Source of the DNA: Albifimbria verrucaria
Taxonomy: Eukaryota > Ascomycota > Sordariomycetes > Hypocreales > Stachybotryaceae
Length of the DNA stretch: 64,000 nucleotides
Direction of reading: 5' to 3'
Assembly (NCBI GenBank): GCA_020081605.1
Contig: JAHREC010000009.1
Span: forward strand, 4,464,001-4,528,000
Part shown: one piece after another, positions 1 to 64,000 of the stretch
Position numbering within the stretch: the stretch's first letter is position 1
How the letters are laid out: the number at the start of each line of letters is the position of its first letter
The notes under the pieces: generated by a model
Told to the model about the DNA's origin: nothing
The model's database searches: none
What the model saw: the letters and a program-made list of their open reading frames with translations, nothing else
Position numbers and translations under genes: made by a program

Positions 1-1210
1 GTCGCCAATTGAGAATGCGCTCGAGGTGACCGAGCTGGCGGTTCTTGGCCCGGTAGGTACAGTTGCCCCGTCCACCTAGGAGGGCTTCAACAATGTGCCC
101 GCCCCTTTTCCATTCTTGGCCATCCATTCACATGCATAATCGAGAGTCCACGAAAAAATTGCTTTCTAACAAACCGTAGGATATTTTTACAAACACGCGT
201 GAAGCCTGGCACCCACCCGGTGCTCGAGGCATCTATGGCGGCGCCGTTATCGCCCAATGTCTAGCCTCGGCTCAGAACACAGTCCCGGACGACTTCCTCG
301 TGCATTCGTGCCACTGCTACTTCTTGCTGGCCGGTAATTCCTCCATCCCGATTCTCTTCCATGTCGAGCGCGTGCGTGACGGCCGATCATTTGCGACGCG
401 AACGGTTCAGGCGCGCCAGCGTGGCCGATGCATTTTCACCACCACCATCAGCTTCGTTCGGGAGGATAAGAGTGGCGCGAAGCAGGTCCAGCATGCCGTC
501 CCGCTGCCTGCGGACGCTAAGCCACCCCGGAGGATGGGTCCGGTGAGCCGGAGTGGTCGAAATCCGGCCCGGTCATGATTGCCAATCCTGAGATTGTGGG
601 TGGTCGGGACGATACCGTCCAGCCGCATCAGCGCCGATGTAGACAGTGGACAAAGGCGCGTGGCCAAATCTCACCCGCGGGCGGACACCGTGCCCATCTC
701 AACGCATTGGCGTATATATCAGACAACTGGTTCATCGGCACCGTGTCCCGCATCCATGGGCTGTGGCGATGGCCGCAGCTGGCTCCCGAGGACGTTTCAA
801 AGCTGCCCGAGAGTGACCAGCGCCGTATCCGGGCACTCTTGGAGTTTGACGGACTGGACTCTGACCCTGCGTCCATAGAGAGCTGGAAGGGCCGCGACAG
901 TGTGGGGATGCAGGTCAGCTTGGACCACAGCATTTACTTCCACGAGCCCGCACGGGTCAAGGTTGACGAGTGGATGTTTGTGGACATGGAGAGCCCCTGG
1001 GCGGGTAGCGGGCGCGGTGTTGTGACACAGCGCATTTTTGCGCGAGACGGCACGTTGCTGGCCACTTGTATGCAGGAGGTAAGTCTAAACGCTGCTGCTC
1101 TTCTTAGACAGTTGGTCAACATTCTAGGAACAATGAAACTAATATTGGATCAACAGGGCGTTGTTCGGCTCAAGCAGCAGGACGACAAGAAGAAAGCGTC
1201 AAAGTTGTAA
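1..1210 (+). CDS. Acyl-CoA thioesterase (TesB-like), 5' truncated by the window edge
   Basis: This is the C-terminal part of a double-hotdog acyl-CoA thioesterase, an enzyme that hydrolyses acyl-CoA to fatty acid and CoA, usually in peroxisomes. Exon pieces are 1 to about 52 (reading SPIENALEVTELAVLG), 180-1078 and 1157-1210. Family motifs seen are WHPPGARGIYGG, HCYFLL, ERVRDGRSFATRTVQARQRG, LDHSIYFHE and the C-terminal DMESPWAGSGRG followed by RIFARDGTLLA. The intron at 1079-1156 starts GTAAGT and ends CAG; its length is divisible by three, so the frame reads through it. The first intron probably runs 53-179 with a CTAAC branch site, but the donor is uncertain (62 is an alternative). The frame breaks near 523-527 in a run of four C; one more C restores PPPEDG. 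The terminal residues are KASKL, not a clear SKL-type signal on inspection beyond the final SKL, which would fit a PTS1 peroxisomal signal. Confidence 0.85.
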
Positions 1211-1645
1211 AGCGAAGTCAGGTAGTTTGCTGTTGGTTGGTAGATGTCTTTAGCGAATAGCCTGGTAAAGGGGCTATAACACGTGTATCAGGATTGATTT
1301 TTAGACTTAGATACCGGAGAAATCCTGTAGATAACATACTTTTAACTAGAATATACGTTCTTGCCAACTTCGTATTCGATGAGCTAGGAGAGTCACTGCT
1401 CAATTTTCATGTGTCACAGAAGATTGGGACCATTACGGTTGGCCATTAAGTGAAGACAAAACCAGATAAATTTCAAATCTAACTAATGCTGGGACAATCT
1501 CCCTTATTGCCCTATTACATCCTCCCCAAAACGAAAAAACAGTTGACACGAAATTGAGCCATGCCACGCTTGCAAAACCTATGTGCACACATGTGGATAA
1601 TACCACCCCACCATTGCTTTTGAAAAAAAAGACGCTACCATTTTC
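1211..1645. other. Intergenic region between convergent thioesterase and giant repeat gene
   Basis: About 435 bases, AT-rich, with no reading frame I can support. It should contain the 3' untranslated regions and polyadenylation sites of both flanking genes, which converge here. Confidence 0.6.
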
Positions 1646-4600
1646 TTAAGTCGCTGTGTAATTCGTTCCGAACAAATTGTTGTAGAGACAATTGACCATG
1701 GCGGGACCGTTGAGACTGGTGTTGGCCAAGCAAGCGGCCACTGTTCCGGTCGCGAGCGGTCCAAGGGCGACCGTACAGACCGGTATATCGAGCAAGAGCT
1801 GTACGGCGCTGTCCTGGGCAAGGTTAAGACAGGCCAGCGGTAGACGATTGACACAAGCCGAGCCGATGTTGTTGAGGAGACAGTTGTAAATAACTGAGCC
1901 CGACGAGCTTGAAGTGATGGAATTCAAACAGTTCGATACGCTGCCTGTAGCGAAGAGACCTAGAGACGTCACGCAAAGAGGTACCTGGCTCACCAAAGAG
2001 CTAGGCGAAAGGGTAAGGAACGCGCTACAAGCTGATGGCAGAGAAGTAGCGCACTTCTGCGGTAGATTTGTAGAGCCGCAGGTGGAGCCCGTCGGATATT
2101 GAACGTTGAGACCGAGCTGGGCGTTCAAGCAGTTGACGATGCTGAGACCAGATGTCACGGAGGTTATAGCCGATGTAACCAAGCAGGATGCTGTGCCTGC
2201 AATGTTCAGCACGCCTAGATCCGTAACACAGCCGGCGAGGGCGGATGTGGTGAGTTGAAGGCCACTGAGTGAGACCAGTGACAAACAGCTGGATGGGAGT
2301 TGCTGCAAACACTTCTTCGCCAAGGCATTCTCCAAGCAAGTAAGGATCTTGTTGCCGTCGATGAGGATGCTGAGAGGATTGTAAGCAACGCAGGGCAGGA
2401 GGTCCGTAGGCTTGCCGTTGAGGAACAGCGCAGCTTCACACGCGAGCAATTGGACAGTATTGAAAACAATTCCAGTGTTTGCAAGGGCAAGACACTCTGG
2501 CGGTAGCAGCTGGGCACCACCACACATGCTAACATCGTTAGTTGCGATAGGAGCACAGGATGTAACTGAGGTGGTTGCTGTGCTGACGGTGGTTGCCGGG
2601 ACGGACGTGACACTTGGAGTCTGAATGATGACCGTGTTCGTGATACCGGCACCGGTCTGAGTAATAGTATTGATTGTTGTGCCGCTGTATCCCTGTGTGA
2701 TGGTAGTATACTGAGGCAGAGGGGTTTCCACAATAACCGTATTCGTGATCCCGGTGCCAGATTGAGTGATTGTGAGGGTGCTGACGCCGCTGTATCCCTG
2801 TGTGATTGTCGTGTATTGGGGCAGAGGGGTCTGGACAACGACTGTATTCGTGATACCAGTACCGGACTGAGTGACTGTAAATGTGCTGACGCCGCTGTAT
2901 CCCTGCGTAATTGTAGTGTATTGGGGCAGAGGGGTCTGGACGATAACTGTGTTCGTGAGGCCAGTGCCACTTTGGGTGATCGTATTGATGCTGACACCGC
3001 TATATCCTTGCGTAATTGTGGTGAATTGAGGAATAGGGGTTTGGATGACAACCGTTTGGGTAAGGCCAGTTCCAGTTTGTGTGACGGTATTTATACTGAC
3101 ACCGCTGTATCCTTGAGTAATTGTAGTAAATTGAGGAATTGGCGTTTGAACAATAACCGTATTGGTGAGGCCAGTGCCACTTTGGGTGATAGTATTTATA
3201 CTGATACCGCTGTATCCTTGAGTGATTGTAGTAAACTGAGGAATTGGCGTTTGGATGACAACCGTTTGGGTAAGGCCAGTGCCGGTTTGTGTGACGGTGT
3301 TGATACTGACACCGCTGTATCCTTGAGTGATCGTGGTAAACTGAGGAATTGGCGTTTGAACAACAACCGTTTGGGTAAGGCCAGTACCGGTTTGTGTGAC
3401 GGTGTTGATGCTGATGCCGCTGTATCCTTGAGTGATTGTTGTGTATTGAGGATTAGGGGTTTGGACGATGACTGTATTGGTAAGGCCAGTGCCAGACTGA
3501 GTAATAGTGTTGATGCTAATACCACTATATCCTTCAGTAATCGTGGTGAATTGAGGAATTGGCGTTTGAATAACCACCGTTTGCGTAAGGCCAGTTCCAC
3601 TCTGAGTGAGTGTGTTAATACTAATGCCACTATATCCTTGTGTGATTGTTGTGTATTGAGGATTAGGGGTTTGGACGATAACTGTATTGGTAAGGCCAGT
3701 GCCAGACTGTGTAATGGTGTTGATGCTGATGCCGCTATATCCTTCAGTAATCGTGGTAAACTGAGGAATTGGTGTTTGGATAACGACTGTATTCGTGATA
3801 CCAGTTCCTGTCCTTGTCAATGTGTTGATGCTGATACCGCTGTACGCTTCTGTAACCGTGACATATTGGGGCCCAGGAGTTTGGATAACGACAGTGTTAG
3901 TGATGCCAGTACCTGCCCTGGTTATCGTATTGAGAGTAACTCCGGTATACTGTTCTGTTACCGTGACATACTGCGGGGCAGGAGTTTGGATAACCACAGT
4001 ATTGGTGCCGTCTGTGCCTGTCCTTGTGAGGGTGTTGAGGGTGACTCCAGTGTAGGCTTCCGTAGTTGTGACCAATTGGGGCGCGGGGTCTGAATTACTA
4101 CTGTCTCTGTTATACCAGTACCTGACCTGGTGATTGTGTTGATGGTCGTTCCAGTGTATTGTTCTGTAACCGTAACAAATTGGGCTGCTGGGGTTTGGAT
4201 CACTACTGTGTTCGTGATACCGGTGCCTGTCCTGGTAATTGTGTTCAACGTCACTCCAGTATAAGCTTCCGTAACCGTAACAAATTGGGGCGTAGGGGTC
4301 TGTATAACCACGGTGTTGGTGGCATCAGTGCCGGCTGGAGCCCGAGTGATTGTTGTGATAACACTTCCACTGTAAGGTTCGGTCACTGTAACATATGCAG
4401 GCGTTGTGGGAGTCTGGATCACTACAGTGTTGGTAATACCCGAGCCACTTGGAGGTCGAGTTATAGTCGTTATTGTGCTGCCACTGTAGGCCTCTGTGAT
4501 TGTCACATATGCTGGAGCAGGAGTTTGGATAACGACCGTGTTTGTGATATCTGTTCCTGATGGGGCACGAGTAATGGTTATGATTGTGTTTCCGCTGTAT

Positions 4601-7600
4601 GCCTCTGTTATCGTGACATAGGCTGGCGAAGGCGCAGGAGTATTGACAACCACAGTGCCCGTGGGAGATGGATCATTGCTGGCAGGGGTCAATGTCGTAA
4701 TTGAAGTAGAGACGCCTGAGTAGGAGCGGGTGACTGTGATATATGGTCCTGTGAAAGCTGGAGTATTCACAATTACAGTACCTGTAGGTGTAGGGTCGTT
4801 GCTGGCAGGATCCACTGTCGTGATGGAGGTTGTAACACCACTATATACACGTGTAACGGTTACATAGGGTCCTGTGAAGGCCGGTGTGTTGACGATGACT
4901 GTGCCCGTGGGTGTGGGATCGTTGCTAGCTGGGTCAACTGTCGTGATTGATGTTGTTACGCCACTATACACGCGAGTAACGGTCACATAAGGACCCGTAA
5001 ACGCTGGGTTATTTATGATCACTGTGCCTGTTGGCGAAGGATCGTTGCTTCCAGGAGCTTGTGTAGTCACCGAAATCGTCGTTCCGCTGTATGTGCGAGT
5101 GATTGTTACATATGGACCAGTGAAGGCTGGATTGTTCACAATAACTGTGCCTGTTGGTGAAGGATCGTTGCTTCCAGGAGCCTGGGTACTTATCGAAGTA
5201 GTCGTTCCGCTATAGACCCGAGTGATTGTTATATATGGACCAGTGAAAGCTGGGTTATTGACAATGATTGTGCCCGTAGGTGTAGGGTCATTGCTTGCAG
5301 GATCCTGAGTTGTTATCGAAGTAGTTGTTCCGCTATAGACCCGAGTGATTGTTACATATGGACCAGTGAAGGCCGGGTTATTGACAATAATAGTTCCAGT
5401 GGGTGTAGGGTCGTTGCTGGCAGGAGCCTGTGTCGATATCGATGTTGTTGTCCCACTATAGGTTCGGGTGATTGTCACATATGGCCCAGTAAATGCGGGG
5501 TTATTAACAATAACTGTGCCCGTAGGCGTAGGGTCATTGCTTGCAGGATCTTGAGTACTTATCGATATAGTTGTTCCGCTATAGGTACGAGTGATTGTCA
5601 CATATGGGCCAGTAAATGCCGGGGCATTCACAATGACTGTGCCTGTAGGTGTAGGGTCATTACTAGCGGGGTCTTGCGTTGATATCGACGTTGTTGTACC
5701 ACTATAAACTCTAGTGATTGTTATATAAGGACCAGTGAATGCTGGATTATTGACGATGACTGTGCCTGTAGGTGTAGGGTCGTTGCTAACAGGAGTCTGC
5801 GTTGTTATAGAGGTTGTGGTTCCTGTATAAGTACGTGTAATCGTCACATAGGGACCAGTAAATGCCGGGGTATTAAAAATGACGGTGCCTGTTGGCGTTG
5901 GGTCTCCATTAGCAGGAGCCTGAGTTGAGATGGACGTTGTGGTGCCAGAATAAACGCGAGTAACTGTAACGTATGGGCCGGTAAATGCGGGTGTATTGAT
6001 AATGACAGTACCAGTTGGCGTTGGATCTCCACTAGCAGGGTCCTGGGTCGAGATAGATATTGTTGTGCCTGAGTAGACACGGGTGACCGTAATGTATGGT
6101 CCAGTAAATGCCGGCGTATTGACGATAACAGTGCCGGTTGGCGTTGGGTCACCACTAGCAGGAGCCTGAGTTGAGATGGACGTAGTTGTGCCTGAGTACA
6201 CACGGGTGACTGTGATGTATGGTCCTGTGAATGCTGGTGTATTGATAATAACGGTGCCAGTTGGATCTCCACTAGCAGGGTCCTGGGTCGAGATAGATAT
6301 TGTGGTGCCGGAGTAAACACGAGTGACTGTAATATACGGTCCGGTAAATGCCGGTGTGTTGACGATAATGGTACCCGTGGGCGTTGGATCTCCGCTTGCG
6401 GGGCTGATCGTTGTTACTGACGTCGATACACCGGAGTATACACGAGTGATTGTGACATAAGGACCAGTGAACGAGCTAGGGATCGGGGTATTGATAATTA
6501 CAGTACCGATTCGTGTAGGATCGTTGCTAGCGGGATCTAATGTATCCACAGATGTTGTAGCACCTGAATAAGCACGAGTGATTGTAGTATAAGGCCCAGT
6601 AAATTGCGTTGGTGCAGGGGTATTAACGATCACAGTGCCTGTTGGTGTGGGATCACCACTTGCAGGATCAAGAGTCGCAACGGAGGTGGAGGCGCCCGTA
6701 TAAGGACGTGTAATTGTTATATATGGTCCAGTAAAGTAGGAAGGCGTATTGATAAGAACTGTTCCAGTAGGTGACGGGTCGCCGCTAGCTGGAGATATAG
6801 TGGTGACAGACACTGATAGGCCACTATATGCAGTAGTAATTGTGACATACGGACCAGTAAACGAGCTAGGAGCTGGGGTGTTTATGATGACCGTGGCAGT
6901 TGGCGTGGGGTCTCCGCTTGTTGGAGCTAATGTTGTGACCGATATTGACGAGCCGCTGTAAGCACGAGTAATAGTAGTGTATGGTCCAGTGAATGATGTA
7001 GATGCCGGCGTGTTGACTATGATAGTGCCTGTTGGCGACAGATCTCCACTGGCTGGTGCCTCAGTTGTAATAGACGTTGATACACCGCTGTAACCACGAG
7101 TGATAGTGATGTATGGTCCAGTAAAGACACTAGGTGCTGGCGTATTGACGATGACCGTGCCGGTTGGCGTGGGATCGCCACTAGCTGGAGCCTCCGTGGT
7201 GATAGACGTTGAGACACCGCTATAGGGGCGAGTCAACGTAATGTATGGGCCAGTGAATGAGCTAATTGCCGGTGTGTTGACGATGATTGTACCTGTTGGG
7301 CTTGGATCGCCACTAGCTGGAGCCTCTGTGGTGATAGACGTCGAGACGCCGCTATATGGCCTGGTAATCGTTATATAAGGACCTGTAAACGAGCTGACTA
7401 CTGGTGTATTAACGATGACAGTACCCGTTGGGGTAAGATCACCACTGGCTGGTGGCTCTGTAGTGACAGAAGTTGAAGCACCACTATATGGTCTAGTTAT
7501 TGTTATATAAGGACCTGTGAATGAGCTGACTACTGGTGTATTAACAATAATGGTACCCGTTGGCGTAGGGTCACCACTGGCTGGAGCTTCTGTTGTAATA

Positions 7601-10600
7601 GAAGTCGAAACACCACTATATGGACGAGTGACTGTTATGTAGGGACCTGTGAAAGAGCTGATAGCCGGTGTGTTTATAATGATTGTGCCTGTTGGCGTTG
7701 GGTCTCCACTTGCAGGGGCCTCGGTCGTAATAGAAGTCGAAGCACCACTATAAGGCCGAGTTATCGTCACGTAGGGCCCAGTAAAGGATGAACGAGGAGT
7801 ATTAACAATAACGGTTCCAGTGGGTGTTAGGTCTCCGCTAGCGGGATTTACCGTCGTGACAGAAATTGAGCTACCAGTGTAAGCCTGTGTAATCGTAATA
7901 AAGGGACCCGTGAATGAAGCCAAGCCAGGTGTATTGATAATAACCGTTGCTGTGGGAGAAGGATCATTGCTACCAGGGCTGACGGTTGTGACGGAAATCG
8001 AACTGCCAGTGTAAGCTTGTGTGATCGTGATAAAAGGCCCGGTGAAAGATGATAGACCAGGTGTGTTAATAATGATCGTGGCTGTAGGAGAAGGATCATT
8101 GCTAGCTGGGCTGATAGTTGTGACAGAAACTGAGATACCAGTGTATGCTTGTGTGATTGTAACAACAGGACCTGTGAAGCTTGATGGGGCAGGGGTGTTT
8201 ATAATAACTGTGGCCGTAGGCGAAGGATCATTGCTACCAGGACTGACTGTCGTGACGGAAATCGAAGTGCCAGTATAAGCTTGTGTGATTGTAGTAAAGG
8301 GACCAGTAAAGGACGAGGCAGGCGTATTAACAATGACTGTACCTGTGGGAGTAGGATCGTTGCTAGCTGGGTCTACAGTGATAATTGATGTCGAAGTGCC
8401 AGCATAAGGGCGAGTAACCGTGATATATGGGCCTGTGAAGCTTATTGAACCAGGGGTATTCACAATAACGGTTCCAGTAGGTGAGGGATCCCCACTGCTG
8501 GGTCCCAGAGTCGCGATTGAAGTCGTTGCACCCGTGTAGGGACGCGTAATTGTGACATAAGGAATACTAGATGAACCGGGGACATTGACGACAACTGTAC
8601 CTGTCGGCGTGGGGTCACCATTAGCAGGATCGAACGTCGCAATGGATATAGTAACACCGCTATATGTTCGAGTAATCGTGACGACTGGATATGCGACTGA
8701 GCCAGGTGTATTGATTATAACAGTTCTTGTTGGCGAAAGATCACCGCTAGCTGGATCCAGTGTCACGACTGAGACAGTAGAGCCACTGTATTGGCGAGTG
8801 ACTGTGGTATATGGTATGCTAGAAGAACCAGGAACATTGATGACAACTGTGCCTGTAGGCGTAGGGTCTCCACTAGTAGGGTCAAATGTAGCAATGGATG
8901 TAGTAACACCATTATATGTTCGAGTGACTGTGACAATTGGATAGGTAACTGAGCCTGGTGTATTAATCACGACAGTTCTTGTTGGTGAAGGATCGCCGCT
9001 AGCAGGGTCAATTGTGGTGATCGAGACAGTAATGCCGCTGTATGGGCGAGTAACAGTGACATAGAGTATACTCGATGTGTCAGGCACATCGAAAATAACA
9101 GTGCCAGTAGGACTAGGATCACCGCTTGCAGGAGATACCGTTGTAACTGAAGTCGATAGACCGTTGTACGTGCGAGTGATTGTGACATATGGAATACTAC
9201 CTGAACCGGGAACGTCCACTACAACTGTAGCCGTTGGGCTTGGGTCACCACTGGCTGGGCTTAAAGTTGTGATAGAAGTTGTAGCCCCGCTGTAAGTACG
9301 GGTAATTGTTGTATACGGTGTACTGATAGAGCTTGGCACATTGATCACTACTGTAACTGTTGGAGTCGGGTCGCTGCTGGCGGGATTTACCGTTGTGATT
9401 GAGGTTGTGGCCCCGGCATATGTGCGAGTGACTGTAATAGATGGAACGTTAACGGATCCGGGTATATCAACTATGATAGTACCTGTTGGCGCCGGATCAC
9501 CGCTTGCAGGGTTCACAGTAGTGATTGATGTTGTTGTGCCAGTGTATGTACGAGTAAACGTAATATACGGGAAGCTAGCAGGTGTGTTAATAACCACGGT
9601 TCTTGTAGGGCTAGGATCACCACTAGCAGGGTCCAGAGTGATAACAGAAGTTGTGGTGCCGCTATATGGTTGTGTGACCGTCACTAATGGGTAAGACGAA
9701 ACTCCTGGGGTATTAATAATGACCGTGCCGGTGGGAGTTGGGTCGCCACTAGCTGGGTCCAATGTAACAATCGATGTCGAGGTTCCACTGTAAGCGCGCG
9801 TGATTGTAACGAACGGCCCCGTGAAGGATTGGGAGGTTGGAGTCTTGATAATCACGGTGCCAGTTGGATCGCCACTAGCGGGAGCAAGGGTGACAGTGGT
9901 TAAAGTGCCATCGTATGGGCTAACGATAGTCGTGTACGGTCCAGAGAAGGCACTTGAGGCCGGTGTATTTATAAAGACGGTTCCTGTAGGCGTAGGATCA
10001 TCACTGGCTGGATCTAGCGTTACCACCGATATAGAAGTACCCGTGTAGGGTCTAGTTACTGTCACATATGGCCCAGTGAAAAATGCTCTAGCCGGTGTAC
10101 CAATGATAATAGTTCCAGTCAGATCGCCGCTTGCAGGAGCGAGCGTGGTGATAGAGGTGGAAACACCACTGTATGGTCTTGTAAGTGTAACATATGGCCC
10201 AGTAAATGCCGTCGGGGCAGGTGTATCGATAAAGACAGTCCCAGTCAAATCCGTACCAGTAGGGAGAACCGTTGTTATAGAGATTGATGTTCCAGTGTAT
10301 GACCTTGTGAAAGTGACATAAGGACCAGTGAAGGCTTGCGGTGTCTCTATAAAGACGGTACCAGTAGAATCCGTTCCAGTTGGGGCTACGGTGAAGCTGG
10401 TGGGGCTGCTACCGGTGTATCCACGAGTTATAGTAACGTATGGACCGGTGAAAGAAGTTGCGGGCTTTGGTGTCTCAACAACGACTGTGCCAGTGACATC
10501 ACTGCCGGAAGGACCAACAGTGTAGGTGATGATATTGGATCCTGTGTATCCACGAGTTATTGTGACATATGGTCCAGTGAAGGAAGCTGGGACAGTTGGT

Positions 10601-13600
10601 GTCTCAATGTAGACGGTTCCAGTGATGTCGCTTCCAGACAGGGCCAACGTATAGCTCGTGATTCCAGTGCCAGTGTAGCCTCGCGTAATCGTTACATACG
10701 GTCCAGAGCCTGAAGTTACCGAGGACAATATTGGGCTTGGTGTCTGGATAAATACAGTTCCTGTCAAGTCACTGCCTGAAGGAGGGACAGTAAGTGTAGT
10801 AGCGGAGTTACCACTATATTGTTGAGTGACAGTGACATAAGGACCATTGAATGCAATACTTGAACCTGTTGTTGTCGGGGTTGTAGTAGGAACACCTCCT
10901 GAACTAGAATCTGAAATGACCGCAGACGTCGTCCCTGAAACCGTGGCAGAGACTGTTGTAGATATTGCCCCGGATGTTGTTGTAGAGACAGAGCCACTGG
11001 GTGTTCCGGAAACCGCTCCACTAGGGCTATTGGATATGATTCCAGATGAAATTCCTGAACCTGTTCCAGAAGCAGTCGCGGATGCTGCTCCAGAAGACGT
11101 CTCAGACAACGCCCCTGAGGCCGTGGATGGGGTTGTTTCTGATGATGCGGGAGTAGAAACACCAGATGCTGACCCTGAAGATGCTCCAGAAACTGAACCG
11201 GAAGATGTCCCGATAGTTGTGCCTGAGGTTGTATCCAGAGATACACCGGATCCTGATGTAGAGTTTGCTCCTGAGGATACACCAGAAGATGGGATAGAGC
11301 CGGAAGATACTCCAGAGACTGAGCCAGAGATAGTACCAGAGACAGTAGCAGAAGCGGACCCAGAAACGGATGATGAAAGAACACCGGAGACTGTGCCGGA
11401 TGCAGAACCAGCTGCAGTATCAGAGACGACGCTGGAGATGGAGCCTGAGGCAGAACCTGAGAGGATTTCAGAGGCAGAACCAGCTACAGTGCCAGATATA
11501 GTACCGGAAGCCGAGACAGAGGGAGTTCCAGACGCAGTACCAGAGACTGTGCCAGAGACAGTACCAGAGACAGTACCAGAGGCTGCACCAGAGACAGTAC
11601 CAGAGACAGTACCAGAGGCTGTACCAGAGGCTGTGCCAGAGGCTGTACCAGAGGCTGTATCAGAGGCTGTACCAGAGACAGTATCGGAGATAGTATCAGA
11701 GGCAGTACCGGAGCCAGGGATGGATGATGTACCTGGTGTGGTTCCAGAAGATGCTCCAGACGCTTCTGAACTTGTTTCAGATATAGAGGCTGGGGAAGGT
11801 GCAGATGACACCCCAGAGGCTGTTCCGGATGCGCCTCCAGACGTGGCGCCAGAGTTGGCTGCAGGAGTTTCTATGAATACAGTTCCTGTACTATCTACAC
11901 CGGCAGGCAGAACAGTGAACGTGGTTATCGTGCTACCGGAGTAGCTACGAACAACTGTGACATATGGGCCAGTAAATGTAGGTGCGCCACTAGTAGCTGG
12001 TGTTTCCACATAGACAGTGCCAGTTAGATCGCTACTCGCTGGCTGGACTGTGTATGTTGTAGCGAAGCTTCCTGTATTGCCACGTGTTATGGTGACATAA
12101 GGTCCGGTAAACGCACCGAGAGCTGTTGTAGAAGGCGTTTCAATAAAAACGGTTCCGGTAACGTCACTGCCACTAGGAGCAACTGTGTATGTGGTGGCAC
12201 TAATTCCAGTGTAGGCACGTGTTACAGTGACTAGAGGCCCAGTGAATGAAGGAGAGGAGATAGCAGTGGGCGACTCGACGAGAATAGTGCCGGTGATATC
12301 ACTGCCTGTTGGAGGGACAGTGTAAGTTGTGAGGCCAGTGCCAGAATAAGGCCGCGTCACTGTTATATAAGGGCCTGTGAAAGATATAGTAGCCAGAGGT
12401 GTTTCAACATAGACAGTTCCTGTGATATCGGTACCTGATGGAGCAGCAGTATAAGTTGTTATGGTATTACCACTGTACCCCTTGTCAAAGTTGTGTAAGG
12501 ACCGGTGAATGATCCACCGGGTGTTTCCACGAACACGGTACCGACTGTGTCTGTGCCTAAGGGAGAGACTGTATATGTCGTAATTGTGCTCCCAGTGTAT
12601 GCCCTTGTGATAGTTGTGAGGAGCCACCTGGCTGAGAAAGAGTTGGTGTTCCGACAATAATAGTCCCAACGGTATCTGTACCAGTCGGGTCGACGGTATA
12701 TGTTGTACCCGCGGTTCCGCTATAAGCTTGCGTGACTGTTGTGTAAGAGATTGTAGGGACACCAGTTGTTGATGGTGTGGTGATAGTTGTACCAGACCCT
12801 GTTACTGGACCTGCCGCTGAAGATATGGAAGGCGTCGATGATAATGTCCCTGATCCCGTTGACGGAGTAAGTGAACTGGTGAAGGGAGTTTCAACTACAA
12901 CAGTAGCAACGGTGTCGGAGCCAGATGGAGCAAGTGTATATGTGGTAATTGTGCTTCCACTATATCCACGCGTAACGGTAGTGAGCGCTTCCGCAGCAGA
13001 ATCCAAGGAGGAAGGTGTCTCGACGAAAACGGTGGCAATGGTGTCAGTCCCAGACGGTGCAACTGTGTATGTAGTGATAGTGCTGCCTGTGTAAGCTCTT
13101 GTTATGGTTGTGAGGCCTCCAGCGGGTGTAGTAGCCGTCTGTGTAGGCACTTGGACTATAACAGAGCCTGTTTGACCAGAGCCTGATGGTGGTACAGTAA
13201 CTGTGGAAGGAGTTGTTCCGGAGTATGTAACCGTTACAGTGGTGTAAAGATCCACGGCTGTTGCGGCGGGAGTTTGAATAATCACCGTAGCGACAGTGTC
13301 ATCACTAGCCGGTGCGAGGGTGACTGTGGAGATGAAGGAGCCACTGTAGGGTGAGGTTACTGTTGTGTAGGAAATACCTGAAGCCGAGGCTCTAGGAGTC
13401 TCAACCACAACCGTTCCTGTGAGATCACCGCTACTTGGAGAGAGAGTGAGGGTTGTCGGGGTTGCTCCATTATACTCTTGGGTGACTGTGACATATGGGC
13501 CTGTGAAGCCTCCAGCCAACGGCGTCTGAATAATGACTGTGCCTGTAAGGTCTCCCATAGATGGGCTTACTGTTAAAGTAGAGACTTCGCTTCCGGTGTA

Positions 13601-16600
13601 GCCTACTATAACTGTAGTATAAGGCCCAGTGAATCCCGCCTCCTGGGGTGTTTCTACTATGATGGTCCCAGTAAGATCACCCGAAGCAGGGTTTTGGGTG
13701 ATAGTAACTGTCTCGCTGCCTGTGTATCCCACTGTTGTCGTGATATATGGACCAGTAAATTGAGCAACGGCGGATGGGGTTTCAACAATAACTGTACCAG
13801 TGATGTCGCCACTCGCGGGGGTCGAGTAACGGTAGTGACTGTGCTACCATCGTAGCCAACGGTTGTTGTGATATATGGGATAGAGGCGGCCGAGGTAGGA
13901 ATGGCGATAATAACAGTTGCAATTGTCTCATCGGTTCCTGTCGGATACTCTGTATATGTCAGTGTTGTACTACCTCCATAAGGTGTGGTGACAGTTGTGA
14001 ATTCGCCTGAGAAACCTGAAACTGGTGTCTGCACGATGACGGTTCCCACGGGGTCTCCAGGAGACGGCGGCTTCGTTATTGTTGTTGGAACAGTACCACC
14101 ATAACCGTTGGTGATTGTCGTATATGGACCTGTGAAACTGCCCGTGGGTGTCTGTATAATTATTGTACCGATTGAGCCGCCTGAGGCAGGAGGGACCGTA
14201 ACAGTCTGAATAATAGACCCATCGTATCCTTCTGTAGTTGTGTCATAAGGACCAGTGAATGCGCCGGCTTGGGGGTTTGAATGATGACTGTCTCGACGCC
14301 ATCCGAGCCTGGCGGCACAGTGAATGTCTGTATCGCAGAGCCAGTCCAAGGTTGATAAACCGTAGTAGTAGCGTAAGGAGTAGTCGGTACGACGGCCCCT
14401 GGAGTCTGAACAATAACAGTACCAAGGGTCCCACTAGGACCAGGTTGCACGGTAACTACTGAGACTACCGAGCCCGTATATGCTTGCGTAATAGTAGTAT
14501 AAGGGCCGGTGAAGGGAACGGAATTTGGTGTCTGAATAACAACCGTTGCTACACTATCAGACCCCGGAGCCAGCGTGGCTGTTGAGATGATAGATCCGTC
14601 GTAACCTTGGGTAATAGTGACATATGGTCCGGTATAGCTCACATCGCTGACGAGCTGAGATGTTGTATCCAGTCTGCTTGCGGATCCAGGGGTGGATGCG
14701 GTGCCAGACGCAGTGTCAGATCCGACGGCAGAACCAGTGGCAGAGCCTGTCGCTGGCCTGGTGGTGGAAACAGTTCCAGAAGTAGTGCCGGACCCAACAG
14801 TAGATCCAGTACCAGGTGCTGCGGTGCCAGATGCACTACTAGACTCGGTGCCGGATCCGATAATAGATCCTGCGCCAGATCCAGTAGCCGAGCCAGTGTT
14901 GGACAAGACTCCTGAAGTTGTGCCGGACCCAATAGTAGATTCAATACCAGGTGCTACACTGCCAGAAGCAGTTCCAGATGTAACTGTAGATCCAGTAGCC
15001 GAGCCAGAGCCAGTGCCAGGTCCCGCACTGCCAGACACGCTACCAGATGCAGCTCCAGATGCGGTACCGGACCCACCGGCAGATATCGTGTCAGACCCTG
15101 TACCGGATACTATAGGAATACCAGAGCCGGATGCAGAGCCGGACGCAGTGCTAGATACAAGAGAGGATCCAGAGATTGAGGTGGTACCAAGGCCAGTCGA
15201 CAATCCGGAGGCTGAAATAGTTGCAGAGTCTGTGAATGATCCAGTGGAAGTTTGCGTTGCCGAACCAGTTAGGCTAGGTGATGATGAGCCAGGGCTTGTT
15301 GAGGCAAGTCGAGTGGGAGTCTGGATAATAACTGTACCAACAGATCCCGTGCCGTCAAGCGTGATAGTACGTGTTGTTGAACCATCGTAGCCTTCTTCGA
15401 TAGTCTCGTAGTTAAGATTTGCCTTGCGGTAAGGCGTTTGAATAATAACTCTACCAGTGCCGGTGGTTCCAGTACCAGTTGGCTTGATTGTCAACGTACG
15501 CGTGGTGGAACCGTCATAACCTTGGGTTTCGGTAACTAGTGGACCAGAATATGGCGCAGTTCCAGGTTGTTCAACAACGACAGTTCCTGGATCGCCACTA
15601 ATAGCAGGGTCTACTGTATATGTTTGGGCAACTGAACCGTCATTAACTTGAGTGACGGTAACATAAGGACCAGTATATGTTTTGAACGGAGTTTCAATAA
15701 GAACTGTTCCCGCTGCCCCACTCCTGGGCGGTGCCAAAGTAATTGTCATTGAAACAGAGCCATCATACCCGTCATAAATAGTCGTGTACGAGCCAACATC
15801 AGACGGTTGCGTGGTGCTGGCTAAAGTTCCTGATAACTCGGATGGTGATGCTGTACCAATTGGCGATCCCGATAATGTGCCGGATGGGGTAGAAGATCCT
15901 GGCTGCATAGTAGATACGGAGCTCATGCCTCCAGAGCCTGAAATGCTGCTGGGAGTGGCTATTGGGGTCTGAACAAGGACTGTCGCAATCGTGCCGCTAG
16001 CAGGAAGTGTGACTGTTCTCGGAACAGCGCCGTCGTAGCCCTCGGTTATCGTAGTATAAGTTCCGGTAAATGGAGCTGTGGAACTTGCCAAGCTTCCAGC
16101 AGGAGTCTGGATGAGAACGGTTCCAAGGGTGCCGCTGATGGGTAGAGTGACTGTTTGAGGTACAGTGCCTGGGTAAGCATCGTATATAGTTGTGAAAGGG
16201 CCCGTGAAAGAGGATGGCGTAACGGAGGCTGCTGAGCTGGCAGAGGTAACTGGGTTAGTGGAGGCTGTTGTTGGTGTTTGGACAATAACAGTACGAATGG
16301 AGCCACTAGCGGGTAAAGTAACAGTCCTGGGAGCTGTACCATCATATCCAGAGAAAAGTGTTGTATAAGATCCTGAAAATGGTGGCTCAGAGGTGGCAGT
16401 AGTTCCTGCAGGAGTTTGAATGAGGACTGTACCAAGCGTGCCACTGACTGGAAGTGTGACGGTCTGTGGAGTAGTACCTGCATAGCTATCATATATAGTA
16501 GTGTAAGGTCCGGTGAAAGCTGGAGAGGTGGTTGATAGCGATGTGCTTGGGGTTTGAACAAGCACAGTGCCGAGTGTTCCAGTAAGTGGCAACGTGATTG

Positions 16601-19600
16601 TTCTGGGAACTGCTCCATCATATGCTTCAGTAATTGTAGTATACGAGCCTGTGAAGGGAGGTCGAGAACTAGCTGTGCTTCCCAGCGGAGTTTGAATGAG
16701 GACAGTACCAAGTGTTCCGGTAACTGGAAGAGTTACAGTCTGAGGAGTGGTACCATCATATCCATCATACACAGTAGTGTAACGTCCCGTAAATGATGGA
16801 GGTGTCGTAGTGCTGGCCGAGCGGGGAGTTTGCACTAGGACTGTAGCAAGTGTGCCGCTGATTGGTAGAGTTACAGTCCGAGAGGTAGTTCCGTCATAGG
16901 CCTCAGTGACCGTCGTGTACGGGCCTGTGAAAGATGGTTGGGAACTGGCTGTGCTTCCGAGTGGAGTCTGAATAAGAACAGTTCCAAGCGTTCCAGTAGC
17001 AGGCAGAGTTACGGTTTGCGGAGTAGCGCCATTATACCCGTCATATATTGTCGTATAAGGTCCAGTGAATGACCCTGGTGTTGTTGTGCTGACCAAACGG
17101 GGTGTTTGCACAAGGACTGTAGCAAGTGTGCCGCTGATTGGTAGAGTTACAGTACGAGAAGTAGCTCCATCATAGGCTTCTGTAATCGTGGTAAACGGTC
17201 CCGTGAAAGCAGACGCAGAACTTGCGGTGCTGCCGATGGGTGTCTGAATTAATACGGTACCAATAGTGCCACTGATAGGCAATGTGATAGTTTGAGGTGT
17301 TGGTCCGGGATATCCGTCGTAAATGGTAGTGAATGAAACTGTGATTGAGCCAGTCGTTGATGTAGCGGTAGCTGTGGGTGTTTGGACGAGGACTGTGCCA
17401 ACTGATCCAGACAGAGGAGTGTAATAGTTCTAGGGCTTGTACCATCGTAACCTTCTGTAATCGTTATTAACGAACCAGTAAAAGACGCCGGGGATGCTGT
17501 TGTGCCCAATGGAGTTTGAATTAAAACCGTGCCGATAGTACCTGAGATAGGCAATGTAGCAGTCCGTGGTACTGTGCCGTCATAACCATCATATATAGTA
17601 GTGTACGGGCCCGTGAAAGCCGATGGACTTGTGGTGGAAATGGCTGGTGTGGAGCTTGCCGTACCAGTAGCGGTTGCAGAATTGGTACTTCGGGGGTTTG
17701 GACAAGAACAGTGCCAACCGAACCAGTGAGAGGCAATGTCAACGTCCGCGTGTTCGTACCATCATACGGTTCTGTGATTGTTGTAAGAACACCGGTGAAA
17801 GGCGGCGTTGAACTTGCAGACGATCCTGCGGGTGTTTGAATAAGCACTGTGCCGATGCTTCCAGAGATTGGAAGAGTGGCGGTCCGTGGCTCAGTGCCAT
17901 CATACTGATCATAAATAGTTGTATAAGGTCCTGTGAAGGTCACACTAGGAGAGGTTGAGGAAGTTGTTGTTGCTCCCATAGCGGTAGATGGAATTTGGAC
18001 GAGGACGGTGCCAGTTGGCCCAGTTATCGGAAGGGTGAGGGTTCGAGGGTTGAGCCATCGTAAGGCTCCGTAATTGTCTGGTATGGACCTGCGAATTTTG
18101 ATCTCGGGTATTGGACAATGACAGTTCGAATACCATTCGTAACTGGTAAAGTAAATGACTGCGCCGTCGACCCATCGTACTCTTGAAAGACCGTGGTCTC
18201 TGGTCCAACGAAAGAAGCAGGAGGTGTAACTGTTGGATCAGGTGTCTCTACTATAACTGTTCCAATGCTACCGGTACCGGGTGCAAGCGTGAAAGTTCTA
18301 GGAACAGTTCCTGTAAAGCCTTCTTGGATTGTGGTGTATGGCCCTGTAAAGGTGGCAATAGGAGAGGGTGGGAAAATGAATACGGTGGTGATAGTGGACA
18401 TACCCACGGGCTCCTGTGTGTATGTAACCGTTTCTGACCCAGGTACAAAGCCGCCAGTAACTGTGGTGAGGGTACCGTATGTTGGTAGTGTTGGAATGTT
18501 CGAGGGCACAGCAACAACTACCGTTCCAGTCGCACCTGAAGAGCTTGGAGCATATGTTATTGTGGTTGGACCAACAAGACCAGCGCTTGTGGATGTAACT
18601 GTGATGTAGACTTGATTGTTTGATGTCTGGCTAGGAGGAACCGCAACTACAATGGTGCCAGTGGCTCCCGTCGCCGATGGAGGGATCGTGAAAGTGGTGG
18701 GCGATGCCAAGCCAGAGCTTGTAGATGTTACAGTAGTGTAAATGTCGCCAGGTGCGGATGTGAGGCCAGGTGGAACTGCCACTATGACTGTTCCAGTAGC
18801 GCCTGAAGCCGTTGGTAAGTTGGTGATGGTTGTGATTGAAGTTATTCCCGAGCTGATTTGAGTGACTGTTGTTAAGAGAGGTCCAGTTGTAACGCCAGAC
18901 GTTGTTGAAGCAGGAGACAGTGTCTGGCTGGGAGGAACGGCCACCACCACCACCCCAGTGCCACCAGGGTTGTAGGCTCATACGTAACGGTATTGGGCCC
19001 TGTTAAGCCTGGAACAGTTTCGGTACGTGTTGTGTAGCCAGCAGCAGATATACTGGTTGCCGGAGGTACACTAGATGCCGGACCAGATGTCGAACTTGGT
19101 GGCACTGCGACCACAACGAGTCCTGTACCTCCTGATACAGTAGGGGCGTATGTTACAGTGTTTGGACCTGGAAGTCCAGAAACTGTCTCCGTAGTGGTTG
19201 TGTATGGAATAGCTGATTGGGGAACAGTTGTCGAGCCGATGGTCGTGGAAGGCGGAACCCCTACTACCACTGTTCCGACACCACCCTGAGTAGCAGGGCC
19301 ATACGTGACGGTATTGGGACCGGTAATTCCAGGTACTGTTTCTGTAACAGTTGTGTACGTAGCAGCCGAGAATGAGGATGTAAGACTTATTGACGCAGGA
19401 GGGACACCAATAATCACTGTACCAGTTCCGCCCGGAGTGGCAGGAGGGCTTGTCACTGTGACAGGGGCAGTGATACCAGAGTTTGTCCGGGTAATAGTTG
19501 TAAATGAACCCGGGGTACTGCAACAATAACAGTAGCTGGGTCGCCGGGGGTCCCAGGGGGTTCGTGACTGTCACGGGTGCTGTGATTCCTGAGTTGGTTG

Positions 19601-22600
19601 ATGTGATAGTTGTGAACCCTCCAGGAGGCACAGCAACAACGACCGTTCCCACACCGCCAGCAGTTGCCGGAGGGCTGGTAAATGTCACAGGTGCAGTAAT
19701 TCCGGAATTGGTTTGTGTAATTGTTGTGTAAGATGTAGCTGAAGGGGCGAGTGTAGAGCTAGGAGGAACAGCAACAATAACAGTAGCAGTACCATCAGGA
19801 GTAGAGGGCGTGTTCGTGACAGTGTTCGGTCCAGTGAGGCCTGTGTTAGTAACCGTGATAGTGGTGAAGAAGGAGAATGACGGAGTCGCTGATCCTGAGG
19901 CAACTGGGACTGCGACAACGACTGTGCCTGTACCTCCTGGAGTAGCGGGGGCTGAGTAACGATATTAGTCGTGGTGATCCCACCGTTTGTGACAGTCACT
20001 GTAGTGAAGGAGTCCGTGACGGAGGATGTTACAGGCGCCACAGTAGATGTAGTAGATCTAGGAACAGCAACGACAACTGTAGCTACACCACCAGTACCAG
20101 ATGGTGGGTTGGTGACCGTATTTGGTGCAGTTATTCCATCGTTCGTTACGGTAATTGTTGTGAAGGAGCTGAATGATGGTGTAGGGGAGCCAGATGAGAC
20201 AGGTACTGCAATAATAACCGTACCAGTACCACCCGGGGTTGTTGGTGGCTGCGTAATTGTATTGATAGCTGTCAATCCACCATTCGTAACAGTCACTGTT
20301 GTGTACGAATCTGTTACTGAAGAGGCACCAGGAGTAGGAGGAACTGTCGAAGAGGATCTTGGAACAGCTACAATAACAGTGGCAGTGCCTCCAGATGTTC
20401 CTGGTGGATTTGTCACTGTCTTAGGACCAGTCAATCCATCGTTAGTTACTGTTGTTGTAGTGAAAGCACTATAAACCGGTGTTGTAGACCCAGAAGATAC
20501 TGGCACAGCTATAACGACGGTACCTGTTCCTCCAGGAGTAAGTGGAGGGTTTGTAACAGTGTTGGGTCCGGTTAAACCTCCGTTTGTGACAGTGACTGTT
20601 GTGTAGGAGTCTACGGCCGAGGAGCTTCTCGGTACAGCAACGATGACGGTAGCTGTGCCTCCAGGTGTTCCTGGTGGGTTTGTTACAGTGTTCGGTCCAG
20701 TCAAACCATCATTAGTTACTGTAGTAGTTGTCAGGGCTGCAAATGAGGGTGACGGAGAGCCGGATGAAACAGGTACAGCAATAATCACCGTGCCTGTGCC
20801 CCAGGTGTGGTTGGTGGGTTGGTAACTATGTTCGTTGTCGAAAGGCCTCCATTCGTGACGGTAATGGTTGTGTATGCATCGGATACTGCTGCAGAAGCCG
20901 CCGTTGTTGTGGAGCGTGGAACTGCAACTATAACAGTTGCCTGACCACCAGGGTAGAAGGTGGAATGGTTACAGTATTCGGAGCTGTCAAGTCAGGATTC
21001 GTAATCGTGGAAGTGGTGAAGCTGCCAGGCGCTGGTGGCGTGGATGAACCTGAAGGCAACGGAACTGCAATTACAACTGTACCCGTGCCGCCTGGAGTAA
21101 CTGGAGGATTGGTCAGAGTATTAGTTGTTGAAATACCTGCGTCTGTTACAGTCACAGTTGTATAAACGGCCGGCAAATTAGACGAAGTTGCTGCTGGAGA
21201 GGTTGTTGAGGCAGGGACACCAATAACAACTGTGGCTTGTCCGCCTGAAGTAGCGGGTGGTATTGTGATTGTATTTGGCCCCGTAAGACTAGGGTTTGTG
21301 ACTGTGAGAGTGGTGAAGCTTCCAGCAGCTGGAGGTGAGGAGGATCCCGAAGACACCGGGACGGCAATAATAACTGTACCAGTTCCTCCTGGAGTAGCCG
21401 GCGGGTTCGTCAAGGTATTCGGGCTTGTCAAACCACCATCAGTCACGGTTACTGTTGTGTATGGTATGGGAAGAGGAGGTAGCGTTGATGTAGCGGATGA
21501 AACAACCGACCCTGGGACAACAACAACGACTGTGGCGAGACCACCTGATGTAGATGGTGGGTAAGTGATGGTGTTTGAAGCAGTCAACGCAGGATCGGTA
21601 ATTGTAGTTGTGGTGTATGAGCCTGCAGAAGGCGGTGGTGACGATCCGGAGGGAAGAGGAACAGCGAGGATAACAGTGGCAGTACCACCAGGGGTGCCTG
21701 GTGGATATGTGATGGCATTCGTTGTACTGAGTCCAGCATCTGTGATCGTGACGGTTGTATAACCAGCAGGGGTGGGTGTTGGAGTTGTTGAAGCAGAAGT
21801 TGATCGAGGAACAGCTACAATCACTGTTGCTGTGCCTCCAGGACTCGTTGCTGGATTTGTGATTGTATTAGGTGCCGTAAGTCCATCACCAGTTATCGTG
21901 ACCGTGGTAGTCGGTCCAGAAATTGAAGGAACCGTTGAGCCAGAAGGCAAAGGAACTGCAACAATAACTGTTGCCGTACCTCCGGGAGTTGCTGGTGGCT
22001 GTGTGAGTGTGTTCGGTGCAGTCAAGCCAGCATTCGTCACAGTAAGTGTCGTCGTTGCGGCCGGGGTAGGTGTGACAGTGGGCGAGACTGTGGTTGAACG
22101 TGGTATAGCAACAATAACTGTAGCAGTTCCACCAGGGCTAGTAGCTGGGTTTGTGATGGTGTTAGGGGCCGTGAGGCCATCACCAGTTATGGTGACTGTC
22201 GTTGTTGGACCAGTTATAACAGGTAATGAGGAGCCAGACGGTAACGGAACTGCTACAATGACTGTAGCTGTGCCACCAGGAGTCGCAGGAGGTTGTGTCA
22301 ATGTGTTAGGGCTTGCAAGTCCAGAATTCGTAACAGTAATAGTTGTGGTTGCTACGGGCGTAGGCGTTACTGTTGGCGAAGTTGTCCTAGGGACAGCCAC
22401 AATAACGGTTGCCGTACCACCAGGACTTGTAGCAGGGTTTGTGATGGTGTTCGGGGCTGTAAGATTGTCGCCAGTAACTGTGATTGTCGTTGTTGGACCG
22501 GCCACCGAGGGCGTAGGTGATCCTGAAGGTAAAGGTACTGCAATAATCACAGTTGCAGTACCTCCTGGAGTGGCTGGTGGCTGTGTTAAAGTATTGGGGC

Positions 22601-25600
22601 TTGTTAATCCTACATTGGTTACTGTAATCGTAGTGGTAGCCACTGGAGTTGGCGTTCCAGTTGATGTTTGTGTAGTTCGTGGGACAACGACAATAACAGT
22701 CGCGGTGTCTCCTAGCCTAGTGGCTGGGTTAGTTATTGTGTTCGGTCCTGTAAGGCCGTCACCAGTAACTGTAACTGTCGTAGTTGGTCCTGTAATTGTC
22801 GGGGTTGGTGACCCAGATGGCAGTGGGACAGCGACTATCACAGTTGCGGTGCCACCTGGAGTGCCTGGTGGTTGCGTTACAGTATTCGAGCTTGTGAGCC
22901 CAACATTGGTAACCGTGACGGTGGTGGTCGTGATTGGAGTAGGTTGTGCTGACGTTACAGCCGGAGTTGTTGAAGGCAATGGAACTGCAACAATTGCTGT
23001 GGCTGTGCCTCCAGGTCCAGTAGCCGGGTTCGTAATAGTATTCGAAGCAGTCAGGCCGCTGTCAGTGATAGTGATTGTGGTGGTTGGGCCAGCGAAAGAC
23101 ACTGCAGACGACCCCGAGGAACGTGGGACAGCAACAATCACAGTAGCTGTTCCTCCAGGAGTTCCAGGCGGTTGGGTGATTGTGTTCGGACCAGCAAGGC
23201 CGTCATTTGTCACGGTGATCGTTGTGTAAGCTGCTGGCAAAGGAGTCGATACAGAACCAGCTGGCAAGATAGTCGTTGAACGAGGCACGGCGACGATGAC
23301 GGTTTCTGTACCACCAGGCCCAGTTGCCGGGTTTGTAATGGTATTGGGCGATGTGATTGCCGGGTCCGTAATGGTTATCGTAGTGATCGGCCCAGTGAAC
23401 GAAGGGATTGATGAACCGGAAGGTGGAGGCACTGCGACAATGACCGTAGCTGTTCCACCTGGAGTAGCAGGCGGCTGCGTGAGGGTGTTCGGTCCCGTAA
23501 GTCCAGCATTCGTAACTGTGACGGTCGTGGTCGCGGCAGGTGTCGGGGTTGTAGTCACTGCTGGGGTAGGCTGCGTCGTGGTCGACACAGGCAAGGCTAC
23601 GATGACAGTGGCCGTACCGCCAGGCCCAGTCGCTGGATTTGTGATGGTATTAGGTGAAGTGATCGCAGGATCCGTGATCGTAACAGTGGTAGTTGGGCCT
23701 GTAAGCGTAGGCGTTGGCGACCCAGACGGGAGAGGCACTGCGATAATGACTGTGGCTGTTCCACCGGGTGTTGCAGGAGGTTGCGTAAGTGTGTTTGGAC
23801 TTGTGAGTCCCACATTTGTGACAGTAATTGTTGTAGTTGCAATAGGTGTTGGGGTTGTTGTCGGAGCAGTTGAGGTTGGCAAAGGCACTGCTACGATAAC
23901 GGTTGCAGTTCCTCCCGGTGTAGTTGCAGGGTTCGTCACAGTATTGGGTAATGTCAGCCGGCCATCCGTAACTGTAATCGTTGTAGTCGGTCCAGAGAAA
24001 ATAGACGGTGTGGGAGATCCTGATGATAACGGCACGGCAACAAAAACTGTAGCAGTCCCACCTGGCGTTCCAGGAGGTTGCGTGATTGTGACCGGGCTTG
24101 TGAGACCAGCATTAGTTGCAGTGATAGTTGTGTAGCCTGCAGGAGCTAGGCTTGTTGCTGAAGCCGTGGTGGAGGGCGGCACGGCAACAATAACAGTTGC
24201 AGTTCCGCCTGGTGCGGTAGCTGGGTTCGTTATCGTATTGGGACTTGCGAGCCTGCTATCCGTGATTGTGATGGTTGTAGTTGGCCCAGTAATTTGAGAT
24301 GGCGTGGGAGAGCCGGATGATAAGGGCACTCCTACAATCACAGTGGCAGTTCCGCCAGGTGTTCCAGGAGGTTGGGTGATAGTCACGGGGCTTGTAAGGC
24401 CAGGATTGGTTGCAGTTATGGTTGTATAGCCTGCTGGAGCAAGATTCGCTATTGAAGCCGTCGTTGACGCTGTCGTCGAAGGTGGCACAGCTATGATAAC
24501 AGTCGCAGTACCTCCTGGGGCCGTTGCAGGGTTCGTTATAGTGTTGGGTCCTGTGAGTCGGCTATCCGTGATCGTGATAGTCGTGGTTGGTCCCGCGACT
24601 TGAGATGGCGTTGGGGAGCCGGATGATAGTGGCACCGCAACCACAACTGTAGCAGTTCCGCCCGGTGTTCCCGGAGGCTGTGTGATCGTGATTGGACTCG
24701 TAATACCAGCATTGGTCGCAGTGATAGTTGTGTAGCCTGCTGGAGCTAGGCTCGTCGTTGTGACGGCTGTTGTCGATGGTGGTACGGCGACAACCACAGT
24801 GGCAGTTCCTCCTGGTCCAGTAGCAGGGTTCGTGATAGTATTAGGACCCGAAAGTCGATCATCTGTAATTGTAATCGTTGTAGTTGGTCCAGCAATTTGC
24901 TGTGGTGTCGAAGAGCCAGACGGCAAAGGCACTGCTACAATCACAGTGGCAGTGCCACCTGGTGTGCCTGGTGGCTGCGTGATCGTGTTAGGGCCAGATA
25001 TTCCTACATTCGTCACTGTGATAGTTGTGTACGCTCCAGGTCCTATTGATGGTGCCGTTGTCTTGGGAGGAGGTACCGCGACGATGACAGTCGCAGTGCC
25101 ACCAGATGAAGTGGCAGGGTTAGTCAGTGTAACTGGAGATACAAGCGAAGCATCTGTGATCGTGATAGTCGTAGTTGGTCCTGCGATAGCAGCCGGTGTA
25201 GAGGATCCAGATGGCACCGGAATAGCAACAATTACTGTGGCAGTTCCACCCGGTGTTCCTGGTTGCTGTGTAATGGTATTAGGACCCGTGATTCCAGGGT
25301 TAGTAACTGTGACTGTTGTATAGCCTGCTGGTGCCACGCTGGTGGTAGTTGTCGCTGCCGCTGCTGCTGATGATGAAGGCACAGCTACGATAACTGTCGC
25401 AGTTCCCCTGGTGCAGTAGCTGGATTAGTTAAGGTAATAGGCGACGTAAGTCTACTATCAGTAATCGTGATAGTAGTAGTTGGCCCAGCAATAACAGAAG
25501 GTGTCGAAGATCCAGAGGGGACCGGTACACCAACGATAACCGTCGCAGTTCCACCGGGAGTTCCTGGCTGCTGTGTGATTGTGTTAGGACCTGTGATTCC

Positions 25601-28600
25601 AGGATTAGTAACGGTGACAGTAGTATATCCTGCTGGTGCTATGCTGTTAGTAGTCGGCGCTCCTGCTGTTGTCGATGCAGGCACCGCGACAACGACTGTA
25701 GCAGTACCGCCTGAGACAGTAGCTGGGTTAGTCAAAGTAATAGGGGCAGTAAGGCTAGCGTCAGTAATTGTGATCGTTGTGGTTGGCCCAGCAAAAGCTG
25801 AAGGTGTGGACGATCCAGATGGAACTGGTACTGCTACTATGACAGTAGCAGTGCCGCCGGGAGTACTCGGAGGTTGAGTGATTGTGTTGGAGCCTGTAAT
25901 ACCAGCATTTGTGACTGTAATGGTGGTGTATCCTGCGGGGCTAATTGATGTAGTCGTCGCCGGAGGAGGCACGGCGATGATAACGGTTGCTGTACCACCA
26001 GAGACAGTAGCTGGATTCGTAATTGTATTGGGAGCCGTGATCCGACTATCTGTGATGGTAATGGTAGTCGTCGGACCAGCAAACACAGAGGGCGTAGGCG
26101 ACCCAGAAGAAACCGGCACAGCCACGATGACGGTAGCAGTACCTCCGGGTGTACCAGGGGCTGTGTTATCGTATTGGGGCTTGTGAGGCCAGCGTTTGTC
26201 ACTGTTACTGTAGTGTAGGCTCCTGGTCCGACGGTCACAGAGGTTGTGGGCAACGGAACAGCTATGATAACTGTTGCAGTACCACCGGAGCTAGTCGCAG
26301 GATTCGTGATGGTGTTAGGGGCAGTAAGCCGATCATCTGTAATTGTGATCGTTGTCGTTGGACCGGCAAACACAGAGGGTGTGGGGATCCAGACGAAACA
26401 GGCACGGCGACGATGACAGTAGCAGTGCCCCGGGAGTTCCTGGAGGCTGGGTGATAGTATTCGGGCCGGTGAGTCCAGTGTTCGTGACAGTAATTGTCGT
26501 GTAAGCTCCTGGGCTGGGTGTGGTGGTCGGGGAGGCACAGCTACGATAACGGTTGCCGTACCACCAGAAGCGGTGGCCGGGTTCGTGATGGTGTTAGGCG
26601 TCGTGATTCTGCTATCAGTGATAGTTATAGTTGTGGTTGGACCAGCAAATACGGACGGAGTTTGTGATCCGGATGGAACAGGCACAGCGATAATAACAGT
26701 AGCAGTTCCTCCAGGAGTCCCTGGTGGTTGGGTAATTGTGTTCGGACTCGCGAGACCAGCATTTGTGACAGTAATTGTCGTGTAAGCCGTTGGACTAGGT
26801 GTCGTTGTAGGAAGAGGCACGGCTATAATAACAGTCGCTACACCACCAGAAGTCATAGGAGGGTTGATTATGGTATAAGGCGTCGTAATCCTGCTATCGG
26901 TAATAGTTACCGTCGTAGTCGATCCAGCAAATACTGATGGCGTTGGGGATCCAGACGGGACAGGCACAGCGACGATGACAGTTGCGGTTCCACCAGGGGT
27001 CCCGGGCGGCTGAGTCACCGTGTTAGCGCCTGTCAGTCCAGCATTCGTAACCGTGACTGTTGTATATGCTCCAGGACTGATTGTCGCTGCAACGAACTGT
27101 GTAGTCTGAGCTCCATTATCCGGCGGTACGGCGACAATGACAGTATTCATACCACCAGAGCTTGTAGCCGGATATGTAGCAGTAACCGGTGTCGAGATGC
27201 CACTGTTAGTAATGGTAATGGTGGTCATAGGTCCAACCAAGGCGGCGCCGGATGCTGTATTTGGTGGAGGCACCGCGATGACAACGGTAGCTGTGCCATC
27301 AGATTTAGATGGGGATACGTAATTGTCTTGGTTGTGGTCAATCCAATATTCGTCACGGTGGTAGACGTATATCCAACGAAAGACTGCGATGGAGCTCCTG
27401 ATGTGCCGGGAACAGCAACGAGAACAAGCTCCGTATCTCCAGGAGTAGAAGGTGGCAGAGTCACTGTCTGAGGCCCAGTGAGTCCATTGTTCGTGACTGT
27501 CACAATCGTTGAAGGCCCTCTGGAAATGGCGGCCGAAGTGGACCCTGGAACAGCGACGATAACGGTTCCAGTACCACCAGACGAGGCAGGGGGCAACGTG
27601 ATGTACTTGGTGGTGGAAAGGTTGGGATCCGTAATCGTCGCTGATGTCAGTGGGCCACTGAATATAGGAGCTGACGATGCAGTCGAAGCGGCCGGTACAC
27701 CCACAATAACGGTGCCCGTACCACCACTGCTGGTAGGGGAGTGTAATGGTTGTGGGAGCCGTGAAAGTAGCGTCGGTTATTGTTACAGAAGTTAGAGGCA
27801 CGCCATATGGATTGAGCGACGTCGTTCCCCATAAGGCTGTGCACCTGTGGAAGATGGGCCTCCAGATGTACCAACAAGATTCTGACTACCTATGCCTCCG
27901 GTCGAAGGACGAAGGACTAGGGTGCTAAGACCTCCAGTCGAGCCGCCGCCGCCCTGAGTGTTTGAACTTCCAGCAGACGCAACGGGTGTAGTAGCCCCTA
28001 AGGATCCCCTCCAATCGCTGAGCTAGGAGGCACAGCAATGATAGCAGTAGCAGGGTCACCGGGAGCACCAGGGCCGAACACGAAAGTCGTCGGCTTCGTG
28101 ATGCTTCCATCCGTCATCGTGTAAGATCTCGTGGTTGTCGCAGAGATGGGCGTGCTCAACGCTCCTGAAGGGGAGGTACAGCAACGATCGCGGTCGCCGG
28201 GTCACCAGCTTTTCCAGGGGCAGAGTGTATGTCACGGGGCTTGTCAGACTGCCGTCTGTCAAGGTAACGATCCTAGTGGTTGAAGCGGAGATGACTGGTA
28301 CAGATACACCTGGGCTAGGTGGCACGGCGATAATAACAGTGGCCGGATCTCCAGCGTGACCAGGTGGGATAGTGAACGTCCGTGGGACCGTGATGCTACC
28401 ATCCGTTACCGTGAGGGATGTGGTTGAGCTTGCCGACAGGGGAGGTTGGTCGAACCACCAGGAGTAGGAGGCACCGCTATAAGTGCGGTCGCGGGATCAC
28501 CTTGACGCGTGGGGGATCACAAAAGTTCGAGGACCGGTAATACTGCCGTCCGTCACAGTGACGGAAGTCGTCGAGAGAGCCGAGATGGGCCCCGGTGCGG

Positions 28601-29960
28601 AAACACCAGCAGAGGGCGGTACAGCAACAAGAACCGTAGCGACATCTCCAGGCTTCGAGGGAGGGATCGTGAACGTCCGCGGGGATGTGATGCTTCCATC
28701 CGTAACCGTAAGAGAGGTCGTAGAACCAGCAGAGATTTGAGCACCGGTAGGGCTGGCAGGATTCGCTGGAACAGCAACAATGACTGTAGCAGGGTCACCC
28801 GGACGAGAAGGCGGGAACGTGTATGTGGTTGGCTTTTCAAGACTACCATCGGTCAAGGTAATCGATGTGGTCGAGAGAGCGGATATGAGCGGGTTTGTAG
28901 CGCCGCCGGTCTGTGAGGGTCCTGGTCTCGAACTAGGAGGCACAGCAATGATGACCGTTCGATCACCACCAGGCCGCGATGGCGGGTAGGTGATGGTTTG
29001 AGGGCAGTCAGCCCATCATTCGTGATTGTGATCGTGGTCAATTGTCCAAGATCGGGTAGAACGCCCATGGTCTGGCCACCAGGCCCAGGGACCGCTACAA
29101 TGATTGTTCCCTGGATATTGATTATTGGAGGAGCATATGTGATGGTCCTCGGATCCGTCAACCCATGATCCGTCACGGTAATCGTGGTGTAATGCCCATG
29201 TCCGCCAGACCAACCTGGGGGCACGTTGATAATCACAATCACCGGATCATGGGGATTAGATGGATGCACGGTGTGGATGTCCGGCTCGTTGAGGCCATCT
29301 TGCACCCGAGTGAGAGTAGTATAAGGCCCTTTGACATATCCAGAGGGCACCTCAATGATTACCGTACCCGTGCCTTTGGGGTCTGAAGGTCCCCTCGTCT
29401 GTGTTCGGGGTCCTTGCAAGCCATTCAAAGTCTTGGTGACTGTGGTGTATGGGCCATAAAATGGGGCACTTCCACGAGAATCGTCCCAGGACCTCCTGGA
29501 CTCGACGGCGGGAACGTACGTGTGATGGGCTCATCAACGCCAGCTTCCGTTGCCGTGATGGTGGTGAATGGTCCTTTTAGTGGTTTGAATGGGAGAAGAC
29601 TTCAATTAATTCATTGTTAGTCACTACGCAAAACATGGCTGGCCCTACAGCCCTCCTCCATCATGGCCTGACCTACCTGCTGAGAGTTAGCACGGTAACG
29701 GACGTATCCGTCACAACGGTGCTGATAGTTCGAGGAGCGTTGGTAACGTGGATAACGAGGTCTGAGTTGATGACAATGTCGGTATTAACCGGTACGTAGG
29801 TGCTCACGAGAATCGGGACCTGGTACTCGTATTCGACGGGTTGGATTTCGAAGATCTCCGGATTGGGGCAATAGTCCAGAGCCGGACGTTGTGGAAAGGC
29901 ATTCACGAGCCCTGCGAGGGCCAGGACGGCCGCCTTGACCGTGGCCCCTGTGAGGCGCAT
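1646..29960 (-). CDS. Giant secreted repeat protein (about 9,420 residues), adhesin/cell-wall type
   Basis: Start is the ATG at 29960-29958, giving a classical signal peptide (MRLTGATVKAAVLALAGLVNA, then FPQRP). A 77-bp intron (29600-29676) follows 95 codons, then the frame runs to a stop at 1646. In order: short N-terminal segment with CPNPEIFEIQP; repeats B (about 29580-28030); a Gly/Ser linker; alternating repeats C (27810-18480); repeats D (18430-15310); Ser/Gly spacer; repeats E (14640-4640) with a second spacer at 11870-10860; 36-residue repeats F (4640-2620); and a Cys-rich C-terminus (about 2565-1649). The printed frame is interrupted at 29 places, each repaired by restoring one base, or two at 28511 and 27736, to a homopolymer. 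The corrected coding length is 28,269 nt, exactly 9,423 codons. Repeat style (a T/S-rich strand, PPxGT, then GTVIVxTP) recalls fungal flocculin or ALS-type adhesin repeats; that is inference, not a database match. No GPI signal is visible. Function is unknown; an extracellular wall or adhesion role is likely. Confidence 0.85.
1649..2565 (-). other. C-terminal Cys-rich domain of the giant protein: four tandem four-Cys modules
   Basis: After the last repeat the composition changes to Leu/Cys-rich. Four tandem modules of about 65-86 residues lie at about 2300-2506, 2042-2299, 1844-2041 and 1649-1843. Each begins with LPxxC and carries four cysteines at module positions near 5, 23, 38 and 52-57, the last in the form NCLxN or TCLEN. 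Extra cysteines lie between modules. The protein ends LFGTNYTAT with no hydrophobic tail, so a GPI anchor is not indicated. I recognise no named family. Confidence 0.75.
2620..4640 (-). repeat. Repeat block F: about 18 copies of a 36-residue (108-bp) unit
   Basis: Consecutive units read like PQFTTITEGYSGISINT followed by QSGTGLTNTVIVQTP. The period is 108 bp, visible as the recurring forward-strand string tgaggaattggcgttt at about 3128, 3236 and 3344. Neighbouring copies are near-identical at DNA level between about 3000 and 3800, more so than other blocks of this gene. The block also contains variants with TEAYSG and TRAPSGT at its N-terminal side. Confidence 0.85.
4640..14640 (-). repeat. 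Repeat block E: about 40-residue FTGPY...GTVIVNTP units with an internal spacer
   Basis: Units of about 117-125 bp encode FTGPYVTITRxYSG, a Thr/Ser stretch, PASGDPTPTGTVIVNTP and then the next FTGPY. Roughly 65-70 units are present. The middle residues vary (RVYSG, RPYSG, QAYTG) and synonymous sites have diverged widely, which points to older duplications than in the 108-bp block. Within 8570-9560 FTGPY is replaced by variants such as SIPYVTITRTY. The Ser/Gly spacer at about 10860-11870 splits the block. Confidence 0.8.
10860..11870 (-). repeat. Ser/Gly/Thr/Ala-rich spacer with 12-18 bp tandem repeats
   Basis: This part of the giant protein is a low-complexity run of SGTASGTVSGT type. At about 11520-11720 the DNA is a short-period repeat, with gtaccagagacagtaccag-like units alternating with gtaccagaggct. 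Such Ser/Thr-rich stretches in fungal wall proteins are normally heavily O-mannosylated stalks. The opposite strand is open over this stretch only because of the biased composition. Confidence 0.8.
14650..15310 (-). repeat. Second Ser/Gly/Thr-rich spacer
   Basis: A low-complexity stretch (SGTASGAASGSVSGSAG type) separates repeat blocks D and E. A smaller spacer of the same kind lies at about 15790-15950. It has no cysteine and no recognisable domain; it probably acts as an extended glycosylated hinge. Confidence 0.75.
15310..18430 (-). repeat. Repeat block D: alternating YDGYDG / TEAYDG units
   Basis: Units of about 43-47 residues alternate between FTGPYTTIYDGYDG...GTVLIQTP and FTGSYTTITEAYDG...ATVLVQTP, so the true DNA period is a dimer of about 280 bp (for example similar junctions near 16395, 16674, 16950 and 17230). 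All units keep the TLPxSGT turn. Three frame breaks fall here or at its edges (17416, 17692, 18047), each explained by one lost base. Confidence 0.75.
18480..27810 (-). repeat. Repeat block C: alternating VTNAGL / ITDSRL units, about 300-bp dimers
   Basis: Units alternate between YTTITVTNAGLTSPNTIT + QPPGTPGGTATVIVAVP and GPTTTITITDSRLTGPNTIT + NPATGPGGTATVIVAVP. Dimer junctions recur about every 290-305 bp (for example near 24018, 24315, 24618, 24919, 25209, 25511 and 25818). The GGTATVIVAVPP core is coded by a stretch that also reads nearly the same on the opposite strand. About 60-65 single units are present; those at 18480-20000 are more divergent. Confidence 0.8.
28030..29580 (-). repeat. 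Repeat block B: N-terminal TDGSITSPRTF / PGDPATVIVAVPP units
   Basis: About ten divergent units of roughly 45-50 residues are found near the N-terminus of the giant protein, in the pattern STTSVTVTDGSIT...TIPPSKPGDVATV. The first three, next to the intron (FTTITATEAG, YTTVTKTLNG, YTTLTRVQDG), are the most divergent. A Gly/Ser linker containing GGGGSTGG at about 27840-28050 separates this block from block C. Confidence 0.75.
29600..29676 (-). other. Intron in the giant repeat gene
   Basis: On the minus strand the donor is GTAGGT (29676 downward), the branch site CTAAC at about 29620-29616 and the acceptor AAG at 29600. Splicing joins AG to T in phase 2, giving ...VLTLSSLLPFKPLKGPFTT, which connects the signal-peptide segment to the first repeat without a frame break. 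The unspliced frame stops directly after the donor. Confidence 0.85.
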
Positions 29961-30880
29961 GTTTGCTCGGTTTCCTGATGGTTTCGTAAGAGCCGTGAGC
30001 GAGCTCCGAAACCGAAAGTGGAAGAGATGACAACTTGGTGACGGTTTGGGAAGCGCACAAGTTTTGTACGCTTCACAACATTCCCTGCTCAAGGGCCCCT
30101 TGGGGTATCCCAGAGACGCCCTTTCGTCGCCATCTTCCAATATGCCACACGCATCCCACGAGCTTGCCTGAGGCTACCGCCCGAAATTAGGTCTACAGGA
30201 ATCTCTCACATGTCTCGCCTATCAGGAGAAAGGGTCCCCAGGGCCACGATCGTCCCTGCAGCCCAGGGCAACGACTTTCCATAGTGCCTGGTCGTCGAGG
30301 CCTTGGTGGGTTTTGTCTCAGTCCTGGGCCAGGGATGGAATCTGTCGCGAGGGATGGAATGACGGGCGATGGCGCGTAAAGTGGTTACAACAGTGTAGAC
30401 GCCGCTCCGGACCCGGTAGATGCATCTGCTGTATCGAGATGCTGGGAAATCTTTGTAAAGGGGCCATCGGCACGGTTACCGTCCCTCGGCCGCATTCAGC
30501 TCTCCGTCCAACAATCCAACAATCCAACAATGGAACAATGGTCTTGTCTCCCGAAGTGACGACGGGCACGAGGCTGTCTTACTTCCCCACCGTCCACCCA
30601 TGTCTTCAATGAGTTTCTCTGGAAACGTCGAAACTCGTTGGCAAGGCCGTTGAATCGGTTCCCGACGTTGTAAATCGTAGTCAAGTGCTGTCAGTGAATG
30701 GGTATATAGGTCAAGCTGTTTCCTGTTGAATATGAGCTTTCTTCTGCATGATCTTTCCATCATCAAAAAGCATTCTCCATTTTCTACCACATTCATCCTC
30801 TCTCTTCTCTTCCGCAGTTCTTCACAACTGTTCCGTCGTTTTTGCTCTTTATATTACTTTGGCTTTCTCTTTTGACAAAG
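29961..30880. promoter_or_regulatory. Shared divergent promoter region, giant protein / GPI protein
   Basis: 920 bases lie between the two divergent start codons. No gene is supported. It must hold both 5' untranslated regions and promoters. The only clear element is a TATATA at 30703-30708 facing the GPI-protein gene. Confidence 0.55.
30703..30708 (+). promoter_or_regulatory. Putative TATA box of the GPI-protein gene
   Basis: TATATA lies about 175 bp upstream of the ATG at 30881 and is followed by a pyrimidine-rich leader. Fungal 5' untranslated regions of 100 bp or more are common, so the distance is acceptable. Confidence 0.4.
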
Positions 30881-32070
30881 ATGAAATCCTTTTCTTCCAC
30901 CGTCACTTTGCCTTTGCTCCTCAGCTTCGGCCTACCAGCTTACGCCGCCGCTGTTGCCACTTCCTGCGTGCCATCGACTACCACGCAAATCTTGCCCACG
31001 GTCACAATCTCTACCCTGGGCGATACCAGCACTTGGAAAGGTCGGCCCATGACCGATGGCCGCCGCATCGAAACGGTATACACTACCGAATACGATGTTT
31101 TCTGCTCAACTGGTCTGCGCAAGCACACTTACACCGTTACCGAGCACTGTCCTCCGCAGCCGGACTGCCCGTGCCGAGGTGATAAGCCAAAGCACTTCTA
31201 CACCACGGTAGCAGTGTGCCATACATGTGGCAAAGAACCCGTTACCGCGACTCTCACTCTGCCCGCTGTCACTGCCGTTCCGCTTGGGGCTCCGCCGCAA
31301 CACAAGGAAGCCCATGCAACCGGTTCGCCCGACGTCCCACATGGATCTAAGGGTGGGGCCGATCACGGGCATGGAAACGGAGTTGAGTCTGACGGCCCCC
31401 ACAACGCCGGTCATGAAGGCGGATGTGACAACAGGCACTGCAATGAGAAGCCGAACCCTGGCTCACCTCACGCAAACAACGGCCCTGATGACAACCATGC
31501 GCCTGGTGCAAATGGTTCCCCTGGTGGTAACAACAAGCCTGGCGCAAACGGCTCCTCTGATGGCAACCACACCCCTGGTGCCAACGGGTCTCATGACGGC
31601 AGCAACACACCTCATGCCAACAACGGTCCTGGCGACAAACACACGACTGGCACGGAGGGTCCTCATGATGGCAGCAACACCCCTAGCGCAAACGGCTCCC
31701 ACAATGGAAGCAACACGCCCGGCGCAAACAGCTCTAACGGTGGAAGCAGCACGTCCGGTACTAACAACTCCCCGGTGGGAACAAGGTATCTACAGATGGC
31801 AAGAATGCTGGAGACTCCAGCGAGCATGCCGCAACTAACCCTGGTGGTAAGCCCGGCCAGCCCGGCCAACTCGGAGAGCCTGGCCGCATCGAGACGGTGG
31901 TCCGTCCTGGCGCATCTGGAACGCCCGGACACGAGAACTCTCCTGATAAGGCACCAAGCACGCCGAGCTCCAAGCCCGTCGTCGTCGCCTCCGCCCACTC
32001 CGTGGTGCGGTCAAGCTCGCTTCGGTGGACAATGGCAGGTGTCGTCATTGTTGGTGCACTTCTCTGCTAA
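30881..32070 (+). CDS. Secreted GPI-anchored cell-wall protein with Asn/Gly/Ser repeats
   Basis: The ATG at 30881 starts a signal peptide (MKSFSSTVTLPLLLSFGLPAYA). A Cys-containing region follows (TTEYDVFCSTG, TEHCPPQPDCPC, VAVCHTCGKEP; about residues 25-130), of a type common in fungal wall proteins. Then comes a low-complexity domain of about 14-residue units (PGANGSxDGSNT) at about 31450-31780. The frame breaks at the cccc near 31771-31774; one more C restores PGGNK and carries the frame to TAA at 32068, giving 396 residues ending in SSSLRWTMAGVVIVGALLC, a small-residue site plus hydrophobic tail typical of a GPI signal. Without the repair this tail is lost. It is divergent from the giant repeat gene and probably a surface protein too. 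No named family is assigned. Confidence 0.75.
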
Positions 32071-35043
32071 CATTTTTCTTTTTCTTTTTCAAAACAACAA
32101 CCGAACAGGGTTCGAAATCAACAAAAGCTTTTATTAGAAATCTTTACCAAGCGGGATTTGGGATGGAAAAGCAAGCATTAAAAGCAAGCATTAACAGCAT
32201 CACAGAGCAAATGGAATTACAGGCATCACATGGAGGATCATCACTTATAAAATTGGTAATTGGGATATACACATTATGGGTTTAGCGAACAGCGGGCATA
32301 TATTGGCTTGAGGCCAGTACTTTTCATTTTCAAGAGGAGGAAATATCTATACGGACATGCACTAGATAGAACATAGACCATAGCTAACAATCAACACTTG
32401 TTTTTCTTTATATCAAAGACCTACCATTTTTTAGACGTAAAACCTTCGATGATCATGGGCGACATCACTGTGAGCTGTTGCTTAGGACTCAATTTTCCAT
32501 ACCTCGTGGCATTAGAATAAGCGCCGTCCAGACTTTGGGACTGGCTGTAAGGAAGAGAAGGCCCAGATTGAGACAGCTTGAGCGGAGGTGACGCAAATGT
32601 CGCAGAAAAATCCCCGTCTATTGTTCTTCTATACCGGATAAGTGCATATACATTGGATTCGCGTCGCAGGTGTGCATTGAGAGGCATTGGGCAATGGTAT
32701 TCGGCTATTGTTGCTATAGAATGCATTGTCAGGAACGCGGTTATGGATAGGGGCGAATGTATGAACATTCGGTTGCATGCTCAACCGGTTCGAGGATTTG
32801 CCGGCACGTCACAGATAACATCCGAAATGAGACTAAATATTGGACATTAACGGCCAATGACTATGCCTTAGGAAAATTACAACGGTGTAGAATTGCACAA
32901 GTGTGGTGACACTGCATAAGCCGCAATACTACGTGCGCAGACTGCCTCGAGCCGAGGACTCGACGCGGACAACAAGTCACGGAACAAGAAAGGCGCGGTC
33001 GCGAGCATTCCTAGGGAAGTACGAACAATGCCCAGCGCGGAGCCGAAGAATGGCCTCGCGTTTGTCTGGACAATGGATTGCATGGCATGGCAGGCCTGGG
33101 AGAGAGACGTGTCTCAGGAACAAAGAGCTTAATCTCATATGGCTGGAGGGTCTACCCTGCACAGGACCGGCCTTGGAGTGAGACAACCTACCCTACAATG
33201 GAAAAAGTTGGCTATGTAATGAATTTTGCGACTTGCTTCAGTGTTTTAAAGCCCATTTGCTGGACTCTGGCAATGATTGATTGCAGACTATGTGATGGAC
33301 TACACGCACAATCGGGGAAAGGAGGATTTGTTACGGTTATAAAGGCAGGGATATTTTGCTATTCGGATACTGTACGTACAGCAAAGCAAGAATCGATCGA
33401 ATAAAAACAAAATGCAGGGGAACAGTCTTTCTATTGGTCGCAGGGAGCGGATGTTTAATGATATTAGTGGCACAACTGAAAGGGCGAGCGATGCGAGACA
33501 CAATACGTGCCAGAGCCTATCGAATTTAAGATTGCGCACCATAATAGATGGACTTTTGGTTGGCGATACCAGAAGGCATAGTCAAACCCGAAGCCATCCG
33601 CTCAATACTCCCAGCAAATCTCGTCTCCACCATTGGATTAACTGTTGAGCCGCACTCGAATGCCTTCCGGGGATCCGGCTTAGCATCTTCCATCGATGGG
33701 GGTCATTGACGCAATCGCGCAAGGCGGGTTCTGCCTTGATTGCTTGGCAGACGATGGACGGGTCGGCAGCTGACCGCGTCCATCACGCTTGGCAGCAGCC
33801 CACAGCAGGACACGACTCGAGGCTGAGCAACGGGAAGTCAGTCGGCGGGATAGCATCAGCAGGAGTGGCGAGAGACACGATTTGAGTGGAAAACGAGGTT
33901 AGGGGTGGCCATTCTTAAACCCCATCCGTTTGATTGCCGTATTGATTCGTATCAGCAAGCATTCTCATCCATCCGCATTCAAAGAGGCATCTGCTTAGGT
34001 AGTTCTCTGGCAGCCTTGAGAATCAGCACCCAATCGCTGGCCCAATTAATGCCTGGTTTGGGGAAGGGGGCCTGCCAGAGCAATGCCGGTACCTCCCACC
34101 TTGGCGTAAGCTGTCGAAGGTCTCGTGTACTGTGGGGTAGCTGAATGGCCTGGCCTGGCTCGTGCACCCCGGGCTAACTCACTAACGTTAACCACCTACC
34201 TACTACCTTTGGTACCTTAGGTGCTAGCTGCCTTGGGGGCAAAGAGACAGGAAGAAAAAAACACGGCATAATACGGCTTCCAGTTCAGCCGCAGCAGCTT
34301 AACCGACTTAACGTTAATCTCTCGCGCTACAGCAACAACGCCTTGTCCAGGGGCAGAAAAGCCTCTTTTGAGCCTCCAAATTACACCGCTGGCTGACCGT
34401 TTTATTTCTCCTTGTTCTTGCATCTCCCGTAACTCTCTACTTAGGTGCCGTAATTCTCCAAGTCCAAACCCCATCACCAACCCTCACACGCGTTGGCCAC
34501 CGACCATCGGTGTCGTCACTGCTCCTACGCCTAGGCCAGCCCACTCCGCACCTATCCCGCCTTTCCTTGCACCTAGAATTCGTCAGATCTCCAGTTGCCA
34601 AGGGACCGATCCCTGAGCACAGCCCCGTTATCTGCCCGTTACGGAAAGGATTGCTTCTTGGCCCTGGGCTGAGCCGGGGTCCTCCTCCACCACCAGCCTA
34701 TTGCACGCTGTCCTATGCACTGTAGCCTCCAGCCGCAAGGTTGGAGTTCCCAATGCACGTCCCATGCGGCTTGCTATTGATCCCGACTCGCCTTATTATG
34801 GACAGCTTCCTGCGCTCTTCCGCGTTCTCCGTCATGGGCCTCTCCCTTCAACACCAAAGCCCTCCTTGTCCACCTTGACGACGGCTCTCTGTGCGTGCGT
34901 GCAAGTGCTTTGGTGATTCCTCTCTCCCTTGTGGCATCGCTTTCCTAGTTTCGCTAGGTGCTGTCGTCAGGAAACCCTGAGACATCTCAGCCGGGCCCCT
35001 CTTCGCCGTCTCTTAAGACAAAACACCCGCTAGCACCTCGACG
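32071..35043. other. Long intergenic region
   Basis: Nearly 3 kb without a supportable gene. Open frames here (the largest are about 115 residues on the minus strand at 32421-32768 and 92 on the plus strand at 32903-33181) lack recognisable motifs, splice context or plausible neighbours. The last 600 bases are pyrimidine-rich and are probably the promoter and leader of the protease gene. Confidence 0.5.
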
Positions 35044-36854
35044 ATGCGATCCCTCGCCGTCTTTGGCTTTGCGGCCGCTGCCTCTGCTGGCCACCTCTCC
35101 GTCTCTCTCACCCGCCAGAGGTCGAAGCTCGACCAGTTCGTGACAATCTCCAGGCGTGACGACGCTATTCCTCTCGAGGCCCTCAACAACATCACCGGTG
35201 GCGGCTACTACTCCGAGTTCTCCATAGGCACTCCTCCCCAGAAGCTGAACTTTCACCTTGATACCGGCTCCAGCGATACCTGGGTTAATTCGGTCGACTC
35301 GGACCTCTGCCAGAGCGATGCCAGGCAACAACTGAACGGTTACTGCTCCGCCCAGTGTAAGTAACCACACCCCAACCGTGCCATGTGCTCCTTTGAGCTA
35401 ACTGTGCCACTCAGTCAACCCCGATGACAGCTCTACCTACGAACTGGTGGACCGCGATGGCTTCAACATCACCTACCTCGATGGCAGAAACATTCTTGGT
35501 GACTACTTCAATGACACCGTCACCATTGGCGACATCAAGGTCGAGAACCAGCAGCTTGGCCTTGCCACCACGTCTGTTCGTGGCACCGGACTCATGGGCC
35601 TGGGCTACAGGCTCAATGTTGCTTCTGCTGAAAAGTACCCCACCATCCTCGACAACATGGTCTCACAAGGCATCATCGGCACCCACGCTTTCAGCATGTA
35701 CCTGGTAGGTTGTCTTACTATCAATGGCTCAAGTGAAGTCGCTAATCTCCACCGCAGAACGATATCCTGTCTGATTCTGGCAGCATCTTGTTTGGTGCCA
35801 TTGACTCAACAAGTACATCGGTGACCTCGCCATCCTTCCCATTGTCCCAGATTCCAGCTCCGGCTCCGATGAAGTGATTCCTCACTACTCTGTCCGCCTC
35901 GATGACTTTTCCGTCAACGTCCCCAGTGGCGAGAGCCAAGTACGCACGAGCCTGTCGAGCAGTGCTGCTGCTATCCTCGACTCGGGCTCGACCATTTCTA
36001 TCCTGCCCGACTCTGCCGTCAGGAACATCTTCGACACTTTTGGCGTTGTCTCTGTCCCTGGATCTCTTTCCCGCTTCGCTGACTGCGCATGGGCCGGCGA
36101 CAGGGGCGAGGACTACTCGTTTGACTTTGAATTTGACGGCAAGGTCGTCCGAGTTCCCATGCGGGAGATGATCGTTGACGCCTTCTCCGATTTGGAAAAG
36201 CAGGCGCTGAAGCGAGATACCAGATACCGTCGTTATTTCAGCGAACTTGACGAGGTCTGCATGTTCGGCCTCACCTCTTCCTCTGAGTTTGGAATCAGGG
36301 ACAGTGGTTTCGTTCTCCTCGGCGACACCTTCCTTCGCTCTGCCTACGTCGTCTACGACCAGGTCAACAATGAAATCGGCATTGCCCAGGCCAACTTGCG
36401 TAGCACCGAGGAGGATATCCACGAGTTCAGCGACAACAGCCGTATTCCTCGCGTCGCCGGTGTCGAGTCTCAGCAGCCAATTGAAGCCGACGAGCCCAAC
36501 CGCAACAGCAGCGGTGGCAGCGATGACGATGATGATGATGACAACAGTGGTAGCGGTAGTGGTAGCGGTAGCGGTAGCGGTAATGGTAGCGGTGGTGACA
36601 ACGATGATGATGATGATGACAGCAGCTCTGGAAATGGCAACGGCAACAACAACGGCAATGGTAATGGCGACGACAACGACAACGATGACGACAACAACAG
36701 CAGTGGCAATGGAAACGGCAATGGCAACGGGAACAATGACAACAATGGCAACAATGGCAACGGCGGCGGTGGCAGCGCTGCCGGCCACTTCAGCCCATCC
36801 GTCCTGGCCACCGTCGGCCTCTTCACCTTCGCCGTCGGCTTCGGTCTGCTCTAA
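35044..36854 (+). CDS. GPI-anchored aspartic protease, yapsin/OPSB type
   Basis: A pepsin-family (A1) endopeptidase expected at the plasma membrane or wall. Exons are 35044-35356, 35415-35704 and 35758-36854; the introns are 58 and 53 bp with GTAAGT/CAG and GTAGGT/CAG. The product is 566 residues: signal peptide (MRSLAVFGFAAAASAG), propeptide, first catalytic motif DTGSSDTW at D73, second catalytic motif LDSGSTIS at about D276, then a long Asp/Asn/Ser/Gly-rich stalk (about residues 480-540) and the hydrophobic tail SVLATVGLFTFAVGFGLL for GPI attachment. One base is missing near 35806-35812 (ctcaacaag), between GAIDS and KYIGDLAILP. Yapsins cleave after basic residues and process wall or secretory proteins. 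The stalk and anchor separate it from vacuolar or secreted pepsins. Confidence 0.9.
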
Positions 36855-37492
36855 GCAACCCAACCCGTTCCTCCTGTCCCAGATTTCCCTGTTTCATCAT
36901 TTCCCTGTTTCGGAAACCTCATCTTTTAGAGTTTCAGGAACCATACACTCATCGAGCGGCTCATCAAAGGCCGGGTGGCGGAAGGCTTGCCTGCATGCCA
37001 GCACAGACGGCACGTTTCGGAACATAGCATAATGTGGATACCCTTACTGTACTATTTTTCTGCGAAAATGAAAGCATTCCTTTGCGGCGACGGATAGTGC
37101 CGTTTGCTCTTTGTGATTGGCCCAAAGTGAATGAATGAATCCCCAGCCGTGTTTTGTGTGGCATGCTTATTACAGTAGAATGCGGGTGATGACGGGGCTA
37201 GAACGCGCAGACGTCTCTCTTTAATAATGGGGGAATAATCAGGTTTCTGTGATTGCCCATGGAAATTGCATCTTTCTTCTACCCCCAACAGATCGTCGAT
37301 TCAAATACTCCTGTCCAGATCTGACCTGTTCTCCCTCGGTCCTCTATTCGCCCCCGTTGAAACCCGCCCATCTGAGTCAAACCATACATAAATAGTCTAC
37401 GCATACACAGTCCCAGGGACCCAAGCAAAAATTCGATCCCTCTCGCAAATGACCCTTTACTGAACCCCTCTCTAAGGCCGGCCTTGCATGTC
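36855..37492. other. Intergenic region between convergent protease and RBM5-like genes
   Basis: About 640 bases holding the two 3' untranslated regions; no further gene is seen. Confidence 0.6.
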
Positions 37493-40250
37493 TCACTCCA
37501 TCCTGTTGTACCGCTCCCTCGCCTTGTCCTGCACCTCGTTCACGTAGTCCGCGTAGCTGCTCTTTGTGCGCCGCTCTGCACGCTGCGCCGCGTCGCCTAG
37601 ATTGCCACCCTCGGCGCCGAGACCGACTCCTCCTGGTACGCGTTGGTCTCGACGACTTCCGTGCGGCCCTCGCCGTTGGCACCTAAGCCGGCGCCGGCAG
37701 TCCAGCCCATCTTGGCAAGCATGCCGGCGCCTTTGACGACGCCGGCGGTTTGCTTGGAGCTGCAGCGGTATCCTGCTTGACGGTCTTGGTATCGCTCTTC
37801 GGCTTGTTTGGCTGTGCTTGTTTCTTTGGCTGGTTGAATGCCTGTCGTCGCTCCTTTGCGCGGTCCCGATACTGCGTCTTGTCGGCTTCTTCGGCCTCAG
37901 CCTCAGCTCGCAGACGTTCGTCTCGTTTGGCAATTCGAGGTAGCGCTTTCTTGACGAGCTCAGGATCCTCCATGGCAGCCCTGTGTCTGCGTGACTTTTC
38001 GTGAATGCCAACCTCTTCCAGGTTCTTGTATCTGAACCGGCATATGAGGCATGTTAACTCATCTCTGTCAATGTAAAGCTCTACCTTCTCTGCAGGTGGG
38101 TCTTGTGCTTCATTTGCAATCGCCTTTGAAGCATCTGCACTCTCAGCCGCGTCCACTTTTGCAACACTAGAAGCACTATCAGATGGGGAGTTGGAGCCCT
38201 GATCTTAGAGCTGGAAAGAGAGATCTTGATAGGGCCTTTCTGTTCAAATACTTTCCCAACCACTTTCCCTGACTTTGCTCAATTTCTTTGCGATCATGAG
38301 ACTTGTCATCTGGGTTTGAGGAATTGGGAGCGCCCATAAGCTCATCGTGCTTTTTCTGCCACATTGCCATCTGTCCAGCCATTGGTACAGACTTTTTCGG
38401 CAAGGCACCGGCCAGACTTGCATCTGCCTTACGCTTTTTTGGCTTTTTACTCTCGTTTGAGTCATCCTCTGATTTTTTCCAGCATCGAGTGCCACTGGGG
38501 TTCACTTGCCACAACCAGCTGACTAGGGTAGGCATGATGATCTCGATATTTGACTAGGATTGATGGGTTGAATAGTGGACGGAAGGCAATGTGCTCCGTA
38601 GCAGGTGTGACAGGTCGTGATTCAGGAACGAAGACTCCCATATGTATCGTAGACAACGTAACCGCGCAGGCTGCCACCGTAAAAGACCTTGACATCTTAA
38701 ACTTGGCCAGTGCTGCAGCGGCATCTTCGAGGGTCCAGAATTCCACAAACCCATACTTGAAAGATTCGTTAGATTCAGTATCGCGCATCAAGAAGACTCG
38801 ATGCAGCGAGCCTGGCCGAGCGCCATATCCAGAGGCATCGTTTGTTGGAGCTGTCGATTTCAGCTTTGGAGCGTCCCCTCCCGTGTTCTTCGGCGCTTCT
38901 GGTTTGCGTAGCTCCAGTCGCTGGAGGTCTCGAGCAAGCATTTCTTCGTCTACAAACGGTGCTAGGGGTACACGACTAGAATCTGGGATGGCACATCAGC
39001 TGCATCAGCTGCACCTGTCAAGCTTTCGCGCCAATTGATTCCTTGATTTGAAATTAGTAAAAGCAATGCCATGATTGTTCAATGAACATACCGCCCTGAG
39101 AAGTGCCGCAGATCTTGCACACGGAGCGCGTGGAATAGTTAGAAAAATCACACTGCTACACGTTAGTTTTGAGTCTTATCCTGGGCCGATGTATACGTAC
39201 GGTTGGGCAATTCCAATTGGCGTTCGTGTTGGAAGAACGTATCTCTCCCTCTTCTCGGCTTCGAGCATAGTGTACGTATGCTGCGAAATGTCCCTCTGGC
39301 GCATCATCAGTTGGGTGTTCTAGTTCAACATAAACCTTGGGAAAATGCGCTTTCATAAAGGCAATGGCATGATCAGTTTGCTCAAACTGAAGGAATGCCC
39401 GTCTGTTCCCTGCATTCATGTTAGTCTATGCTTCAACTGGATAATTGCATTTCATACCTCTAGAAGCCGACACGCGCACGTCCACGCCAGGAAAATCCGC
39501 CGCACTCGAGCTGTTAAGAATGCTCTCTTGAAGCTACGATTGACAAGGTCAGTCTCTAAACTTCAATGACAGAGCTTTGTGAATCTCAAACTCGAAGGTC
39601 TGAGTACTCTATAGGTAACTTACCTCGACAGCTGATGGGCCAAACGGCAAGCCTTCAAGAATCACCGTGTCCGTAGGCGTGCCTGCTTCTCTAGTCCGGC
39701 TGTGCGATCGGCTTCTAACCCGAGGATCTGCAGATGGAGAATGGGCTGTGTAATTCCGTCTTTCACGGGAGGGACGGTAGTCTTCTCGCGACCCATCGTC
39801 GCCATAGCGCGCATTTCGCATCTCACGACTGGACAGCGGCCGCTCGTCATACATCCCGCCATAATCGTGGTTCTCTCCTGGATAGCGTCTGGAAGAGCGG
39901 TAATCGCCATCCCGGCGGGAAGAAGCATCGCCTGCGCCGCCATAGCGGGAATGACGACTGTTGTCGTACGGCATCTCCTGCGTCTCTTGGTCCGGTGAGA
40001 CGCCGTGAGAATCTTGCCTTGGAGGAGATCTGGAAAAGCCTCGGCGGTCCGTGAGGAAGTTAGCCGTCAAGCTCAAGCCATACACTACAGTGCCTTGATA
40101 TCCTCAGCTTCCTTCAAGCACGTGGGCGATGTCTTTACCCTGCCGCGATCGATAATGGGCATCCGGTCGGTCGTCGTAGTCCTCCCTTCGGTGTTCTCGA
40201 GCGTCGCGACTTCGCCCGCGCTCGGGGGCTACTCGGTGGTCGTCGTACAT
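37493..40250 (-). CDS. RBM5/RBM10-like RNA-binding splicing factor
   Basis: The domain order RRM, RanBP2-type zinc finger, RRM, C2H2 finger, G-patch is that of RBM5/RBM10, pre-mRNA splicing regulators in the nucleus. Six exons: 40250-40139, 40039-39624, 39533-39458, 39409-39201, 39152-39092 and 39041-37493, with introns of 48-99 bp. The product is about 809 residues. The N-terminus is an Arg/Ser/Asp/Tyr-rich tail. RRM1 spans about 163-260 (VILEGLPFG). The RanBP2 finger WNCPTCDFSNYS...CKICG spans 267-290 and is created by splicing exons 4 and 5. RRM2 spans about 310-430 with YGFVEFWT. The C2H2 finger LTCLICRFRYKNLEEVGIH is near 620. The G-patch GAGMLAKMGWTAGAGLG is near 730. The frame breaks at about 38967, 38474 (A run, probably two bases), 38268, 38187, 37752 and 37632; each is a homopolymer loss, and the corrected length is exactly 810 codons. 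Confidence 0.88.
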
Positions 40251-42605
40251 AACGGCGGCAAGCGACCAGGCCCTGGCTAATCAGATGAACAGAAGAGCAT
40301 GTCACGAGTCCTGAGTCGATGGATGCTAAAATAGAGCATCAAAGGCGTTGAATGTTCTAGCGTGATTCGGAGTTTAGGCTATACTGGTGTTTTGGGCCCG
40401 CTCTTCGGCATGCTTAGTCATTTTACAGCCGCAAGACCTCCTTACCTAAGGTACTAGGTATATCTACCTGAGTAGGTATGTTTGGGATTCAACAACATCA
40501 ACAGGACACGAACATATATACAGTTACACTTAGAGTCAGATTCGGTGTGTATGTAGATTGCTTGCACGGCCATTAAACCTAGAACTGCCACTGAACTGTT
40601 ACGACATACTCCCACGGCACAAGCTTATTCGCATTGCCCGTCCCAGTGCATCCGTTTTATGTAACAGTAGGTTACTTTGTAGGCTCGATTGAGAGGTTCC
40701 TCACGAGGATAAAAGAAAGAAAACGCGAAAACAAAATTGAATGAGCCGACACCCAGCCTGGAGGATCCCGATACCATTAGCATTTGGAGGTTTACGATCA
40801 ACAGCCAAACGGCAGGCTATGTATCCGTGACTCAACTTGCATCCAGCCAGACTCCACAATTCTTACCGGTCAAGTATACCGTTAGCCGCCTGGCTCAGAT
40901 TCCTTGCCGGTCCGGCCTCTGATTGGCTGTGGCTCCTACAGGCTCGCCGGTCAAACTGGTGTTGGCCAGCGTAGTCACACGTAGGAAACCCTGTGGTCGT
41001 GTATAAGAAGCCATGGCCTTCCTCGGAAGCAAGTATGAAGAAACTGCAAGTAATTGATGTGTTTACTGTCAACCGCTATGGATCAACCGAAATACCCAAC
41101 TATGACCAACGAAGTGGAAGTGGTATAGGCTCGCTGCCTCGACTACAACGCGATCTCTGCCATAAACCATGAGGAACCTATGGAAGAATAAGCCATGTTC
41201 GTGAACCTAACGGGTCTCACTATCCGTTCAACTCAGCCTTGCGAACCAGGTATCGTTCTCGCCTGAAGGTTGCTGTAGGTGTTCTGAACTACACGAAACG
41301 TCTCTTTCTTTTCTTCCTTCTACCCTCTTCAGTAGAACATTCTAACCTTTCGATAGTCTAGGAGCGAAACAGCAAGAGCGGAGAATCCCCTCAAAGCCAA
41401 CCAAACTCCCTCCCAGCCCTTCGGTCTACAATAGAAATTCCTCATAAGGATGTCAAAAATACTTCATTCCCAAGAGTCGAGGAATGGGTTTTAAAGCCCG
41501 TTGAAAATCACATCGCTCCTCGACCCTCTCACTTCCAGACATCGTTCCACCAATTAGCAATAGATATGGGATGGGACAACTCTTAACTGACAAAAAGAAA
41601 TACGAAGACAAGCTCGAAAATGGCGTAGGCAAATAAGGCTACCCTATACTACAGAGTAGCTAATTCAGTGGGACCCGCTGGTGATGTATGAGAAAGGGCG
41701 TTGCTCCTCGCTGCTAGGACTCTTCCGAGATTAATCTAATTGCTATTGCACCCTAAGGTCTCTTCACTCCGCTATAGCAGGACTTGCGCACTGACAGAAA
41801 TAGAGGTGTTTGCTATCGGTGCCGCAAACCAAGAAAAAGGTATGACTGTCTAATCATGCCGAATCCACGCTCTGCGACACTCTGGGTTTATCCTTGTGTT
41901 AAGGCCCATTTCCTTGAAAATATTGGATCAGGGTCTTGCATCTGCAATGATTGACCAACTACAGTGGACAGAGCTTAGGATACCAAAGAGCATACTTTCA
42001 CCTCTTTTTTTTAGACACTAATAGCTACCAGGTGTTTTTGAAGAATCACCTCTTATCAACGATCTCACTCTCCGGACCCTCGGTCTCAGGCCATATATGG
42101 AGGGTCAGTATTTAGTGAAAATTGTTGTGCACACAGGCTGGGTGCTTAGTACAAGTGGAATAGTGGAGAGCCAGCAAAATAGAGGATAGATATCTGGTGG
42201 CTCCCGATGTTGGCCTTTTAAAAAGGCTTATAACTTACATATCTCTTATTTACCCAAAACCATTTGTTCTGTCGATCTGGGAGCCGGCCACCCAACCTAG
42301 GTGACTTCAGGAACTAACAACTTAAACATCCACTTTGACCACCTCGACATGATTTCCACTTTTGGAATTATAGACTATCGCTTAGTCAGCCTTCGTCTGG
42401 CTCTACTGTACGTCACTATAGATGCACTCATTCTCTGGACCTGTCCCAGCTCAAAGTTTCAAAGCAAAATAAGCTCTCTTTGGTTGGGGACGCGATCGCG
42501 GGTCTCTGCCAAATCTCAGACTTATTTGTTATCTCGGGAACTGCCATATCCCTGTGTCTTGAACTTGTAAGACAATTGACGAATTGACTCATCCCTGCTG
42601 CTACC
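40251..42605. other. Long intergenic region between divergent RBM5-like and MoaE genes
   Basis: About 2.35 kb. I see no conserved reading frame, tRNA or repeat. It contains both promoters and otherwise appears to be unique noncoding sequence. Confidence 0.5.
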
Positions 42606-43143
42606 ATGGAGGAATCCAATGGCAGTGCATCTGAGATCTCCGAGGACAACTGCTATGTCGCTCTCACCCATGACCATCTCAACGCCCAGGAAATCATGGA
42701 CAAGGTTCGAAGTCCTGCTGCTGGCGCAATAGTTCTGTTTGCAGGTTTGCTGTCTCAATGTACCCCAACGGAAATATCCGCTGACCCTTGGTAGGCACAA
42801 CACGAGACAATTTTGCGGGAAGCCAGTCAAAGAGCTCCAGTACACTTCATACAACAAGCTTGCTCTGCGAACTATGCTTTCTATCTGCAAGGATATTTAT
42901 GCAAAGCATGGGCTCAAAGGAATCGCCATGATCCACCGGTTAGGGGCCGTGCCCATTGGCGAGGAGAGCATTCTGATCGCAGTGTCATCACCCCACAGGC
43001 AGGCTGCGTGGAGAGCTGGTGAGGAGGCACTTGAGGAATGCAAGGCCAAGGTGGAGGTGTGGAAACGGGAGGAATTTGAAGGAGAGGAGGGTGTCTGGAG
43101 GGCTAACCGCGACGGAGCGATGGGCCAGAGGGTAGACAAATGA
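42606..43143 (+). CDS. cnxH: Molybdopterin synthase catalytic (large) subunit, MoaE/MOCS2B/CnxH type
   Basis: This subunit pairs with the small sulfur-carrier subunit to convert cyclic pyranopterin monophosphate to molybdopterin in the cytosol, needed for nitrate reductase and xanthine dehydrogenase. Exon 1 is 42606-42744 and exon 2 is 42795-43143; the 50-bp intron has donor GTTTGC, a CTGAC branch and acceptor TAG. Splicing makes the family motif VLFAGTTRDNF + AGKPV. Further motifs are LQYTSYNKLA, MIHRLGAVPIGEES and the C-terminal KVEVWKREEF, with the lysine region expected near the active site. The frame breaks in GCGGGAAG near 42821-42823; one more G restores FAGKPV. The corrected product is 162 residues, normal for the family. 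Confidence 0.92.
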
Positions 43144-43329
43144 AGGGGCACGAGCAACAAGAAGCCACGAGCGATGAAACTAGTTTATAAAATCATGTCT
43201 GAAAATTCGTAACTAATCAAGTAATCATGGCCCTCGTGCGGAAACGTGTCGCTCGAGTGCATCGCTATATATGTGCTTTCGCTAGCCTACTCGATGTATA
43301 TGTTGGCTATGCTTATACGATAACTCGTT

Positions 43330-43859
43330 CTATACGTCTTTCTGGTAAACGGGCGGCGGTTCTTGTAATAGGTGGAACGGACAAGGCGGCGGGTGTTGGC
43401 CATTGCATCTTCCAAACATGACTTCTGATTGTTAGCCGAGACTCATTCCCGAATAACCGGAGCCAAATTGCACTTACCGATGTGACCGCAGTACGCTTCT
43501 GTGAATGTAACCTCTATGCCCAGGCCTGGTACATCGATTTCTTCAGTCAAAGCCGTCGGGTATACAACGATGCCATATTCGGAGTGCAGCACGCGCCAAA
43601 ACTCCAAGGGAAGTCTGTCATCTGTCAGTCATGCCGGGAAGCCTGAGCAAGGAGTTACTGACTTGTATTGTCCGCGCTTCACGCACGCATGTGTGAATAG
43701 ACAGACAGTTTCCAACGCTAAGCGGCCGTCGTTGATAGCCTCCTCGAGCTGGTCATCCTCCAACTGGTAGACCTTTCTTAATCGCTCTTTGGAGTAGGAC
43801 ATGGCAATAGACCAGCCCTTTGCTATCTTGCTGAGGTCTCTGTCTAGATACTCCTCCAT
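43330..43859 (-). CDS. Conserved-looking small protein of unknown function (142 residues)
   Basis: Three exons (43859-43663, 43614-43478, 43424-43330) join in frame with no sequence repair. The introns are 48 and 53 bp with GTCAGT/CAG and GTAAGT/CAG, the second with a CTAAC branch site. The protein starts MEEYLDRDLSKIAKGWSIAM, has a charged helical N-terminal half (YSKERLRKVYQLEDDQLEEA), a middle LPLEFWRVLHSEYG, and ends PPPVYQKDV. Five cysteines, no signal peptide and no membrane segment are seen. I recognise no domain. It is divergent from the ferric reductase's neighbourhood only by position, and no functional link is evident. Clean splicing and even codon use argue that it is real. Confidence 0.65.
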
Positions 43860-44692
43860 TGTTGGTATGCTATGGTGGTGATGGTGGTGGTGGTGGTGGT
43901 GTAAGTCCGATGGTATTATTCAATGCTGTACGAGAGGCGGTATAAATGCAAGATACCAGAACAAGCAACCTCCAAGAATCGAGAGAAAAGATCTGAGAGG
44001 ATTGAAATTGTAAATAACGAGGAGAAGGAGGATTTTTCGACTTGGTGGAAAGGACCTGCCTGCTCACATGTGAGCTGGAGGATGGGGTCCGGTCTCGCGT
44101 GCTGGCCATCAAGGTACTCCACCACCCAACGTCAGCGCACGAAATCGGGACCCTTCCAACATGCTTTGACGTAAACTGTGCACTTGAGCTCAAGCTATTC
44201 CGTATCGAATAAATCGTTCATGTGCCTTGCGTTAATTGTGCGCCAATCACATTTATTTGCTGGGCGATGGAACGACAGGACGCCGTGTCAGTTGGCCATT
44301 CACGGCCACACCATCGCTTTGAACTCTCCACGTTTGGAAGCCTTTTCGGTTCACAAGCTGTTTTGGTGTCGCACCAATAAGATAAGCCAATCCGAAGCGA
44401 AGAGGAAGTATTTTTCTGGCTCATGGAATGGCCGAGAGCTCATAAAGGGGAATCTTCTAATTTGATAATGATCGAGTGGAAGATAAGAGAGGATCTCATC
44501 CACCGTAGGTGGGTGAGAACAGAGTGGTAGTTACTACTCCCCAGTGTTTTCCAAAGAAAGCTATTCAGAAGGTCACAGTAGTTAATGACAATGTGGTTAA
44601 CATAGAAAACAATCGCTTGTGGTATCTCTTGTCCAAGAAACTTGGTATAAGTACAAATGCCCAACGCCCCCAGTTACATGACGGACGCATAT
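43860..44692. other. Intergenic region upstream of the 142-residue gene
   Basis: About 830 bases containing the microsatellite described separately, the promoter of the 142-residue gene and the 3' end of the ferric reductase transcript. No coding sequence is supported. Confidence 0.5.
43871..43901. repeat. TGG trinucleotide microsatellite
   Basis: A run of mostly TGG triplets lies just upstream of the start codon of the 142-residue gene. It would be a CCA-rich stretch in that gene's 5' untranslated leader. Confidence 0.8.
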
Positions 44693-47292
44693 TTACAGGG
44701 CGTAATTTTCCGTGTGTAAGAAGATTTCCTCCAGCTCATCATCACCCCAAATCTCGGCCTGCAGCCTTGCTACTGTGTTCGCAACGCCGACTCTCATCGC
44801 GGGTGGGCCGCATACGAACACGGCTGTGCGCCTGCCAAGGATCCCACGGCCGTCATTGCCACCCGTCGCCCATTGCTTGAGCATGTATCCAAGATCAGGA
44901 CGGCCATATTCTACACTCCAACCTCCGTCGATTTGGTGCGGTACGGGAAACGCGAACCGCATGAGACTCTTCTGGAACTCGGTTGGCGTTTCCGGGAAGC
45001 CAAAGTCAAAGCCCGAAGGGGGCCAAACGTTGAAGTAGGCCGTGGCTGCTTGACGTTGTCGAGATCGGTCCGCAGGTGAGCGAGCTCTGGAGCGCGAACA
45101 GGAAATGATTCTTCCGTCGGGCTAGTCTCGTGGGGTGGCTTCCTAGGCGAAGCAGGTGCATAATTGAAGTATGGACCGTTATCGACACTCTTCCTGAGTG
45201 GCGGGAAGTGAAATTCGCGGTTTTCTGCCTCTCCTGGATGCCCTCAGGATGTTTCTTATCCTCGGGGTATCCGTGGCCCTCAAGCCTATTCAAGGCATCC
45301 TCAGTAGGGGTTATGTTGAGACCAGGCGGCGGACCAGGCGGTGGAGGGGATATTGGTGAGGCTGGAGATATTTTTGTTGAGGGAGCGCGGTGATGCGATC
45401 CTCGTTCTCTTCGCGTAGCTCGCGCTCGCGTTGTGGATCGCCTTGGGCTTCTGCTTGAATAAACGCCGAATTGCGTTTGGAGGCAATCCCGGCGACGAAC
45501 CCATCGAGCTTGTCGTGAAACATGTGGCTCAATGCTCTCGTGTTAGGCCCGTGGACTGGTGCACTCATTTCCATGCCAGGCCGATTTCTGACTGCGCCAG
45601 TTACGAAGAACTTGCAAGTGACGCTTTCAGGAGGTGCCGATTCTCTGCAGATGCGGAGCTCCTCCTGAACCAGTCCATAGCCTCTAGCTTCTTCAGAGCC
45701 CAGACGACCACAACCTTTCTAGTGATGGCTTTACCATCACGCATTCTCTTAATAAGATACAGGAGCTGCGACATCAGGGCCGTGATGCCGCTCCCACCTG
45801 CAATCAAAATACATGTATCAAATGCAGCAAGGTCTCGACGCATGCCGCCATAGGGGCCATCGAGAAATGCGCGGTATGTATGGAAGGGACCCTTTTCCAC
45901 AGCAGTTTCAAGCACTTTACGTGTGAAGCCGCGGTAGGGTTTAAAGACGATGGTGCAGTCTCGGTATTGCTCACCATACTCAGACGGGAAATCCTCACTG
46001 CATAGGGAGGCAATAGTGAAAGGATGGTTCTCAAAGAGTGAGATGCCAGGCATGCGCAGATACACGTACTGTCCAGGCTTCCATCGCATTTGTGTTGGAA
46101 TTGTGATCTTGATGGCGTTTTCTGCCATGAGGGTGATGGCTGCTTCGTCTCCAACCATAAACGCAAGTCGCCAAGGTCGGGTCCAGTTGAGCTTGAAAAG
46201 TCTCATGAAGTAACATATCGCCCAAATTGCAACAGAGGCATAGAGGTATGACCATGACATGAGGTAGTTTTTCGTGTGCCAGAACAGAACGCCGATATAT
46301 ACAGCGGCAACGGGGATGTGAAACAAGATGAAAGCTTCATAGGCAATTCTTCTTATCCACGGAAGTGAGGCGATGCAAAGCCAGGCCAAGGGTACAAGGC
46401 AAGCGATGCCTGTTCCATATATGAGGCCACTGCCACCATCGAACAGTCTTTGAAAGACCTCCATGCCGCCATCATCCCAGACTGGCTGGATATAGAAGGG
46501 AACTGTGTGGACGAGGGAAAGGAAAAGGCACAGGTACGAGAGCCATCGATGGAAAACGTTCAGTCGTTCAGGCCCAATGCCAATGATGAAGGAAACAATG
46601 TTTGTCTTCATGCTAGTTGCAATAATCCATGGGGTCAAGGCGACGGCAATCATACCCGATCTGATAGCGATTGGTGGAGAGCCAAACTGAATGCTCTCCC
46701 AATAGAGTGGCTGTTGAAGAAAGCAGAAGAGTACAACGAATGCCAACGCAACCAAGACTGAGGTCAACACTGCTAAGGAAGAGAAGGTAAAACGGTGCTT
46801 TCTCCAAACAATGTCAGGAATGGGGCGATAGAAAACCCATCGAAACAAGGCCAGGGTATCATTGATGACACCAACGGAGGAGAAGTGCGCCTTGGGGCGA
46901 AACTGCTTCTCGCCCAAGCCCTCTGCCTCGGGGAAGAAATGTTGAACTGAATGACCTGTCCGGAGCGCAGCCATGGCTAGGTCTGTGTCGATGTTGTAAG
47001 CATTGCGGTAGTACTCTTCTACCTGTTGCTTATAGATAGCCTGTCGGATCTTGTCCTGCCAAAAGTGCCATGCGCGTACCAGGAGAACAAGGCCCGTAAC
47101 GGCGAGAGCAAAGTATGTCCAGCCAAGACCATACTTGCCAGACTTCGACCAAGGGTCGACAGTGTTTGCTTGGACGAGACCGGCGGGGCTTGTGGGTGTG
47201 AGGGGAATCTCGATGCGTTTCACGAGCTGGGTGAGTTCGTTGCCGACCTGTTTGGCCAAGCCGCTCAGAGCAGGCATCGCGTTGGGGGCCAT
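44693..47292 (-). CDS. Ferric/cupric reductase transmembrane protein (FRE family)
   Basis: A plasma-membrane flavocytochrome that passes electrons from NADPH through FAD and two haems to extracellular Fe(III) or Cu(II), usually for iron uptake. The start MAPNAMPAL is at 47292. It is a single exon, 867 residues after repair. Membrane helices begin at about 57-77. The four haem histidines are H248 and H262, H325 and H339, the usual 13-residue spacing. FAD motif: HPFT at 423. Nucleotide-binding motifs: GPYGG near 480, AGGSGIT near 499 and CGPPAM near 829. A Pro-rich, charged insert (about residues 625-745) lies inside the C-terminal NADPH domain, with PISPPPPGPPPG. Four single-base losses are inferred, near 45670 (TTCAGG), 45392, 45223 (A run) and 45017 (C run). 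Low-iron induction is usual in the family, but no regulatory site was identified. Confidence 0.9.
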
Positions 47293-49674
47293 GGTGACTG
47301 GGAGCGGTTTATGCTTTCGGTTCGAAGATCGGGAATGGTGTGCGACCCGGCGCAAGCTAGACGTCGCTCAACATTAACGGTAAAGAGGTTCCGGCGCGAA
47401 GTGACTTTGCGCACAGGCCCAGTTACGAATGCGATGGTGAAGTACCACCGAGGGAAGCAGATGCGACAAAAGGTGAATACTTCATATGGATAGACCACTG
47501 TAGTATCCTACCTAGTGGTGGCACCGATAATAAGGCGAAGGAAAGAAGAGAAGGCGGAAAGTGACGATTGGAGACCGTGCATTGACCAGGTGGGAGGAGG
47601 CGAGGGACGGTGAGGATATATGCTGGTGGCGACGCCGGTAGTCTGGGGATTGAGTTGTATGCAGGGGAGAGCGCTGGGATAGGCGACGGCAGTGCCGCGA
47701 TGGTAGACGAGCTAGAACAGGGGTTGCCGTGATTGTTTATGCTGTTGGTTCAAGCGTTCACACGGGATATTGCCATGTGGACAAAGGCCCAAAGCTGCGA
47801 CCTCACGTACCCAAAGGCACGATAAAGAGCAGCGTGGGTAGAGGTTGCGAGAAAAGCGTTTCAGCGGCTGACGGAGGCTTAATATTGGCTGCTGCTTGTT
47901 CGGGGCCTCGACAGGGAGGGACCGTCACACAAGCGAAGTGCAAGTTGGCGCGGTGAAGATGTGCGCCAGATGCGGTGACATGCAGGCCATGGATGAATGT
48001 GAATGCGACGTGTGATGCTGTAGGTGCGATGAGCTGCTCGGCACCTTGGCCCCTGGCTAGTAGGAGGGGGACCGGACAATGTGCATAGAGCCAGGGCTCG
48101 TGCAGAAGCTTGTCCGGGGTTGGCGGAGATGTTGGGGATCCCTTGGAAGAGATCTAGGTGGAGTGCTGCCGGCGGTTACTCTGCATGAGCTCCTGTAGGG
48201 CAAAGCGGCTGTTGTGCTGCTGCTCGTGTCGAGATTGCGAACTCAAAGGTGAACGGTTGAAGAAGCCACGAGGGAACACTTCTTGCGATGAAGGCCTAGA
48301 TGCAATAGTCGATTGGACAAAACGAGCAAACGTGACCCGGATATCTCGTCACGTTCCATCATGGGGAGCTGGCCAGCCGTTGGCCGAGACAGAGGAGCCA
48401 CCACGACGGGTTGCGGGCAAAGTGATGGAGGAAGGCATTGGATTGGCCACTGAAGAACATGAGAAATAAGTGACAGAGGAGCGGAGGCACAGCAATGGCG
48501 GTCCAGTGGCTGGCAAAGGATGGGGATGGTAGGATGAGGTGCAGCTGGGGGACCAATGCGGATGGCATGACAAGATGGAGGTGAAGAGGCTGGGCTGTGA
48601 TTCGGTTGAAGCTTCAGCGCGGGGAGCGGGTAGCGGATCCCTGCTGAGCGGGCGGCGCGGGACTAGCAAACGGGCGGTAAGCTGCTGCCCCTGATTGGAC
48701 GGCCTCGCTAACGACCGCCAAAGCCCCTGTAGCTGTGCTGGCCAGTGCTGCTAATCTGCCCCCACTTACCTTTCTGAGAGATCGTATCCTGCCATATCCA
48801 TATCCAGCCCATTGTGATGTGCTGTGGTCGGCTTTGCTTTGCTCCATCTCCTGTAGTTGGTGCTGTTCTGTTCACCATGATCTCGACGTCGTCCTGGACG
48901 ATGGGTCAAATAGTGGCGATCCTGTCCTAGCTTCCTCATCTATCGGAAATCCAGCACCAACACACAGTTGCAATGACATCCAGCTCTAGTCGATCGCTTC
49001 CTGCGGCTAGGATGATGGCCGCCCTAATGCGACTCAGCAGGATCTTCCCGAGATGCTGCAATCCCGCCGCTGTAGCCGGGGCTCAACCAACAATTGATGT
49101 TCGGGACTGAGCCAGAACCTTGCCACCGTCAAGGAAACTACCGTCAGCGTAGATCATCGACGCGGCATCTACGGGTGCGGATCTGTTCTAAGACACAATT
49201 GCTTCTCTCGGTCTGGAGGTTGGGTGTCTCTGACCGGGTCATGTCCCATGATTTTGACAGAATCGATATGAACCAGCACTATCCATACTGCCACCTAGTA
49301 CAGAGCACTGTACTTGGCCGAATTATAGGTGTCTGCCTTCTACCTATCTACCTCTATGCGATAGGTAGACACAAGATGGCTCTGTAGTGGAGGAATTGGC
49401 CCTCTAAATCAGCTTACACTCCCACACTAGCCGGATGTACCAAAGTACCTTTCTGAACAGTATTTCGTAGCCTTGCATACTATCCTATCTTCCCATTGGG
49501 TATCAGCACCCACAACCCCGCGAGGCTGTCCACCTCTTGAAAGTTCAGTGCCATCGACTTTTTGGAGCTCAAGCACGTTGCCTACTGGTGGATGAAAACG
49601 CATCATCGTTTGAGTCAACCCCAAAACTCATATTCACTCTTTGTCCGTGCCTTGCACACTCTCGCGCCGTTCCA
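47293..49674. other. Long intergenic region between divergent ferric reductase and rrp43
   Basis: About 2.4 kb. A 77-codon ATG frame on the minus strand (48614-48847) has a GTAAGT after RSLRK, so it could be a first exon, but nothing continues it convincingly. The rest is presumably promoter and leader sequence of the two divergent genes. Confidence 0.45.
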
Positions 49675-50685
49675 ATGGCTTCCGGTGCGGGCCTTACTCC
49701 GTGCGACGTTCGCGAAGCTCTCTCCTCATCCCTATCTTCTCGCCAATCTCGAGCCATCCGAAGATGACATCCTTCCAGCCCGCAGCAATGGCCGTGCGCC
49801 TAATGAAGTACGACGACCCATCGTCAACCTATCTAGCCTTTCGCATGCGCAAGGAAGTGCCGTCGTACGTGTCGGCGACACGACCGTCATCTGCGGCGTC
49901 AGGGCAGAGACCATATTGACCTCCAACATTCCGAGCTACCGAGCTTCCAACACGGAAACAGAGCTGGCCGACTACGACCTTCTCGTGCCCAACATCGAGC
50001 TGGCTACGGGCTCAGCACCACAGTTCCTCCCCGGCGGCCCCCTTCGACTCTTGCGCAGACCCTTAGCACGAGAATTTACTCTCTTCTGCACAGCTCCAAG
50101 CTGATCGATCCGCAAGACCTGCGCATTTTCCATACCCGCCCAGCAGATGCTCCCGTCCCAGATGACGACCAGATGGATGAGGGCGGTGATGATTCATTGG
50201 ACGAGAAGGTTGTCGTAGCGTACTGGGTGCTCTACATTGACATCTTCTTCGTCTCATTCGACGGAAACCCGTTCGACGCAGCTTGGGCGGCCACCGTCGC
50301 TGCCCTTAAAGACACCAAGATTCCACAAGCCCGATACGACCCAGACAGAGAGTTGATCCTGTGCTCTAGAGACAGCCCCAAGCCGCTCAATATCCCCACA
50401 ACTCCTATCGCATGCACGGCAGCGGTCTTCACAGGCAAGGAAACGGACAGGCCGACAGACAACAAGTTCTGGCTCTTGGTTGACCCCGATCGACTGGAGG
50501 AGTCTCTGTGCGATGAGAGTATCACAATCGTGGTGGATGTCAGGGATGGGGCAACAAGGATACTTTCCATATCCAAGCATGGCGGCGGCGTTCTCAGTCC
50601 TGCTCTGCTGCGCTCGCGGGAGTTCCTGTCGTGGGCAGAGACGAGAAGTGAGCAGTTCGTTGCCGCAATCGCTGGCGTAGAATAG
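49675..50685 (+). CDS. RRP43: Exosome complex subunit Rrp43 (RNase PH-like)
   Basis: A non-catalytic RNase PH-fold subunit of the exosome ring, which processes and degrades RNA in nucleus and cytosol. Motifs in order are FAKLSPHPYLLANL, NGRAPNEVRRPIVNLSSL, GSAVVRVGDTTVICGVRAE, ELADYDLLVPNIEL, AWAATVAALKDTKIP and the C-terminal ITIVVDVRDGATRILSISKHGGG. Single exon. The frame breaks in GGCCCCCTTCG near 50037-50041; one more C links the halves through STLAQTLSTRIYSLLHSSKLID. The start is uncertain: the ATG at 49675 has good context (MASGAGLT) but needs two more bases before FAKLSP. An in-frame ATG at 49592 avoids this but gives an unusual N-terminus and poor context. Expected length is about 337 residues. 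Confidence 0.87.
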
Positions 50686-51526
50686 AAGTCACAATGATAC
50701 CCATATTCAAATCATCAAAGTACTATCATCCAGAAGCCGTGAGGCTACAGCCAAACTGGTGGTCCCAGCGTCTGTGTCAAACGTAGTCAGTGTAAATAGT
50801 TCAGATGAACCAGGCCACAGCCAAAGAAATAGCTGAGGCGAGTTACCAAAACATGGCTTCTGCGTCAATAATTGCGAGCCAGGAACAGAAGGCAGTAGAG
50901 CCCGAGCGGCTAAAAACCGTCAAGTATGAGACGCATTCATATCATCTCTAGGTTTGGCATATAGCTCCTAGCTTTCCACATTCCACCTGTTTGAGGATGG
51001 GTTTGGTGCAATTACGAGGCTTGAAGTCCAAGCCAACGTGCGCCTGAATACTACGCCAATTGGAAGCAGCTTGCCATTACATTTTGACAATCTTGGGGTT
51101 TCAAGGTTTGCGGAGCTCCAGCTCTTATCCCTCATCTACACTACGGAGAGCTTCATGCGAAGAGCTTGAACAGAAAAAATTGCAAAAATCATGGAATGTG
51201 TCAACCATTCGAACCACCCTCTCAGACTTTATTCAAAGGCAGTAGATACCGGCAGACAACGTTCTTCTACCGCTCATTGTTCGAAAGAACTCCAAAGACA
51301 TGTTCGTGAGTAGTTGAGGACATGACATAACGGATTGAGCGGTTGAAGAAATAAAAAGAAATTGAGGCCATGAAACGAGGATTATAAGTTAGCTGGCGCA
51401 CAGGCCACCTGGCACTGGCTGACTAACCCTACTCCACTATCGCGTGCGAAGCTAAGGCAGCAGATTTAACTACCAGCGAAATTATTTTTTTCTTCTTCCT
51501 TTCCTTTCTTACCACAGCTCGTCACC
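50686..51526. other. Intergenic region between rrp43 and the Rab escort gene
   Basis: About 840 bases with no supported gene. The last 50 bases before 51527 are pyrimidine-rich, as expected for a fungal core promoter and leader. Confidence 0.5.
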
Positions 51527-53275
51527 ATGGAATCCCTCTCAGACACGCAGTGGGATGTAGTGATCAGCGGCACTGGGCTCCAACAGTCCCTTCTCGCCCT
51601 GTAAGCGCTTGGATTCCATCGACAGAGCACCCAGGATCCCCATCTGACTGACGCGGCCTTGGGCTTTGAAGAGCACTCTCGCGATCAGGAAAGAACATAC
51701 TCCACGTCGACCCGAATCACTACTATGGTGGGCCAGAAGCTGCCTTCAGCCTACCCGAGGCAGATGATTGGGCGGAGAAGCATCGATCAGTGGACGGCGA
51801 GGGGCTCTTCTGCGCCGCCCAGGTCAAGAAGCAGACGGAGAGTTTGGCAGGGTTCAGAGGCTACAGCCTAGCTTTGGCTCCACAGCTGATCCATGCCCGC
51901 TCAGAGCTGTTGTCGCAGCTTGTCTCTTCGAAAGCCTTCAGGCAGGTTGAGTTCCTCTCCGTGGGCTCTTTCTACATCTATCGACGGTCGGAGGATTCGT
52001 CCGAGCCTACGCTTGGACGCATACCTTCGACTAGAGAGGATGTCTTCACCAACGCCACCATCCCAGCCAAGGCGAAGCGATCTCTGATGAAGTTTCTCAA
52101 GTTCGTTCTGGACTATGAAGCTGAAGCACAGGTCGGAGTGTGGAAACCCGTTGCCGAAACCCCTTGACCGACTTCCTAGCATCCGAATTCAAGCTTGACG
52201 CGACACTGCAGTCTCACATCGTTACACTCACACTGAGTCTAGATGGCAAGGTATCGGTGGAAGCTGGCTTGAAAGCTATCAGTCGCCATTTGCAATCAAT
52301 GGGCACATTCGGCGCTGGCTTCGCTGCTGTGTATCCCAAGTGGGGTGGGCTCTCTGAAGTTGCTCAAGTGGGCTGTCGGGCCGCTGCTGTTGGCGGTGCG
52401 GTCTATATGCTCGGCACTGGCATTGACAAGGTTTCGCAAACCAGCTCAGATGATCGGTTCGAAGTTGTTTTGACTGATGAAACCGTCATCAAAACGAAGC
52501 ATCTGTTCCAAGGCTCGGAGGACCTTGCCGGAGGTAAACCGCACATTGCTCGGTTGACTGCCATCGTCAAGTCGCCTCTTTCGGCTCTTTTCGAGACGAC
52601 CGTGGAAGGTGCGCCAACACCGGCTGTTGCAGTAGTTGCGTTTCCAGCCGGCTCTCTGCAAGCTGAAGACGGAACAGCTTCCGAGTACCCTATTTACGCC
52701 ATGGTGCACTCGAGCGATACGGGCGAATGCCCAACTGGACAATGTAAGTTTTTTTCTTTCTTTTTCTAACAAGTACCCTTTGCTATGATGATTCAACAAA
52801 CACGAATACTTATCTACATTGTCTGAATCCCATTGACGATTCTATCTCTGACAACCTGATGCAATCTCGTCCATTCATTTTCTTGTTCTGGAAACATTTG
52901 TCACGCTCATTACTGACCATGACAATTCTTAGGTGTCATTTATCTCAGTACCATCCCCGTCGCAAACTCTGACCATCTCCTAGAGACGGCTCTAGTTTCA
53001 CTGTTGGCAACAGAAAAACCGAGCAGCCAACTGAGCGTTTATACCAAGTGTACTACGAACAACGCGCCGACTCAGGCATCCTGAACGTAGATGGCAAAGT
53101 TGTCACCTTTCCTTGTCCTTCTGTGTCTTTGGCCTTTGATGATGATATCCTCAAGCCTGTTCGTCAGGCATGGGACACGGTAGGTGGCGAAAATGCTGGT
53201 GCCGAAGGCGTGAAGTACATGCAGTTCGAGGACCGTGAGAAGCTGGATGACGATGATGATATCTATGAAGCATGA
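51527..53275 (+). CDS. MRS6: Rab escort protein (Mrs6/REP; GDI superfamily)
   Basis: It presents newly made Rab GTPases to geranylgeranyl transferase II and delivers them to membranes. Exons are 51527-51600, 51672-52743 and 52933-53275; the introns are 71 bp (GTAAGC...AAG) and 189 bp (GTAAGT...TAG). The product is 496 residues after repair. Seen: the N-terminal GDI-type nucleotide motif WDVVISGTGLQQSLLALALSRSGK, then NILHVDPNHYYGG, the conserved GFRGYSLALAPQLIHARS, and the middle motif YPKWGGLSEV, followed by a REP-type C-terminus LYQVYYEQRADSG and an acidic tail EKLDDDDDIYEA. Frame breaks are at 52161-52164 (C run; one C restores ETPLTDFLASEF) and near 53010 (A run; one A restores EKTEQPTERLY). 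Compared with plain Rab GDI, the long middle and the acidic end favour REP. Confidence 0.85.
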
Positions 53276-53701
53276 AGCAAATGAATAGTTCGCAAATAAA
53301 TTCAAGTTCAAGTACCAATAATCTTTATCATTGTGATGTGATCTGTCATCTGTCTGCAAATTGTCTGAAAGCTAGTCGGAGATCTTTCTCATTCCATGAG
53401 TTTCCCATGTATGCCGTTGGCCGTATATGCTCCGTTGAATGCCTGATATCTCCTTCCCCGTCATCAAATAGGCCGAAATCGTGATTAGTCCCTTTCCTTG
53501 AGGACTCTCACATTGCCCATTTCGAAATGATTCTCTAACTCCAACCGAAATGATGCGTCAAACTCCGAATTATAAATGAAATCTCAAAGAAAATAATAGT
53601 CACAATAAGACCCATTCCTTGAAAATCCCAGTTTGAGTCCGATGGAAATAATATGCACGCTTCGTGCCGCAACCCAATTGTAAAGGAAACAAGATGAACC
53701 G
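53276..53701. other. Intergenic region between convergent Rab escort and rec8 genes
   Basis: About 425 AT-rich bases holding the 3' untranslated regions of both genes; nothing else is seen. Confidence 0.55.
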
Positions 53702-55936
53702 CTACTCCGGTGCTGAATTCTCCGTTGTGTTCAAGCCGATGCGGATAGTTCCAAATGGAATCTGCTCGTCCCTGCCATCCTGCTCCACGGTGATAGCGTT
53801 CTTTGTTGCGAGTGACAGTACGTGTAAGAAAGCTTGGGCGGCGATGGCCTTGCTGTGCTCGCGTGGGTCGGCGATATGCTAGAATTCGATCCAGCGCAAT
53901 CCAGAGCTGTCGCCTTCACGAGTGGTGCCCGTCTTGTTAGCCTGGTCGGTTGCATAACCGAGGAAGTCCTGGCTGGCGAGGTCGAGCCAACCTGACTGAG
54001 CCTGGGAGTCGTCGCCCGAACCAGAGTTGAAGTCATTGTTAGAAGCAGCATAATTCATGGACGAATCTTGGGAGGAGGAAGCCGGCATAGTCTGGACCCA
54101 TGGAGGGCAGTGCATCGTGGTGTTTGTGCTGGGACTTGGCCGCACTGCCGAACAAAGGGCTGTGTGCTTGTAAGCCCTCGCGGACACTGCCGTGACCACG
54201 GACCGAAGAGCCAGGTGCAACTGAACCAGCACGGCTCCAGGGCATCATGGATGAGGAGTGGCGGTCTTCCATAGCTGCTTGCGCCTCCATACCAATCTCA
54301 GGGATAGAATCGTCGCCTAGGATGAATTGATCTTCCTGTGCGATGCCAGCATCTCGGCCAACCTCTTGACCTTTGTCAACACGCTGTCGAACACGACGAT
54401 CTTGTTCGCCTGCCTCGTCCTCTACGACCTCAGATACCTTGCGGCGTCGGCCTCGAGGCCTTGGGAGCAGCCCTTGAGAGTCTCGACGGGCACACCCTGA
54501 AGGTTGGCAAGAAGATTGATGCCAGAAAAGTCGTCAGCGAGCGGATGAGAAATGCCCGATTGTTCCTGCATGGAACCGACCCTTGCGATTCCTTGACCGA
54601 AGAGGAATCCCAATGCATTCTTCTTTGCTTGTGCTGTTGTAATCTTGGCACGTTCCTTGAGGCTCGCAGCCATGATAACAGGATACTTCTTTTCGTGCTC
54701 TTTTAAGTCGGTCATTCGCAGATTAATCCTTGGATCCAGCATATTCTTGTGCTTTTGAACGCGAGTGCGGCGCAGTGGTGCAACGGCCTGTTCGGTTTCT
54801 GTGGTCTCCGTGCTTTGTGTGTAAGTTCTCTCACTGCCTTTGGCAGCTGGGCGGGTCACAAAGCCGTCGGCATCTGGCAGCACATCCTCTCCCATGATGA
54901 GCACCCCTTCATCACCTGTGCCAAAGATGTCTTGCTCAGGGTTGTCTGCGAGAGCAGCTTGCAAGTGTTGGAGGTTCTTCGCATGACTATCCTGCGGTAG
55001 GGGAAGAGGAGGCAGTTCTGGTTCCTCGTCGAGACCAATCAAGCCAATCACGTTGCCATCGGCGTCAAAATCAAGGCCAATGTCATTCAAAGGGTGAAAG
55101 TCGTCATCCATGTCAAAGGGCCGAAACTCGCCCATTGTGTCTGCAGTGCCGGTTTCTTTGGCGAGAAAGGAGCTATGGCCAACTAGGTCGGATGGGATGC
55201 GGTAGCTGCCACCTGATTTGGAGGATGCGGGAAGGTCAAGGCCGAAGAAAGGATCCATGCGGCCCGGCGTGAGAGGGTCCTGGCTAGAAGCGTTGGCAGG
55301 TGAGAACTGCGAGTATTTGACGGAGGCTTGGCTGAGACCGGCAGTCCAGTCACACTGGGTATCCAGCAATTCCAGGTTTGGAAGAGCACTCCATGGGTCA
55401 AAGCCTGGGTCGTCTTCCAAAGTGATCTGATGGCGCCTGTCATTCCGGTCAGTAATAAAGCATTCATTGTCCGAGAGCGAGCACTAACTTGGCCTTTCCT
55501 GCCTGCGGATCGGTCTCGCTGGTCTGCATGACCCGGAAGAAGGTCATCATGTCGGACTGTGTCTTCTCCGCGTCGGAGAGAACGTAGTTACACTGGTGGG
55601 AGAAAACGCGAGAAACGCCGTACAGCAAGTTTCCTTGAAGGCGAAGCGCCAAGGGGCTCCTGGGTCGAGGATTGTTCCGCATGCCTTGGGCACGTTGACC
55701 TCCTGGATGGCCTTCTTGGTCAGGCGCTTTTGAGTGGCCTTGCCGGTCGTTGCTACCAGCCTACAGCATCTGTGATGAGCACATGTCTTCTCTGAAGTCA
55801 GTGAAGAGAAGAGGGTATGAGTAACTTACCAGATAGTCGCAACGCCATACTGACTGTTGCTGAGAACTGCGGCTGGGTCAGCGTTTGGCGGAGGGATGGG
55901 GGTAGCTCGTCACTCACTCTCGTGGCTGTAGAACAT
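53702..55936 (-). CDS. REC8: Meiotic cohesin kleisin Rec8, with an in-frame TAG near the C-terminus
   Basis: A kleisin that closes the cohesin ring between sister chromatids in meiosis and is cut by separase. Exons are 55936-55918, 55866-55830, 55760-55489 and 55436-53702, with introns of 51, 69 and 52 bp. The N-terminal SMC3-binding region reads MFYSHEILSNSQYGVATIW, KRLTKKAIQEVNVPKAC, then LRLQGNLLYGVSRVFSHQC, all strongly kleisin-like. The middle is acidic and low in conservation. The C-terminal winged helix reads HSKAIAAQAFLHVLSLATK. Frame repairs are near 55653 (C run), 54472 (G run) and 54070-54095 (two missing bases or one extra). A TAG at 53881-53879 interrupts RWIEF*HIADP; the conserved frame continues to TAG at 53704-53702. 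If real, it would remove the SMC1-binding end. Corrected length is about 688 residues. Confidence 0.85.
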
Positions 55937-56929
55937 GGCTGCAGGAAAACAGCGGTCCGATCAGCGTCTGGTTAGTGTTTCTCTGGTTGTAACAATGTGA
56001 TGATCTGCCGTTACTACCTGCTGGGATGAAGAGCATGAACGCTTCTGTGCACGTGGATGCGTTCCAGAAGTTGGAAGGAAGGAAGAAGGAAACAGAGAAC
56101 TGAGCGTGATTGGCAGTGTCACACGTAAAGACGCGATTTGGTCTTTTTCTTCTCTGCAGAAAATTCACATGATCTGTACTTCTTTTGAGGTCGAACAGCT
56201 GCCTGGCGCGCTGGCCAGGTGTCTGGCTGCCATACTGGATCTTGGCAGTTGCTGAATGATCGTTCTGAGTCGAGATGATATTTGACATTGTGATTGCTCT
56301 ATTGTCCAGAAGGTAGTATTTTGTAAGGAATCTCAACTTACGAGTCATGGAATAAGAGATAAATATATATTGTTTATTTAACCACGTCATGTCACGTATT
56401 GATAAGACGGGATCCCAGCATTGGTAGCTCTCCTTTATTGTTGCTTGACTACATTGCACCAGTGACACTGTGGGTATATTCGGTTCCTTGTCATACTATA
56501 GCCCCTTGCCGGTTTTCATGTCACATGTTGATCCATACCGGATGGTTGCATTCTCGAGGGTTTGCTCAATACCCGTCTATACGTGGAATATCTTGGTTCA
56601 AGATATGAACACTGCGAACATCGCGACATGGCCAAGATGCGCATGTGAAGCAGGTTACCAACATCTCGTCACATGGTATTCCAGTTTGTTTCGGCCAAAT
56701 ATCAATTGTCAAGTCAAGATGTGCGCAAATGTGGTCATTCGGGACCCTGCCAAGAGCGTTACATACAGACGCAATGAGCGGGGCTGCTAGGATCACGAAT
56801 ATATAAATGGGACGAAATGAGTTAAGGTGATGTGGATGCATATGGTTAGAGCATCACCTCTCCAACCTTTCTTGCCTAGCCGTACAAAACACCACATTTT
56901 ATTTGCATTCACATATTTCAAGAGTCAAA
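55937..56929. promoter_or_regulatory. Divergent promoter region of rec8 and the PLP-enzyme gene
   Basis: About 990 bases with no supported gene. A TATAAAT at 56812-56818 lies about 112 bp before the ATG at 56930 and is the best core-promoter candidate. Confidence 0.5.
56812..56818 (+). promoter_or_regulatory. Putative TATA box of the ACC-synthase-like gene
   Basis: TATAAAT lies about 112 bp upstream of the inferred start codon at 56930, a normal distance for a fungal TATA box with a short leader. Confidence 0.45.
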
Positions 56930-58459
56930 ATGGTTCTTCGTCGCCTGGACTCAATGCTTGGACAAGAAAGCATCTTGTCGCGACGGGGCGCTGCCGCTGA
57001 GGCCACCTTGGATATACCATGGAGGTTTGCTCCTCCACGACATATCATCCCATCACCAACAAGAACGGGTTAATCTCATTTTCAACCGCCGAGAATGTCC
57101 GGTTTCATTCCCCACTTGTAGAACAGCCGTTAATAGAGTGTAGAAACTTGTCGCCGAGTACATTGCGAGCTTCATTCGTGACGCAAAGGTTCCTTGCTCC
57201 TACACCAGTCTGCATTGCTTATATCCCTCGCGCTAATCCTGCATTTCCGATGCAAACTAACGTATGCTCAGATAAAAATTACACCTGATGAACTCCTCTA
57301 TAGCGCCGGTGGCATTGTTGCCCAGCGCTTCTCCCAGGCATTAGCCGTTCACATGAATGAGTACTTCAAACCGCATCAAGACGTCACTGCCAGCGACATC
57401 CTCCTCAGCTCAGCCGGGACAGCCATGCATGATATCCTGGCATGGGCACTGGCTAATCCTGGCGACGGAATCTTGACCAGCCGTCCCGTCTATGGCAGAT
57501 TTGAGCTTGACTTTGGCAATAAGTCTCAAGTCAAGGTCGTGTACGCAGACAGTCATGCCGAGAACTGCTTCGAGGAGGATGTAGTTGATAAGTTCGAAAA
57601 GGCATTGACTAGATCTGAAGCCACCGGAACTAAGATCAAGGCATTGCTGATCGTCAACCCCCACAATCCTCTTGGTCAGTTCCCAAGTATAGCCGTTTAT
57701 TCGCGACTCGTCTCTGACTTATCGACAGGCAAATGCTACCCCAAGGCTACGTTGATCGCAATCATGAGGTTCTGCCAGAAGCACCGCATTCACCTCTTCA
57801 GTGACGAGGTATATGCTTGCTCCGTCTTCGACTCGGGCGAAAAAGGTACTGTGCCTTTCACATCAGCACTCTCCATCGACAGCAAGGGCCTGATTGATCC
57901 GAGTCTACTGCATGTTACATATGCTTTAAGTAAAGATTTCGGCGCTCCCGGCCTTCGTGTTGGGGCCATTATCACGCGCAGTCTACCTGTACAGCGCGCC
58001 ATCCAAACTGTCCTGCGATTTCACAGCACTTCAGGCTCTAGCCTGGCCATTGGAATTGCAATGCTTGAGAACAAGGCGTGGCGGGATGCATACATTAAAT
58101 ACATGCGTGCAAGTCTAGCTAAAGCGTATCGGCACGTCACAAAAGGCCTTCGTGAAATGGGCGTCAAGTATTTGCGCGGTTCCAACGCAGGTTTCTTCAT
58201 TTATATCGACTTATCACCCTATCTACCAACAGAACTCGAAGGAGAAGCTAATGCCGAGTTTGCCCTGGCAAAGAAGCTGAGGGATGCGAATGTATTCCTC
58301 CACCCAAGGGAAGAGCACTCTCTTGAGCCTGGATGGTTCAGGGTAGTGTATTCTCATGATGAGGCTACCGTGACGGAAGGATTGCGAAGGTAAGTGCTCC
58401 TACAAGTTTGAAGACAATCACCCTGACCAAATAATAGAATCAAATCAGTGTTGTCTTGA
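56930..58459 (+). CDS. ACC-synthase-like aminotransferase (PLP fold type I)
   Basis: Five exons are inferred: 56930-57096, 57144-57188, 57272-57674, 57729-58389 and 58438-58459, giving 432 residues after one repair near 57043 (GACATATC; one base restores YHPITNKNGLISFSTAEN). Motifs: DIPWRFAPP, TAEN, LAVHMNEYF, SRPVYGRFELDFGNKS, the NPHNPLG cofactor-site loop (completed by splicing at 57674/57729), FSDEVYACSVF and the Schiff-base lysine K274 in YALSKDFGAPGLRVGAI. The C-terminus GLRRIKSVLS is also made by splicing. The second exon is only 45 nt (KLVAEYIASFIRDAK), flanked by weak donors GTCCGG and GTTCCT. Relatives make 1-aminocyclopropane-1-carboxylate or act in fungal secondary metabolism; the substrate cannot be told from sequence. 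It converges with a Zn2Cys6 regulator 293 bp away. Confidence 0.85.
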
Positions 58460-58752
58460 AATCTTTTGCAAACCATGCTAGTTGCATGGTAAAACTAGCT
58501 CTATTTTCAACAAGACTTCTCATCTTTCGTGGACGGAAGATATGTCGAGCTAGGCAACAAGCATGGCCAATGCATGAGCCATGCAATTCATTTACCATTA
58601 TTTTGGTTATTTTCTTCAAGATATTAGATGTTAGAATATAGATTGACCAATAGCACACAAGACATCCGTATACAGGCTCGCTATTCAATCTGTATGTTGT
58701 TCAAGCATCGGCGACAAAGTATACTATCCACCCACCAATAGATCACGTAACA

Positions 58753-60868
58753 TCAAGTTCGATTTTGCAAATCGCTTAATCCTTCCGCTGAGTAGAACAT
58801 GCAGCAATGGGTTACAAAGCCTTGTATCACTGATGGGCTGTCCGACAGCGAACTAGCCATCGGACCAGAATCGAGTGACTTGTGATGCAAACGGCCCCTG
58901 GTCGTGCTCAAGCGGGCAAAAACTATACCACCACTATCAGAGTCTTCTTGCCCCAGTAAGGATCCGGTAATTTCAAGTTTCGCCATCAAGTGGCTGACCT
59001 GTATCACGCCACGTTAGTTCATTCGGAATCACCAATCTTAGGTTCCACTGTTCGCTGGGGAGAACGTGGGTCATACCTTTGCAAGTGCCGACTGGTCGGT
59101 CCCGGTCTTGTGAAGTGCCTGGGCCAACTGCACTACCAAAGACGCGGTGTATGGGTTGTGATCTCCTATGGCAATCATGAGGTCCATGAGTATACCTAGC
59201 CGCTCATCGCTCTCGGCATTTTGCGTAGTGGCAAAATCTTCAAGCAGTGTGACAGCGGACATGTACGAGGCAAAAGCCACAAATGGGTTTCGGAACAACA
59301 GGTCAATATCTACTAGGGCAGCAAGTATGCTGAAAATTGCATGTGCTGCGGGCAAAACCCGCTCCCGTGTAGGAAGAAGCATGTTCGGAACCTGACTGCG
59401 TCTGAGATGCGACCCGCCTGCCTTGTGTAGGCAAATGATTGACGTTTGCAGAACGCAGTTGATAAATACGGCATCTGCATCGTTAGAATTTTGATCACAC
59501 TGTAGTAAATCTGGCAAATTGGCCAGAGCAGTTAAAAGAAGTTTGTCAAGGTTCAGGTAACGGTTCCAGTACGCCGTTGGGTCTGGCTCTTCCGAGTCGG
59601 CATGTTGATAGCTGAAGGCGTTGAGTTCTGCAGACTCTTGAAAGAGCTGTACAACGACTATGCGCCAGGCAAAGGTTGAAATATTAGCCAAGCCATCGCG
59701 ACGGGCTGCTTGAATTGTTGGCGTGGTCTCCTCGATGCCAACCTGAAACGCTGCTTCGGAAGCAGGGAGGCGGGTTTGAACCTATAGTAGGCTGTTAGTA
59801 TCGGGAGGGAAGAGTGATACAAGGGGTTCAGGTAATCTTACAGCCCGCCAATTGATCAGAACTGGCCATTCTGTCGTCCCACTTGAGGACCTGTCGCTGG
59901 TGAAAATGACCCAGAATGTCCGTCTCCGCTCTTCGGTCTCGGCCCAGTCTCTAGCCGGAGGCAGTGGCTGTGCGAGGGAACCCTTTCCATCAACCTTGTC
60001 GAGGCCAAGCATCTGCGCCAAGCGGACAGCGCGAGCACAGCTCATGTTGGTTCGGGTGAACCACATTGACAATGCTTCAAACCGAGTTATGAGCGCCCAG
60101 CACTGTGCATGGGCTACTGTGATAAAATCTTGACCATCACCCTGAACACAGGTATATCAGCAGGGGTTGATTAATATCGTCCTCGGCACATACCCTCAGC
60201 TCATCAGCTTCGACATAGTGCCGTGCGCGTCGGTAGAAGGCTTCGGCGAGGCTAATATGAGGCGGGGAGGCCATAGCGGCAACAGCTAGGACCGCATACT
60301 GAAGGCACATGGGAGGTTGCATGTGCGAAGGTTGATAGAGAGAAGTGCGGTAACGGGTAGGATGAAGCAAAGGCACTTCGCGATACACCCTTGAAAAGAA
60401 AATGTCGAGGCTAGCCGATAGTCCTGTTAATGGACCCAGTTCACGATGCTTGGGAGGGAAGTCCTACAGCTCTTCGACAAGAGCCTGTGGCGGCAGCTGT
60501 TCGTATCTCCCCGTCGTCACTAGCGACTCTGGCGACGAGTGCGAGTGCGGCGGCGAGGGTTCAGAAACAGCAGCTGGCGCCGACTCATTGCCCAGTTTGC
60601 GCTCCAGGTGTTCTGCAATTGGTTATGCCCAAGGTTGCACATAAGGACAAACGAGCGTAGGCTTACTGAGACGCGCCTCTAGTTCCTTGACCCTCGGTCT
60701 CGTAGCTACAATCACGGGCTTCTTTCGAGAATCAGGGTAGGTGCAGGCGGAGCCAGACGACGTGCATCGGTCGCAGGCCGGCTTAGTCTTGTCACATCGG
60801 ACCTTGCGGGATCGACATTGATAGCATGATAGTGGAAGCTTGGCGTTGCTCGCCACAGAATCAGCCAT
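58753..60868 (-). CDS. Zn2Cys6 transcription factor with fungal MHR domain
   Basis: Six exons (60868-60667, 60612-60468, 60410-60194, 60141-59842, 59781-59077, 58998-58753) join in frame without any base repair, giving 604 residues. The binuclear zinc cluster is CYQCRSRKVRCDKTKPACDR followed by CTSSGSAC (residues 15-42; C-x2-C-x6-C-x6-C-x2-C-x6-C), with a basic linker and a short coiled coil (ELEARLKHLERKL). The middle homology region includes LLDIFFSRVYREVPLLHP (junction at 60467/60411), ARAVRLAQMLGLDK and EERRRTFWVIFTSDR. In most family members the last motif reads DR followed by a hydrophobic residue, and here SSSG follows. It is nuclear and binds CGG-type half sites. Position beside the PLP enzyme suggests, but does not show, that it regulates that gene. 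Confidence 0.9.
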
Positions 60869-62664
60869 GGTCGGTTGTTGTTGATGGCTGGTGTAACCTC
60901 AGACAATGAAACTATGGCCATGCATCGCATGAATGAATGAAATGGTATTATAGAGAAATAATGCTGGGGAGATTAGATAGGTTCTTGAGTAGGATTCTCC
61001 CGAATTATGCTGACAAAGCCACACCAGCAACAAATGACAACGAGGCATGTAATTGGGTTGCATCGTTGCCATAATTGGTGCAAGAATACAGAGACTGAAA
61101 AGGAGGGGGTTTTGCATTGAGAGGATGTCGGATATGCAAGAAACGCAAGTATTTAGAGCACGCAACGTCGTGAAGCTATCTTGAACAGTACCTTTTGCAC
61201 ATGAATGTAGTGACATAGGGTAGGCCTCAGTCTAGGTGTGGACTGGTGGTCCTCTGGTGGTCCTCTGGAGACACCATTCATTTACTGGCCAATGGGCGAC
61301 TACGTTGGCTTACCTAAGGGAACTTGGTTCTGAAACAAGCAAGCGCTACAGAGCCAAGTCTAATCCATTGAACCAACTCTAACACCAACAGATGAACTGC
61401 AAACACCACATCAGCGCCATATTTGCACCTCTGAATAAGCTTGCATCTCCATCAGGCTCGTCACGATGAAGCAGGAGTTGACACGCGGCCAATTGAATCA
61501 TTTCGAAGATCGTTTCCTATCCTGCTGCATGTCTCCAAACCATCTCCTGCAACTAGATGCGTGCATGGCCCGCATCGTGGGTCGGTCCATGCTTCTCAGC
61601 AGCATGAGACGCCAGTGCGTGGGAGATGAACTTTAGATCGCTCTTCTTCGTCCCCTCGGTTCGATCCGAACTCCTGCATGGCGTTTTAGAGTTAACCCCA
61701 AGGGGTTGTGAGCTTGATGCTTGGTGATGCTGTTCAAACCAGCCAGGTTTGGGACCTGTCTCAGGATCCCTGCTCACGTCCAGCGAGCCCCAGCCCTGCC
61801 CCCAGACCAGCCTCACCCCAACTGCTTCGGCTGGTGTAGTACCGGCGATGTGGTGAGGTTGCTGAGAAAGAGTCTTCAGCAGTGGCCACGAAGTGCACCG
61901 GCTGTCATGGCCCAAGCAAAGAATCGCGGAGCTTCATCGTCAGCCCCCAAAGAACACGCACGTTCCTTTATTCGACCGGAGAAACCAATGGCATAGTAAT
62001 TCGTTCAGACTTTGCATGCATGGCAATGACTTCTCAATGCTATGCAACTGGAAACGTGAGACTTTCACGGAGTACCTTGCCTGGTCAGGGTCAAGGGTAT
62101 GCGACCCTCCGACTCAGGTCTCTCCGTACCGTCCTGTCCCCGGTTCGGAAGCCACCCCGACCGAAATGCGAGGACAGGCAGATTCGTCTGAACATTTCCC
62201 TCTTCAGAGTTTGTCGTCCGAAACGGGCGCGTCGTGAGACGGTCGCTTCCCACGAGGCCTGCTCGAAACCTGACTTGACACGAACCTCAGACGATACCAC
62301 CAGAACAACGCCTACACTCACCTGTCTGATCTTCGCCTGGGATAGCAAAGCTTGTCGTGCTGACGACGACTCACTCGTCTCATCACTACATCGGCGGCCT
62401 GGTGGCTCGTCCACTGCTCCAGTATATAAGGTCACTTCCATCCGGTGTTCCAGATGTCTTTCTTCATCCCATCAAGCACTCGCCTGCCTTTCAACCCTCC
62501 AAACACTTGTTTCTCTTCATTTCGCAGTTCTGTGAACGCGCTCTTTTCTAAACATTCTTTGACTTGTTTTAACTTTGGAAACCGCTAGCCGGCCACCTAT
62601 CCATTCCCTCAACTCAAACATTTAATCAATCACTACAACATCAACAATATCAACAACCGACAAG
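60869..62664. other. Long intergenic region upstream of the secreted Asn/Gly-rich protein
   Basis: About 1.8 kb. Open frames of 91-217 codons at 61721-62535 run across the TATA box at 62423 and have no recognisable motif, so I do not call them. The 3' part (62430-62664) is pyrimidine-rich and then CAA-rich, typical of the leader of a highly expressed fungal gene. Confidence 0.5.
62423..62430 (+). promoter_or_regulatory. TATA box of the secreted Asn/Gly-rich protein gene
   Basis: TATATAAG lies about 235 bp before the ATG at 62665 and is followed by a CT-rich tract and a leader ending CATCAACAATATCAACAACC, a pattern usual for strongly expressed fungal genes. Confidence 0.6.
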
Positions 62665-63979
62665 ATGTCTACGTCTAAGGCTTACCTCGTCTCCGTCCTC
62701 CTGGCTGTCGCCGAGGCTCGATTCGGTCAGGAGCAGATTCCTGTCGCTGCCATCCAGGCCCTGGGTAACTTCGGTAACCCTGGTGTTGCTGCCACCCTTG
62801 CTGGCAGCGTCCCCAGCTCCCTGCTTGCTGCTTCCAGCCCTTGCGACAAGCTTAAGATTGCCGACCAGCTCATCAGCGACCTCGGTGATGACCAGGCAGT
62901 CATTGATGCCGCCAAGGGACTGGTCGCTGCCGAGACCAACTTCAACCCCTTCGCTGTCAGCGTTCCTTTCGTCTGCGCCGATGCCTCTCTGCCTGCCACT
63001 GCTGCCCTCAGGGTATTGTTCCCCTTGTCGACCCTGCCGTTGGCGACTCTGATGTCGAGAACGCCAACTCGGCCACTTCCCTGAACAGCCCCTTCGATGC
63101 TACTGGCCTCTCCCAGGCTGAGGTTATGATTGCTCAGGGCTTCACCAACTTCACCGCTGTCGCTGCCGATGGTTCCAAGCCTGTTCTTGCTGGACAGGAC
63201 GGAGCCGGAGCCGGAGCCGGAGCCGGCAACAACGCTGGCAACAATGGCGGCAACAACGGCGGCAACAACGCTGGTAACAACGGTGGCAACGCTGATAACA
63301 ACGCTGGCGATGATGCCGCTGGCGATGATGCCGCTGATGACGATAACGCCGCTGACGGTGGCGCTGCTGGAGGTGCCCAGTGTGGTGGCAATGCTGGCAA
63401 CCAGAACAACGGCAACCAGAACAACAACGGTGGAAACAACAACAACGACCAGGGTAACAACGGTGGCAACCAGAATGATAACCAGAACAACAACGGCGGT
63501 AACAACAACAACGACAACCAGAACAACAACGGCGGCAACCAGAACGATAACCAGAACAACAACGGCGGCAACCAGAACGACAACCAGAACAACAACGGTG
63601 GTAACAACAACGACAACCAGGGCAACAATGGCGGCAATGCTGGCAACGGTGGCAACGGCGCTGCTGACTTCGGACAGTGCACTCCCACCATTGCTCGCGT
63701 TGGCGGACTCAACGGCCGCCCTGCTACTGAGTTCACCTTCATTCCCCAGGACCCCTTGTTGCCCAGGGCCAGCAGGAGGCTCTCAACCCCAACATCATCA
63801 CCAACCGCATTTGCGACCAGCTGACCAACGTCTGCGAGGCCAACGACGCCGCCAAGGCTCTCTGCAAGGATGCTCAGGCCCAGATCCAGGCTCTCGGCAC
63901 CAGGGACCAGTCCACCGCCGACACCTGGAACGCTCTGCTGGGCTTCGCCGGCGCTGATTCCAGCGTCGCCACTCTGTAA
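62665..63979 (+). CDS. Secreted Asn/Gly/Gln-rich protein of unknown function
   Basis: The start MSTSKAYLVSVLLAVAEA gives a signal peptide. After two one-base repairs (GGG near 63018, restoring ALRGIVPLVDP; cccc near 63751-63754, restoring QDPLVAQGQQEAL) the product is 438 residues, ending GADSSVATL at TAA 63977-63979. Layout: an N-terminal Ala/Val/Leu-rich domain with two cysteines (SSPCDKL, FVCADAS; about residues 20-175), a low-complexity linker rich in GNN, NQNNNGGN and GDDAA (about 63200-63660), and a C-terminal domain (about residues 335-438) with FGQCTPTIARVGGL, NRICDQLTNVCEAND and ALCKDAQAQIQALG carrying four cysteines. No hydrophobic tail is seen, so it is probably secreted or wall-bound without a GPI anchor. 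I recognise no named family. The strong TATA/CT leader suggests high expression. Confidence 0.75.
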
Positions 63980-64000
63980 GCTCGAAGCCATGAAATGGAA

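What the first reader, a model, noticed from the sequence alone, without database searches (positions are those of the whole stretch)
1646..29960. A single 28-kb gene for a secreted repeat protein of about 9,420 residues
Taken at face value the minus strand holds some twenty separate overlapping frames. Joined at homopolymer breaks, they form one signal-peptide-led protein of 9,422 residues, extraordinarily long for a fungal surface protein. It contains five repeat families, two main spacers and a Cys-rich end. I know of no named protein with this architecture.
Basis: partly seen in the sequence, partly recalled or inferred. Interest (0 to 1): 0.88.

Follow-up and report, generated by a model that had tools for sequence, protein, structure and literature searches.

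The report
Giant fungal ALS-repeat surface protein gene
A fungus carries what looks like one 28-kb gene for a secreted protein of about 9,400 residues, built from about 180 copies of the repeat known from yeast adhesins between two small end domains that also occur together in much shorter proteins of other fungi.

Summary
Minus strand 29960..1646 carries one coding array, cut into frames mainly by what look like assembly indels. All 184 repeat stretches lie in it, and 123 of 125 genome-wide hits of Pfam PF05792 (Candida_ALS) fall here. Of 21 frame changes between neighbouring repeat stretches, 20 look like one missing base; PRP8 and several HSP70 genes of the same assembly break similarly. 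The first break is an ordinary 77-nt intron. Codon-position differences (0.22, 0.15, 0.60) and dN/dS near 0.1 argue against a pseudogene.

Both ends belong together: deposited proteins of Thyridium, Fusarium and Colletotrichum (667-1057 aa) carry the same N-terminal domain, 3-8 ALS units and four Cys-rich units. A profile of homologues' N-termini finds one place in the window, the start of this gene (E 1e-14). So the architecture is not unique. This is a 22- to 60-fold repeat expansion within an unnamed family, and the "five repeat families" are blocks of one unit type.

Most likely it is a secreted, non-GPI wall adhesin or stalk with a force-extensible array. Function is inferred; both structure models were poor. 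Relatives of about 5,200-16,000 aa could not be searched for.

The parts
29677..29960 (-). exon 1: signal-like start and N-terminal domain (94 codons plus 2 nt)
   Evidence: profile of 12 homologues' N-termini hits, among 1438 six-frame pieces, only the open piece 29676-30173:- that holds it, E 1.2e-14, next 0.97; one match in own genome, itself
29600..29676 (-). predicted spliceosomal intron, 77 nt, GTAGGT..CTAAC..AG; puts exon 1 in frame with the first repeat unit
   Evidence: sequence read directly; arithmetic
28320..29571 (-). block A of ALS-type units
27741..28319 (-). weakest-supported stretch: several frame changes (by eye), unit remnants below threshold
18504..27740 (-). block B, units alternating in pairs (identity score 0.73 at lag 2 against 0.58 at lag 1)
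15315..18341 (-). block C, units alternating in pairs (0.61 at lag 2 against 0.54 at lag 1)
14628..15314 (-). 687-nt spacer without units, inside the open piece 14163-17429
11863..14627 (-). block D of ALS-type units
10843..11862 (-). 1020-nt Ser/Gly/Thr-rich spacer, open in frame with its neighbours
4636..10842 (-). block E of ALS-type units, mostly 37 residues; mostly 123-nt spacing in 6339-4636
2615..4620 (-). block F, units mostly at 105-nt spacing
1649..2530 (-). C-terminal Cys-rich region with four units of about 60 residues; stop directly after
   Evidence: profile from six homologues hits piece 1649-4324:- with E 1.2e-42, 4 domains (the first weak, i-E 0.02), next piece in the window 0.95; no Pfam, NCBIfam or PDB match at the thresholds used; one match in own genome, itself

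Best explanation
One gene encodes a secreted protein of about 9,400 residues: signal peptide, a small N-terminal domain, about 180 ALS-type units in six or seven blocks with two long spacers, and four Cys-rich units. Shown by sequence: a gene structure shared with short fungal relatives, protein-level constraint on the repeats, frame breaks of a kind seen elsewhere in the assembly. Inferred: the units are short beta modules carrying O-glycans that act as a long stalk, as in Candida Als proteins, where repeats unfold one by one under force. The Cys-rich end, lacking a GPI-like tail, would hold the protein to the wall or to a surface, much as BAD-1 is secreted and rebinds through a C-terminal domain. 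The N-domain would be the other contact. At the 8.4 nm per repeat reported for Als, 180 units would allow about 1.5 micrometres of extension.
For: PF05792 at or over cut-off in 11 of 19 pieces, E 9.3e-128 in the longest. 184 stretches, single strand. N-domain and Cys-rich profiles from short homologues hit opposite ends of the array. 8 of the 17 proteins (P0017-P0024) have N-domain, 3-8 ALS units and 4 Cys units (N and Cys matches of proteins used to build the profiles are by construction). 20 of 21 frame changes in one direction, binomial P 1e-5. PRP8 changes frame three times without room for an intron. HSP70: 4 of 5 abutting breaks in the same direction. Neighbour-unit dN/dS 0.09-0.12 with pS about 0.7. 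171 of 176 unit ends fit a beta-branched TVIVxxP-like pattern. No hydrophobic tail: highest 12-residue mean hydropathy in the last 30 residues 0.72. Als repeat mechanics: PMC3981074 (passages), PMC6023273 sections 19 and 10.
Confidence: 0.62

Rival explanations
1. A decaying pseudogene: the frame changes are real mutations in a formerly giant gene.
For: At least 21 frame changes stand in the assembly as given, and some housekeeping domains of the same assembly are unbroken.
Against: 20 of 21 changes have the same direction and mimic single missing bases; PRP8 and several HSP70 genes are broken likewise; units differ at codon position 3 at 0.60 against 0.22 and 0.15 at positions 1 and 2; dN/dS about 0.1.
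Confidence: 0.08
2. Two or more separate genes lie in a row, for instance a front gene and a back gene.
For: 27741-28319 is not cleanly covered; no transcript data.
Against: In the window the N-domain is only at the front and the Cys-rich units only at the back, and both occur together in single short proteins; the two long spacers lie inside open pieces.
Confidence: 0.08
3. A secreted mucin-like matrix or wall-filler protein rather than an adhesin: length and glycans matter, with no specific contact.
For: No lectin or ligand-binding Pfam domain in the pieces scanned; high Ser/Thr share in the array pieces, for instance 0.36 in the longest.
Against: Conserved N-terminal and Cys-rich domains at both ends and the ALS unit itself favour a surface role with contacts (inference).
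Confidence: 0.22

Closest known systems
Unnamed three-part proteins of Thyridium curvatum (P0018), Fusarium sambucinum (P0017) and Colletotrichum (P0019-P0024)
   Same: N-terminal domain, ALS-type units, four Cys-rich units; Ser/Thr-rich linker in those I read (P0017-P0019, P0023)
   Different: 667-1057 aa with 3-8 ALS units, against about 9,400 aa with about 180
Candida Als adhesins (PF05792 repeats)
   Same: the repeat unit; secretion (here inferred); Ser/Thr richness
   Different: no Candida_ALS_N domain found, no GPI-like tail; Als repeat numbers range from 3 to 36 (PMC3981074, passages)
Fusarium giant repeat proteins (P0003-P0006)
   Same: long arrays of related units, 3,662-4,995 aa, three of the four marked partial
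   Different: 0-14 units pass with this unit profile; no N-domain or Cys-rich units found, though three are incomplete; P0005 has a PF21959 label
Blastomyces BAD-1
   Same: secreted, repetitive, no GPI signal, rebinds through a C-terminal domain (PMC6023273 section 10)
   Different: repeats are 24-residue Cys/Trp units and the end is EGF-like; no sequence comparison was made
Beauveria proteins P0008-P0012
   Same: N-domain and the Cys-rich units (6-8)
   Different: no ALS units found

Membership tests
PF05792 Candida_ALS repeat | profile match over the curated cut-off | tested here: met
   11 of 19 pieces at or over the cut-off, 6 weaker, 2 without a match; 33 of 125 single stretches marked over the cut-off genome-wide (one of them only with its neighbours), all in this gene
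Als adhesin family | N-terminal Candida_ALS_N (PF11766) Ig-like domain | tested here: not met
   no Pfam match in exon 1 at E<=0.1 nor PF11766 in any of the 19 pieces scanned at E<=1; PF11766 as the marker: PMC6308950 passages
Als adhesin family | GPI-anchor signal, hydrophobic C-terminal tail | tested here: not met
   tail ends NLFGTNYTAT; highest 12-residue mean hydropathy 0.72 in the last 30 residues; hydropathy only, no dedicated predictor
Flo adhesin family | PA14, GLEYA or Flo11 domain | tested here: not met
   none in the 19 pieces scanned at E<=1 or in exon 1 at E<=0.1; smaller pieces not scanned; definition: PMC8621652 passages
Three-part family (unnamed, defined here) | N-terminal domain | tested here: met
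   E 1.2e-14, next piece 0.97
Three-part family (unnamed, defined here) | four C-terminal Cys-rich units | tested here: met
   four domains, the first weak at i-E 0.02
Three-part family (unnamed, defined here) | ALS-type units between the ends | tested here: met
   about 180 units
Functional-amyloid adhesins | fibre formation or force-induced clustering | not testable with these tools
   only the beta-branched unit ends were counted, 171 of 176

The most novel reading that the evidence does not exclude
The array is a micrometre-scale elastic tether: about 180 modules that unfold one by one and expose about 170 aggregation-prone strands, so that one molecule both stretches between hyphae, or hypha and surface, and zips to its neighbours. 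It would be the longest such fungal tether known to me (recalled, not searched exhaustively).
Probability: 0.15. Interest if true: 0.78.

Novelty: new variant of a known kind. Interest (0 to 1): 0.56.

Why it matters
It would show that the ALS repeat, studied mainly in Candida, was carried to extreme length in a filamentous fungus within an uncharacterised conserved family. It points to two undescribed end domains that can be tested in short relatives. It also shows how uncorrected assemblies can hide giant genes as strings of small frames. The apparent age of the array (synonymous differences near saturation, protein conserved) suggests that length is kept by selection rather than being recent slippage.

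Full report
What was checked. The relatives found belong to Fusarium, Beauveria, Clonostachys, Thyridium and Colletotrichum, besides two without an organism name. Those named are Sordariomycetes (taxonomy recalled), so a Sordariomycete is likely but not established. The minus strand of 1646-29960 is a chain of overlapping open pieces; the longest is 2,947 residues, 3961-12801.

The repeats. A 35-position unit profile made from 119 seed units of 7 pieces finds 184 stretches at i-E<0.01, every one on the minus strand between 2615 and 29571. Counting 4 pairs split by a frame change as one leaves 180 units; the stretches cover 66% of the 28,315 nt. At i-E<0.1 there are 189 in the gene and 3 on the opposite strand. 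Pfam names the unit PF05792, Candida_ALS: of 19 pieces scanned, 11 reach the cut-off (one exactly at it), 6 are weaker and 2 have none. In the whole genome 125 matches at E<=1 were listed, 123 in this gene; such counts are lower bounds. The units form blocks: mean within-block identity score 0.41-0.78, between most blocks 0.16-0.37, but A-B 0.44 and E1-E2 0.61. Blocks B and C show a two-unit period. The two longest spacers (10843-11862 and 14628-15314) lie inside open pieces.

Why the frames break. The first change, between exon 1 and the array, is a 77-nt intron with GTAGGT, CTAAC and AG that puts exon 1 in frame with unit 1. Between neighbouring unit stretches there are 21 frame changes, 0.78 per kb; 20 correspond to one missing base (or two extra) and 1 goes the other way, P about 1e-5 for equal chances. 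Further changes lie inside 27741-28319, where units are not cleanly seen. The assembly does this elsewhere. The PROCN domain of PRP8 lies in three frames within 1.2 kb with overlapping profile coordinates, so no intron fits; PRO8NT changes frame once more with overlapping coordinates, and a fourth change, between RRM_4 and the U5-binding domain, could be an intron. Among 22 HSP70 rows I found five junctions that abut without room for an intron; 4 of 5 have the same direction as here. Against this, 2 of 3 RPB2-like domains read through, one HSP70 gene reads through profile 28-598, and four HSP70 rows hold an in-frame stop. Small indels that cause frameshifts are described for nanopore assemblies of filamentous ascomycetes (PMC9453082, passages); that this assembly is nanopore-based is a guess. 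Homopolymers explain only part: the gene has no run of 6 or more and 13 runs of 5, and 5 of 21 break intervals contain one, against 0.93 expected (0 of 2000 controls reached this).

Coding constraint. Neighbouring equal-length units differ at codon positions 1, 2, 3 by 0.22, 0.15, 0.60 (89 pairs) and second neighbours by 0.19, 0.13, 0.61 (104 pairs). dN/dS is 0.12 and 0.09 with pS near 0.7, so synonymous sites are close to saturation and the dS values are rough; the array looks old. The two closest equal-length units among 161 full units share 92% of bases, so collapse or false expansion of the array by the assembler is unlikely, though not excluded.

One gene, known ends. The C-terminal part of piece 1649-4324 finds one protein at E<=0.001 within the length limits, P0008 of Beauveria mimosiformis. 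P0008 finds 17 proteins, itself included. Of these 17, 8 (P0017-P0024) have an N-domain, 3-8 ALS units and 4 Cys units; 5 Beauveria proteins (P0008-P0012) have the N-domain and 6-8 Cys units without ALS units; 4 (P0013-P0016) have Cys units only (matches of proteins used to build a profile are by construction). A profile of 12 N-termini then hit the window in one of 1438 pieces, 29676-30173:-, E 1.2e-14, and a Cys-unit profile hit only 1649-4324:-, with four units. The ends 28 kb apart therefore meet in single short proteins elsewhere, which I take as the strongest argument for one gene. Single-sequence searches found no paralogue of either end in the genome.

How it probably works. The Als repeat is a 36-residue unit, 3-36 per protein, that unfolds one by one under force and adds 8.4 nm each (PMC3981074, passages). 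[quoted passage not shown] My model of four units shows three strands per unit, at a pLDDT of only 53. Applied to 180 units this predicts about 1.5 micrometres of extension (inference). There is no GPI-like tail (hydropathy only). BAD-1 is a precedent for a secreted, GPI-less repeat adhesin that rebinds through a C-terminal domain (PMC6023273 section 10). I therefore favour a wall-bound stalk or adhesin with the Cys-rich end as anchor. The reverse orientation is possible.

Novelty. The repeat, the architecture and ALS proteins in Hypocreales (D. coniospora, PMC4792172 section 14) are known or present in databases. Fungal proteins can be larger: peptaibol synthetases of about 25,000 residues (PMC3218866, one passage). 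The size and repeat number for a surface protein, and the two end domains as a described family, I did not find in the listings or in what I read of the papers opened from them; the library is open-access only. I rate it a new variant of a known kind.

Noticed in passing
L017:1-2682 (G000 contig C41): A PRP8 piece carries a Hom_end-associated Hint match (PF05203, E 2.1e-9) in front of the best U6-snRNA-binding match, suggesting an intein in PRP8.
   Followed up: no
L017:5594-5596 (G000 contig C41): An in-frame stop sits between two adjoining PRO8NT matches in the same frame (profile 1-76 and 78-115), so the assembly may also hold substitution errors.
   Followed up: no
window 575-1210 +: Acyl-CoA thioesterase fragment (PF20789, PF02551) next to the 3' end of the giant gene.
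   Followed up: no
window 45601-47355 -: Ferric reductase or NADPH-oxidase-like protein; the NAD-binding match stops at profile position 54 of 156, perhaps by an intron or another frame break.
   Followed up: no
window 35874-36854 +: Aspartyl protease C-terminal part (PF00026) followed by low-complexity repeats.
   Followed up: no
window 31483-31752: 36-nt tandem repeats about 1.5 kb upstream of the giant gene's start.
   Followed up: no
P0003-P0006: Fusarium proteins of 3,662-4,995 aa, three of four marked partial, hold long arrays of related units but no N-domain or Cys-rich units were found; P0005 has a PF21959 label.
   Followed up: partly
P0023: A Colletotrichum kahawae three-part protein is labelled 'UbiD family decarboxylase' in the source, which its sequence as read by eye does not suggest.
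   Followed up: no
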